Origin: Bacteroidaceae bacterium | GTDB taxonomy: Bacteria > Bacteroidota > Bacteroidia > Bacteroidales > Bacteroidaceae | DNA: 46,142 bases | NCBI GenBank assembly: GCA_017408685.1 | Contig: JAFQUE010000029.1 | Location: 1-46,142, forward strand | Reading direction: 5' to 3' | Part shown: positions 1 through 46,142 of the stretch, in pieces | How the letters are laid out: each line of letters starts with the position of its first letter | Numbering within the stretch: position 1 is the first letter of the stretch | Notes under the pieces: generated by a model | The model's input: only the letters and a program-made list of their open reading frames with translations | Databases searched by the model: none | Told to the model about the DNA's origin: nothing | Made by a program: the position numbers and the translations under genes

Positions 1-242
1 AAAGGCTGTTGCGACTGTTTTTGCAGTGCCGGGACCTTTTGCGTACTTTTCAGTCATGAAAAGTATGTGATAGAACGACAACAAGAAGAATAAACGACAA
101 CAGATTAAGGGTAAAACAAACCAAGGAATAACAGTTTTATTTAGTTGAATTATTTCGTACACACGAAATTTCTACTGAACCCTATTCTTTACATTGTAAC
201 CGCGGTGTTTTATAACTCTTTTTTGACAAAAGGTGCGTTATA

Positions 243-268
243 GATCCTTCGCTACGCTCCAGGATGAC
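243..268. repeat. REP-like dispersed motif
   Basis: The core GATCCTTCGCTACGCTCC is followed by AGGATGAC, so ATCCT and AGGAT form the arms of a short imperfect hairpin. Closely similar motifs recur in intergenic DNA of many unrelated bacterial genomes. Only one copy is visible in this window. It also holds the only GATC I noticed in the left 28 kb. Confidence 0.5.
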
Positions 269-427
269 AACTTCGCGCAATGAGAACTCCCTGCGCAACG
301 TAGTTGCTTGCCTGACGGCACCCTCTTTTCCATAAAACACAATATTAGAGATTTTCTAATTTCTATTTTTATAGTAGCAAGTTAGTTTTCCTATAAAAAA
401 ACACCTTGTTTCCGCCGTAAAAATATG

Positions 428-560
428 CATTTTTCCGATTCCCCGCAAATTTAAAACAGCGAAATCACCGATTCCCCGCAAATTTAAAACAAGCAATTCC
501 CCGATTTCCCGCAAATTTAAAACAGCAGAATCACCAATTTCCCGCAAATTTAGAAAGGTG
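428..560. repeat. 33-bp tandem repeat, four imperfect copies
   Basis: The motif CCCGCAAATTTA recurs with its G at bases 445, 478, 511 and 544, an exact 33-bp period. The unit is a multiple of three, so the minus strand reads as an 11-residue repeat (core LNLRGIGDFAV). That frame has only a TTG start at 547 and no recognisable domain, so I treat this as a DNA repeat rather than a gene. There are no unique spacers, so it is not a CRISPR array. Confidence 0.8.
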
Positions 561-647
561 TGCCGTTGGTCTGTTCCGTTTCAAGCGAATAATCAAGACT
601 TGCCTACACTTTTTCAAACGAATAAACAAAGATACAATACACTTTTC

Positions 648-2279
648 CTAACGAAAGACAGCCTCAATAAAGAGTTCTTCGCCTGTTGCGGGGTGAGAGA
701 ATGAGAGCGAGGAGGCATGCAGCATGAGCCTGTCGCCCGCATTGCCATAAAGCGCGTCGCCCACAATGGGACAATCGAGTCCCTCTTTGCATGCAGCATG
801 AACGCGCAACTGATGAGTGCGGCCGGTGAGTGGTTCAAACTGCACCAACGCGCACTCCTTGCCGTTGAGAAGGCGGGTTTCAACCACACAATAATTGGTA
901 ACAGCCTCTTTTCCGCCTTGAAAATCCACCCTTTGGCGCGGACGGTTCTCGTAGTCGGGCCACAAGGGAAGAGATATTGTTCCGCATGGCAGGGCGGGAA
1001 CGCCCTCGAGTAAAGCAATATACTCCTTGCGCACTTTGCGGGTGGCGAACATGCTTTGCATTGCCTTGTACATTTCCATGGATTTTGCAGCCACGAGCAC
1101 CCCCGATGTTGCCATATCCAGGCGGTGTACTACATGAATGTCGTTGCTGTTCATGGTATCGCGCAGCCACTGCTGCACCGATGTGCCGCCTACAATGCCG
1201 GGGACCGAAAGCACCCCCGACGGTTTGTCAACGGCAATGAGATAGTCATCCTCATAAAGCACACGCAGTGATGTTATGTTGCCGCCATGTTCAAGGGCAT
1301 TTTCCTCTACATCGAGTCCTTGCAGCATAAAAGAGAGGATTGGTTCGCACTTGCTCTTGCAAGAACCATAGAAACAGCCGTCGCGGCGCACTTCGCCCTG
1401 CGGGGAGTTGCCCACCCAGAATTCGGCCATGACAACAGGAGTGCAACCATGTTTGTAGGCATATTGCAACAATTTGGGTGCTGCACACTCGCCGGAACCG
1501 GCAGGCGGCAACACACCGCGGTGTTCCTTGAAGATTGAAAGCAGGTCCTTGGAGTCGCCCCTTGCATTCAACACTTTGAAATTGGTGAACAGCCACTCCT
1601 GAAGCGCTGCCGAACGACGCTTGCGTTCCTCCTTCATTGCAGCAATCCCTGCCTGTAGCGGCACTAACCTTTCACGGCATTCTTCAATGCGCTGTTGCCA
1701 CCGTTGCGTGGCACGCCTGAGTTCTGCCTTTTGAAATTGGCTCTCACGCACCAGTTGTGCCTCTTCACTTGCCGCAAGGTTGCCGCCTGCACGCAAGGCG
1801 TCACGCTCCCGCTTGCCCGCACGCATTGCTTCGCGCATTGCTGCAAGTTCCTGTTCCATTTCTGTTCTCAACGATTCCACAGCCATGGCGGCAACACGGT
1901 ATTCACCGCCCTGCTCCGTATTCCTTATCTTTTCGTTCAACAAGGAGATTCCGGCCTCCTCGCGTTTGAAATAGCCGGTGGGCGAAAGGAAATCGAACAC
2001 CGGCGGCACAAAGCCCGGCACATTGTTGCTGCCGGCCAACAGCCCGGAGAAGGCCGCAAAGTAACCGGGTTCGCCGGCGGGGTCGCGCACCACAAGCACA
2101 CCGAACATCTTGCCTTTGGCAGCCTCGGCGGCAACGGCCTCATCCCCGAGCAAAAAGGCACGCACCTCACAGGCCGCAGCAACGCACAGCGGGTGAGGCG
2201 AATAGTAGAACGGGTTATTGAACCGTGTGGGCGGTTCAACAGCCGAAATGTCTTCACGGAATCTATGCAGCAGTTGCAT
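648..2279 (-). CDS. RluA-family RNA pseudouridine synthase, large form
   Basis: The predicted product (543 aa) isomerises uridine to pseudouridine in rRNA or tRNA. The C-terminal half (about residues 337-543) is a complete RluA/RsuA-type catalytic domain. The HRLDMATSG motif places the catalytic Asp at residue 388, and GRTHQLRVH follows near the end. The N-terminal 330 residues carry a Lys/Arg/Glu-rich, probably coiled-coil segment (about 130-225) and a Cys-containing block (GCFYGSCKSKC, about 301-311). This long N-terminal form is seen in Bacteroidetes RluA-like proteins, and the RNA target cannot be deduced. The start ATG overlaps the stop of the upstream GH110 gene by one base (TAATG), so translation is probably coupled. 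Confidence 0.9.
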   Translation of the reverse strand: MQLLHRFREDISAVEPPTRFNNPFYYSPHPLCVAAACEVRAFLLGDEAVAAEAAKGKMFGVLVVRDPAGEPGYFAAFSGLLAGSNNVPGFVPPVFDFLSPTGYFKREEAGISLLNEKIRNTEQGGEYRVAAMAVESLRTEMEQELAAMREAMRAGKRERDALRAGGNLAASEEAQLVRESQFQKAELRRATQRWQQRIEECRERLVPLQAGIAAMKEERKRRSAALQEWLFTNFKVLNARGDSKDLLSIFKEHRGVLPPAGSGECAAPKLLQYAYKHGCTPVVMAEFWVGNSPQGEVRRDGCFYGSCKSKCEPILSFMLQGLDVEENALEHGGNITSLRVLYEDDYLIAVDKPSGVLSVPGIVGGTSVQQWLRDTMNSNDIHVVHRLDMATSGVLVAAKSMEMYKAMQSMFATRKVRKEYIALLEGVPALPCGTISLPLWPDYENRPRQRVDFQGGKEAVTNYCVVETRLLNGKECALVQFEPLTGRTHQLRVHAACKEGLDCPIVGDALYGNAGDRLMLHASSLSFSHPATGEELFIEAVFR

Positions 2280-4093
2280 TAATTGTTGTATTTGACATCC
2301 TTTTCGGGGTTGAAACCACCGTCAAAATCATTATTCTTTATTACTGCATTCTTGACACGTTCAAAAAGGAAACGGTAAGTATTCCAGTGGAAAGGCTTGT
2401 AGTCGTTGTTCTGTATTATCCTGTTGCCACGGAACAGAAGGCCGTCGAGCGATTTTGCATAGACAATGGGAGAATCGAATGTCTCGAAGAGATTGCCTTC
2501 GATAACCACGCCTTTGCCCTTCCCGCCATGGAAATATTTTGTCTGCGAGGCAAGGTCGGGGATTTCGGGATAGATTGAAATGATGGCATTGGTAAACTGG
2601 AACATGTTTGTGAGCGAGTTCACGAAACGGTTGCCGCGGATTATTACATTGCGGCATGCTCCAGTCTCGAACCAGCCGTTGCAATCGCCGCACAACAATA
2701 TTGCGGTACCCGATGTGTGGTCGAAGAAATTACCCTCGACGACAACCTTTTCGGGAGTGCTGAAAAGCGCTCCGCGGGCACGATTGTTACGCACCGTGTT
2801 TCCCGCAAACGTTACGCAGGGTGTCCATTCAAGGTTCTCCACACCATAATCGCCGTTGGCAATGTCGGCGGGGAGGGGCTTTTTGAAACGTATCCTGAAC
2901 TCCTTGCAACCGGCAACGTCCTTGCGGTCGTGGGGTTCGATATCCTCGATGACATTGCTGCCGGCAAGTTCCATGACAGATGACCTGACAAACTGTACCT
3001 TATCATCCTCATCGCCCCAAAAGAAACCATAAGACTGGCCATGCATGTAACGGCCTATAACCGTGTAGTCGTCAAGGCGTTGCACAATGCGCAGGTATGT
3101 ACCATGAACATTTATGGCGTCGTCCATCATGCCCTCATAAAGGCCGCCGGTAGAGACAATTTTGCCTTTGCAGCCCGAAAAGTGGGTAGCGTCGGCCTGT
3201 GTAGTGAAATAACGGCCGCTGCCTTCACGTATAGCCACATTGAATCCCTTGAGGGTTATATCCTCGCACACCTGCGCAAGAAGCCCCATACCCTCGGCAT
3301 AATGTACGGTTATGTTCTCAAGTCTTGTATCTTCGTTGCCATAGAGAAAAATGCCCGGTGTGGGGCGCGCATATGTGCGCATGGCAACAACCGTACCCGG
3401 CACAAGACGATGGTCGCGCCAGGGGGCACGGATGACACGCGGAGCAACCTCCTCGACACCTTGAGTACCTACACCGATATCGCTCGTTTGGTATACAAGA
3501 TGACCTGTAGTGCCGTCAAATGCGATTCCCCAGGCGGGAGTTGCCTCCCAGTTTTCGCCATAGACAACCAGACGGCCATCGGCAATCCTGTACTTTACAT
3601 ATGGCGCAATGCGGTATGTGATTACTCCCTTTTCGGTATCGTTCTCAAGCACCTCGACCTGTGTAATCTGTGGATGACGGGTGTCTATATTGAGATTCTT
3701 TATAGCGCAATCCTCGCAATCGAGCATGACAACAGGCAACATGCGGCCGTTCATGTAGAACGTGGAACCGCCACCGTCGAGCACGAAGTTTTCCATATCC
3801 TCGATGAGCACTGCCACATTCTTTGGATTGTCCTGGTCGTGATTGCTTATGTAAAGTTCCCTCACAAGCGCACAGTCAAAGAAGAAATCATAATCACCTT
3901 TATCGAAGCGGAGCACGCTGCTCTTGCCGTCACGTTCTTGCTTTATATGCTTTATTGCAGCGTCAACGGACTTCGTTACATCCTTGCCGGTATTGGGGTA
4001 AATACCGAAATCACTTGCATTATATACCTTCTGCGCAAACACCCCGACAGAGAGAAACGCACACAAGAGAGAGAGGGTAAAGAATCGTTTCAT
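2279..4093 (-). CDS. GH110 exo-alpha-1,3-galactosidase
   Basis: The predicted secreted glycosidase (604 aa) removes terminal alpha-1,3-linked galactose, as on blood-group B or linear B-type glycans. Residues 1-20 are a signal peptide. The rest is a right-handed parallel beta-helix of the GH110 family. Conserved acidic residues are present: Asp301 in TTQADATHFS and Asp324/Asp325 in GMMDDAINVHG. From memory, this 23-residue spacing matches the catalytic aspartates of characterised GH110 enzymes. The length fits the family. No SusC/SusD genes are adjacent, so this is not a classical polysaccharide utilisation locus. It is the first gene of a two-gene minus-strand unit with the RluA gene. Whether it cleaves only branched B antigen or also linear substrates cannot be told. 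Confidence 0.88.
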   Translation of the reverse strand: MKRFFTLSLLCAFLSVGVFAQKVYNASDFGIYPNTGKDVTKSVDAAIKHIKQERDGKSSVLRFDKGDYDFFFDCALVRELYISNHDQDNPKNVAVLIEDMENFVLDGGGSTFYMNGRMLPVVMLDCEDCAIKNLNIDTRHPQITQVEVLENDTEKGVITYRIAPYVKYRIADGRLVVYGENWEATPAWGIAFDGTTGHLVYQTSDIGVGTQGVEEVAPRVIRAPWRDHRLVPGTVVAMRTYARPTPGIFLYGNEDTRLENITVHYAEGMGLLAQVCEDITLKGFNVAIREGSGRYFTTQADATHFSGCKGKIVSTGGLYEGMMDDAINVHGTYLRIVQRLDDYTVIGRYMHGQSYGFFWGDEDDKVQFVRSSVMELAGSNVIEDIEPHDRKDVAGCKEFRIRFKKPLPADIANGDYGVENLEWTPCVTFAGNTVRNNRARGALFSTPEKVVVEGNFFDHTSGTAILLCGDCNGWFETGACRNVIIRGNRFVNSLTNMFQFTNAIISIYPEIPDLASQTKYFHGGKGKGVVIEGNLFETFDSPIVYAKSLDGLLFRGNRIIQNNDYKPFHWNTYRFLFERVKNAVIKNNDFDGGFNPEKDVKYNN

Positions 4094-4111
4094 AGTATCA
4101 GTTATTTTCTG

Positions 4112-4142
4112 CGAAGATAGTTATTTTCGGGTATTGCACAAA
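4112..4142 (-). promoter_or_regulatory. Promoter of the GH110-RluA unit
   Basis: On the minus strand a -33 TTTG (4139-4142) is followed after 19 bp by TATCTTCG (4112-4119), one mismatch from the Bacteroidetes -7 consensus TAnnTTTG. The GH110 start codon lies 18 bp downstream. Confidence 0.6.
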
Positions 4143-4193
4143 AGAGAAATCATACATTAATTTTTACAAAAACACGAAAAGCATTTAACAATG

Positions 4194-4225
4194 TTTGGAT
4201 ATAATTATTTTTCTTCGTAACATTG
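4194..4225 (+). promoter_or_regulatory. Probable promoter of the NPCBM-repeat gene
   Basis: A TTTG at 4194-4197 is followed after 20 bp by TAACATTG (4218-4225), one mismatch from TAnnTTTG. The ATG at 4247 follows 21 bp later. A TTG start at 4223 overlaps the -7 box, which argues against it as the initiation codon. Confidence 0.5.
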
Positions 4226-4246
4226 TGTATTCTAACAAACAAAGTT

Positions 4247-6484
4247 ATGGAACAGGAAACAAAAGAGACCTACCGCAAGAGACGCCTTGTCTTTATTGCG
4301 ATTGCAATAGGCCTGATACTGCTGGGCAACATGGATTGCGGCGGAGATTCGGACAAACGCAGCAAGGAAGAGGAATACACATATCTTGTAGACAATTTCA
4401 CTGCGACGGCCTCGAAGGATTTTGCCGCATACAAATACAAGGCAAAAGAGATTAGGATGTCAGGCGGAGAGGCCGGCGAGAAAGGTTTCATAATAAAAGA
4501 GAAGGGAGCGTATGCCACATTCAACATAGGCGGCGGTTACGAGACCCTCACATTCTATCTTGCCCACAATTATGAGTGTTCCGACGAGGTGGGAATTGTG
4601 ACCGTGCGGGCCGACGGCAAGAAGATACTCGACGAGAAGGTCCGGGGATATGAACCGCCGCGCAAATACAGCGTGGATGTGACAGGAGTCAATGAAATCA
4701 CATTCAAAGTGGAGGACGGCGACATATATGCCGTGGTTTCCGACGCAATCCTTTGGGAGGAGGGCGAGAAACCGGCCGATGTCCGCGAAACGCCACAAGA
4801 ACCCTCCGGGCCAACAGAACTTGTCAAGGAACTGGGACCATATTACATGAGCAGTCACATGGAAACAATCACGGAAAACTCCGACGCGCCCATAAGGTTG
4901 AACAGACAGGTATATAATTACGGACTGCGGGGCGACATGACCATGGCTCTCATAGGAGCATACGACGGGAAGGCCTATTTCAACCTTCACAGGCAATATT
5001 CAAAACTCAGTTTCATAGTCGGTTGCCGCGATGACATAGAGGGCGGAGGAGGTTCGGGCTGGGTTACAGTCAAAGCGGACGGGAAGACAATAGAGGAGAT
5101 TGAGATAAAGGAGGGCGACGTTGCCAAGCAGGTAGTCCTTGACATATCGGGTTGCGAATACCTCTCTTTCCACACCCAACAGATTGAAGGGGATTCGTAT
5201 GCGGAAATTACGAAAATAATGGTCTACCCCGAAGGGGATGATGTTGCCGAGCAGTTGGAAAACGGCATTGCACCACCCGACCCGCGGCTGAAGGAACTCC
5301 CCGACGCATGCAAACTCATTTCCAACATTCCGCCCTACCAGGTCGTAGGCAGGGTCAACAAGCAGATTTACGACGGCGCTTCGGACCATATAACATTCTC
5401 CATGGGCGGGTACAAGTTCTCCGAGGGAATAATCCTGTACCAGACAGCCTCGTTCTGGGATGACAATCTCTCGGCTTGCGCGACCTTTGACCTGGGCAAC
5501 GAATTTGACTATGTAAGTTTCACGACAGGATATATTGGCAAAAGTTGGAACATGAACGATGATGTACTTATGGTATTTGCCGATGATGAACTTGTATTCT
5601 CAGCACCACTGATTGCAACATACCCCAACCGGCACTACGTTGTTCCAATAAACAAATGCCGCTCCTTGCGGTTTGCAAACAGAGGTTGCGGCAGGCTCGA
5701 TGTCGCCGCATTCGGTATTGCCGACATTGTTGTCTACAGAGGCGAACCGGCAGAAAACGACCTTTTTGTACATCCCGAACCGGATTGCCCGCACAAGATA
5801 GACCTCATAGACCTCGGACGCCCGTATATCCACTATGTATCTACGATGTCGGACGATAAGGAAGAACTTATATACGACGGAAGTTCAAAGAAGAACTACT
5901 TTGACCTGAACGGCGAACGGATATACAAAGGATTCATACTGCAGACAAGCACACACTTCTCGCTTGATTTCGGTGTTCTTGGAGATGACAACGGCGCAGA
6001 CGCCGCAGCAGCGGGCATTGTGGGAGCAACGGCATTAGGTGCCTCTTTTGTGGCAACGGGAGCCGCAATAGGCGGTGCTACAGTGGGAACGACAGTGGCC
6101 CCGCTTGGTGCGTTGTTGCTGCTTGCGGCCGGAGGCGAGGCTGTGGAGAACTCCTTGGCGGCTTTCAATACCTACGGAGAGTACAACGCTGTGACATTCA
6201 AGGTGGGCTGCCTGCCTTTATCACGCGCGAAGTCCGAGGAACCCGAACATCTGATGATTGGCGCCGACCACAATGTCATGGCCAACATCGCCTTGTATGA
6301 AAACATGGAACCACAGGAAATCACTGTCCCCATCAACGGTTGCGAACAGTTGATATTCTGGCTCGCGAATACAGGCGGAACATCGGCACAATATGTTATA
6401 TATGACATTGTTGTAACGAAAGACAAACTTCCGCTCGACATCCCCGAGGCAGCACGCTTGGAACTGCCCGTTGCCGACGAATAG
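4247..6484 (+). CDS. Membrane-anchored protein with NPCBM-like repeats
   Basis: The 745-aa product has an N-terminal hydrophobic anchor at residues 14-32, preceded by positive charges. Four tandem beta-rich modules follow (about 75-175, 190-330, 345-500 and 515-735). Each has the pattern of the NPCBM carbohydrate-binding fold: a FDLG/YATFNIGG-like strand, YVSFTTG/LTFYLAH, then ADGK/ADDE and a final I-V-V-Y strand. No catalytic domain is visible, so glycan binding or a cell-surface structural role is an inference from the fold. The fourth module is interrupted by a Gly/Ala-rich hydrophobic block (about 580-632) that its sister repeats lack. I chose the ATG at 4247 because the upstream TTG overlaps a promoter box. 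It is a single-gene transcript with a strong terminator downstream. Confidence 0.7.
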   Translation: MEQETKETYRKRRLVFIAIAIGLILLGNMDCGGDSDKRSKEEEYTYLVDNFTATASKDFAAYKYKAKEIRMSGGEAGEKGFIIKEKGAYATFNIGGGYETLTFYLAHNYECSDEVGIVTVRADGKKILDEKVRGYEPPRKYSVDVTGVNEITFKVEDGDIYAVVSDAILWEEGEKPADVRETPQEPSGPTELVKELGPYYMSSHMETITENSDAPIRLNRQVYNYGLRGDMTMALIGAYDGKAYFNLHRQYSKLSFIVGCRDDIEGGGGSGWVTVKADGKTIEEIEIKEGDVAKQVVLDISGCEYLSFHTQQIEGDSYAEITKIMVYPEGDDVAEQLENGIAPPDPRLKELPDACKLISNIPPYQVVGRVNKQIYDGASDHITFSMGGYKFSEGIILYQTASFWDDNLSACATFDLGNEFDYVSFTTGYIGKSWNMNDDVLMVFADDELVFSAPLIATYPNRHYVVPINKCRSLRFANRGCGRLDVAAFGIADIVVYRGEPAENDLFVHPEPDCPHKIDLIDLGRPYIHYVSTMSDDKEELIYDGSSKKNYFDLNGERIYKGFILQTSTHFSLDFGVLGDDNGADAAAAGIVGATALGASFVATGAAIGGATVGTTVAPLGALLLLAAGGEAVENSLAAFNTYGEYNAVTFKVGCLPLSRAKSEEPEHLMIGADHNVMANIALYENMEPQEITVPINGCEQLIFWLANTGGTSAQYVIYDIVVTKDKLPLDIPEAARLELPVADE

Positions 6485-6584
6485 GAGCAAACTGCAAAAG
6501 GTCCAAAACCTTTGTAGTCCCTTTGCGCCTTTTTGTGCCTTTTTGCCCTTTTGGCCTTTGCCTTTGCAGCCTCTGCCATAATGG

Positions 6585-6612
6585 CAGTGCCACTCTTTTT
6601 GGCACTGTTTTT
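6585..6612 (+). terminator. Rho-independent terminator
   Basis: CAGTGCCA (6585-6592) pairs perfectly with TGGCACTG (6600-6607) across a 7-nt loop and is followed directly by five T residues. It ends the transcript of the NPCBM-repeat gene. Confidence 0.85.
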
Positions 6613-6677
6613 GCGGTTTACTGTACAAAGCGAGGAGTTTTTCTCTATTTTTATATAAGGAAATCACATTTTATCAC

Positions 6678-6685
6678 TATCTTTG
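6678..6685 (+). promoter_or_regulatory. Putative -7 box of secA
   Basis: TATCTTTG is an exact match to TAnnTTTG and lies 78 bp before the secA ATG. I see no clear TTTG at the -33 position. Confidence 0.55.
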
Positions 6686-6763
6686 CATTTAGTGCGCGAA
6701 CCGCACCTTGGCAAAGAAAAAAACAGCAAACCGCCAATTTGGAAAATAAAAAAATACACAATA

Positions 6764-10075
<3,312 letters not shown>

Positions 10076-10097
10076 GAAAAACACAAACAACAGCATT

Positions 10098-10532
10098 ATG
10101 TCACTTAGCAGAGAAAACCAGGACAGAATACAGCAGGCCATAGAGAAGATGGCTGCGGGTTTCATCACTTCAGAAGAGACAAAAGTAACAGACTTTCATG
10201 TACATGTAAACGGTGAGAATGGCGAACTTGCCATACACGACGATGACAACAACTGCCTCGCGCGCGTACATATTATAGAATGGGAGAATGTGCAAGATGA
10301 GGAAATCTTCGAGAAGGAGTTGCGCGGACTGCTGGGCAGAATGCAGGAAGCGGGGAAGTTCGACAGCCTGAACATTGTAAAACCCTACTCTTTCGTGCTC
10401 ACCGATGATGACGGGCAGGACATAGTGGACCTGCTGATTATGGACGACGACACGCTCATACTCAGCGAAGGACTGCTCGAAGGTTTCGACGAGGAGATGA
10501 GCGAATTCCTCAAACACCTGCTCGAGGAGTGA
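10098..10532 (+). CDS. Small acidic conserved protein downstream of secA
   Basis: The 144-aa product has no signal peptide or membrane segment and is strongly acidic (for example LIMDDDTLILSEG and GFDEEMSEFLKHLLEE). I recognise no named domain. The pattern of alternating beta-strands with a helical end suggests a small compact cytosolic protein. The start is the ATG 22 bp after the secA stop (MSLSRENQDRIQQAIEK). Upstream in-frame codons lie inside secA and would add its C-terminal bases. Its position between secA and a strong terminator suggests co-transcription, and a role in export is only a guess. Confidence 0.75.
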   Translation: MSLSRENQDRIQQAIEKMAAGFITSEETKVTDFHVHVNGENGELAIHDDDNNCLARVHIIEWENVQDEEIFEKELRGLLGRMQEAGKFDSLNIVKPYSFVLTDDDGQDIVDLLIMDDDTLILSEGLLEGFDEEMSEFLKHLLEE

Positions 10533-10545
10533 CATTACCAATTAT

Positions 10546-10577
10546 GCAGCAGCACAGAACGTGCTGCTGCTTTTTTT
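10546..10577 (+). terminator. Terminator of the secA unit
   Basis: GCAGCAGCAC (10546-10555) and GTGCTGCTGC (10561-10570) form a perfect 10-bp stem with a 5-nt loop, followed by seven T residues. Confidence 0.93.
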
Positions 10578-10662
10578 ACAGTCTTTGCCGCCTTTTCAAC
10601 CACCTCAATCACTAAAAAATATTAACAACGACGCTTTTGGAACAAATAACTTTGAAAACTTT

Positions 10663-10693
10663 TTTGAGGTGAAAAGTTTTCATGGTATCTTTG
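10663..10693 (+). promoter_or_regulatory. Promoter of the efflux operon
   Basis: TTTG (10663-10666), a 19-bp spacer and TATCTTTG (10686-10693) give an exact Bacteroidetes promoter. The regulator's ATG (10702) begins only 8 nt after the -7 box, so the transcript should have almost no 5' leader. Confidence 0.8.
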
Positions 10694-10701
10694 CAAACGA
10701 T

Positions 10702-11364
10702 ATGAAGCAGACAAGGACTAAAGAAGAACATACGAAAGAGGAAGTACACAGACTCATTACTGAAAAAGCGCTTGAACTTTTTGCCGAGAGGGGTATAAAG
10801 GAGGTAAAAATGGATGACATAGCCTCAATCCTTTCAATATCGAAACGCACAATCTATGAACAGTTTGCCGACAAGGAGCAACTGCTGCTTGAGGCCCTGA
10901 AACAGCACAACAGGAGAATGCGCGACGCGTCAAAGGAAAAAATACGGAAAGCAGAGCATGTACTCGACATAATCCTTGGAATATACTCGCTCTACTTCAA
11001 GAGCCTGAAGAAGATAAACATAAAGTTCTTCAAAGAACTGGAGCGTTACCCCAATATATGCAAGCGCAACGACGAGAGAAACCACAAGAACGACCAGCAG
11101 TTCATTGCATGGATGGAAGTGGGACGCGAACAGGGGCTGTTCCGCAAGGACGCGAATTTTGAAATCCTGCTCTTCATAATAAGGCGTAACCTTGAAACAA
11201 TTTTCACTGCCAACATGAAGGATGTACATAACGAACTGAGCAATTATTCTCCTGAAGAACTCGGACGCACGCTCATCCTTTTCTACCTCAGAGGAATCTC
11301 GACACCGCGAGGCCAAGAAATCATAGAGCAGTACATTGCAAAGACAGAGAACAGCCTGGCATAA
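10702..11364 (+). CDS. TetR/AcrR-family regulator of the efflux operon
   Basis: The 220-aa product is a one-component transcription factor. Residues about 10-60 form the TetR helix-turn-helix (ALELFAERGIKEVKMDDIA, then SISKRTIYEQFADKEQLL). The rest is a helical ligand-binding and dimer domain. It is the first gene of an operon with tolC-, adaptor- and RND-type genes, so it most likely represses its own operon until a pump substrate binds. The ATG at 10702 is chosen because the frame upstream runs through the promoter and the preceding terminator. The next Met falls inside the DNA-binding domain. Confidence 0.9.
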   Translation: MKQTRTKEEHTKEEVHRLITEKALELFAERGIKEVKMDDIASILSISKRTIYEQFADKEQLLLEALKQHNRRMRDASKEKIRKAEHVLDIILGIYSLYFKSLKKINIKFFKELERYPNICKRNDERNHKNDQQFIAWMEVGREQGLFRKDANFEILLFIIRRNLETIFTANMKDVHNELSNYSPEELGRTLILFYLRGISTPRGQEIIEQYIAKTENSLA

Positions 11365-11421
11365 AACAGAGATACAACAGACACAATAAATCGGAAAAGA
11401 AATAACAAAAAATATTTATCT

Positions 11422-12753
11422 ATGAACCTGAAAATGAGACTGAGAACAGTGATGGCTGTGCTTGCCCTCTTTGCCGTTACGGCAAATGCACAGGAGGAAG
11501 CACCCACAATGCACCTTACACTCGACAAGGCTATTGAACTCGCATTAAGCGAGAACCCCACGATTAAGGTTGCAGAGAAGGAGATTGAATTGAAAGAGGT
11601 ATCAAAGGCCGAGGCATGGCAGAACCTGTTGCCGCAGGTTTCTCTTGACGGAGCCATTGTCTACAATGCAAAGGTAGGCTCAATGAAGATGAGCATGGGC
11701 GGACAGACAGTGGAGATAAAGATGGGTAAAGACGACACCAATACCTGGAATGCTGGTCTGCAGGTGGCAATCCCCCTCTATGCTCCGGGAGTATACAAGG
11801 CCATGAGCCTTACAAAGAGCGACATGGAACTGGCGGTGGAAAAGAGCCGCGGTTCAAAACTCGACCTTATAAACCAGGTGACAAAGGCATACTACCAGTT
11901 AATGCTTGCACAGGATTCCTATGAGGTGCTGAACGACAACTATAAACTTGCCGAAGCAAACTTCAACATCGTCAATGCAATGTATGAGCAGGGACGCGTG
12001 AGCGAGTATGACAAAATCAGTGCCGAGGTGCAGAAGAACAGCGCATGGCCGTCGGTAGTAAGCGGCAAGAACGGTGTCGAACTGGCACAACTGCAACTGA
12101 AGGTACTCATGGGCATTACTGCCGACGTGAAGTTCGTAATAAACGACAACCTCAAGAACTATGAAGGAGAGATGGCAAAGGCCGCAAATGCCGAGATTGA
12201 CCTCAGCAACAACTCTTCGCTCAAGCAGATTGACCTTCAGGGCGAACTGTTGCACAAACAGCGGAAAATGCTCAAGACATCGTTCCAGCCTACACTTGCA
12301 CTTGTGGGCAACTACCAGTACCAGTCAATATCGAACCAGAACTGGAACATAGGGAAATACAATTGGAGCGACGCTGCTTCAATCACACTCTCGCTGAGTA
12401 TTCCAATTTTCAAGGCAAGCAACTTCACGGGTTTGAAGACCAACAAAATACAGCAGTACCAACTTGCCGAGACCAGGTTGAACACCGAGCGTATGCTCAA
12501 CATGCAGGCACAGAGTTACATTGATAACATGACCGCAAGCGCCGAGCAGTTGCAGAGCAGCAAGAATGCGGTGGAACTTGCCGAGAAGGGCCTTGAGATA
12601 AGCCAGAAACGCTACGATGTAGGTCGTGGGACAATCCTTGAACTCACAAACTCACAGGTATCACTCACGAACGTGAAGTTGTCGTACAACAACACAATAT
12701 ATGACTACCTTGTAGCAAAATCAGAGTTAAACAAAGTATTGGGTAAAGAATAA
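11422..12753 (+). CDS. TolC-family outer-membrane efflux protein
   Basis: The 443-aa product is the outer-membrane channel of a tripartite efflux system. It has a signal peptide (about 1-24, ending TANAQ). Two repeated TolC halves follow, starting at LTLDKAIELALSENPTIKVAEKEIE and at SSLKQIDLQGELLHKQ. Long helices form the periplasmic tunnel, and the family-typical ending GTILELTNSQVSLTNVKLSYNNTIYDYLVAKSELNKVLG is present. It lies 57 bp after the TetR gene and 14 bp before the adaptor gene, in one operon. Confidence 0.95.
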   Translation: MNLKMRLRTVMAVLALFAVTANAQEEAPTMHLTLDKAIELALSENPTIKVAEKEIELKEVSKAEAWQNLLPQVSLDGAIVYNAKVGSMKMSMGGQTVEIKMGKDDTNTWNAGLQVAIPLYAPGVYKAMSLTKSDMELAVEKSRGSKLDLINQVTKAYYQLMLAQDSYEVLNDNYKLAEANFNIVNAMYEQGRVSEYDKISAEVQKNSAWPSVVSGKNGVELAQLQLKVLMGITADVKFVINDNLKNYEGEMAKAANAEIDLSNNSSLKQIDLQGELLHKQRKMLKTSFQPTLALVGNYQYQSISNQNWNIGKYNWSDAASITLSLSIPIFKASNFTGLKTNKIQQYQLAETRLNTERMLNMQAQSYIDNMTASAEQLQSSKNAVELAEKGLEISQKRYDVGRGTILELTNSQVSLTNVKLSYNNTIYDYLVAKSELNKVLGKE

Positions 12754-12767
12754 AAAAAGATATATCT

Positions 12768-13790
12768 ATGAAAAAGAATCTAACATTCATCGTAATGGCC
12801 GCAGCGGCGCTGCTTTGCTCATGCGGCAGTTCTGAGACTGAAAAGAATGCACAGCAGACAGTTGTACAGGAGGCAAAGCCCAAGGTGAGACTGGCTACTG
12901 TAAAGACCGAGGATGTAATGCAGAGCGAGGTCTACACAACAACCGTTGAGGCTGAAGTGAAGAACAACATCATCCCTAATGCTCCACTCCGTATCGAGAA
13001 GATTCTGGTTGAAGTAGGCGACTATGTGAAGAAAGGACAAACACTTGTGAACCTTGACGCAAGCAGCCTCGACCAGTTGAAACTGCAGGTAGAGAACCAG
13101 GCTATCGACTTCAGAAGAGTTGAAGAACTCTACAAGGTGGGCGGTGCTTCAAAAGCTGAATATGACAATGCGAAGACCCAACTTGAGGTTAACATGAAGA
13201 GCCTTGCAAACCGTTTGGAGAACACAGTACTCGTGAGCCCCATCGACGGTGTAGTGTCAAAGCGCAACTACGACAACGGCGACATGTACGGCGGGCAGCC
13301 AATACTCGTTGTAGAGCAGATTTCACCTGTAAAGATGAAGGTGAACGTTAGCGAGACACTCTACGCGGTGACAAACAAGAACCTTGAGGTGAAACTCGGT
13401 TTCGAAACATATCCGGGCGAGGAGTTCAAAGGCAAGATAGGTATCATATACCCCACAATAAACGCTGCCACACACACATTCCCGGTTGAGATAAAACTCG
13501 ACAACAAAGACACACGCGTGCGCCCCGGAATGTATGGTAAGGCAACTATCAACTTCGGTACAAAGAGCCGTGTTGTAGTTCCCGACGTTGCAGTGATAAA
13601 GCAAGCCGGCAGCGGTGACTTCTATGTATATACATATGCCGACGGCAAGGTAAAGAACAACAAGGTTGTGCTCGGCCAGCGCATGGGTGACCGTTACGAA
13701 CTCATTTCGGGTATCGAGAACGGCAGTCAGGTGGTTGTTGCTGGTCATGCACACATAACAGACGGCGCCGAGGTTGAGGTTGTCGAATAA
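12768..13790 (+). CDS. RND efflux periplasmic adaptor lipoprotein
   Basis: The 340-aa membrane-fusion protein links the RND pump to the TolC channel. The N-terminus is a lipoprotein signal (AAAALLCSCGSS) with the likely acylated Cys in the LCSC box. In order come a barrel-sandwich/lipoyl half-motif (IEKILVEVGDYVKKGQTLVNLDAS), a short helical hairpin (about 92-140), the second lipoyl half (ENTVLVSPIDGVVSKRNYDNGDMY), a beta-barrel domain and the membrane-proximal domain. The hairpin is short, as in many Bacteroidetes adaptors. It sits between the tolC-like and RND genes of the operon. Confidence 0.94.
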   Translation: MKKNLTFIVMAAAALLCSCGSSETEKNAQQTVVQEAKPKVRLATVKTEDVMQSEVYTTTVEAEVKNNIIPNAPLRIEKILVEVGDYVKKGQTLVNLDASSLDQLKLQVENQAIDFRRVEELYKVGGASKAEYDNAKTQLEVNMKSLANRLENTVLVSPIDGVVSKRNYDNGDMYGGQPILVVEQISPVKMKVNVSETLYAVTNKNLEVKLGFETYPGEEFKGKIGIIYPTINAATHTFPVEIKLDNKDTRVRPGMYGKATINFGTKSRVVVPDVAVIKQAGSGDFYVYTYADGKVKNNKVVLGQRMGDRYELISGIENGSQVVVAGHAHITDGAEVEVVE

Positions 13791-13837
13791 GGAGTTGTTT
13801 ACAGAACACGATTATAAACAAGAAAAAATCAAGTAAT

Positions 13838-16800
13838 ATGAGTATATATGAAAGTGCTGTAAAGAAACCGATTATGACGTCGCTGTGCTTCATGGCGGTT
13901 GCCCTCTTTGGTCTCTTTTCATTCTCAAAACTCCCCATCGACCTGATGCCGGACATTGAGACAAACACAATTATGGTGTTTACATATTACAATGGTGCGA
14001 GTGCCGAGGATATTGAGAACAACGTATCGCGCCCATTGGAAAACACACTCAACTCTGTTGAGCACCTGAAGCACATTACCTCGAACTCACGCGAGAACGT
14101 ATCGGTGATTACGCTTGAATTCGAGTTCGGATACGATATCGACGACCTCACAAACGACGTGCGCGACAAACTGGACATGGTCTCTTCGGCTCTGCCCGAT
14201 GACGCCAACAACCCAATTATCTTCAAGTTCTCTACCGACATGATGCCTATCATGATGCTTTCGGTAAAGGCCGAGGAGAGCCAGGCTGCACTCTACAAGA
14301 TTCTTGACGACAATGTAGTGAACCCGCTTGCACGTATCGACGGTGTGGGTACCGTTTCAATATCCGGTGCTCCCGAGCGTGAAATCAACGTGTACATGGA
14401 CCCTGTCAAGATGGAGGCGTACAACATCCCTGTGGAATCGGTAAGCGCCGCTATCGGCGCCGAGAACCGCAATATCCCGGGCGGTACATTCGATGTAGGA
14501 AACAACACATATTCATTGCGTGTAGAGGGTGAGTTCGATGACCCAAGAGAGATGTATGACATTGTCGTGGGCAACTACAACGGTGTAAACATATACCTGA
14601 GGGATATTGCGACAATACACGACGGTGTGCAGGAACGCGCTCAGGAGACATACACCGACGGCCAGCAGGGTGCCATGATTGTCATCCAGAAGCAGACCGG
14701 CGGCAACACCGTGGCCATTGCCAATGCAATACGCGAGAAACTGCCCGAACTGCAGAAACGCTTGCCTTCGGACGTGAAGATTGATGTAATCGTTGACTCT
14801 TCGGAGAACATCCTCATGACAGTGGATACCCTTTCGGGCACCATCATGGACGCTCTTGTGTTCGTTGTGCTTGTGGTATTCATATTCCTCGGACGCTGGA
14901 GAGCAACAATCATCATTGCCATCACCATACCGTTCTCACTCATCGCTTCGTTCATATACCTGTTCATTTCGGGCGGTTCGATAAACATGATTTCGCTTTC
15001 ATGCTTGAGTATCGCCATTGGTTCGGTTGTGGATGACGCCATTGTGGTACTTGAGAACGTGACAACACACATTGAACGCGGCTCGAGCCCGCAGAATGCA
15101 GCCATCCACGGTACAAACGAGGTGGGTGTATCGGTTGTGGCTTCAACATTGACAATGTTTGCCGTATTCTTCCCGCTCACCATGGTTACAGGTATGGCCG
15201 GCGTGCTCTTCAAGCAATTGGGTTGGATGATGTGTGTAATCATGCTCATCTCGCTTGCTGCCTCTTTGACGCTTACACCTATGATGTGTTCCAAAATGCT
15301 CAAGTTGCAGAAGAAACAGAGCAAATTGTTCATTATCATTTACAAACCAATACAGAAGGTGCTTGACGCCATTGACAACGGATATGCGGCAATCATCAAC
15401 TGGGGCGTGCGCCACCGCTGGACTGTGCTCATATGCTGTTTTGCGTTGTTCGGTGTGAGTCTAATTTGCGCCAAGGGCATAAAGAGCGAGTTCTTCCCCT
15501 CGAGTGACAGCGCGCGCGGTAGCGCGAAGATTGAGTTGCCTGTGGGTACACGCATAGAGACATCGAGGGAAATTGCCCTCGCGCTCACCAAGACATGGCA
15601 AGAGCGCTACGGCGATGACCTCAGGGCATGTAACTTCACTGTGGGACAGGCCGGTGAGAACAACACCTTCGCTTCACTCAGCGACAACGGTACACACATC
15701 ATCAGTTTCAACTTCTCGTTCGTACCATCGGACCAGCGTGAGATTACAATGGACGAGATAAGCGACCAAATGCGTGCCGACATGAAGATGTTCCCCGAAA
15801 TCACCAAATACAACATCAGTTCGGGACAGGGCGGAATGGGCGGCCAGAGCATGGCTACTTTCGAAATCTACGGTTATGATTTTGCCGAAACCGACAAACT
15901 GGCAAAGAAACTCGCCGATGAGTTGAAGAAGAACGAACTTATTACACAGGTAAACATAAGCCGCAGCGACTATCAGCCGCAGTACCGTGTTGAGTTCGAC
16001 CGCGAGAAACTTGCCATGCACGGGCTTAACCTGAGCACTGCTGCCACATACATACGTAACCGCTACAACGGTGCCATGGCAACATACTACCGCGAGGATG
16101 GTGAGGAGTATGATGTAAAGGTACGCTACAACCCGGAAGCACGCCAGAGCATTGATGACATAGAGAACATCAAGCTCAACGGCAAGAACGGCCCGGTGAG
16201 CCTGAGCGAGGTGGGCAAGGTTGTGATGAACGACATGCCGCCAACAATCGAGCGCAAGGACCGTGAGCGTATAGTAACCGTTGACGCCGTTATGGCTGCG
16301 GGTGCGGCACTCAGTGACGGTGTTGAATATGGACAGGAAATCATTGAAAACATGGAGATTCCTTCGGGTCTTGCAATACAGGTTGCCGGTTCTTACGAGG
16401 ACCAGATGGAGTCGAACCGCGACCTGGGACAGCTTGCAATCATTATCCTTGTATTGGTGTTCATTGTAATGGCTTCGCAGTTCGAGTCGCTCACATATCC
16501 GTTCATCCTCATGTTCTCTGTGGTATTTGCGTTGAGCGGTGTGCTGCTCGGCCTGTTCCTCACAGGTTCAAACCTGAACATCATGTCGCTGCTCGGCGGT
16601 ATCATGCTTATAGGTATGGTTGTGAAGAACGGTATTGTGCTCATCGACTACATAATGCTGTTGCGTGAACGCGGATTGGGTATCATACAGTCTTGCGTGG
16701 GTGCGGCCAAGAGCCGTCTGCGCCCGGTACTCATGACAACCTGTACCACAATACTCGGTATGATACCTATGGCTGTGAGCCAGGGTGTAGGTGCCGAAAT

Positions 16801-17002
16801 GTGGCGCCCGCTCGGTGTTGCCGTAATAGGCGGTCTTACAGTTTCTACCATCATGACCATGATATATGTACCGGCCATGTACAGTATTTTCGCTGCCAAC
16901 GGCGTGAAGAACAAGCGCAGAAAGATTAGAAAACAGCGTGAACTCAACGCCTACTGGAAGGAACACAAGCATGAGGAGCAACTCAAGCACAAGGATAAGT
17001 AA
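13838..17002 (+). CDS. RND multidrug efflux pump, AcrB/HAE1 type
   Basis: The 1054-aa inner-membrane, proton-driven exporter is of full length for the family. The first transmembrane helix starts at about residue 10. The periplasmic porter domains precede the TM2-TM6 block (about 335-480). TM4 carries the proton-relay pair in GSVVDDAIVVLEN, and a second periplasmic half and TM8-TM12 follow. The proton-relay Asp pair indicates an intact drug or hydrophobe pump rather than a degenerate copy. Substrate specificity cannot be read from the sequence. The C-terminus is highly charged (KHEEQLKHKDK). A perfect palindrome starts 8 bp after the stop, separating it from the PII-like gene. Confidence 0.96.
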   Translation: MSIYESAVKKPIMTSLCFMAVALFGLFSFSKLPIDLMPDIETNTIMVFTYYNGASAEDIENNVSRPLENTLNSVEHLKHITSNSRENVSVITLEFEFGYDIDDLTNDVRDKLDMVSSALPDDANNPIIFKFSTDMMPIMMLSVKAEESQAALYKILDDNVVNPLARIDGVGTVSISGAPEREINVYMDPVKMEAYNIPVESVSAAIGAENRNIPGGTFDVGNNTYSLRVEGEFDDPREMYDIVVGNYNGVNIYLRDIATIHDGVQERAQETYTDGQQGAMIVIQKQTGGNTVAIANAIREKLPELQKRLPSDVKIDVIVDSSENILMTVDTLSGTIMDALVFVVLVVFIFLGRWRATIIIAITIPFSLIASFIYLFISGGSINMISLSCLSIAIGSVVDDAIVVLENVTTHIERGSSPQNAAIHGTNEVGVSVVASTLTMFAVFFPLTMVTGMAGVLFKQLGWMMCVIMLISLAASLTLTPMMCSKMLKLQKKQSKLFIIIYKPIQKVLDAIDNGYAAIINWGVRHRWTVLICCFALFGVSLICAKGIKSEFFPSSDSARGSAKIELPVGTRIETSREIALALTKTWQERYGDDLRACNFTVGQAGENNTFASLSDNGTHIISFNFSFVPSDQREITMDEISDQMRADMKMFPEITKYNISSGQGGMGGQSMATFEIYGYDFAETDKLAKKLADELKKNELITQVNISRSDYQPQYRVEFDREKLAMHGLNLSTAATYIRNRYNGAMATYYREDGEEYDVKVRYNPEARQSIDDIENIKLNGKNGPVSLSEVGKVVMNDMPPTIERKDRERIVTVDAVMAAGAALSDGVEYGQEIIENMEIPSGLAIQVAGSYEDQMESNRDLGQLAIIILVLVFIVMASQFESLTYPFILMFSVVFALSGVLLGLFLTGSNLNIMSLLGGIMLIGMVVKNGIVLIDYIMLLRERGLGIIQSCVGAAKSRLRPVLMTTCTTILGMIPMAVSQGVGAEMWRPLGVAVIGGLTVSTIMTMIYVPAMYSIFAANGVKNKRRKIRKQRELNAYWKEHKHEEQLKHKDK

Positions 17003-17010
17003 TAACAAAC

Positions 17011-17040
17011 TGTTGTTCATGGGCGCGCCCATGAACAACA
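17011..17040 (+). promoter_or_regulatory. Perfect 30-bp palindrome between pump and PII-like gene
   Basis: Arms 17011-17025 and 17026-17040 are exact reverse complements (centre GGGCGCGCCC). The RNA would form a very stable stem of about 13 bp with a tight loop. No T-run follows, so it is not a standard terminator. It ends 14 bp before the PII-like ATG and could protect the upstream mRNA 3' end or limit downstream translation. Confidence 0.75.
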
Positions 17041-17054
17041 TAAACAGAAGATAA

Positions 17055-17348
17055 ATGAAAAGTATATTCATAACTTTCGACATATCACACAAGGAGGCTG
17101 TGATTGAAATTTTGACACACAACAACTGCCGTGGTTTCTCATTCTTCGACCACATGCAGGGACGTGGAAGCGTGAGCGGTGAACCGCATTACGGCACTCA
17201 CGCATGGCCATCGATGTGCGGTTCCATAATAACCATTGTAGAGGACAAGAATGTGAACAACATCATGGCTGCCTTGAAGGCTCTTGACGAGGAGTCTCCG
17301 CAGTTGGGATTGAGAGCCTTCGTTTGGAATATTGAACAGGCATACTAA
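17055..17348 (+). CDS. Small PII-like protein of the efflux operon
   Basis: The 97-aa cytosolic protein has the length and strand pattern of the PII/CutA ferredoxin-like fold: MKSIFITFDISHKEAVIEIL, a loop rich in Gly and His, GSIITIVEDKNVNNIMAALKAL, then GLRAFVWNIEQAY. The loop (about residues 35-52) occupies the place of the PII T-loop and contains several His residues and one Cys. Small PII-like proteins (for example the DUF3240 group) occur next to RND pumps. By position this one probably senses a small ligand or metal and modulates the pump or its expression. The assignment rests on pattern and context, not on a strict motif. Confidence 0.65.
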   Translation: MKSIFITFDISHKEAVIEILTHNNCRGFSFFDHMQGRGSVSGEPHYGTHAWPSMCGSIITIVEDKNVNNIMAALKALDEESPQLGLRAFVWNIEQAY

Positions 17349-17368
17349 AAAGGGAACCAAGTATCCCA

Positions 17369-17410
17369 ATACGAATAATGGCGACACATGCGTGTCGCCA
17401 TTATTCGTAT
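17369..17410. terminator. Bidirectional terminator-like hairpin
   Basis: Arms 17369-17387 and 17392-17410 are perfect 19-bp reverse complements with an ATGC loop. They lie between two convergent genes (stops at 17348 plus and 17429 minus), so the hairpin can end both transcripts. Neither strand has a strong T-run directly after it. Confidence 0.75.
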
Positions 17411-17428
17411 CCGTATTATATCGGGGGT

Positions 17429-18970
17429 TCAGAACACCCTCAGACTGTTGTCATTGGGACGGCGTATGCGCAGAATGCGTGCCATTTCGGCTGCAAGCAC
17501 ATTTGAGGGGGTCATATCCTCGACAACACGGGCTGCCGTTCCTCCGCCATATATTATCATGGGGAACATTACCGGAGTGCGCAGTGTGGTATTGGCCTCG
17601 GAAGAGACATCGGAAAAGACTTTCCAACCGGGCATGAGACGCAACCATACATCGCCTGAACTTGACGGGTTGTAGCCGTTCTTCACATACTGCATTTCGG
17701 GACTGAGCATTCCGCCCAGGCGGTAGATGGTGAAAACATCCTCGACACCGTCCATTGACTTTAGGAACTCCACCGTATGGGAAACCACATCGAGTTTATC
17801 GAGTTTAAGGTTCTCTATTGCCTTGCGGTTGAGATAGAGTTGCCCGCCGTATACACCTTCGATATAATCGCCCTTGCCGAACTGCGCGGTAAGATATACA
17901 TTAAGAAGCCCCTCTACCCTGTCCATATAGATTTTTCCCGAGGGTAGACGGTACTTGGCACCATCGTCGCCATTCTCTACCACATAACCTGTAGAGGCAA
18001 CTGATACAACCACATTCTCCATGCCTATCAGTTTGTCGGCATAGTCGAGCAGGTCGGCAATATTCCTGTCGAGACGGGCATATATGTCCTGGATTTCTAT
18101 GGGACGTTCCTCCATGGGATTGCCGTTGTAATTTCCGGCATAGTATGTGAGCGAAAGGCAGTCGGCAATATCATCCCTGCCTGCAAGAGTGTTGTCGAGG
18201 AAGGCCTTGGCCATTTCGTTGACCTCGTCATTAATGCAGGCAGTTGTCTTGTATGTGCGTATATCCTTGAGCCCGTTGAAGGAATAAGAGAAGGCTTCGG
18301 GAGCCTCATCGCCGAAATTGTTGTACTTTTCGGTGGGGAAAAGAGGGGTCCATTTGCTTGAACGCCCGCGGACAACCTTGTTTTTGTCGGCAGCCCACTG
18401 GGGATAGAGACCATAATAACTTGAACTGCACCAATAGCCGGTTGAGTTGTTCTTCCAGAGCACATGGTCGGCAGCATGGCCGCCTGCAAGCACAGCGGCG
18501 TCCTCGTCGGGTGCAATGGAACAGACGATTGCCTTTCCGCGGGTGGCGCGTTTAAGTTCGTCGGTTATGGTAATGGCCTTGAGACGAGACGGCGACATTG
18601 GGGTGTTGGTGTACACGCCCTGGTGCTTGTGGTCCTCGACACAGTTCACAATGCGCAGGGAAGAACGGTCGAGCCAGCGCTCGCCCACAATGCCGTTCAC
18701 ATAGGGGGCTGTACCCGATGACAGGGAAGCCGTGGCCGAAGCACGGTCAATGTTCTCGAATTGGTAATAGGAGTTCTGGAACACCTTGCCGCCCGAGAGA
18801 AGGCGCTTGAAACCTCCCTCGCAGTAGAGGCTGCTGAACTCGTACAGGAAATCGGAACGCAACTGGTCGACAGTTATGTTTATGTAGAGTTTGGGCGACT
18901 TGACCTCCTGCTGTGCAAAAGATGTTACGCACCCGAGAAGGAACAATATCAGACAATATCCAATTCGCAT
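17429..18970 (-). CDS. Alkaline-phosphatase-fold exported protein, likely pseudoenzyme
   Basis: The 513-aa exported protein (signal peptide about 1-19) keeps the overall PafA/type I phosphodiesterase architecture: VDQLRSDFL near the N-terminus, SLSSGTAPYVNGIVGERW, GGHAADHVLW, IEIQDIYARLDRNIADLLDY and SGDVWLRLMPGW. Only Asp35 of the metal site is kept. Alignment from memory to PafA-type enzymes puts Ala81 at the nucleophilic Thr, Tyr276 and Asn280 at the Asp/His pair of STDYIGH, and Ser326 and Thr327 at the Asp/His pair of TADHG. The C-terminal His of the DTHVP-type motif is also missing. Phosphatase activity is therefore unlikely, and a binding or scaffold role is inferred. Its start overlaps the end of the DUF4105 gene by 22 nt. 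Confidence 0.8.
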   Translation of the reverse strand: MRIGYCLILFLLGCVTSFAQQEVKSPKLYINITVDQLRSDFLYEFSSLYCEGGFKRLLSGGKVFQNSYYQFENIDRASATASLSSGTAPYVNGIVGERWLDRSSLRIVNCVEDHKHQGVYTNTPMSPSRLKAITITDELKRATRGKAIVCSIAPDEDAAVLAGGHAADHVLWKNNSTGYWCSSSYYGLYPQWAADKNKVVRGRSSKWTPLFPTEKYNNFGDEAPEAFSYSFNGLKDIRTYKTTACINDEVNEMAKAFLDNTLAGRDDIADCLSLTYYAGNYNGNPMEERPIEIQDIYARLDRNIADLLDYADKLIGMENVVVSVASTGYVVENGDDGAKYRLPSGKIYMDRVEGLLNVYLTAQFGKGDYIEGVYGGQLYLNRKAIENLKLDKLDVVSHTVEFLKSMDGVEDVFTIYRLGGMLSPEMQYVKNGYNPSSSGDVWLRLMPGWKVFSDVSSEANTTLRTPVMFPMIIYGGGTAARVVEDMTPSNVLAAEMARILRIRRPNDNSLRVF

Positions 18971-20130
18971 ATCTTTTTCTTATAAATGTGGAACAATGAA
19001 CGCACGAGCAGTGCCGCTGCACAGAAATAGAGCGGCGCGGGGAAACATTGCAGGCCGGCAATTCCCGCAATGAAGAAAAGGAGGGCAAAAGCAACCATTA
19101 CCCATGCAATTCCCATGGATTTGTGCTTTATTATACGGTAGACCATTACCGACATTATGACGAGTGCAATGGGATTGAGAATAAGTATCGCATAGTTGGC
19201 GTCCACCGCGGGGTGCTCCGAAAAGAGGCCCATGAAAAGCAACAGACAACCGGCCGCTCCCTGAAGCGTCATAAGCAGTATATCAAACCCCCAGAATGTC
19301 TTTTTTGTGCGAAGTTCGCACAACTGCACTATGAACGTAAGGACCAGAAGCAGCAACGCCACGTTGAATGGGGTAAAATTGCTGTGAGGTTGCTGTGGAC
19401 GGTTCTCGCCGACGAGCACATTGGTGGCCGTGACTGCGGGAACCGAAACGCCTGCGCTCTCCAACGTTGCCTTGCCGAAGTCATTCATCAGATTCCCGGG
19501 GACAAACTGCAGTTCATCGGGCGTACACTCCTTGTCGGCGTCGGAACCCATGAGCAGGTCAATACCGAAAGCATACCAGGGGTGAGTGGCTGTCATCACG
19601 GAGATGGCCTCGCGGAATGTGGGAAGACGCAGGGCGCTGTCGGTTGCATACACTATGCGGCAATCCTCGCCAAGAGACTCCACGAACTTGTCGCGCGCCT
19701 TGGTGGTACAGTTTGCATAGAAATAGTTGTAACGGTAGACGCGGTTATGAGGCCTGCGGTTCTCCTGCAGAAGAGTGTAGAGTGTCGCCACCTGGGAGGG
19801 AGTGAGATTAAGCACCTGTTCGGTCACTTGCGAACCGCGTTCCACATACTCTTCAATGAAGAACTCGAACGGGACTGCACCTATTATGTAGTCTGTCTGC
19901 CCAAGGACAAACCTCCACACGAAATTGGGTGACCCGAAATTGAAATAGCCGTAACTGAACACATCGTCCTCGCCCGACGCCTCGTTTACATAACGCAATG
20001 CCGTGTGGCCGAAGAGCGAATAGACCTCATCGCCCGGCGAGCATGTCACAAGACTGAAACGCCCGTTCTCCACCGCACGCGACGACGAGAGGGTGAAGAG
20101 TGCAAGCAGAATGAAAAAAAACCTTTTCAC
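18949..20130 (-). CDS. DUF4105 membrane protein
   Basis: The 393-aa product has a signal peptide (about 1-19). A periplasmic DUF4105 domain follows (about 20-240), with FSLVTCSPGDEVYSLFGHTALRY and YRYNYFYANCTTKARD. Several C-terminal membrane segments (about 255-390) end in a short basic tail. The conserved His and the Cys of YANCTT suggest a papain/NlpC-like catalytic pair, but no activity is established from sequence. The start codon is GTG (20128-20130). The gene overlaps the downstream phosphatase-fold gene, so the two are probably translated together. Confidence 0.87.
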   Translation of the reverse strand: MKRFFFILLALFTLSSSRAVENGRFSLVTCSPGDEVYSLFGHTALRYVNEASGEDDVFSYGYFNFGSPNFVWRFVLGQTDYIIGAVPFEFFIEEYVERGSQVTEQVLNLTPSQVATLYTLLQENRRPHNRVYRYNYFYANCTTKARDKFVESLGEDCRIVYATDSALRLPTFREAISVMTATHPWYAFGIDLLMGSDADKECTPDELQFVPGNLMNDFGKATLESAGVSVPAVTATNVLVGENRPQQPHSNFTPFNVALLLLVLTFIVQLCELRTKKTFWGFDILLMTLQGAAGCLLLFMGLFSEHPAVDANYAILILNPIALVIMSVMVYRIIKHKSMGIAWVMVAFALLFFIAGIAGLQCFPAPLYFCAAALLVRSLFHIYKKKICELDIV

Positions 20131-20164
20131 TTGTTTATATCATTGAATAACTGTTAGCAATATG

Positions 20165-20195
20165 CAAAGATACAATTTCCGACGTAAGCAGCAAA
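20165..20195 (-). promoter_or_regulatory. Promoter of the DUF4105 unit
   Basis: On the minus strand TTTG (20192-20195), a 19-bp spacer and TATCTTTG (20165-20172) match the Bacteroidetes consensus exactly. The GTG start lies 34 bp downstream. Confidence 0.8.
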
Positions 20196-20296
20196 GACAT
20201 CGGGAGGTTTCGTTCTACCTGTTATAGCACACCTTTTGTCAATGGTGGCAAAAAGGCCAAATCATCGGCAAAAGAGAACAATTCGCAGTATATCTC

Positions 20297-20327
20297 TTGG
20301 CAAAAAAGGTATTTTGCAGTATCTTTG
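20297..20327 (+). promoter_or_regulatory. Promoter of the coaX cluster
   Basis: TTGG (20297-20300), a 19-bp spacer and TATCTTTG (20320-20327) lie 23 bp before the coaX TTG start. The box is divergent from the DUF4105 promoter, with about 100 bp between them. Confidence 0.7.
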
Positions 20328-20350
20328 CAAAAATTTTCAGACATCCGGTT

Positions 20351-21079
20351 TTGAATCTCATTGTAGACATAGGAAACAACAGTGCCAAGTACTATCTTTT
20401 CAACGGAGAACAGATTGTACTGCATTCACGGAGAAGCAACGGAGAATATGAAATTCTCGGTGAATGGGACTGCACTTATGGGATAGACCGGGCCATTGTA
20501 TCATCGGTAACGGACATTGACGCAGGGCTGAAGAGTGCATTCGCGTCACTCGGTTGCCCGGTTGTATGGTTCAGCAGCGAGACGCCGCAGCCCCTGGCAA
20601 TCGACTACGACACACCGCATACACTGGGCAGCGACAGGCTTGCTGCGGCGGTTGGCGCATGGTGCGAGGCTCCGAAACGCAACATGCTTGTCATTGACTG
20701 CGGCAGCGCCATAACAACAGACTTTGTCGACAGGAACGGGCATTTCCGTGGAGGCAACATCGCACCGGGCATTAAAATGCGTTTGCGCGCACTGCACGAC
20801 TACACGAGCCGCCTGCCGCTGGTTGAAAAGGAAGGGGAGATACCCGCAGTGGGACATGACACTGAAACCGCAATACGGAGCGGTGTAATAAGGGGAATAT
20901 GCCACGAAATCGACGGGTACATTGACGAATTTAAAGAAAAATATGGCGACGTTTTGGTTTTTTTAACGGGAGGAGATGAAAAAACGTTGACAAATTGCAT
21001 AAAAAATCGCATATTTGCAGACAAATATTTAGTCGCCAAAGGTTTGAACAGGATTTTACAAGACTATCATAATGAATAA
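20351..21079 (+). CDS. coaX: Type III pantothenate kinase
   Basis: CoaX phosphorylates pantothenate, the first step of coenzyme A synthesis. The 242-aa product begins NLIVDIGNNSAKYYLF, the ASKHA-fold phosphate-binding motif. It also has TLGSDRLAAAVGAW, the catalytic-type VIDCGSAITTDFVD, FRGGNIAPGIKMRLRALHDYTSRLP and VFLTGGDE. The TTG at 20351 is chosen because family members start directly before the (N)LIVDIGN strand. The upstream in-frame extension would run into the promoter. The 3' end overlaps the next gene by 8 bp. Confidence 0.94.
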   Translation: MNLIVDIGNNSAKYYLFNGEQIVLHSRRSNGEYEILGEWDCTYGIDRAIVSSVTDIDAGLKSAFASLGCPVVWFSSETPQPLAIDYDTPHTLGSDRLAAAVGAWCEAPKRNMLVIDCGSAITTDFVDRNGHFRGGNIAPGIKMRLRALHDYTSRLPLVEKEGEIPAVGHDTETAIRSGVIRGICHEIDGYIDEFKEKYGDVLVFLTGGDEKTLTNCIKNRIFADKYLVAKGLNRILQDYHNE

Positions 21080-22310
21080 AAGAATATTCATACTCATTGC
21101 GTTGCTGTTTACCATTACATGCTCACATGCAGACAACGGCAGCAATTCGCCCTACACGCGCTATGGTGTGGGACTGCTGTCGGGTCAGAGTCTGGGCATA
21201 AACAGGCAAATGGGCGGTTTGGGTTACGGACTCCGCAGTCACAGATATATAAACATACTCAACCCTGCATCGTTCGCACAGGCCGACACCCTGACAATGC
21301 TTTTCGAGGCAGGTTTCTCGCTCCAGAATGTAAACTTCAAGGAGAACGGCAAGAGCATAAATGCAAGGAACGCAAGTTTTGACTATGTGGCAATCCAGTT
21401 CAGGATATGCAAGAACTTGGGCATGGCGGCAGGTTTCCTTCCCTACTCCACTGTGGGGTATTCGTTCAGCAACACATCGAACCCTGGCACCAACGAGGCC
21501 AGCACAAACAACTACAGCGGTTCGGGCGGTATATACCAACCATTCATAGGCTTGGGTTGGCAACCGTTCAAATGGTTCTCGGCAGGCGTTACCGGTTCAT
21601 ACATATATGGCGACATAACGCATGACGTGGGCATTGACTTTGCCAATAGTACCGACCGCACACGTTCATACAACATGTCGGTAAAGAGTTATAAGGTCGA
21701 CTTCGGCCTGCAGTTCGCAGCAAAGGCGGGGAAGAAACACGATTTTGTAATAGGAGCGACATATTCGCTCGGGCATGACCTGAACGCAGAAACGGTGATA
21801 ACGGAAGTAACCACCGATTCAACAGCGACAAAGAGTGTGAAAAGCGGATTCAAACTTCCCCACACATACGGTGCAGGTTTCACATACACATTCAACGACG
21901 AATGGACGGTGGGTGCCGATTACACCATGCAGCAATGGAGCAGTTCGTCGTTCTTCGGAATTGAAAAGGGTATTGACCGCAGCAAGGTGGCGATTGGAGC
22001 GGAGTATTCGCCAAGCGCACCCTCGAACAACATATTCAAGATGATGAGTTACAGGGCCGGTTTCCATTATGCACAACCTTATACCGAACTTGACGGAAAG
22101 AAAGGGTGCGAAGAGTATGGAGTGAGCGCCGGAATATCGCTCCCGTTCCTGAACAACAATAACAAGACCAGCCATGCCACACTGCACCTCTCGGGACAAT
22201 TCATACACATGAGACCAAAGGTTGCCGGCATGATAAGAGAGAATTACTTCAGGCTCAATCTCGGAATAACATTCAACGAGAGTTGGTTCATGAAGATGAA
22301 GGTAAGATAA
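21072..22310 (+). CDS. Outer-membrane beta-barrel protein
   Basis: The 412-aa exported protein has a signal peptide (about 1-20) and then alternating beta-strands rich in Gly, Tyr and Phe. It begins SPYTRYGVGLLSGQSLGINRQMGGLGYGLR and ends in strands such as FRLNLGITFNESWFMKMKVR. This resembles the OmpP1/FadL-like or PorV-like barrels of Bacteroidetes. No ligand or transport substrate can be named. It overlaps the end of coaX by 8 bp and lies 29 bp before the TPR gene, within one envelope gene cluster. Confidence 0.75.
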   Translation: MNKRIFILIALLFTITCSHADNGSNSPYTRYGVGLLSGQSLGINRQMGGLGYGLRSHRYINILNPASFAQADTLTMLFEAGFSLQNVNFKENGKSINARNASFDYVAIQFRICKNLGMAAGFLPYSTVGYSFSNTSNPGTNEASTNNYSGSGGIYQPFIGLGWQPFKWFSAGVTGSYIYGDITHDVGIDFANSTDRTRSYNMSVKSYKVDFGLQFAAKAGKKHDFVIGATYSLGHDLNAETVITEVTTDSTATKSVKSGFKLPHTYGAGFTYTFNDEWTVGADYTMQQWSSSSFFGIEKGIDRSKVAIGAEYSPSAPSNNIFKMMSYRAGFHYAQPYTELDGKKGCEEYGVSAGISLPFLNNNNKTSHATLHLSGQFIHMRPKVAGMIRENYFRLNLGITFNESWFMKMKVR

Positions 22311-22339
22311 AATAAAAGAACATAAGTGAAGAAAAGAAC

Positions 22340-23764
22340 ATGAAGAAACTATTTTTTGCATTGCTTGTACTTGTAACAGCAAGTGCAGGTGCACAGAACG
22401 GCGTTACAAACGAGTTCCGTTTCGGTCCCACAGCAGAGGACAGTATCAGATGTGTAAACACCATCACAATTGTGAACGTGAACCTCAACAACAAGGACTA
22501 TGCAACAGCGTATGATGCATGGAAGACTATTTACACAGAGTTCCCTGTTGCACGTGTGGACACATACACAAACGGTATAAAGCTCCTTACTGCACTTATC
22601 GGCAAGGAAAACGACCCCGCAAAGAAAGAGGCATATATACAGGAACTCCTGGGTATATATGACCAGCAGATAAAGTACATTGACAAACTGCAGGAAATCA
22701 CCAAGACCAAATTGTCGGCAGGCCAGTTGCTCGGCAAGAAGGCCATGGCATACATGCAGTACTACAAGGACGCTCCTGTAGACACAGTATACGAGATGTT
22801 GGCAAAGGCCGTAGAGATGGAGAAGGGGCAGTCGGAGTACACTGTTACAGAGCGTTTCATGAAGTATTCTGCCCTCAAGTACAAGCAGGACAAGAGTCAT
22901 GGCGAGCAGATTCTCGAGGATTACCTCAACGCGTCGGTATATATTGTGGAGGTTCTTGACAAGTACCACGACAACATCGAGCGCAGCGAAGCAAGATACC
23001 GCGAGGAGGGCAACCCCAGAGACAGTCTCAATGCCATAGGTTATGGTAAGATGATTGACGCGTCACGTATCTCCAAGAGCAACATCGACGCATACTTCAT
23101 CAACAGCGGTGCAGCTTCGTGCGAGGACTTGAGCAAGATTTACGGCCCCACACTCGAAGCCAACAAGGACAACATCGAGTATCTCAACAAGGTACTTTCT
23201 GTGATGAGTATGCTGAAGTGTACCAACGAGGACACATACCTCACCGCTGCCGAATATGCACTTGCAATAGAGCCTACTGCCAAGGCAGCCATGGGTTGCG
23301 GTTACCGCTACTACAAGAAGGGCGAGATTGAGAAGGCAATCGAGTTCTTCGACCAGGCAATCGAGCTCGAGACATCTATCACCACAAAGGCCGAACTCTG
23401 CTACAAGGTGGGTATTATACACCAGAGCCTCAAGAACTATGCAAAGGCACGCGCCTATGCAAACAAGGCTCTCGGTTTCAACTCAAAATATGGCCAGCCC
23501 CATATCCTCATTGCACAGTGCTATGCAGCGACATATAACTGGTGCGATGACCCGCTCATGAACTCATGCACTTATTATGCATGCCTCGACCGTCTTGACC
23601 GTGCAAAGGCAGTAGACCCCTCGGTAAAAAGAGAGGCCGACAAGCTCATTGCAATCTACAGCAAGCACACACCAAAAGTTGAGGACCTCTTCATGAGAGG
23701 ACTCGAAGCCGGCATGACAGTAAAAATCGGTGGTTGGATTAATGAGACTGCAAGAATTCGCTAA
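22340..23764 (+). CDS. Exported tetratricopeptide-repeat protein
   Basis: The 474-aa product has a signal peptide (about 1-18, ASAGAQ). It is all-helical, with clear TPR units around residues 310-400 (KAAMGCGYRYYKKGEIEKAI and the unit beginning KAELCYKVGIIHQSLKNYAK). It is a probable periplasmic scaffold. The end of the gene overlaps the start of lptC by 23 bp. Its place between an outer-membrane protein and lptC suggests a role in envelope assembly, which is inference. Confidence 0.82.
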   Translation: MKKLFFALLVLVTASAGAQNGVTNEFRFGPTAEDSIRCVNTITIVNVNLNNKDYATAYDAWKTIYTEFPVARVDTYTNGIKLLTALIGKENDPAKKEAYIQELLGIYDQQIKYIDKLQEITKTKLSAGQLLGKKAMAYMQYYKDAPVDTVYEMLAKAVEMEKGQSEYTVTERFMKYSALKYKQDKSHGEQILEDYLNASVYIVEVLDKYHDNIERSEARYREEGNPRDSLNAIGYGKMIDASRISKSNIDAYFINSGAASCEDLSKIYGPTLEANKDNIEYLNKVLSVMSMLKCTNEDTYLTAAEYALAIEPTAKAAMGCGYRYYKKGEIEKAIEFFDQAIELETSITTKAELCYKVGIIHQSLKNYAKARAYANKALGFNSKYGQPHILIAQCYAATYNWCDDPLMNSCTYYACLDRLDRAKAVDPSVKREADKLIAIYSKHTPKVEDLFMRGLEAGMTVKIGGWINETARIR

Positions 23765-24323
23765 AAACCTCATAAGAAAGATAGGTACAACAACCGCAAT
23801 TGCGGTTGTTGTACCGCTTTTCGTTATCTCGTGCAAGGGCACACAAGGAGAATACGGCACAATAGACAACCGCGACTCGCTTGCAGTCATGAGTACCTAT
23901 GGGGTGAACACCGTGATAAGCGACTCGGGACGCATAAGTTACCGGGTAGAGGCCGAGGAATGGCTTATCTTCGACAGGCGCAAGCCGCCGTTCTGGGCTT
24001 TTGAAAAAGGCGTGTATCTTGAGAAATTCGACGACAGTCTCAGGGTAGAAGCCACAATCGTATGCGACACGGCCTATTACTACAGCGAAGAGAAACTGTG
24101 GAAACTGATTGGTAATGTAGACATAAGAAACCCCAAGAATGAGCGTTTCTTCACCGACATCATGTATTGGGACCAGGAGAAAGAGGAAATATACTCCGAC
24201 GCATACATAAAGATTGAACAGGAGGACCAGACGACCGAGGGTATCGGTTTCTCGTCGAACCAGAACATGACACGCTGGGAGATAAAGAATACAAAGGGAA
24301 TATACGCATTGAAGGAGGAATAA
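23742..24323 (+). CDS. lptC: LPS export protein LptC
   Basis: LptC is the bitopic or lipid-anchored periplasmic part of the Lpt machine, passing lipopolysaccharide from LptBFG to LptA. The 193-aa product has an N-terminal hydrophobic segment ending in VVVPLFVISCKG, which could be a lipobox. The OstA-like beta-jellyroll follows (ISDSGRISYRVEAEEW, VYLEKFDDSLRVEATIVCD, DIRNPKNERFFTDIMYWDQE). I chose the ATG at 23742 (MRLQEFAKNLIRKIG). An upstream GTG at 23730 is less likely. A perfect 32-bp palindrome lies inside the sequence for the hydrophobic segment. Confidence 0.88.
   Translation: MRLQEFAKNLIRKIGTTTAIAVVVPLFVISCKGTQGEYGTIDNRDSLAVMSTYGVNTVISDSGRISYRVEAEEWLIFDRRKPPFWAFEKGVYLEKFDDSLRVEATIVCDTAYYYSEEKLWKLIGNVDIRNPKNERFFTDIMYWDQEKEEIYSDAYIKIEQEDQTTEGIGFSSNQNMTRWEIKNTKGIYALKEE
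23784..23815 (+). promoter_or_regulatory. Perfect 32-bp palindrome inside lptC
   Basis: Bases 23784-23799 and 23800-23815 are exact reverse complements, centred on GCAATTGC. It begins 20 bp after the TPR gene stop, lies within codons 15-25 of lptC, and is followed by GCTTTT. In RNA it would form a long stem and could act as an attenuator or 3' stabiliser for the upstream genes. Confidence 0.75.
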
Positions 24324-24332
24324 TACAACGCA

Positions 24333-25604
24333 ATGACAACCGATATCGTACTGCTCATAATAGTAATACTGTTTTCTGCACTCTTCTCGGGTATGGAGAT
24401 TGCATTCGTGTCATCGAACAAACTGCTTCACGGCATTGACAGCAGCGAGCGTTCCATGACAACAGATATCATAAACAAGTTCTACGCCAACAGCAACAAC
24501 TTCATCTCCACACTGCTTGTAGGGAACAACATTGTGCTGGTAATATACAGTATACTGATGGCAAAGATACTCAACAGCACAATCCTTTCCGGACTCACCG
24601 GAAATGAATCGTTGCGCCTGCTGCTCGAGACCGTGATTTCCACAATAATAATAATCTTCACAGGAGAGTTCGTACCGAAGGCACTGTTCAGGATTGACCC
24701 CAACAGTTCACTCAAGCGGTTCGCAATCCTCATCTATCCGCTATACATAATACTATACCCGCTGTCAAAGTTCACAACGTTCTGTGCCTGCCTTGTGCTG
24801 CGTCTCTTGAATGTCAGGATAAAGGACGAGGTCAGGGACACCACATTCACGAAGACCGAACTGAACAACCTCATCCAGGCTTCACTGGAGAATGCCGACG
24901 AGAAGGAAGAGATTGACAACGATGTGAGGATTTTCCAGAATGCACTCGACTTCTCGAGCATAAAGGTGAGGGACTGCCTTGTTCCACGCAACGAAATTGA
25001 CGCAATTGAAGTGAACACACCGCTCGAGGAACTCAAATCGGTATTCACCGAATCGGGACACTCAAAAGTGGTAGTCTTCAAGGACAACATTGACAACATC
25101 ATAGGCTACATACACTCATCGGAACTCTTCCGCCTGGGCAAGAAATGGCAACAGAGAATATGCAAAATGCCGTATGTGCCCGAGACGCTTTCGGCCGAGA
25201 AACTCATGCGCACACTTATGCAGCAGAAGAAGTCACTTGCTGTTGTTGTAGACGAGTTCGGCGGGACATCGGGAATTGTATCGCTCGAAGACCTGCTTGA
25301 AGAAATCATTGGAGAGATTGAGGACGAACACGACAACAGGAACCTTGTTGCAAAGGCTGTTGGAGAAAACGAATACCTGCTTTCGGGCCGTCTTGAGATT
25401 GAGCGCATAAACGAGATGTTCGGTATTGACATCCCGGAATCGGATGACTACCAGACGTTGAGCGGCTACATACTCGCACGCCTGCAACGTTTCCCGCAAT
25501 TGAACGAAAAAGTAAATATCGACAAGTTCCGTATTCAGGCCACAAAACTGCGAAGCACCAAAATTGAACTTGTAAAACTCACAGTAAAGTCCAAGGCGCA
25601 TTAA
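24333..25604 (+). CDS. CNNM/CBS-domain hemolysin-family protein (CorC/HlyC type)
   Basis: The 423-aa membrane protein has an N-terminal CNNM (DUF21) domain with about four hydrophobic segments (residues 1-180, starting IVLLIIVILFSALFSGMEIAF). A CBS pair follows (about 200-325, VRDCLVPRNEIDAI and SLAVVVDEFGGTSGIVSLEDLLEEIIGEI), then a C-terminal CorC_HlyC domain (about 340-420). Family members are linked to Mg2+/Co2+ efflux or homeostasis, and the name hemolysin is historical. It lies 9 bp after lptC and is followed by a strong terminator. Confidence 0.93.
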   Translation: MTTDIVLLIIVILFSALFSGMEIAFVSSNKLLHGIDSSERSMTTDIINKFYANSNNFISTLLVGNNIVLVIYSILMAKILNSTILSGLTGNESLRLLLETVISTIIIIFTGEFVPKALFRIDPNSSLKRFAILIYPLYIILYPLSKFTTFCACLVLRLLNVRIKDEVRDTTFTKTELNNLIQASLENADEKEEIDNDVRIFQNALDFSSIKVRDCLVPRNEIDAIEVNTPLEELKSVFTESGHSKVVVFKDNIDNIIGYIHSSELFRLGKKWQQRICKMPYVPETLSAEKLMRTLMQQKKSLAVVVDEFGGTSGIVSLEDLLEEIIGEIEDEHDNRNLVAKAVGENEYLLSGRLEIERINEMFGIDIPESDDYQTLSGYILARLQRFPQLNEKVNIDKFRIQATKLRSTKIELVKLTVKSKAH

Positions 25605-25636
25605 GAGAGGCCGCCGGTCACCGGCAATTATATCCC

Positions 25637-25684
25637 AAACGGACAGAACAGCACTGCAAAATATGCTGTTTTGTCCGTTTTTAA
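25637..25684 (+). terminator. Terminator of the coaX-lptC cluster
   Basis: Arms 25637-25653 and 25664-25680 form a 17-bp stem with one G-U pair and a 10-nt loop. The T-run (TTTTT) begins within the right arm. Confidence 0.92.
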
Positions 25685-25730
25685 GTATAAGTTTTTGAAC
25701 ATTTATAACAATTATTCCAAAGCATTTTAC

Positions 25731-25738
25731 TAACTTTG
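25731..25738 (+). promoter_or_regulatory. -7 box of the PpiD-like gene
   Basis: TAACTTTG matches TAnnTTTG and lies 44 bp before the ATG at 25783. The -33 element is not clear. Confidence 0.6.
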
Positions 25739-25782
25739 CGAAGTTTAATGCAAAGCAAAAAACAAAACAAAAAATATTATCT

Positions 25783-27993
25783 ATGGCAACATTACAAAAA
25801 CTACGCAACATGGGCCCGCTCTTGGTTATCTTTGTGGGTCTTGCATTGTTTGCATTCATTGCAGGCGATGCTGTAAGACTGTTCGACACACACTCAATCG
25901 ACACATCAGTGGGTTCTGTTGGCGAACAGGAAATCGACGCAATGGAGTATCAGCAGGTATACAACGAACTTGACTGCTTCTGCAAGGTATCCAATTACGA
26001 GCTCCCCGAGGAGAGCCGTCAGGCAATCGTATGGAACCTCATGTCAAACAGCGCGCTCTACAACGACCTCGCCGAGAAGGTAGGCATTACAATCACACCC
26101 GAGGAACTCAACCTTGTACTTACAAACGGCAAGAGCGAATTCGTGAGAACATCGGTGCAGCCACAGAGCGCATTCCGTTCAGGCGCCAACTTCAACGTGC
26201 AGTTCCTTGCCGAACTCATCCAGATTTATGAAGAGCAGAAGCTCAACGGCGAAATGGACCCCAACGTGGAGATATTCTTCAACGCATGGAAGTACATTGA
26301 AAGAGAGGTTGAACTCGAGATTCTCCGCAACAAGGTAAACACAATTGCTGCAGACGCAACAATCGCCAACCCCGCAGTTGCGCAGAAGAACTTCGACCTC
26401 AACAACAACACATACACAATCAATGTTGCATTCTACCCATTCAACAAAATGGATATTGAGAACATTGAAGTCAGCGAGGAGGAGATTGCCGCTGCACTCG
26501 AGAAGCACCAGAAGAACAACCCCTATCTCTCTAACGACCAGGAGACACGCGACATAAAATATATCGTAAAGCAGGTTGTTCCCAGCGAAAAGGACCTTGC
26601 AACACTCAAGGCAGACATGACAAAGTATGCTGACACCTTGAGAACAGGTTTCGACAAATATCAGAAACTGGCACGTATCTCACGTAGCATGGTTCCCTTC
26701 AACAACTTCCTGTTGCCAAAGGCACTCCTCGACCCCACAATTGCAGCCGCAGTGGACACACTTGAGGTAAACGAGGTTCTCGGTCCCATTGACCAGACTA
26801 TTGCTGTGGGCAGAAACGAGTTCATCAACACATACGATGTATACATGAACATTGAAAAGGCCGTTATCCCCGACACAATCATGCTCCGCGCCATCACAGT
26901 GAGCGAGGTTGCTGCCGACGGAACAACCGTTGACGTTAACGCTGCGGCTGACAGCCTGCTCAACCTGCTCAACAACGGCGCCGATTTCAAGGCCGTTTCA
27001 AGCAACTACAGAACATCATTCGACTCTTTGTCAATAAGCACTTCCAATGCAAACGAGGTATTCGGTATCGTTGACGACATCGAGAGCCAGAAGGACATCT
27101 ACAATGCACCTGCAGGCAAGTACCTCACAACCGACATCAACGTACAGGGCTTTAACGGCAAGATTGTATTCCAGGTAATAGAGAAGAGCGGCAACGTTGA
27201 CGCATTCAACACATTCGTTATCCGCCGCGAGAAGGTATTCAGCAGCGAGACATACAATGAGGAGTATGACAAATTCTGCAAGTTCGTAGGCAGCTGCAAG
27301 AACCTTGCAGAACTTGAGGAAAAAGCAGCCAACGAGGCCAGCACATACTGGGTACTCCCCGAGAAGAACGTGACAACAGGTTCAGGTATCATCGCAAACG
27401 TTCCCAAGACAGGCGACTTCATCGACTGGATTTTCAACGAAGATGTAAAACCCGGTCAGATTTCAAGCATTAAGAAATGCGGCAACGATGACAGTTTCAT
27501 GGCCGTTGCACTTGAAACCATCAACGCCAAGGGTTACAAGACACTCACAAGCGAGATTGCTCCGGGTTTCACAGTAAGCGACTTTGCAAAGAGAAACGCA
27601 CAGAACGACAAGGCTACAGCGCAGGCTATTGCCGAGATGGAGAACAAGGGTTACAACGAACTCAAGAACAACCCCAAGATTTCATCTTACACAATTGACA
27701 AAGTTGAGTTCATGAAGCCGACAAACGTTTCATCAACAATGCAGGACGAGGTTGCCATTGGCGCTGTCGCTTCAAAGTTGAACGTAGGCGAGACCAGCGC
27801 TCCTTTCAAGGGTTCAAACGGTATCTACGTAATAGAGGTAACAGCAAAGAACGCAAAGAACGCAACATTCAACGCCACAGCCGAAAAGCAGCAGATTGAA
27901 GCCTTGTACAACAAGAACTACACAATGTCAGGCGTCGAGAGCACTTTGAACAAAATCTATCCCAAGGAGAACAGAGTTTACGTACACTTCTAA
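25783..27993 (+). CDS. PpiD/SurA-like periplasmic folding factor
   Basis: The 736-aa product is anchored by one N-terminal membrane helix (about 10-30, MGPLLVIFVGLALFAFIAGD). A SurA_N-like helical chaperone region follows (about 45-190, QAIVWNLMSNSALYNDLAEKVG ITITPEEL), then a parvulin-like region (about 365-475). The parvulin core looks degenerate: the usual His of the HIL(I/V) strand is replaced (IMLRAITV), and the GGDLG loop is not recognisable. Chaperone rather than isomerase activity is therefore likely. It is a single transcription unit between two strong terminators. Confidence 0.82.
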   Translation: MATLQKLRNMGPLLVIFVGLALFAFIAGDAVRLFDTHSIDTSVGSVGEQEIDAMEYQQVYNELDCFCKVSNYELPEESRQAIVWNLMSNSALYNDLAEKVGITITPEELNLVLTNGKSEFVRTSVQPQSAFRSGANFNVQFLAELIQIYEEQKLNGEMDPNVEIFFNAWKYIEREVELEILRNKVNTIAADATIANPAVAQKNFDLNNNTYTINVAFYPFNKMDIENIEVSEEEIAAALEKHQKNNPYLSNDQETRDIKYIVKQVVPSEKDLATLKADMTKYADTLRTGFDKYQKLARISRSMVPFNNFLLPKALLDPTIAAAVDTLEVNEVLGPIDQTIAVGRNEFINTYDVYMNIEKAVIPDTIMLRAITVSEVAADGTTVDVNAAADSLLNLLNNGADFKAVSSNYRTSFDSLSISTSNANEVFGIVDDIESQKDIYNAPAGKYLTTDINVQGFNGKIVFQVIEKSGNVDAFNTFVIRREKVFSSETYNEEYDKFCKFVGSCKNLAELEEKAANEASTYWVLPEKNVTTGSGIIANVPKTGDFIDWIFNEDVKPGQISSIKKCGNDDSFMAVALETINAKGYKTLTSEIAPGFTVSDFAKRNAQNDKATAQAIAEMENKGYNELKNNPKISSYTIDKVEFMKPTNVSSTMQDEVAIGAVASKLNVGETSAPFKGSNGIYVIEVTAKNAKNATFNATAEKQQIEALYNKNYTMSGVESTLNKIYPKENRVYVHF

Positions 27994-28010
27994 TTCTGGG
28001 AAACCACTAT

Positions 28011-28050
28011 AAATCAGGAGTCTGCCGCATTGCGGCAGACTCCTGATTTT
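28011..28050 (+). terminator. Terminator after the PpiD-like gene
   Basis: Arms 28011-28029 and 28031-28049 are exact reverse complements with a single central base, ending in a run of four T residues. It lies 17 bp after the stop codon. Confidence 0.9.
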
Positions 28051-28086
28051 GCATTAATTATATCTCCTGCGGGGACAAGTCCACAA

Positions 28087-28284
28087 ATGCTCCGTCGTCG
28101 CAAGCAGTGCTACGATTTCGCACCGTCCTCTTTGAAAAGCGGAGGAGTTTGCATAAAAAGCAAATTTGTGACAGATTATCGAACCTTTATGAAAGATTTT
28201 TTAAAGGTGGTAGATTTTGTTCATTATTTGAGAGCAGAGGGTTACGATATGGTGACTTTCAAGAAAGTTTGTGATGACCTCTGA
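28087..28284 (+). CDS. Unrecognised small ORF
   Basis: An open frame of 65 codons starts at the ATG at 28087. A shorter start at 28189 would give MKDFLKVVDFVHYLRAEGYD and 31 residues in total. I recognise no domain, and the first part is compositionally unlike its neighbours. The DNA around 28171-28189 (a motif close to ATTATCGAACCTTT) recurs at about 29063-29080 in the recombinase remnant, which hints at shared mobile DNA. It may be a fragment. Confidence 0.25.
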   Translation: MLRRRKQCYDFAPSSLKSGGVCIKSKFVTDYRTFMKDFLKVVDFVHYLRAEGYDMVTFKKVCDDL

Positions 28285-28294
28285 AAATTGCTCA

Positions 28295-28591
28295 TCAAAT
28301 AGGTTTCAACTCAACAGTCAGCCCCATTGCGGCTGCAATCCTGTAAAGGGTTGCAACTGTAGGAACTGTTATTCCTCGCTCAATGCGCGATATATAACTC
28401 TTATCAGCACCGATACGCTCGGCAAGTTCCGCCTGTGTCAAACGTGCGTTCTTACGAGCATCGAGTAATATCTGTGCATTGTACTCTTCCCAAGCCTTAG
28501 CGGTAGCCTCTGCACGACTTTTAGTACCAACCTCGCCAAATTCCCTTGCAAGTTCGGCACTTACATCATAAATTTCATTCTTTTTGCTCAT
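28295..28591 (-). CDS. XRE-family antitoxin (HigA-like)
   Basis: The 98-aa DNA-binding protein has a helix-turn-helix at about residues 45-95 (ARLTQAELAERIGADKSYISRIERG, then TVATLYRIAAAMG). It overlaps the upstream toxin gene by 17 nt, the toxin-first order typical of higBA. It should neutralise the toxin and repress the shared promoter. Confidence 0.88.
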   Translation of the reverse strand: MSKKNEIYDVSAELAREFGEVGTKSRAEATAKAWEEYNAQILLDARKNARLTQAELAERIGADKSYISRIERGITVPTVATLYRIAAAMGLTVELKPI

Positions 28592-28901
28592 AATACTCCT
28601 TCTTTAATTGTACTGCTTTTTTTATTTCACTGTCGGGTGTCTTTTGGGTTTTCTTCTTAAAACAGTTGAACAAAACTACAATGGTGTCTCCATCGTATAT
28701 GAAAAAGATACGGAATTCATTATTTCCATAATTCACTCGGAACTCATATATCCCGTCGCGAATATACTTTATGTAATGGTGCGGTATTTTATCTTCCGTT
28801 TCAAATAACAACAATGCACGCATTATTTTTATTCGTTCAGGTTGGGACAATTTTGCCATAAAGTCGGCATAATACCGTTTGTATGCAATTATCTTTTTCA
28901 T
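28575..28901 (-). CDS. RelE/HigB-family toxin
   Basis: The 108-aa product resembles the HigB/Gp49 branch of ribosome-dependent mRNA interferases: KLSQPERIKIMRALLLFE, then a beta-sheet core with GIYEFRVNYGNNEFRIFFIYDGDTIVVLFNCFKKKTQKTP and a basic tail. The FRI(F)F..DG..IVVL..F.KK pattern is characteristic. It is the first gene of a two-gene unit with the XRE antitoxin. The start codon is only 7 nt from the -7 box. No disruption is visible, so the module may be active. Confidence 0.88.
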   Translation of the reverse strand: MKKIIAYKRYYADFMAKLSQPERIKIMRALLLFETEDKIPHHYIKYIRDGIYEFRVNYGNNEFRIFFIYDGDTIVVLFNCFKKKTQKTPDSEIKKAVQLKKEYYEQKE

Positions 28902-28908
28902 AGTGTTG

Positions 28909-28940
28909 CAAATATAATCAAAGTTGTATAACTGTGCAAC
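28909..28940 (-). promoter_or_regulatory. Promoter and likely operator of the toxin-antitoxin pair
   Basis: On the minus strand a -33 TTG (28937-28939), a 20-bp spacer and TATATTTG (28909-28916) precede the toxin ATG at 28901. The stretch 28923-28940 has GTTG/CAAC ends with a 10-bp centre and overlaps the -33 element, a plausible antitoxin binding site. Confidence 0.6.
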
Positions 28941-28959
28941 TATGGCCAGAAATATTTAG

Positions 28960-29184
28960 AGAATATTTGTTAGTTTATGGCGTGATTGTTCGCTTGAAAC
29001 TTGCCAAAAACTGCAAAATCTGCTCTTTCCCAATGGAATTTTGTGGGATAAGGAAAAAGACAATTATCGAACCTTTGATGAGAATGAAGCCCTCTCTATA
29101 ATCGCTCGATTATCAGTGAATTACAAAAATAAAAAAGAGGAAAATTCTCTCGAATTATCCTCTTTTGTCTCATCGTGCGCCTGA
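28960..29184 (+). pseudogene. C-terminal remnant of a site-specific recombinase
   Basis: In one frame ending at the TGA at 29182-29184, the sequence reads WRDCSLETCQKLQNLLFPNG, then WDKEKDNYRTFDENEALSII. This resembles the C-terminal end of serine recombinases found in Bacteroidales mobile elements (ETCQK-QNL-FP-G pattern). The catalytic domain is absent, and a TAG at 28957-28959 closes the frame upstream. The last 9 bases overlap the 3' end of the tRNA-Leu gene on the opposite strand. The match is from memory of the family pattern. Confidence 0.6.
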
Positions 29185-29257
29185 TAGGACTCGAACCTAC
29201 ACGTCGCTAAACACCAGATCCTAAGTCTGGCGCGTCTACCAATTTCGCCACAGGCGC
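29176..29257 (-). tRNA. tRNA-Leu (anticodon UAG)
   Basis: An 82-nt cloverleaf reads on the minus strand. The acceptor GCGCCTG (29251-29257) pairs with CAGGCGC (29177-29183), and the discriminator A is at 29176. The D-arm has GGTAGACGC, and the anticodon stem CCAGA/TCTGG holds the loop CTTAGGA with anticodon TAG. A variable arm suited to a class II tRNA and the T-arm GGTTCGAGTCC follow. The 3' CCA is not encoded. Confidence 0.95.
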
Positions 29258-29321
29258 GTGTCGTTGGCTCTTTTTTGTTGTAAGAAACGCATTATAGACG
29301 CTTGCTTTTTGTAAAGCAGTG

Positions 29322-29329
29322 CAAAGATA
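29322..29329 (-). promoter_or_regulatory. Probable -7 box for tRNA-Leu
   Basis: TATCTTTG on the minus strand lies about 65 bp upstream of the tRNA 5' end and 12 bp past the S41 peptidase stop. No clear -33 element is visible. Confidence 0.5.
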
Positions 29330-29340
29330 GTGTATTTTTT

Positions 29341-30390
29341 TTATTTTTCGGCATTTTCGTCGTTATTTTTTTTGTGGCAGTCGAGAATGTGCTTGCAGGC
29401 GGCATCAATCATTGTGTCGCGGCCGCGTTGCCAATCGTCGTCGGTAATGTGTACCGTCGTGTCGGGCTCGATGCCAAATTCTGTAATCCGCCCCTCTTTG
29501 TCGAGGATGGGGCAGGCCGAGAATCGCACTCCCCAGCCGTTGGGCAGGGTGCTGCTCAGAGGCATCCCGCTGCCGCCACCGGTCTTATCGCCCAAAATGA
29601 GCACGTGGGGAAGCTCGCGCATAAGCATTACAAAATGGTTGGCTGCGCTGAATACGCCGCGGTTGGTGAGCACCACGGTGGGGCGCAGCCATATTGCGCC
29701 GTTGCCGCGTTCAAGATACAGGGCGCGCGGCGTCGATAGGTCGCTGTGCCCCGTCCCTGTCTTGTGGCGGATGTATCCGCAGTGTGTTTTTTTGTCGGTA
29801 AAGTGTGTGGCAAGCTGCTCGGACGCGGTCAGGAGGCCGCCGCCGTTGTTGCGAATGTCTATAATGAGCCCTTTGCAGTGGGCGAGGCTCATCATCATTG
29901 CCGTGAGATTGCTGTCGCCGAACATTGATGAGAAGCTGCCAACGTAGGCATAGCCGATGGTGTCGGGCAGGGTGGTGTATATTATGCCATTGTTCACGCG
30001 GAATCTGTCGCCCAGATAGTTGCGTTGTATGCTGTCGCTGAAATTCAGCGGGTGGTGCAGTTTCCAATCCCAATAGTAGGTTGTGCCATACTCCGAGGTT
30101 AGATTGACGTGCCCGTCGCGCAGCTCGCCCAGCATCTCGCCCATAAGGTCGAAGAGGGCGCTGCCGGTGGTTATCTGCTCGGCCTTCGGGCGGTATTTGT
30201 GATAGACGGCGTCCCAATCGAGCCCAAAGACCTCGCTGCTGTAGTCGAAAAAGCAGTAGCGCTGGTCTATGGTGTTCCACAGAGCGTCGAAATTGCCCGT
30301 GAAGGAGTTGTCGAAGCTATCCTCCTCGATGCAACCGCCTACTGTCAGGGCCGCTGCGAGTGCAAGTATATGTATCAGAGTTTTTTTCAT
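29341..30390 (-). CDS. S41-family peptidase lipoprotein
   Basis: The 349-aa C-terminal-processing-type protease is predicted to be lipid-anchored in the envelope. The signal ends in LTVGGC, so Cys20 is the likely acylation site. The N-terminal helical domain contains FDALWNTIDQRYCFF and LRDGHVNL. No PDZ domain is obvious between residues 100 and 145. The protease domain has GLIIDIRNNGGG (about 175-185), the likely catalytic Ser248 in GVFSAAN and the candidate base Lys269 in GDKTGGGSG. It starts 2 bp after the DUF3316 stop, as the third gene of the parC operon. Confidence 0.9.
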   Translation of the reverse strand: MKKTLIHILALAAALTVGGCIEEDSFDNSFTGNFDALWNTIDQRYCFFDYSSEVFGLDWDAVYHKYRPKAEQITTGSALFDLMGEMLGELRDGHVNLTSEYGTTYYWDWKLHHPLNFSDSIQRNYLGDRFRVNNGIIYTTLPDTIGYAYVGSFSSMFGDSNLTAMMMSLAHCKGLIIDIRNNGGGLLTASEQLATHFTDKKTHCGYIRHKTGTGHSDLSTPRALYLERGNGAIWLRPTVVLTNRGVFSAANHFVMLMRELPHVLILGDKTGGGSGMPLSSTLPNGWGVRFSACPILDKEGRITEFGIEPDTTVHITDDDWQRGRDTMIDAACKHILDCHKKNNDENAEK

Positions 30391-30392
30391 TT

Positions 30393-31247
30393 TCAGTATG
30401 GGGCGTATGCCTTTATGGGGTCGTTGTTTTTTACTTTATATATTGTGCGGCTGAATCCCACGGCTATTGTGTGGCGGTACAGATGCGTGCGCAGGCTGTT
30501 GACGCGTGATTGGTACAGATGGGCAATGTAGGCCACGCGCAGTGTGTTGCGCCCGATGGGAAAATCGGCCGAGAGGGTGTGTCGCCACGAGGGGCTGTTG
30601 CCCGGATGGGCGAATTTTATTATGCCGCGCGTATCGCCGAGGCCGAAAATCTCGTAGTACGATTGTCCGAATCCCGGGGCGAACATTGCTCCTGCCAACG
30701 GAATATCTATCCGATAGTGTGCGGTGCTGTTGTACCGCTCGAAGGGCAGCCTGTAAATGACCATCGCCGAGGCTGCAAGCGCTGCGTGCAGTTTCAGCGA
30801 CACGGGGTTGTTGCCGTTTGAGGGGACGTAGAGTGCGCCGCCCCCGAGCTGTATCTGAGCGCCTGCGAGCAGTTGCAGCCGCTGCCCGAGGGGGAATGTG
30901 TGATAGCCGCTCCAAGAGCGGTCGGCCAAAAGACTTATTTGCGAGGTGCTGTGCAGCTTGGTAAAGCCTATTGTGGCGCTTGTCGCTGTGTGGAATTTCC
31001 AATCGTAGCGGCCCGTGTGCGCAAGGCGCATCGTCTCGTGGTGCAGGGTGTAGCCCGCACCCGTATAGTTGTATCCCGATAGATAGGTGTCGAGGTTGTT
31101 TAGGAGGCTCACACCGTGCAGGGTGCTGCGCACGCTCACGCGGTAGGGGTTTATCTTGCGGCCGTCCTCGGCCTCTTGTGCCACAAGCGCCGATGGCAGT
31201 AGCATCGGCGCAAGCAGCAACAGTAGTTGTATTATTTTAATTCTCAT
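30393..31247 (-). CDS. DUF3316 exported protein, probable beta-barrel
   Basis: The 284-aa product has a signal peptide (about 1-23, SALVAQ) followed by beta-strands with aromatic ends (YTGAGYTLHHETMRLAH, WSGYHTFPLGQRLQLLAGAQ, HTIAVGFSRTIYKVK). The pattern agrees with the Bacteroidetes DUF3316 family, and its function is unknown. The start overlaps the parC 3' end by 11 bp, and it is followed after 2 bp by the S41 peptidase gene. Why these envelope genes follow parC is not clear. Confidence 0.8.
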   Translation of the reverse strand: MRIKIIQLLLLLAPMLLPSALVAQEAEDGRKINPYRVSVRSTLHGVSLLNNLDTYLSGYNYTGAGYTLHHETMRLAHTGRYDWKFHTATSATIGFTKLHSTSQISLLADRSWSGYHTFPLGQRLQLLAGAQIQLGGGALYVPSNGNNPVSLKLHAALAASAMVIYRLPFERYNSTAHYRIDIPLAGAMFAPGFGQSYYEIFGLGDTRGIIKFAHPGNSPSWRHTLSADFPIGRNTLRVAYIAHLYQSRVNSLRTHLYRHTIAVGFSRTIYKVKNNDPIKAYAPY

Positions 31248-33912
31248 CGTCGTCGAAGAGGGTGGGTTGTTCGCTGTCGTCGTACGAGGGGTTCTCTGCC
31301 TCGCCCTCGTCCTCGGCTGTCGGTTCGACGGGAGGCGCGGGCACTCGCGTGGGTTCGAGCTCGATAATCTCGTCTATCGTATAGGTGGTGAGGCGTTTGC
31401 CGCGGGCCTTATAGCTCTTGACGGCTATAAATTCGTCGGCCTCGATGACCAGCGGCTCGCGGAAGGCGTCGTCGCCACCGAACATCACCTGTATGCGCGG
31501 GTAGGGGGTCTCGGAGAGCCATATTAGGCGATTCTCTTTGCTCTCGCCCAAGCAATTCTGTTTGCGCGCGCTTGCATCCAGTGTGAACCTTTTTATATAG
31601 GGGTAGCCCTGCTGCGAGGCGTCGTACAATGCGGCTGTCCACACTTTCGAGGGGTCGTACTTTTCTATTATAAGGATGTTGTCCTCGTAGTGGTTGTTAA
31701 GGTCGATGGGGCTCAGGTAAAAATCGCCATTGTCGAGCACGACGAGTATCTTGTCGTCGTTGTGAAATTCGCCTAAATAGTCGCCGTGGTTGTCGAAATT
31801 TATGCGCAGAATGTCGCGGTCGAACCATACTTGTCGGCCGCCCAGCGTCGAGCTTCCGTGGCGCTTCAGTGTGATGCGGTGCACCTCGTTCTTTGTCAGA
31901 ATGTTACCCATCGACTGTCGGCCCTTTATGGCAATGTCGCTAAAGTCGCGCTCGATGATTGTATTGCGCAGACGGGGGTTGGGGCGCAGCATCACTTTTA
32001 TTACCTCGGCTTCGCCGTTGGGGTTCGACGAGAAATATACCACTTTCGAGCCGGGGGCGCCTTGTGTAAGGTCGTACTCGCGGTCGCGGGTCATTCCCGT
32101 GGCGGCGAATCGCTTGATGTAGTAGATGCCTTTTGCGCCGTCGCGATAGACGACGTTGTATATTGTGCGCTTGTCGTTCTTCTTGAACACGTCAATGTGG
32201 ATAATGTTCTTGCCTACAAAGAGTTTTTCGCACACTTTCACTATTTTATATTTTCCGTCCTTGTAGAAGAGGATTACGTCGTCAATGTCCGAGCAGTTGT
32301 TTACAAACTCGTCCTTCTTGAGCGAGGTTCCGATGAATCCCTCGGCGCGGTTGATGTATAGTTTCTGGTTGGCCTCTACCACCTTCGCCGCCACAATTGT
32401 GTCGAGGTTGCGTATCTCGGTCAGACGCGGGTAGCGCTCGCCATATTTCTCTTTCAGTTTCAGATACCAGCGTTTGGTTACTGCCACCATATTCGAGAGC
32501 TCTTTGTCTATTGCGGCAATCTCGTCCTTGAGGCGTGCGATTAGCTCCTCGGCCTTCTCTTTGTTGAAGCGCAGGATGCGTGCCATCTTTATCTCCATCA
32601 GTCGCAAGAGGTCGTCGCGTGTAATCTCGCGCACAAAATTGGGCTTATAGGGTTCGAGGCGCAGGTCGATGTGTGCAAGCACCGTGTCCATATCTTTTGC
32701 CTGCTCAAATTCGCGGTCTTTGTATATGCGCTCCTCGATGAAAATGCTTTCGAGCGAGGCAAAATGCAGCTGTTCGAGCAGCTCGCCCTTGCGTATTTCG
32801 AGCTCGCGGCGCAGAAGCTCTTTTGTGTTATCGACCGAGCGGCGCAGAATCTCGCTGACGGTCAGGAACACAGGCGTGCGATTGTCAATGACGCAACAGC
32901 AGGGGGTGATGCTTATCTCGCAGTCGGTAAAGGCATAGAGTGCGTCGATTGTCTTGTCGGACGATACGCCGGGGGCCAGATGCACCAGAATCTCGACCTT
33001 GTCCGAGGTGTTGTCATCGACACGGCGCACCTTCATCTTGCCATTCTCGACGGCCTTTAGGATGGACTCGATAATCATCGGGGTGGTCTTTCCGTAGGGT
33101 ATCTCGGTGATTGCGAGGGTCTTATTGTCTTCGAGCTTCGATATTTTGGCTCTGATGCGCACGCGGCCCGTGCGGTCGCCATCGTGGTAGCGCGAGACGT
33201 CGATGCTGCCTCCTGTCTGAAAATCGGGGTAGAGGGTAAACTCCTCGCCGCTGAGATAGGCAACCGCGGCGTCGCACACCTCGCAGAAGTTGTGCGGCAG
33301 AATCCTCGACGAGAGGCCCACGGCAATGCCCTCGACGCCGTGAACCAGCAGCAGTGGGAATTTTACGGGCAGGGTGATGGGCTCTTTGTTGCGTCCGTCG
33401 TACGATAGTTTCCACTCGGTGGTCTTTGGGTTAAAGACAACGTCGTGGGCAAAGCGCGAGAGGCGTGCCTCGATGTATCGCGGAGCAGCAGCCGAGTCGC
33501 CCGTGAGAATGTTGCCCCAGTTGCCCTGACAGTCGATGAGAAAATCCTTCTGTCCCAACTGCACAAGCGCACCGCCGATGGATGCGTCGCCGTGAGGGTG
33601 ATACTGCATAGTGTGTCCCACCACATTGGCCACCTTGTTGTATCGGCCGTCGTCGAGCTCGCGCATTGCGTGCAGAATGCGTCGCTGCACGGGCTTAAGG
33701 CCGTCGTACAGATGGGGTACCGCACGCTCAAGAATTACGTACGATGCGTAGTCGAGGAACCAATTTTGGTACATTCCCGTGAGTTTGTGCGTGGGCGAGG
33801 CATCCTGTGGCGGAACGTAATTGCTGTGTCCGCCGGTACTCTCGTCGCCGGATAATTCCTCGTTGTTTATCTCCTCGATGCTCTCGTCATATTCTTCGTT
33901 ATTATCAATCAT
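31237..33912 (-). CDS. parC: DNA topoisomerase IV subunit A (GyrA/ParC family)
   Basis: This type IIA topoisomerase subunit cuts and rejoins DNA to decatenate chromosomes. The 891-aa product has an acidic N-terminal extension (1-35). The breakage-reunion domain follows, with GLKPVQRRILHAM, YHPHGDASI and the active-site Tyr146 in AAPRYIEARLS. A coiled-coil region (about 440-490) precedes a six-bladed C-terminal wrapping domain (about 520-830). The GyrA box (QRRGGKG-type) is not visible, so I prefer topoisomerase IV over gyrase. The C-terminus is again acidic. It is the first gene of the minus-strand operon, divergent from glyS. Confidence 0.9.
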   Translation of the reverse strand: MIDNNEEYDESIEEINNEELSGDESTGGHSNYVPPQDASPTHKLTGMYQNWFLDYASYVILERAVPHLYDGLKPVQRRILHAMRELDDGRYNKVANVVGHTMQYHPHGDASIGGALVQLGQKDFLIDCQGNWGNILTGDSAAAPRYIEARLSRFAHDVVFNPKTTEWKLSYDGRNKEPITLPVKFPLLLVHGVEGIAVGLSSRILPHNFCEVCDAAVAYLSGEEFTLYPDFQTGGSIDVSRYHDGDRTGRVRIRAKISKLEDNKTLAITEIPYGKTTPMIIESILKAVENGKMKVRRVDDNTSDKVEILVHLAPGVSSDKTIDALYAFTDCEISITPCCCVIDNRTPVFLTVSEILRRSVDNTKELLRRELEIRKGELLEQLHFASLESIFIEERIYKDREFEQAKDMDTVLAHIDLRLEPYKPNFVREITRDDLLRLMEIKMARILRFNKEKAEELIARLKDEIAAIDKELSNMVAVTKRWYLKLKEKYGERYPRLTEIRNLDTIVAAKVVEANQKLYINRAEGFIGTSLKKDEFVNNCSDIDDVILFYKDGKYKIVKVCEKLFVGKNIIHIDVFKKNDKRTIYNVVYRDGAKGIYYIKRFAATGMTRDREYDLTQGAPGSKVVYFSSNPNGEAEVIKVMLRPNPRLRNTIIERDFSDIAIKGRQSMGNILTKNEVHRITLKRHGSSTLGGRQVWFDRDILRINFDNHGDYLGEFHNDDKILVVLDNGDFYLSPIDLNNHYEDNILIIEKYDPSKVWTAALYDASQQGYPYIKRFTLDASARKQNCLGESKENRLIWLSETPYPRIQVMFGGDDAFREPLVIEADEFIAVKSYKARGKRLTTYTIDEIIELEPTRVPAPPVEPTAEDEGEAENPSYDDSEQPTLFDDDEN

Positions 33913-33934
33913 AAAAAAACTTTTTTAATCTGTA

Positions 33935-34075
33935 TAAGAAGCTGTTAGGGTAATTTATAATATGCCTGTTCTCCTCTTTTCCTTGATGAGTGGGGCGGCC
34001 TTTGACGTGCCCCCGAAAAGAAGGCCGTCTCGGCCGGGTAAGAAACAAGCCATAAAAACAGAGACAGCTTCTAAT
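33935..34075. mobile_element. MITE-like element between parC and glyS
   Basis: The ends are inverted: AGAAGCTGTT (33937-33946) against GACAGCTTCT (34063-34072), nine of ten bases complementary. Inside are GC-rich hairpins, with GGGGC at about 33992 pairing with GCCCC at about 34010 and GGCCG/CGGCC near 34023-34035. No ORF is present. The same ends bound a second element at 36317-36510. Confidence 0.55.
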
Positions 34076-34181
34076 AGTATTGTCCCTTTTTGCATATTTT
34101 ACCGCAAATTTAAGGTTTTTCCCAAAAAAAATGCTTTACTTTGCACAAAATTTATAATTTAATATACAAACAGTTACTATA
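34076..34181 (+). promoter_or_regulatory. glyS leader and weak promoter
   Basis: TTACTTTG (34136-34143) is one mismatch from TAnnTTTG and lies 38 bp before the glyS ATG. No clear -33 element is seen. The rest is AT-rich. Confidence 0.4.
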
Positions 34182-35723
34182 ATGGCTCAGGAAGATGTTT
34201 TTAAGAAAGTGGTAGCCCACTGCAAGGAGTACGGATTTGTGTTCCCGTCGAGCGATATTTACGATGGCCTCGGTGCGGTTTACGACTATGGTCAGATGGG
34301 TGTAGAGCTCAAGAATAACATAAAGAATTATTGGTGGCAGAGTATGGTGCTTCTGCACGATAATATCGTGGGAATAGACTCGGCTATATTTATGCACCCC
34401 ACAATATGGAAGGCCTCGGGACACGTCGATGCTTTCAACGACCCCCTCATCGACAATCGCGACTCGAAGAAGCGCTATCGCGCCGATGTTCTTATCGAGG
34501 AGCAGATTGCAAAGTACGAGGATAAGATGGAGAAAGAGGTCGCTAAGGCTGCCAAGCGTTTCGGCGAGTCGTTCAACCGCGAACTTTTTATGCAGACCAA
34601 TCCCAAAGTCCTTGCCGAGAAGGCCAAGCGCGATGCTCTGCAAGAGCGCTTCGCAAAGGCACTGAACGAGATGAACCTCGACGAACTTCGTCAGATTATC
34701 ATCGACGAGGAGATTGTTTGCCCCATTTCGGGTACACGCAATTGGACCGAGGTGCGTCAGTTTAACCTAATGTTCTCGACCGAGATGGGCTCGACGGCCG
34801 ACGGTGCAATGAAAGTCTATCTGCGCCCCGAGACTGCTCAGGGTATCTTCGTTAACTATCTGAACGTGCAAAAGACGGGTCGTATGCGCATCCCATTCGG
34901 AATTGCGCAGATTGGAAAGGCCTTCCGCAACGAGATTGTGGCACGTCAGTTTATCTTCCGTATGCGCGAATTTGAGCAGATGGAGATGCAATTCTTTGTG
35001 CGTCCCGGAAGCGAGCTCGAGTGGTTCAATAAATGGAAAGAGACACGATTGGCTTGGCACAAGGCGCTTGGATTCGGCGACGAGGCTTACCGCTTCCACG
35101 ACCACGAGAAGCTGGCCCACTATGCCAACGCCGCCACCGACATTGAATTCCGTATGCCTTTCGGATTCAAAGAGGTCGAGGGCATCCACTCGCGCACCAA
35201 TTTCGACCTTTCGCAGCACGAGAAATTCTCGGGCAAGAATATAAAATATTTCGACCCCGAGACCAACGAGAGCTACGTCCCCTACGTAATTGAGACCTCT
35301 ATCGGCGTTGACCGTATGTTCCTGAGTGTAATGTGCGCATCGTACTGCGAGGAGAAACTCGAGAATGGCGAGTCGCGCGTGGTACTGCGTCTGCCGGCAG
35401 CCCTTGCACCCGTGAAGCTGGCCGTGCTTCCCCTTGTCAAGAAAGATGGTCTGCCCGAGAAGGCTCGCGAGATAATGAACCAGCTGAAATTCAGCTTCAA
35501 CTGCTACTACGAGGAAAAAGACTCAATCGGCAAACGCTACCGTCGTATGGACGCAATCGGTACCCCCTATTGCGTTACCATCGACCACCAGACACTTGAG
35601 GATGGAATGGTTACACTGCGCGAGCGCGATACAATGGAGCAGCGCCGCGTGGCCATAAGTGACCTCGAAGGCATTATCCGCGACAATGTAACAATCACTT
35701 CGGTGCTTAAGAAACTCTCATAA
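34182..35723 (+). CDS. glyS: Glycyl-tRNA synthetase, single-chain type
   Basis: The enzyme attaches glycine to tRNA-Gly. The 513-aa product is the alpha2 (eukaryote/archaea-like) class II form rather than the alpha2beta2 enzyme. It begins with the GFVFPSSDIYDGLGAVYDYGQMG signature. Class II motif 2 lies around FRNEIVARQFIFRMREFEQMEMQFF, and motif 3 around YVIETSIGVDRMFL. The anticodon-binding domain covers about 395-513. The stop codon overlaps the start of the FKBP gene (TAATG), so the two are coupled. Confidence 0.97.
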   Translation: MAQEDVFKKVVAHCKEYGFVFPSSDIYDGLGAVYDYGQMGVELKNNIKNYWWQSMVLLHDNIVGIDSAIFMHPTIWKASGHVDAFNDPLIDNRDSKKRYRADVLIEEQIAKYEDKMEKEVAKAAKRFGESFNRELFMQTNPKVLAEKAKRDALQERFAKALNEMNLDELRQIIIDEEIVCPISGTRNWTEVRQFNLMFSTEMGSTADGAMKVYLRPETAQGIFVNYLNVQKTGRMRIPFGIAQIGKAFRNEIVARQFIFRMREFEQMEMQFFVRPGSELEWFNKWKETRLAWHKALGFGDEAYRFHDHEKLAHYANAATDIEFRMPFGFKEVEGIHSRTNFDLSQHEKFSGKNIKYFDPETNESYVPYVIETSIGVDRMFLSVMCASYCEEKLENGESRVVLRLPAALAPVKLAVLPLVKKDGLPEKAREIMNQLKFSFNCYYEEKDSIGKRYRRMDAIGTPYCVTIDHQTLEDGMVTLRERDTMEQRRVAISDLEGIIRDNVTITSVLKKLS

Positions 35724-36319
35724 TGAAGCTGTTGAACATAAAATCACTCATAATGATGCTTGTGGCCGCTGCGATGCTCGTTGCTTGCGACGAGACCGAC
35801 GAGGCGGGCGAGTTTGATAATTGGCAGGCTCGCAACGAGGCATTTATCGACTCGATAGCAAAGGTGGCACGTGCCAATGCCGGCGGCGATTGGAAAGTAT
35901 TCCTTGCCTACGGTCTGCCCGACACATTGCAGTGGGACAATAAATATTATGTCTATTGCAACGTAATCGAGGAGGGCGAGGGGCAAGAGTCGCCGATGTT
36001 CAACGACACGGTGCTTGTGAACTACCGCGGCCGACTAATCCCTACAAAGACTTACGAGCGCGGTTACATATTCGACGAGTCGTTTGTGGGCGCATTGGAC
36101 CCCGCTACCGACGTCCCCGTAAAGCTGAACCTTGCCGGCTGTGTGCGCGGCTGGACGACAGCAATGACACAAATGGTCAAGGGCGACGTGTGGCGCGTTT
36201 ATGTACCCTCGGAGCTTGGATACGGTGCAATGGGGCAGAGCGCAATTCCCGGCTACTCGACGCTTGTGTTCGAAATGAATTTGATTGACTTTGCCAGAAT
36301 AGGAACCCCTATTGAATAA
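35723..36319 (+). CDS. FKBP-type peptidyl-prolyl isomerase lipoprotein
   Basis: The 198-aa predicted lipoprotein has a signal ending AAAMLVACDET, with Cys22 as the likely lipid site. A helical N-terminal part is followed by an FKBP domain (about 85-195): VLVNYRGRL, GYIFDESF, VRGWTTAMTQMVKGDVWRVYVPSELGYG, then IPGYSTLVFEMNLIDF. Several core FKBP residues are kept, so isomerase activity is possible. It helps fold exported proteins. The TAA stop codon coincides with the first bases of the downstream MITE-like element. Confidence 0.92.
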   Translation: MKLLNIKSLIMMLVAAAMLVACDETDEAGEFDNWQARNEAFIDSIAKVARANAGGDWKVFLAYGLPDTLQWDNKYYVYCNVIEEGEGQESPMFNDTVLVNYRGRLIPTKTYERGYIFDESFVGALDPATDVPVKLNLAGCVRGWTTAMTQMVKGDVWRVYVPSELGYGAMGQSAIPGYSTLVFEMNLIDFARIGTPIE

Positions 36320-36510
36320 GAAGCTGTTTAAATTTATATCGCCGAGTTTTTATAGGTCAAAAACAGAATGTTTTATTATTTTTTTTCAGGGGCGTAGCGG
36401 GCTACGTAACCGAGAATAAAGAAAAACAGGTATTTTTGAGCATAAAAACGGCGAAATGACGGCTTCTAATATAAGAAAAACTTCTTTTGGAAATTAAAAC
36501 AGCTTCTAAT
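36317..36510. mobile_element. MITE-like element with nested inverted repeats
   Basis: The left end AGAAGCTGTT (36319-36328) is the perfect reverse complement of AACAGCTTCT (36498-36507). A second, inner right end (GCTTCTAAT, 36462-36470) is symmetric about the central hairpin CGTAG/CTACG (36393-36397/36402-36406). Intermediate arms CGCCG with TTTTTAT (from 36340) pair with ATAAAAACGGCG (36442-36453). No coding capacity is present. It shares ends with the 33935-34075 element, which suggests a non-autonomous mobile family. Confidence 0.65.
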
Positions 36511-36523
36511 AATTATCGGAATA

Positions 36524-36826
36524 ATGGAGACTAAGGAAGGACAGTTTCAGATTGAGCTGAAAGAGGATATTGCCGAGGGCGTTTATGCCAATCTTGCAGT
36601 GATTGCCCATTCGAGCTCGGAGTTTGTGTTGGACTTTGTGCGTATGATGCCCGGAGTGTCTAAGGCACAGGTAAAATCGCGCATCGTGATGACCCCCGAG
36701 CACGCCAAGCGTCTGATGTTCGCTCTTCAGGATAATCTGCGTCGCTACGAGGCGCAGTTTGGCGAGATTCGTCTGCACGACCAGCGTCCGCCGTATCCCA
36801 CGGGAGGCTTCAAGGGCGAGGCGTAA
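36524..36826 (+). CDS. DUF3467 protein
   Basis: The 100-aa cytosolic protein matches the DUF3467 pattern: FQIELKEDIAEGVYANLAVIAHSSSEFVLDFVRMMPG, then AQVKSRIVMTPEHAKRLMFALQDNLRRYE. Its function is unknown. In many Bacteroidetes this gene lies beside the rpoBC/str ribosomal region, so its presence about 4.9 kb before rpsL is consistent. Here a sulfatase and a lectin-like gene separate the two. Confidence 0.88.
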   Translation: METKEGQFQIELKEDIAEGVYANLAVIAHSSSEFVLDFVRMMPGVSKAQVKSRIVMTPEHAKRLMFALQDNLRRYEAQFGEIRLHDQRPPYPTGGFKGEA

Positions 36827-36857
36827 GGTACGTTATTAAGGACGCAAATATTATAGT

Positions 36858-36884
36858 CGGCTGCCACCCCATTGGTGGCAGCCG
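36858..36884 (+). terminator. Terminator-like hairpin after the DUF3467 gene
   Basis: An 11-bp perfect stem (36858-36868/36874-36884) has a 5-nt loop. The T-run after it is weak. Confidence 0.6.
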
Positions 36885-37033
36885 CCTAATTTGACGTTTA
36901 TGGGGGGCGCATCGCCGTGGGGTGTGCCGTAAAATGACTATACTCGGTGGGCGTCGGGCCGGGTACAAGGAAAGAGCCGTCAGTCGGCCCGACCTCTTTG
37001 CGAGCGGCAGCTTGTTAAGGATGCTTATATATT

Positions 37034-37072
37034 TAATCGGGCCGTTACGCATTGATGGTAACGGCCCGATTA
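37034..37072 (-). terminator. Terminator-like hairpin after the sulfatase gene
   Basis: A 15-bp perfect stem (37034-37048/37058-37072) has a 9-nt loop and lies 25 bp past the sulfatase stop on the minus strand. The downstream tract is AT-rich but not a pure T-run. Confidence 0.6.
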
Positions 37073-37096
37073 GGGGTCTGTGCACGCGGGGCGCTA

Positions 37097-38611
37097 TTAG
37101 TTGGCCGAGGGCATTGTTACTTGGAACATCGAGCTGTGTGTGTGCTCGCGCAGCAGAATATCTTTCATCTTTTTAAGAATATCGGGATACTGTGATGCAA
37201 TGTTCTTGTCCTCGTGAACGTCGTTGGCAAGGTCGTAGAGGCTGCACTGTCCGTTCTGTACAACCATCTTCCAATTGCCCATACGCAGAGCCATCATATT
37301 CGTCTCGTGGAACTCCCAATAGAGAAATTCGTGTGCCTCTTGGTTGCCCTCGCCCAGAAGCGTGGGGGCAAATGAGAGACCGTCGAAATAGTCGTTCTTG
37401 AGGCTCTTGTTGCTGTAACGCTCGATGTAATTGTCGATGCCTGCAATGTCGCAGAATGTGGGCATAAGGTCGTAGAATGCCAGCTGATGGTCGTTCACTG
37501 TACCTGCCTCGACCTCTCCGGGCCACCAAGCGATGAAGGGCACGCGTATGCCACCCTCTGTGGTCGAGCGCTTTGTGCCGCGCAGCAGTTTCTCGGTGTT
37601 AAAATAGTCGGGGTCGGCGCCACCCTCGGTGTGGGGGCCGTTGTCGCTGGTGAAGATTACGAGTGTGTTCTTGTCGAAGCCTTTCTCTTTGAGCTTTTCA
37701 AGAATCTCGCCTACGTAGGCGTCCAGACGGGTTACCATTGCAGCAAATTGTTGGTGTCCGCAGTCGGTGGGGTTGTAGCGCGAGCCTGCGTCGCCGCCGT
37801 ATGTCCTCTCGGTGCAGAATGTGCCTTGATAGGCCTTGAAAATGCTATCCTCGGGCTGTGCAAGCTCGGCGTGGGGCAGTGTGTAGGTGAATATTCCGAA
37901 GAAGGGCTTGTCGGCTGTCTGTTTGTCAATCCACTGCATTGCACGTTGGTGGATAAGGTCGGCTGTGTAGTCCTTGCGGTTCTTGTAGTCCTCGCCGTGC
38001 ATTCCGTAGGCAATGTTGTTTTGCAGAAGCTCGCGGCGCACCTCGGTGTCGCCTGCCTCGCGGCTGTAGGCGTTGAGGAAATTGGGGTAGTAGAGGTGTG
38101 CTTGGAACTGGCACATATAGCCGTAGTACTCGTCTATTCCGCGCTTGTCGGGGGTTGATATTGAGCCTTCGTAGCCGCCTGCCCATTTACCGAACATTCC
38201 TGTTGTGTAGCCGTTGTCTTTCATAATCTCGGGCAGGATGATGTGGTTGGGGTCGTAGGGCTCCTGTCCTGTCTGCTGGGGGTCGGTTGTCTTGCCGTAG
38301 GTTACCGAGCCTATGCGATACTCTTTGTTTCCGCGCACTTTGGTGTGTCCTGTGTGCTGTCCTGTCATAAATGATGCGCGTGAGGGGGCGCTCACGGGAC
38401 TGCCTGCGTAGGCTTGTGTGAATCTCATTCCCTCGGCGGCCATACGGTCGAGATTGGGGGTGCTTATGTATTGCTGTCCGTAGCAACCAACGTCGGCGTA
38501 TCCGAGGTCGTCGCACATTATGTAAATGATATTGGGCTTTTGTGCCTCCTGTGCCTGTACTGTTGCCGAGGCAAGCAGTCCGCATCCGAAAAGAATTAGT
38601 TTGTTGTCCAT
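37097..38611 (-). CDS. S-type sulfatase, exported
   Basis: The 504-aa exported enzyme (signal peptide about 1-20) cleaves sulfate esters, probably from host or dietary glycans. The signature SAPSRASFMTG puts a Ser (residue 74) at the position converted to formylglycine, so it needs an anaerobic radical SAM sulfatase-maturating enzyme, not seen in this window. The metal ligands Asp34-Asp35 in IMCDDLGYADVGCYG and the later FTSDNGPHTEGG motif are present, so it looks active. The substrate subfamily cannot be fixed. It lies 44 bp downstream of a lectin-like gene on the same strand. Confidence 0.93.
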   Translation of the reverse strand: MDNKLILFGCGLLASATVQAQEAQKPNIIYIMCDDLGYADVGCYGQQYISTPNLDRMAAEGMRFTQAYAGSPVSAPSRASFMTGQHTGHTKVRGNKEYRIGSVTYGKTTDPQQTGQEPYDPNHIILPEIMKDNGYTTGMFGKWAGGYEGSISTPDKRGIDEYYGYMCQFQAHLYYPNFLNAYSREAGDTEVRRELLQNNIAYGMHGEDYKNRKDYTADLIHQRAMQWIDKQTADKPFFGIFTYTLPHAELAQPEDSIFKAYQGTFCTERTYGGDAGSRYNPTDCGHQQFAAMVTRLDAYVGEILEKLKEKGFDKNTLVIFTSDNGPHTEGGADPDYFNTEKLLRGTKRSTTEGGIRVPFIAWWPGEVEAGTVNDHQLAFYDLMPTFCDIAGIDNYIERYSNKSLKNDYFDGLSFAPTLLGEGNQEAHEFLYWEFHETNMMALRMGNWKMVVQNGQCSLYDLANDVHEDKNIASQYPDILKKMKDILLREHTHSSMFQVTMPSAN

Positions 38612-38655
38612 AATATTCCTTTTGTTTTTTTGTTCTTATTTATTGCTCGGCCGGG

Positions 38656-41124
38656 TTACTTTTTTATGTATATCTTGCAGTTTTTGTAGCCCTTGTCGGT
38701 GGTGATGTTCACGATATATACTCCCTCGCCGATGCCGTCGGTGGATATTGTGTTGCCTTTGCTCTTTGCTACAAGTGCTGCATCGGGTGTGTAGAGTGCC
38801 ATTTGCTCTATTGTGGCGCTGCTTGTCGCTACGATGCTGCGGCCCACCTGCTCGACGCTCACCGTCTCGCTTGTCTCGGGGGTGGCGATGCTTGCCGATG
38901 TTTCGTCGGTGTTGGGCGAGAAATAGGCTTTAAGCGCTACGTTGTGCTCAAGGGTGAATGTGTATTCGGCGTTGGTCGATACAATTACGCCCTCTTGACG
39001 CCAGCAGATGAATTTTGCGTTGCCGATGGTCTGGGCTGTTGCGGTGAGCTCGGTGCCGCGTGCGTAGCTGTCGGCCACTGTCGAGAGTGTCGCGGTGCCG
39101 CGCTTCTTGTCGTTGACGCTGACGCTTGCCGTGCGCTCGCTCTGTGCCTCGACGGCGCTTATCGTAAAGTCGTAAACGAATCCCTCAACGTCGTCCTCGG
39201 CAAGGTCGAGGCCGTTGCTGTTGATGCGTACGCGCATACGGCTCTGCTTTTGTGCGGCCCACTCGGGTACGCCGATTGTTGCCGATAGCTCTTTCCCGCT
39301 GATGCTCATTGCCTCGGTTGTCTCGAATATTCCGTCGCAATTCCAGTCGAAATAGCAGTTGGCGGTGAGGTCGGCGGCTGCGTTGTTCTTGAGCGTTGCG
39401 CTAACCTCGAAGCTCTTGCCGAGGGCAACAGCAGCCTTGTCGGCCGAGTAGAACAGATGCCACGTCGAGGGCTTTGCGCTTGTCTTATAGATAAGATTGT
39501 CGGGGGTATCCTCGCCTGCGACATTGAGCAGTGTCAGATAGTTGGCTCCGGCACGTCCGCAGGGGTTGTTGTAAATTTGGTTGTTGCGTGCATAGAGGCT
39601 GCGCAGACGGTTGAAGCGGAAGAGGCTCTCGCCGTCGATGTTCAGTGTGTCGCTGCCGCTTGTGAAGAAGAAATATCCGTCGTGCTCTTTGCTTGCCTGT
39701 ACTTTCCAGCGTGTATCGCTGCCCTCGGCTGCTGCAACGGCACCATTGACAATCCCTACTACTGTTGCGGGTTTTGCTGCCGATGCTATCTGCCAGCCGC
39801 TGCTGTTGTTTGTGCCCACAAAGTACCACTCTTGGTTGTTGTCGAATTGGTCGGCACTGCTCATTGCGAGTGTGCCCTCGCCGAGGGTTACGTTCTTTCC
39901 GCTCATCCCCTCGATATTGTAGCTTGTGCCTATTGAGCCTATGGCTGCGCTTGCGTCAAAGGGGCGAATCTCGTAGAGGTCCTCGGTCTCGACGAGTTTC
40001 CAATATGAACCTACGCGTGATGTGCCTGCCTGCCAAGTAATTACGTATGTCGAGGCTCCGTCCTTGTTCAGTGCACGGGGGCCTGCGCTCTCTTTGTCAT
40101 AGCTTGTGCAGTCGGTCGAGCTGAAATAGTGGCATCCCGCAATCTCGCCGCTCGTGGCCGATGTTTTAGCTACGTAATATTCGGTGGGAGTGTCGGTGGT
40201 GGTTATTCTTGATGCCGATGAGGGGGTCTTGTTGCAACTGCCAATGTAATTGCCTGTGGCTGTGTTTTTTATGTAGAAGCAATTATCTTTGTCGGTGGGG
40301 ATGAACATCCAGAATTGTGCCTTTGTAACATCGGCGCCCTCGACGGTCATATATCCGTCGGCATTCTCGGTTATGTAGTTTGTGCCTGTGTTTTTCCACT
40401 GTATGTAGTAGATTTTTCCTTCGCTGTCGTCGGGCTCGGGAGTGGGCTCGGGTTCGGGCTCAGGCTCAGGCTCGGGGTCGGGGTCGGTGGTTGTGCCGGC
40501 TGTGCTTAGTGTGATACCCGACAGGCCGAAGAAGCATCCTGCGTTTGCCGAGCCCTTTGTGATGGTCATTCTTACGACAATTGTGACCTCTGCCTCTACT
40601 GTGGCGTCGCTCTCTACCGTCCACACTTTGTGTACGTTGCCGCTCTCTCCGACGCCTGCTGCAATGTCAATGTCGTCGAGCCGGCCAAACTCGCTCAGCG
40701 CCTCGGCCGATGCTCCCTGCTCAAGGGCTACGTTCCATTGACGGGTAACACCGTCGCTGTTCTCTTGATAGTTGCTGCCGCCGTTAAGAGCGTGAATATC
40801 AAGGCCGATGCTATTGAATGTAAAGCCTGCGGGCACTCCGCTGATGCTCACTGTGAGCTCAATCGTGGGGTCGGTGTTGCCGTTGACATTGGGACACAAA
40901 ATAGTCTCGTTGATGGCATTGCCGCCGTTGGGCTTAAACTCGTGCGACGATTCAATCGTGGCCTTTGCCCCCTCGATAGGCGCTCCGTGAGCGTCGGCAA
41001 CATTGACTGTAACGCTGCCTGCATCTGTTCCCGTGCGGCTGAAGGTAAGTCCGATGCTCTGTGCCATAGATAGCTGTGTGGCGAGCATCAAAAATGTAAG
41101 TAATAAGAGGTGGATTCTTTTCAT
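38656..41124 (-). CDS. T9SS-exported lectin-like multidomain protein
   Basis: The 822-aa product has a signal peptide (about 1-22, LSMAQS). In order it contains an N-terminal beta-domain (about 25-205), a Pro/Glu linker (DPEPEPEPEPEPTPEPDD), a ricin/lectin-like region (about 230-550), a GEVED-type domain (about 565-665), an InlB-like repeat domain (about 680-745) and a C-terminal type IX secretion sorting domain ending in GVYIVNITTDKGYKNCKIYIKK. It is probably a surface glycan-binding or adhesion protein. The start is set at the Met before KRIHLLLLTF, since 20 upstream residues lack signal character. It is transcribed with the sulfatase downstream. Confidence 0.8.
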   Translation of the reverse strand: MKRIHLLLLTFLMLATQLSMAQSIGLTFSRTGTDAGSVTVNVADAHGAPIEGAKATIESSHEFKPNGGNAINETILCPNVNGNTDPTIELTVSISGVPAGFTFNSIGLDIHALNGGSNYQENSDGVTRQWNVALEQGASAEALSEFGRLDDIDIAAGVGESGNVHKVWTVESDATVEAEVTIVVRMTITKGSANAGCFFGLSGITLSTAGTTTDPDPEPEPEPEPEPTPEPDDSEGKIYYIQWKNTGTNYITENADGYMTVEGADVTKAQFWMFIPTDKDNCFYIKNTATGNYIGSCNKTPSSASRITTTDTPTEYYVAKTSATSGEIAGCHYFSSTDCTSYDKESAGPRALNKDGASTYVITWQAGTSRVGSYWKLVETEDLYEIRPFDASAAIGSIGTSYNIEGMSGKNVTLGEGTLAMSSADQFDNNQEWYFVGTNNSSGWQIASAAKPATVVGIVNGAVAAAEGSDTRWKVQASKEHDGYFFFTSGSDTLNIDGESLFRFNRLRSLYARNNQIYNNPCGRAGANYLTLLNVAGEDTPDNLIYKTSAKPSTWHLFYSADKAAVALGKSFEVSATLKNNAAADLTANCYFDWNCDGIFETTEAMSISGKELSATIGVPEWAAQKQSRMRVRINSNGLDLAEDDVEGFVYDFTISAVEAQSERTASVSVNDKKRGTATLSTVADSYARGTELTATAQTIGNAKFICWRQEGVIVSTNAEYTFTLEHNVALKAYFSPNTDETSASIATPETSETVSVEQVGRSIVATSSATIEQMALYTPDAALVAKSKGNTISTDGIGEGVYIVNITTDKGYKNCKIYIKK

Positions 41125-41181
41125 TTTATAAAAATTTAGATAATGAAACTTATATTTCTTTGAAGAAAAATCGGTTAATTG

Positions 41182-41213
41182 CAAAAATAATAAATTTTTG
41201 TCTAATATGCAAG
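41182..41213 (-). promoter_or_regulatory. Promoter of the lectin-sulfatase unit
   Basis: On the minus strand CTTG (41210-41213), a 20-bp spacer and TATTTTTG (41182-41189) approximate the consensus. The leader to the ATG is about 55 nt. Confidence 0.5.
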
Positions 41214-41632
41214 GCTCGCTTTATATTTTTCGTGGCCGTCGGGGTTGATGTTTTTTTGTTCGGGGCAAAGACCTGTGCAGCTTTTTTCTTCGCGGTGAAT
41301 GCAATTGAAATAATTGCCTGCAATCTGTTTTATTCTTCTTTTTTGCCGACTTTTATATATAGCACTGCCTATTCGTCCGATATATAATAAATAAGGTATA
41401 TAAGCACGAAAATCCTAAGACTGCCGGCCCCGTGCAGAAAATCATATAATATATAGTCGGTAATAAAAATCAATCGCTATTTGCACTCTTTTTTTTAGAT
41501 ACCCCCCCCTAATTTGTGAAAATAACAACTAAATAACCTTTTTTTCAGCCCTGTAAGCATATATTTTACGTCGATTTTTTAGGCAAACGACAAAAAATGG
41601 ATAAATAGTTTTTTCATTCGGAAAATAATATC

Positions 41633-41640
41633 TATCTTTG
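41633..41640 (+). promoter_or_regulatory. -7 box of the str operon
   Basis: TATCTTTG lies 77 bp upstream of the rpsL ATG. The -33 region is T-rich without a clear TTTG. Confidence 0.65.
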
Positions 41641-41717
41641 CAAGCCAAAATGCGCGAAAGTGCAAACTAATGTAGTAATTACTTAAAAAATAATATATAA
41701 CTAAAAAAATTATCAAA

Positions 41718-42098
41718 ATGCCTACAATTCAGCAATTAGTAAGAAAAGGCAGGGAAGTATTGGTAGAGAAGAGCAAGTCGCCCGCGCTTGACAATTGTCC
41801 TCAGCGTCGTGGCGTATGTGTTCGTGTTTACACAACTACTCCCAAGAAGCCTAACTCTGCAATGAGAAAAGTAGCTCGTGTTCGCTTGACGAACCAGAAG
41901 GAGGTTAACTCTTACATTCCCGGTGAGGGCCATAACCTTCAGGAGCACTCAATCGTACTTGTACGTGGTGGTCGTGTAAAAGACCTTCCCGGTGTACGCT
42001 ATCACATCATTCGTGGTACATTGGATACCGCAGGTGTTGCCAACCGTACACAGCGTCGTTCAAAGTATGGTGCAAAGCGTCCTAAAGCTAAGAAGTAA
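41718..42098 (+). CDS. rpsL: 30S ribosomal protein S12
   Basis: S12 sits at the decoding centre of the 30S subunit. The 126-aa product has the full family pattern, with [11 protein letters not shown] at the start, [19 protein letters not shown] and the loop [29 protein letters not shown]. The Lys residues linked to streptomycin resistance when mutated look wild type. It is the first gene of the str cluster, with an unusually long gap of 188 bp before rpsG. Confidence 0.98.
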
Positions 42099-42286
42099 TT
42101 CATTGCATTTGGTAAAGCCTTAAGACAAGGGTAACAGGCTTTTAAAAATAAAGTTTTCCCTTGAAAGACATATTTTAATTAACCGTTTTGGTTTGTTGGA
42201 AAGTTATAAAGGTTGAGTAAATGCCTCGGTGGAGGCGTTGAAGAATTGCAATAACGCAACCCCAAACAAAACATTGAATTTTCAAA
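42099..42286 (+). promoter_or_regulatory. Structured rpsL-rpsG intercistronic region
   Basis: The gap of 188 nt contains a GCCTC/GAGGC hairpin (42223-42227/42232-42236). It is flanked by segments that can pair imperfectly (around 42185-42200, GTTTTGGTTTG, against about 42255-42275, ACCCCAAACAAAAC). This may be a control site for S7 translation, as known at the same place in E. coli, or a processing site. No terminator is evident. Confidence 0.4.
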
Positions 42287-42763
42287 ATGAGAAAAGCAAA
42301 ACCAAAAAAACGCGTGGTCCTGCCGGATCCCGTTTACAACGATCAGATGGTATCTAAGTTCGTTAACCACCTGATGTATGACGGAAAAAAGAACGTATCG
42401 TACACAATTTTCTACGGTGCTCTTGAGCTTGTTGCTAACAAAATGAAGAACGAGGAGAAGACCGCGCTCGAAATTTGGAAGCAGGCTCTTGAGAACATCA
42501 CTCCCAAAGTAGAGGTTAAGTCGCGCCGTATCGGTGGTGCCACTTTCCAAGTTCCTACTGAAATTCGTCCCGACCGTAAAGAGTCAATCTCAATGAAGAA
42601 TATGATTCTCTTCGCACGCAAGCGTGGTGGCAAGTCAATGTCCGAGAAGCTCTGCAACGAGATTATGGATGCCTACAACAATCAGGGTGGTGCTTTCAAA
42701 CGTAAGGAGGATATGCACCGTATGGCCGAGGCTAACCGTGCATTTGCACATTTCCGTTTCTAA
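42287..42763 (+). CDS. rpsG: 30S ribosomal protein S7
   Basis: S7 binds the 3' major domain of 16S rRNA and starts assembly of the 30S head. The 158-aa product has the typical [17 protein letters not shown] start, VARFVNHLM-like [31 protein letters not shown] and the C-terminal [12 protein letters not shown]. The length is normal. fusA starts 19 bp downstream. Confidence 0.98.
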
Positions 42764-42782
42764 TCCGTAATAGTATAAGAAA

Positions 42783-44876
42783 ATGGCAAACGATCTTCAA
42801 TTTACCCGTAATATCGGTATTAGTGCTCACATCGATGCCGGTAAGACTACTACATCGGAGCGTATATTGTACTACACAGGTCTTTCGCACAAGATTGGTG
42901 AGGTGCACGATGGTGCAGCTACAATGGACTGGATGGAGCAAGAGCAGGAGCGTGGTATCACAATTACTTCGGCCGCTACAACTACATTCTGGACTTGGAA
43001 GAACCAGCAGTATAAATTTAACTTGATTGATACTCCGGGACACGTTGACTTTACAGCCGAGGTTGAGCGTTCGCTTCGCGTGCTCGACGGCGCCATCGCT
43101 GCATTCTGCGCAGTAGGTGGTGTTGAGCCTCAGTCCGAGACTGTATGGCGTCAGGCTGACAAGTACAATGTACCCCGTATCGCATACGTCAACAAGATGG
43201 ACCGCTCGGGTGCCGACTATTTCTCGGTAATGCGCCAGATGAAAGAGATTCTTGGTGCGAACCCCTGCCCCGTAACAATTCCCATTGGTGCCGAGGAGAC
43301 ATTCAAGGGTGTTGTTGACCTTATCAGAATGAAGGCACTTGTATATGCCGATGGCAATCTCGACTACGAGGTTCGCGATATTCCCGCCGAGCTCGTTGAC
43401 GAGGCCAACCAATGGCGCGAGCACCTTCTTGAGAAGGCTGCCGATTTTGACGAGGAGTTGATGATGAAGGTTCTCGACGACCCCGATTCAATCACCGAGG
43501 AGGAGCTCATCGCAGCAATCCGTAAGGGTACCCTCGCAATGGAGATTACTCCTATGACTTGCGGTTCTTCGTTCAAGAACAAGGGTGTTCAGCCTCTGCT
43601 CGACTTTGTTTGTGCATTCCTTCCCTCGCCTCTGGATACAGCCGCTGTTGAGGGTGTTAACCCCAAGACCGACGAGACCGAGGTGCGTCGTCCCAGCGTA
43701 GATGACAAAACATCTGCTCTTGTGTTCAAGATTGCCACAAACCCTTTCGTAGGTCGTCTTATCTACGTACGCGTTTACTCGGGTAAGCTCGAGTCGGGTT
43801 CATACATCTTCGACACACGTTCGGGTCGCAAGGAGCGTATCTCACGTATGTTCCAGATGCACTCGAACAAACAGAACCCCATCGACGTTCTTCCCGCAGG
43901 TGATATAGGCGCCGTAATCGGCCTTAAGGATGTTCGCACAGGTGATACACTTTGCGACGAGGACGGCCCCATCGTACTTGAGTCTATGGACTTCCCCGAT
44001 CCCGTTATCTCGATAGCGGTTGAACCCAAGACACAGAAAGACCTTGACAAGCTCGCCAACGGCCTTGCCAAGCTCGCCGAGGAGGATCCCACATTTACCG
44101 TTAAAACCGATGAGCAGTCGGGTCAGACAATTATCTCGGGTATGGGTGAGCTTCACCTCGAGATTATCATCGACCGTCTGAAACGCGAGTTTAATGTAGA
44201 GTGTAATCAGGGACGTCCTCAGGTTAGCTACAAAGAGGCTATCACAGAGACCGTACAGGTTGACGAGACCTACAAGAAGCAGACCGGTGGTAAGGGTAAA
44301 TACGCCAAGATTCTCGTAACAGTCGGTCCCGCCGACGAGGACTTCAAAGAGGGCGGCCTTCAGTTCCTCAACGAGGTTAAGGGTGGTAACGTACCCAAGG
44401 AGTTTATCCCCTCGGTACAGAAGGGCTTCCAGAGCGCACTCAAGTCAGGTGTACTCGCAGGTTATCCTATGGACAGCCTCAAGGTAGTGCTTCTCGACGG
44501 TGGCTATCACCCCGTTGACTCTGACCAGCTCTCGTTCGAGGTTTGTGCAATTCAGGCATACAAGAACGCCTGCCTCAAGGCCAACCCCGTGCTTCTTGAG
44601 CCCGTGATGCGTCTCGAAGTAGTAACTCCCGAGGAGAGTATGGGTGATGTAATTGCCGACCTCAACAAACGTCGCGGTCTTGTACAGGGCTTCGAGACAA
44701 GCCGTACCGGTGCCCGCATCGTAAAGGCAATGGTTCCTCTGGCCGAGATGTTCGGTTACGTAACATCGTTGCGTACAATCACCTCGGGTCGTGCAACATC
44801 GTCAATGGTTTACGACCACCACGAGCAGCTGAGCGCTTCAATCACAAAGACAATCCTTGAAGAGCTTAAAAAGTAA
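42783..44876 (+). CDS. fusA: Elongation factor G
   Basis: EF-G drives ribosomal translocation using GTP. The 697-aa product has all five domains: G1 [10 protein letters not shown], the switch region [21 protein letters not shown], the NKMD-type [10 protein letters not shown], then domain II, domain III ([18 protein letters not shown]), domain IV ([17 protein letters not shown]) and domain V ([20 protein letters not shown]). The catalytic His of DTPGH is present, so it is a canonical GTP-dependent EF-G, not the GTPase-silent paralogue known in some Bacteroides. Its place between rpsG and rpsJ is standard. Confidence 0.98.
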
Positions 44877-44883
44877 ATAAAAA

Positions 44884-44919
44884 GCCTGTCGGTTAGCGAA
44901 TGACTCTTAACCGACAGGC
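44884..44919 (+). promoter_or_regulatory. Hairpin between fusA and rpsJ
   Basis: A 12-bp perfect stem (44884-44895/44908-44919) with a 12-nt loop starts 7 bp after the fusA stop. No T-run follows, so it is more likely a partial terminator, attenuator or processing site than a full stop. rpsJ starts 32 bp later. Confidence 0.55.
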
Positions 44920-44951
44920 AATTATAAATAATATTAACCAAAAAAAGAGAA

Positions 44952-45257
44952 ATGAGTCAGAAAATCAGAATCAAACTCAAGGCTTACGACCACAACCTCG
45001 TTGACAAGTCAGCCGAGAAAATCGTTAAGACAGTGAAGGCAACAGGTGCAATCGTTAGCGGTCCCATACCCTTGCCCACACACAAACGTATCTTTACAGT
45101 AAACCGTTCGACATTTGTAAACAAGAAGTCTCGCGAGCAATTCCAGCTCTCTTCATTCAAGAGACTCATCGACATTTACAGCTCGACAGCAAAGACAGTT
45201 GATGCTCTTATGAAGCTCGAGTTGCCCAGCGGTGTAGAGGTAGAAATCAAAGTCTAA
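44952..45257 (+). CDS. rpsJ: 30S ribosomal protein S10
   Basis: S10 is a 30S head protein and NusG/NusB partner. The 101-aa product has the conserved [50 protein letters not shown] and the ending [11 protein letters not shown]. It opens the S10 cluster. rplC follows after 43 bp. Confidence 0.98.
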
Positions 45258-45300
45258 TTAAACAAAGAACATTATTAACCACAATTAAATCAAAACTGAA

Positions 45301-45918
45301 ATGCCAGGATTATTAGGAAAAAAAATCGGAATGATGTCCGTTTTCGGTGCCGATGGTAAGAATATTCCATGCACTGTTATCGAAGCAGGTCCTTGCGCAG
45401 TTACACAGGTAAAAACTGTTGAGAAGGATGGTTATGCAGCAGTACAGGTAGGTTTCGAGGATCAGAAAGAGAGCCGCGTAAACCAGCCCCTTGCAGGCCA
45501 CTTCAAGAAAGCAGGTGTAACTCCCAAGAGACACTTGGCCGAGTTCAAGGATTTTGATACAGAGCTCAACTTGGGCGATGTTATCACAGTTGACCTCTTT
45601 GCTGATTCGGTTTATGTAACCGTAATCGGTACTTCTAAGGGAAAAGGTTTCCAGGGTGTTGTAAAGCGCCACAACTTTGGTGGTGTAGGTCAGGCTACTC
45701 ACGGTCAGCACAACCGCGCTCGCAAGCCGGGTTCAATTGGTGCTTGTTCTTATCCTGCAAAGGTGTTCAAAGGCCTTCGTATGGGTGGACAGATGGGTAA
45801 CGCACGTGTTACAACACACAACCTACAGGTGTTAAAAGTGATACCTGAGCACAACCTTTTGGTAATAAAAGGCTCTGTTCCGGGTTACAATGGTTCAATC
45901 GTAATTGTAGAGAAATAA
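45301..45918 (+). CDS. rplC: 50S ribosomal protein L3
   Basis: L3 is an early-assembly 23S rRNA-binding protein near the peptidyl-transferase centre. The 205-aa product has [40 protein letters not shown] and the Gln-containing loop [12 protein letters not shown], then [27 protein letters not shown]. Its stop overlaps the rplD start by one base. Confidence 0.98.
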
Positions 45919-46142
45919 TGGAACTCAGCGTATTAAATATAAAGGGTGAAAACACCGGAAGAAAGGTAACTCTCAACGAGTCTATCTTCGGCATCGAGCC
46001 TAACGAGCACGTAGTTTACTTGGACGTTAGACAATATCTTGCCAACCATCGTCAGGGTACCCATAAGTCAAAAGAGAGAAGCGAGATTTCAGGTTCTACA
46101 CGCAAGCTCGGCCGTCAGAAGGGCGGTGGTGGCGCTCGTCGT
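45918..46142 (+). CDS. rplD: 50S ribosomal protein L4 (5' part)
   Basis: The first 75 codons of L4 run off the window end. The sequence [20 protein letters not shown] followed by [43 protein letters not shown] matches the L4 N-terminal region that contacts 23S rRNA. The ATG overlaps the L3 stop (TAATG), so translation is coupled. Confidence 0.95.

What the first reader, a model, noticed from the sequence alone, without database searches (positions are those of the whole stretch)
1..46142. Sharp change in AGCT frequency near 28-29 kb
Reading by eye, I counted 11 AGCT sites in bases 1-28000, against about 110 expected from base composition. In the right part I counted 28 within parC, glyS and fusA alone (6.3 kb). 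The left genes reach this by codon choice: Glu-Leu is almost always GAA-CTN, and Lys-Leu is AAA-CTN or uses TTG, while the right genes write GAGCTC and AAGCTG freely. Both sides are core chromosome. Such depletion is typical of long-term avoidance of a restriction site (AluI type) and should be genome-wide. A break at the recombinase/tRNA-Leu region suggests either an assembly joining two genomes or a very large replacement.
Basis: partly seen in the sequence, partly recalled or inferred. Interest (0 to 1): 0.8.

Follow-up and report, generated by a model that had tools for sequence, protein, structure and literature searches.

The report
Contig joining two related gut bacteria
This stretch of draft genome is most likely two related gut bacteria wrongly joined during assembly, and the halves can be told apart because each species avoids its own short DNA word.

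Summary
CATG is a stronger mirror image: 158 left, one right. The window is a whole contig (C89) of a 95-contig, 86%-complete bin of an uncultured gut Bacteroidales genus. In 1.25 Mb read from the bin's other contigs AGCT is depleted (O/E 0.26) and CATG is not, so the left side is the resident genome. The right 18 kb has the signature of CATG-avoiding congeners. The bin holds resident-type copies of nine of twelve right-side genes, with the sites swapped (AGCT 43 v 4; CATG 0 v 56). A gene tree puts the right copy with G013/G016 and the resident copy with G004, a nearest relative of the left side. Best reading: an assembly chimera joined at about 28050-28160. The bin's largest contig reads as a perfect palindrome, another joining error. 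A large replacement is rejected, because resident copies remain. AGCT avoidance itself looks real, genome-wide and lineage-specific; no cognate methylase was identified. No reads were available to test the joint.

The parts
1..28049 (.). Resident-genome segment: AGCT-depleted, CATG-normal; collinear with G004:C104 in two blocks from 11573 to 27994 (the part of that contig that was fetched)
   Evidence: 79.5% identical to G004
25783..27993 (+). SurA-like peptidyl-prolyl isomerase, last gene of the resident segment
   Evidence: Pfam SurA_N_2 and Rotamase_2; 80% to G004 and G032, 34% to G013 and G016
28011..28049 (+). Perfect 19-bp hairpin with 1-nt loop, terminator-like, taken as the end of surA
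   Evidence: -35.7 kcal/mol, z -7.8; a hairpin also follows surA in G004 (read by eye, not folded)
28050..28159 (.). Inferred joint zone; 28082-28149 recurs as a short dispersed repeat in congeners
   Evidence: the block that follows surA in three clade-mates is absent from here on
28160..28601 (.). Mobile-looking cassette whose homology begins at exactly 28160 in three congeners, near their tRNA-Leu; taken as foreign side
   Evidence: G004:C50 and G007:C6 (about 2 kb from tRNA-Leu), G017:C12 (abutting a match to the tRNA-Leu flank)
28295..28591 (-). HTH antitoxin-like protein, 98 aa
   Evidence: Pfam HTH_3
28575..28901 (-). HigB/Gp49-like toxin of a toxin-antitoxin pair, 108 aa
   Evidence: Pfam Gp49; TIGR02683 below its cut-off
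29175..29257 (-). tRNA-Leu
29068..46142 (.). Foreign segment from a CATG-avoiding congener: AGCT normal, one CATG site
   Evidence: collinear with G016:C169 (from 29068) and G013:C10 (from 29163) as far as 36826
29341..30390 (-). S41/tricorn-like peptidase; resident copy on C48 (63% aa)
30393..31247 (-). DUF3316 protein; resident copy on C48 (55% aa)
31237..33912 (-). parC-like topoisomerase IV subunit A; resident copy on C48 (85% aa)
34182..35723 (+). glyS; resident copy on C48 (95.5% aa); AGCT/CATG 7/0 here v 0/15 there
35723..36319 (+). FKBP-type isomerase; resident copy on C48 (53% aa)
37097..38611 (-). Sulfatase-like protein; resident copy on C47 (84% aa)
   Evidence: (all matches below cut-off)
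38656..41184 (-). 842-aa protein with GEVED and InlB-repeat matches; resident copy on C47 (59% aa over residues 349-842)
41718..42098 (+). rpsL (named from position and size, no family search); resident copy on C32 (98% aa)
   Evidence: name inferred
42287..42763 (+). rpsG; resident copy on C32, which ends inside the gene (95% aa)
42783..44876 (+). fusA; no orthologue elsewhere in the bin (resident C32 stops just before it)

Best explanation
The contig is an assembly chimera. Bases 1 to about 28050 come from the resident species, which has purged AGCT from its genome. Bases from about 28160 to 46142 come from a second species of the same genus, which has purged CATG instead. The joint lies just after the surA terminator-like hairpin, at a short repeat that is dispersed in this genus and next to a mobile-looking toxin-antitoxin cassette and tRNA-Leu. 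Shown: two signatures, two phylogenetic affinities, resident duplicates of nine right-side genes, absence of surA's usual neighbour, and a second joining error in the same bin. Inferred: that the assembler made the joint at a repeat held by both genomes, and that the avoidance comes from past or present type II restriction-modification.
For: (1) AGCT 11/71 and CATG 158/1 switch in the same 2-kb stretch. (2) In 137 overlapping 10-kb segments of the bin's other contigs CATG is never below 18 and AGCT never above 22; in the window's five 10-kb segments that start at 28001 or later CATG is 0-1 and AGCT 39-42. (3) Nine of twelve right-side genes have resident-type copies on C48, C47 and C32; over the aligned parts AGCT is 43 v 4 and CATG 0 v 56. 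(4) S41 tree: window copy with G013, G016 and L132 (100/99); resident C48 copy with G004 (91/95). Left surA is 80% to G004 and G032 but 34% to G013 and G016. (5) surA and S41 lie on different contigs in 23 of 23 congeners that hold both (my tally of the tables). (6) The block after surA is conserved in G004/G032 (90.6% over 2.9 kb) and G042 (74%) but not in the window; a search of the bin with it found only its end repeat. (7) Contig C60 of the bin equals its own reverse complement at 6758 of 6758 bases for the ends and again for the centre.
Against: No reads or coverage could be examined, so the joint itself is not shown to be false. No second copy of the 28082-28149 repeat was found in the bin, so a repeat shared by both genomes is inferred. 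Resident fusA, rpsJ and rplC were not found. About 0.95 Mb of the bin, interiors of the longer contigs, was not read. Short low-CATG stretches also occur on C3, C22, C66, C69 and C83; those tested on C3 and C66 hold ATPase and nuclease genes or no known family, C83 holds thioredoxin-like genes, C22 and C69 were not followed. Point (5) is weak where contigs are short. The support of the C48-G004 pair is not at the starred level. The right-hand source species was not found; its nearest S41 relatives are 79-81% identical.
Confidence: 0.94

Rival explanations
1. A genuine recent insertion: the resident cell took up at least 18 kb of a congener's core chromosome beside a mobile tRNA-Leu/toxin-antitoxin site and now carries both copies.
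For: The joint zone does carry a mobile-looking cassette near tRNA-Leu, and no read evidence excludes a true join.
Against: It would make the cell diploid for parC, glyS, rpsL and rpsG, with no integrase recognised among the genes tested at the joint; 0 of 23 congeners show the two genes on one contig; the bin contains another clear joining error.
Confidence: 0.04
2. A very large allelic replacement: the right side replaced the resident's own segment.
For: Sharp, one-sided change of signature in core genes; fusA occurs once in the bin.
Against: Resident-type copies of nine of the twelve genes are still in the bin on C48, C47 and C32.
Confidence: 0.01
3. One genome with a regional change in word use, for example by expression level or replichore.
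For: The right side is rich in translation genes.
Against: glyS, a translation gene, keeps the resident pattern on C48 (AGCT 0, CATG 15); rpsL and rpsG on C32 have no AGCT but also no CATG, so they do not decide; secA on the left has one AGCT site in 3.4 kb. CATG at 0-1 per 10 kb lies far outside 137 segments of the bin.
Confidence: 0.01

Closest known systems
Chimeric contig from metagenome misassembly, as defined in the GUNC paper (PMC8201837, passages read)
   Same: Genomic fragments of two sources wrongly joined in one contig; the surplus genes are what that paper calls redundant contamination
   Different: Both sources are congeners of similar GC (0.49 v 0.51), told apart here mainly by two four-base words
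Restriction-site avoidance by long-lived or lost type II R-M systems (Rusinov et al. 2015, PMC4687349, abstract and two passages read)
   Same: Strong genome-wide lack of specific four-base palindromes; the abstract reports avoidance without a present system as a possible trace of a lost one
   Different: No cognate AGCT or CATG enzyme was identified here. CTAG lack is widespread irrespective of R-M (same paper)
Palindrome avoidance as part of genome signatures (Genome Biol 2009 10:R85, PMC2745766, passages read)
   Same: Single palindromic tetranucleotides helped to separate related organisms of near-identical GC
   Different: [quoted passage not shown] in this genus it is nearly all-or-none for CATG and strong for AGCT

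Membership tests
Chimeric (misassembled) contig | Two parts with different genomic origins | tested here: met
   Signature switch, discordant relatives, tree
Chimeric (misassembled) contig | Foreign part duplicates genes already in the bin | tested here: met
   9 of 12 right-side genes have a resident copy; fusA, rpsJ and rplC do not
Chimeric (misassembled) contig | Reads do not support the joint | not testable with these tools
   No reads available
Allelic replacement by a congener | Resident allele absent | tested here: not met
   Resident S41, DUF3316, parC, glyS, FKBP, sulfatase, 842-aa protein, rpsL and rpsG present
Integrated mobile element | Integrase or recombinase, and defined ends | tested here: inconclusive
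   No recombinase among the proteins tested near the joint; a cassette edge at 28160 recurs in three congeners
Type II R-M site avoidance (AGCT) | Genome-wide depletion of the site | tested here: met
   O/E 0.26 over 1.25 Mb of other contigs
Type II R-M site avoidance (AGCT) | Cognate methyltransferase in the genome | tested here: inconclusive
   No match to PF00145 or PF02086 in G000; one PF01555 match (C34, 654-aa frame) of unknown specificity; the bin is 86% complete
Type II R-M site avoidance (AGCT) | Sites lost in this lineage, largely by synonymous change | tested here: met
   3 of 17 sites inferred ancestral are kept v 13 of 22 for TGCA, but ACGT is also low, 1 of 10. Of 65 G004 sites lost here, 40 by synonymous and 21 by nonsynonymous change, 4 in gaps or between genes

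The most novel reading that the evidence does not exclude
The joint is genuine: a wild cell carries at least 18 kb of a congener's core chromosome, ribosomal protein genes included, as a second copy beside a tRNA-Leu/toxin-antitoxin site, still bearing the donor's purged-CATG signature. That would be a natural merodiploid of two species.
Probability: 0.04. Interest if true: 0.65.

Novelty: not a real feature. Interest (0 to 1): 0.25.

Why it matters
The contig should be split at about 28.05-28.16 kb before anyone reads synteny, gene transfer or gene content from it. Here two congeners of similar GC were told apart by which four-base palindrome each has purged, down to the neighbourhood of the joint; that could be a cheap check for chimeras between related species. 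The GUNC paper cautions that its gene-wise taxonomy is less precise between very close relatives, though it also says it detects species-level chimerism in practice (PMC8201837, passages read). The purging of different words (AGCT, CATG, GGCC, GCGC) within one genus is also a good system for asking how fast site avoidance arises.

Tried and rejected
Integron idea: contig C83 looked right-type and holds 62-bp repeats that recur in arrays in congeners. They are the signal-peptide starts of tandem thioredoxin-like genes (named by reading the translations; no family search), so this is not an integron.

Of nine proteins tested there, five have Pfam matches (ATPases, a PD-(D/E)XK nuclease, DUF2201) and four none. 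They look like accessory genes; whether they come from the same foreign species is not known. C22 and C69 were not followed.

Recombinase at the joint: not found among the proteins tested.

Methylase explanation: PF00145 has matches in 8, PF02086 in 15 and PF01555 in 18 of 31 genus genomes, drawn from a larger group. They do not follow CATG avoidance: G003, G009 and G010 avoid CATG but have no PF02086 match. The cause is left open.

Deamination of methyl-C as the cause of AGCT loss: 37 of 65 lost sites read AACT or AGTT, but synonymous changes in the commonest frame have the same form, so this cannot be told from selection.

Literature: the listings (15 of 48 papers shown; 8 of 8; 10 of 91; 4 of 4) showed no paper that uses palindrome avoidance to find chimeric contigs; that is no proof that none exists. 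Searches found the R-M lifespan and ruminant catalogue papers. Of five papers only passages, and for PMC4687349 also the abstract, were seen.
Full report
What was checked. The change is far too sharp for chance (P = 1e-18). A second word is more telling: CATG occurs 158 times up to 27711 and then once, at 45368 (P = 3e-33). GATC (1 of 50 expected in 1-28000; 6 of 50 from 29301 on) and CTAG (0 and 0) are rare on both sides. So the sides share two avoided palindromes and differ in the third: AGCT left, CATG right.

Where the window lies. It is the whole of contig C89 of G000, a 2.25-Mb, 95-contig bin, 86% complete with 3.9% contamination. The genome-contig scan returned 26 loci; the 15 nearest (59-81% identity in the S41 protein) are metagenome-assembled genomes labelled Bacteroidaceae or Bacteroidales, 13 of them from the RGIG ruminant-gut set. 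The scan may leave out the window's own genome, so its source is not stated here.

Which side belongs to the bin. I counted both words in the first 20 kb or less of all 94 other contigs (one, C57, is masked). By the thresholds of the script 79 were left-type, 1 right-type (C83, 3 kb) and 14 undecided, C57 included. Pooled over the 1.25 Mb read, AGCT O/E is 0.26 and CATG 0.88. In 137 overlapping 10-kb segments CATG never falls below 18 and AGCT never rises above 22; the window's five segments starting at 28001 or later have CATG 0-1 and AGCT 39-42. The left side is therefore the resident. Short low-CATG stretches on C3, C22, C66, C69 and C83 are exceptions. C83 is a set of thioredoxin-like genes with stretches up to 98% identical in other congeners; those tested on C3 and C66 are ATPases, a nuclease or unknown; C22 and C69 were not followed. 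No other stretch as long as the window's right side and with its signature was seen, and this one is physically attached to a resident contig. That points to an assembly joint and not to a binning error, with the caveat that about 0.95 Mb of contig interiors was not read.

Duplicates. The bin holds a second, resident-type copy of nine of the twelve right-side genes tested: S41 peptidase, DUF3316, parC, glyS and FKBP in the same order on C48, the sulfatase and the 842-aa protein on C47, and rpsL and rpsG on C32, which ends inside rpsG. fusA, rpsJ and rplC have no orthologue elsewhere in the bin. Summed over the nine pairs, word use is swapped: AGCT 43 (window) v 4 (resident), CATG 0 v 56; rpsL and rpsG contribute no CATG on either side. 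In glyS, 95.5% identical as protein, AGCT/CATG is 7/0 v 0/15.

Origins. The left is collinear with G004:C104 at 79.5% from 11573 to 27994; the right is collinear with G016:C169 (from 29068) and G013:C10 (from 29163) at 78-87% as far as 36826. Left surA is 80% to G004 and G032 but 34% to G013 and G016; right S41 is 79% to G013 and G016 but 64% to G004. In a 31-row S41 tree the window copy groups with G013, G016 and L132 (support 100/99), and the resident C48 copy with G004 (91/95, below the starred level). G013 and G016 avoid CATG (O/E 0.02 and 0.06) and not AGCT (0.82 and 0.82), as the right side does.

The joint. Homology to G004 ends at 27994. The hairpin at 28011-28049 is taken as surA's terminator, because a hairpin also follows surA in G004 (read by eye). 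In the resident's clade surA is followed by a conserved block (G004 v G032 90.6% over 2.9 kb, v G042 74%) that is missing here; a search of the bin with it found only its end repeat. The stretch 28082-28149 recurs in several congeners and was not found elsewhere in the bin. Homology of the toxin-antitoxin cassette begins at exactly 28160 in G004:C50 and G007:C6, about 2 kb from their tRNA-Leu, and in G017:C12, where it abuts a match to the tRNA-Leu flank. So the joint most likely lies in 28050-28160. surA and S41 are on different contigs in 23 of 23 congeners that hold both (tallied, S41 counted at 59% identity or more; G017 and G039, with only distant S41 matches, were dropped). Where contigs are short this says little; in G013 and G001 the S41 contig runs on for more than 90 kb past tRNA-Leu without surA.

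A second joining error in the same bin. Contig C60 (142,758 bp, the largest) reads as a palindrome: its first 6758 bases equal the reverse complement of its last 6758, and its central 6758 bases equal their own reverse complement; the rest of the arms was not compared. For the related RGIG genomes the source paper used MEGAHIT and IDBA-UD assembly with three binners (PMC8199421, passages read); that this bin was made so is not known.

The underlying biology. AGCT depletion looks derived in the resident lineage. None of 18 congeners shows it (lowest O/E 0.61, G007), nor do G032, G042 and G039, which with G004 are nearest in surA; one more distant named locus, L153, has 0.39 over 13.5 kb. Of 17 AGCT sites inferred ancestral in a 7.7-kb five-genome alignment, 3 are kept, against 13 of 22 for TGCA; ACGT is also poorly kept, 1 of 10. 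Over 16.4 kb, 6 of G004's 71 AGCT sites are kept, against 42% of non-palindromic four-base words. CATG avoidance (O/E under 0.2) occurs in 7 of 18 congeners; with a cut at 0.4 it needs at least 6 changes on a 25-row single-gene tree. Long-lived type II restriction-modification is the usual explanation, and avoidance can be a trace of a lost system (PMC4687349, abstract read), but no cognate enzyme was identified here.

Noticed in passing
G000:C60 (L078, L234, L235): The bin's largest contig, 142,758 bp, reads as a perfect palindrome where compared (6758 of 6758 at the ends and at the centre; centre after base 71379). G013:C59 shows mirrored gene positions of the same kind; its sequence was not read.
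   Followed up: partly
Congeners G001-G018 and named loci L130-L155: Congeners each purge a different extra palindrome: CATG in 7 of 18 (O/E under 0.2), GCGC in G018 and L143, GGCC in G012, L136, L138 and L143 (O/E under 0.4); GATC and CTAG are at 0.45 or less in all 18.
   Followed up: partly
window 1-184: A short dispersed repeat at the contig's start also sits at or near the ends of many other contigs of the bin, probably where assembly broke.
   Followed up: no
window 36319-36507: An intergenic repeat of about 190 bp on the foreign side has relatives of 78-87% identity on resident contigs C76, C1, C23 and C54: a repeat family shared by both species; no Rfam match.
   Followed up: no
L114:4770-7050 (G004:C50): 67-bp direct repeats, 88% alike and running into the flank of tRNA-Leu, bound a 2.2-kb segment that holds the toxin-antitoxin cassette; this looks like an integration footprint at tRNA-Leu.
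   Followed up: partly
L101 (G000:C83): Tandem thioredoxin-like genes whose signal-peptide starts are 74-77% alike as DNA; stretches up to 98% identical in other species of the genus.
   Followed up: partly
L084 (G000:C66) 2000-17000 and L021 (G000:C3) 6000-10157: Low-CATG stretches with AAA ATPases, a PD-(D/E)XK nuclease and DUF2201 proteins in the resident bin; possibly an accessory or defence-like island acquired from elsewhere.
   Followed up: partly
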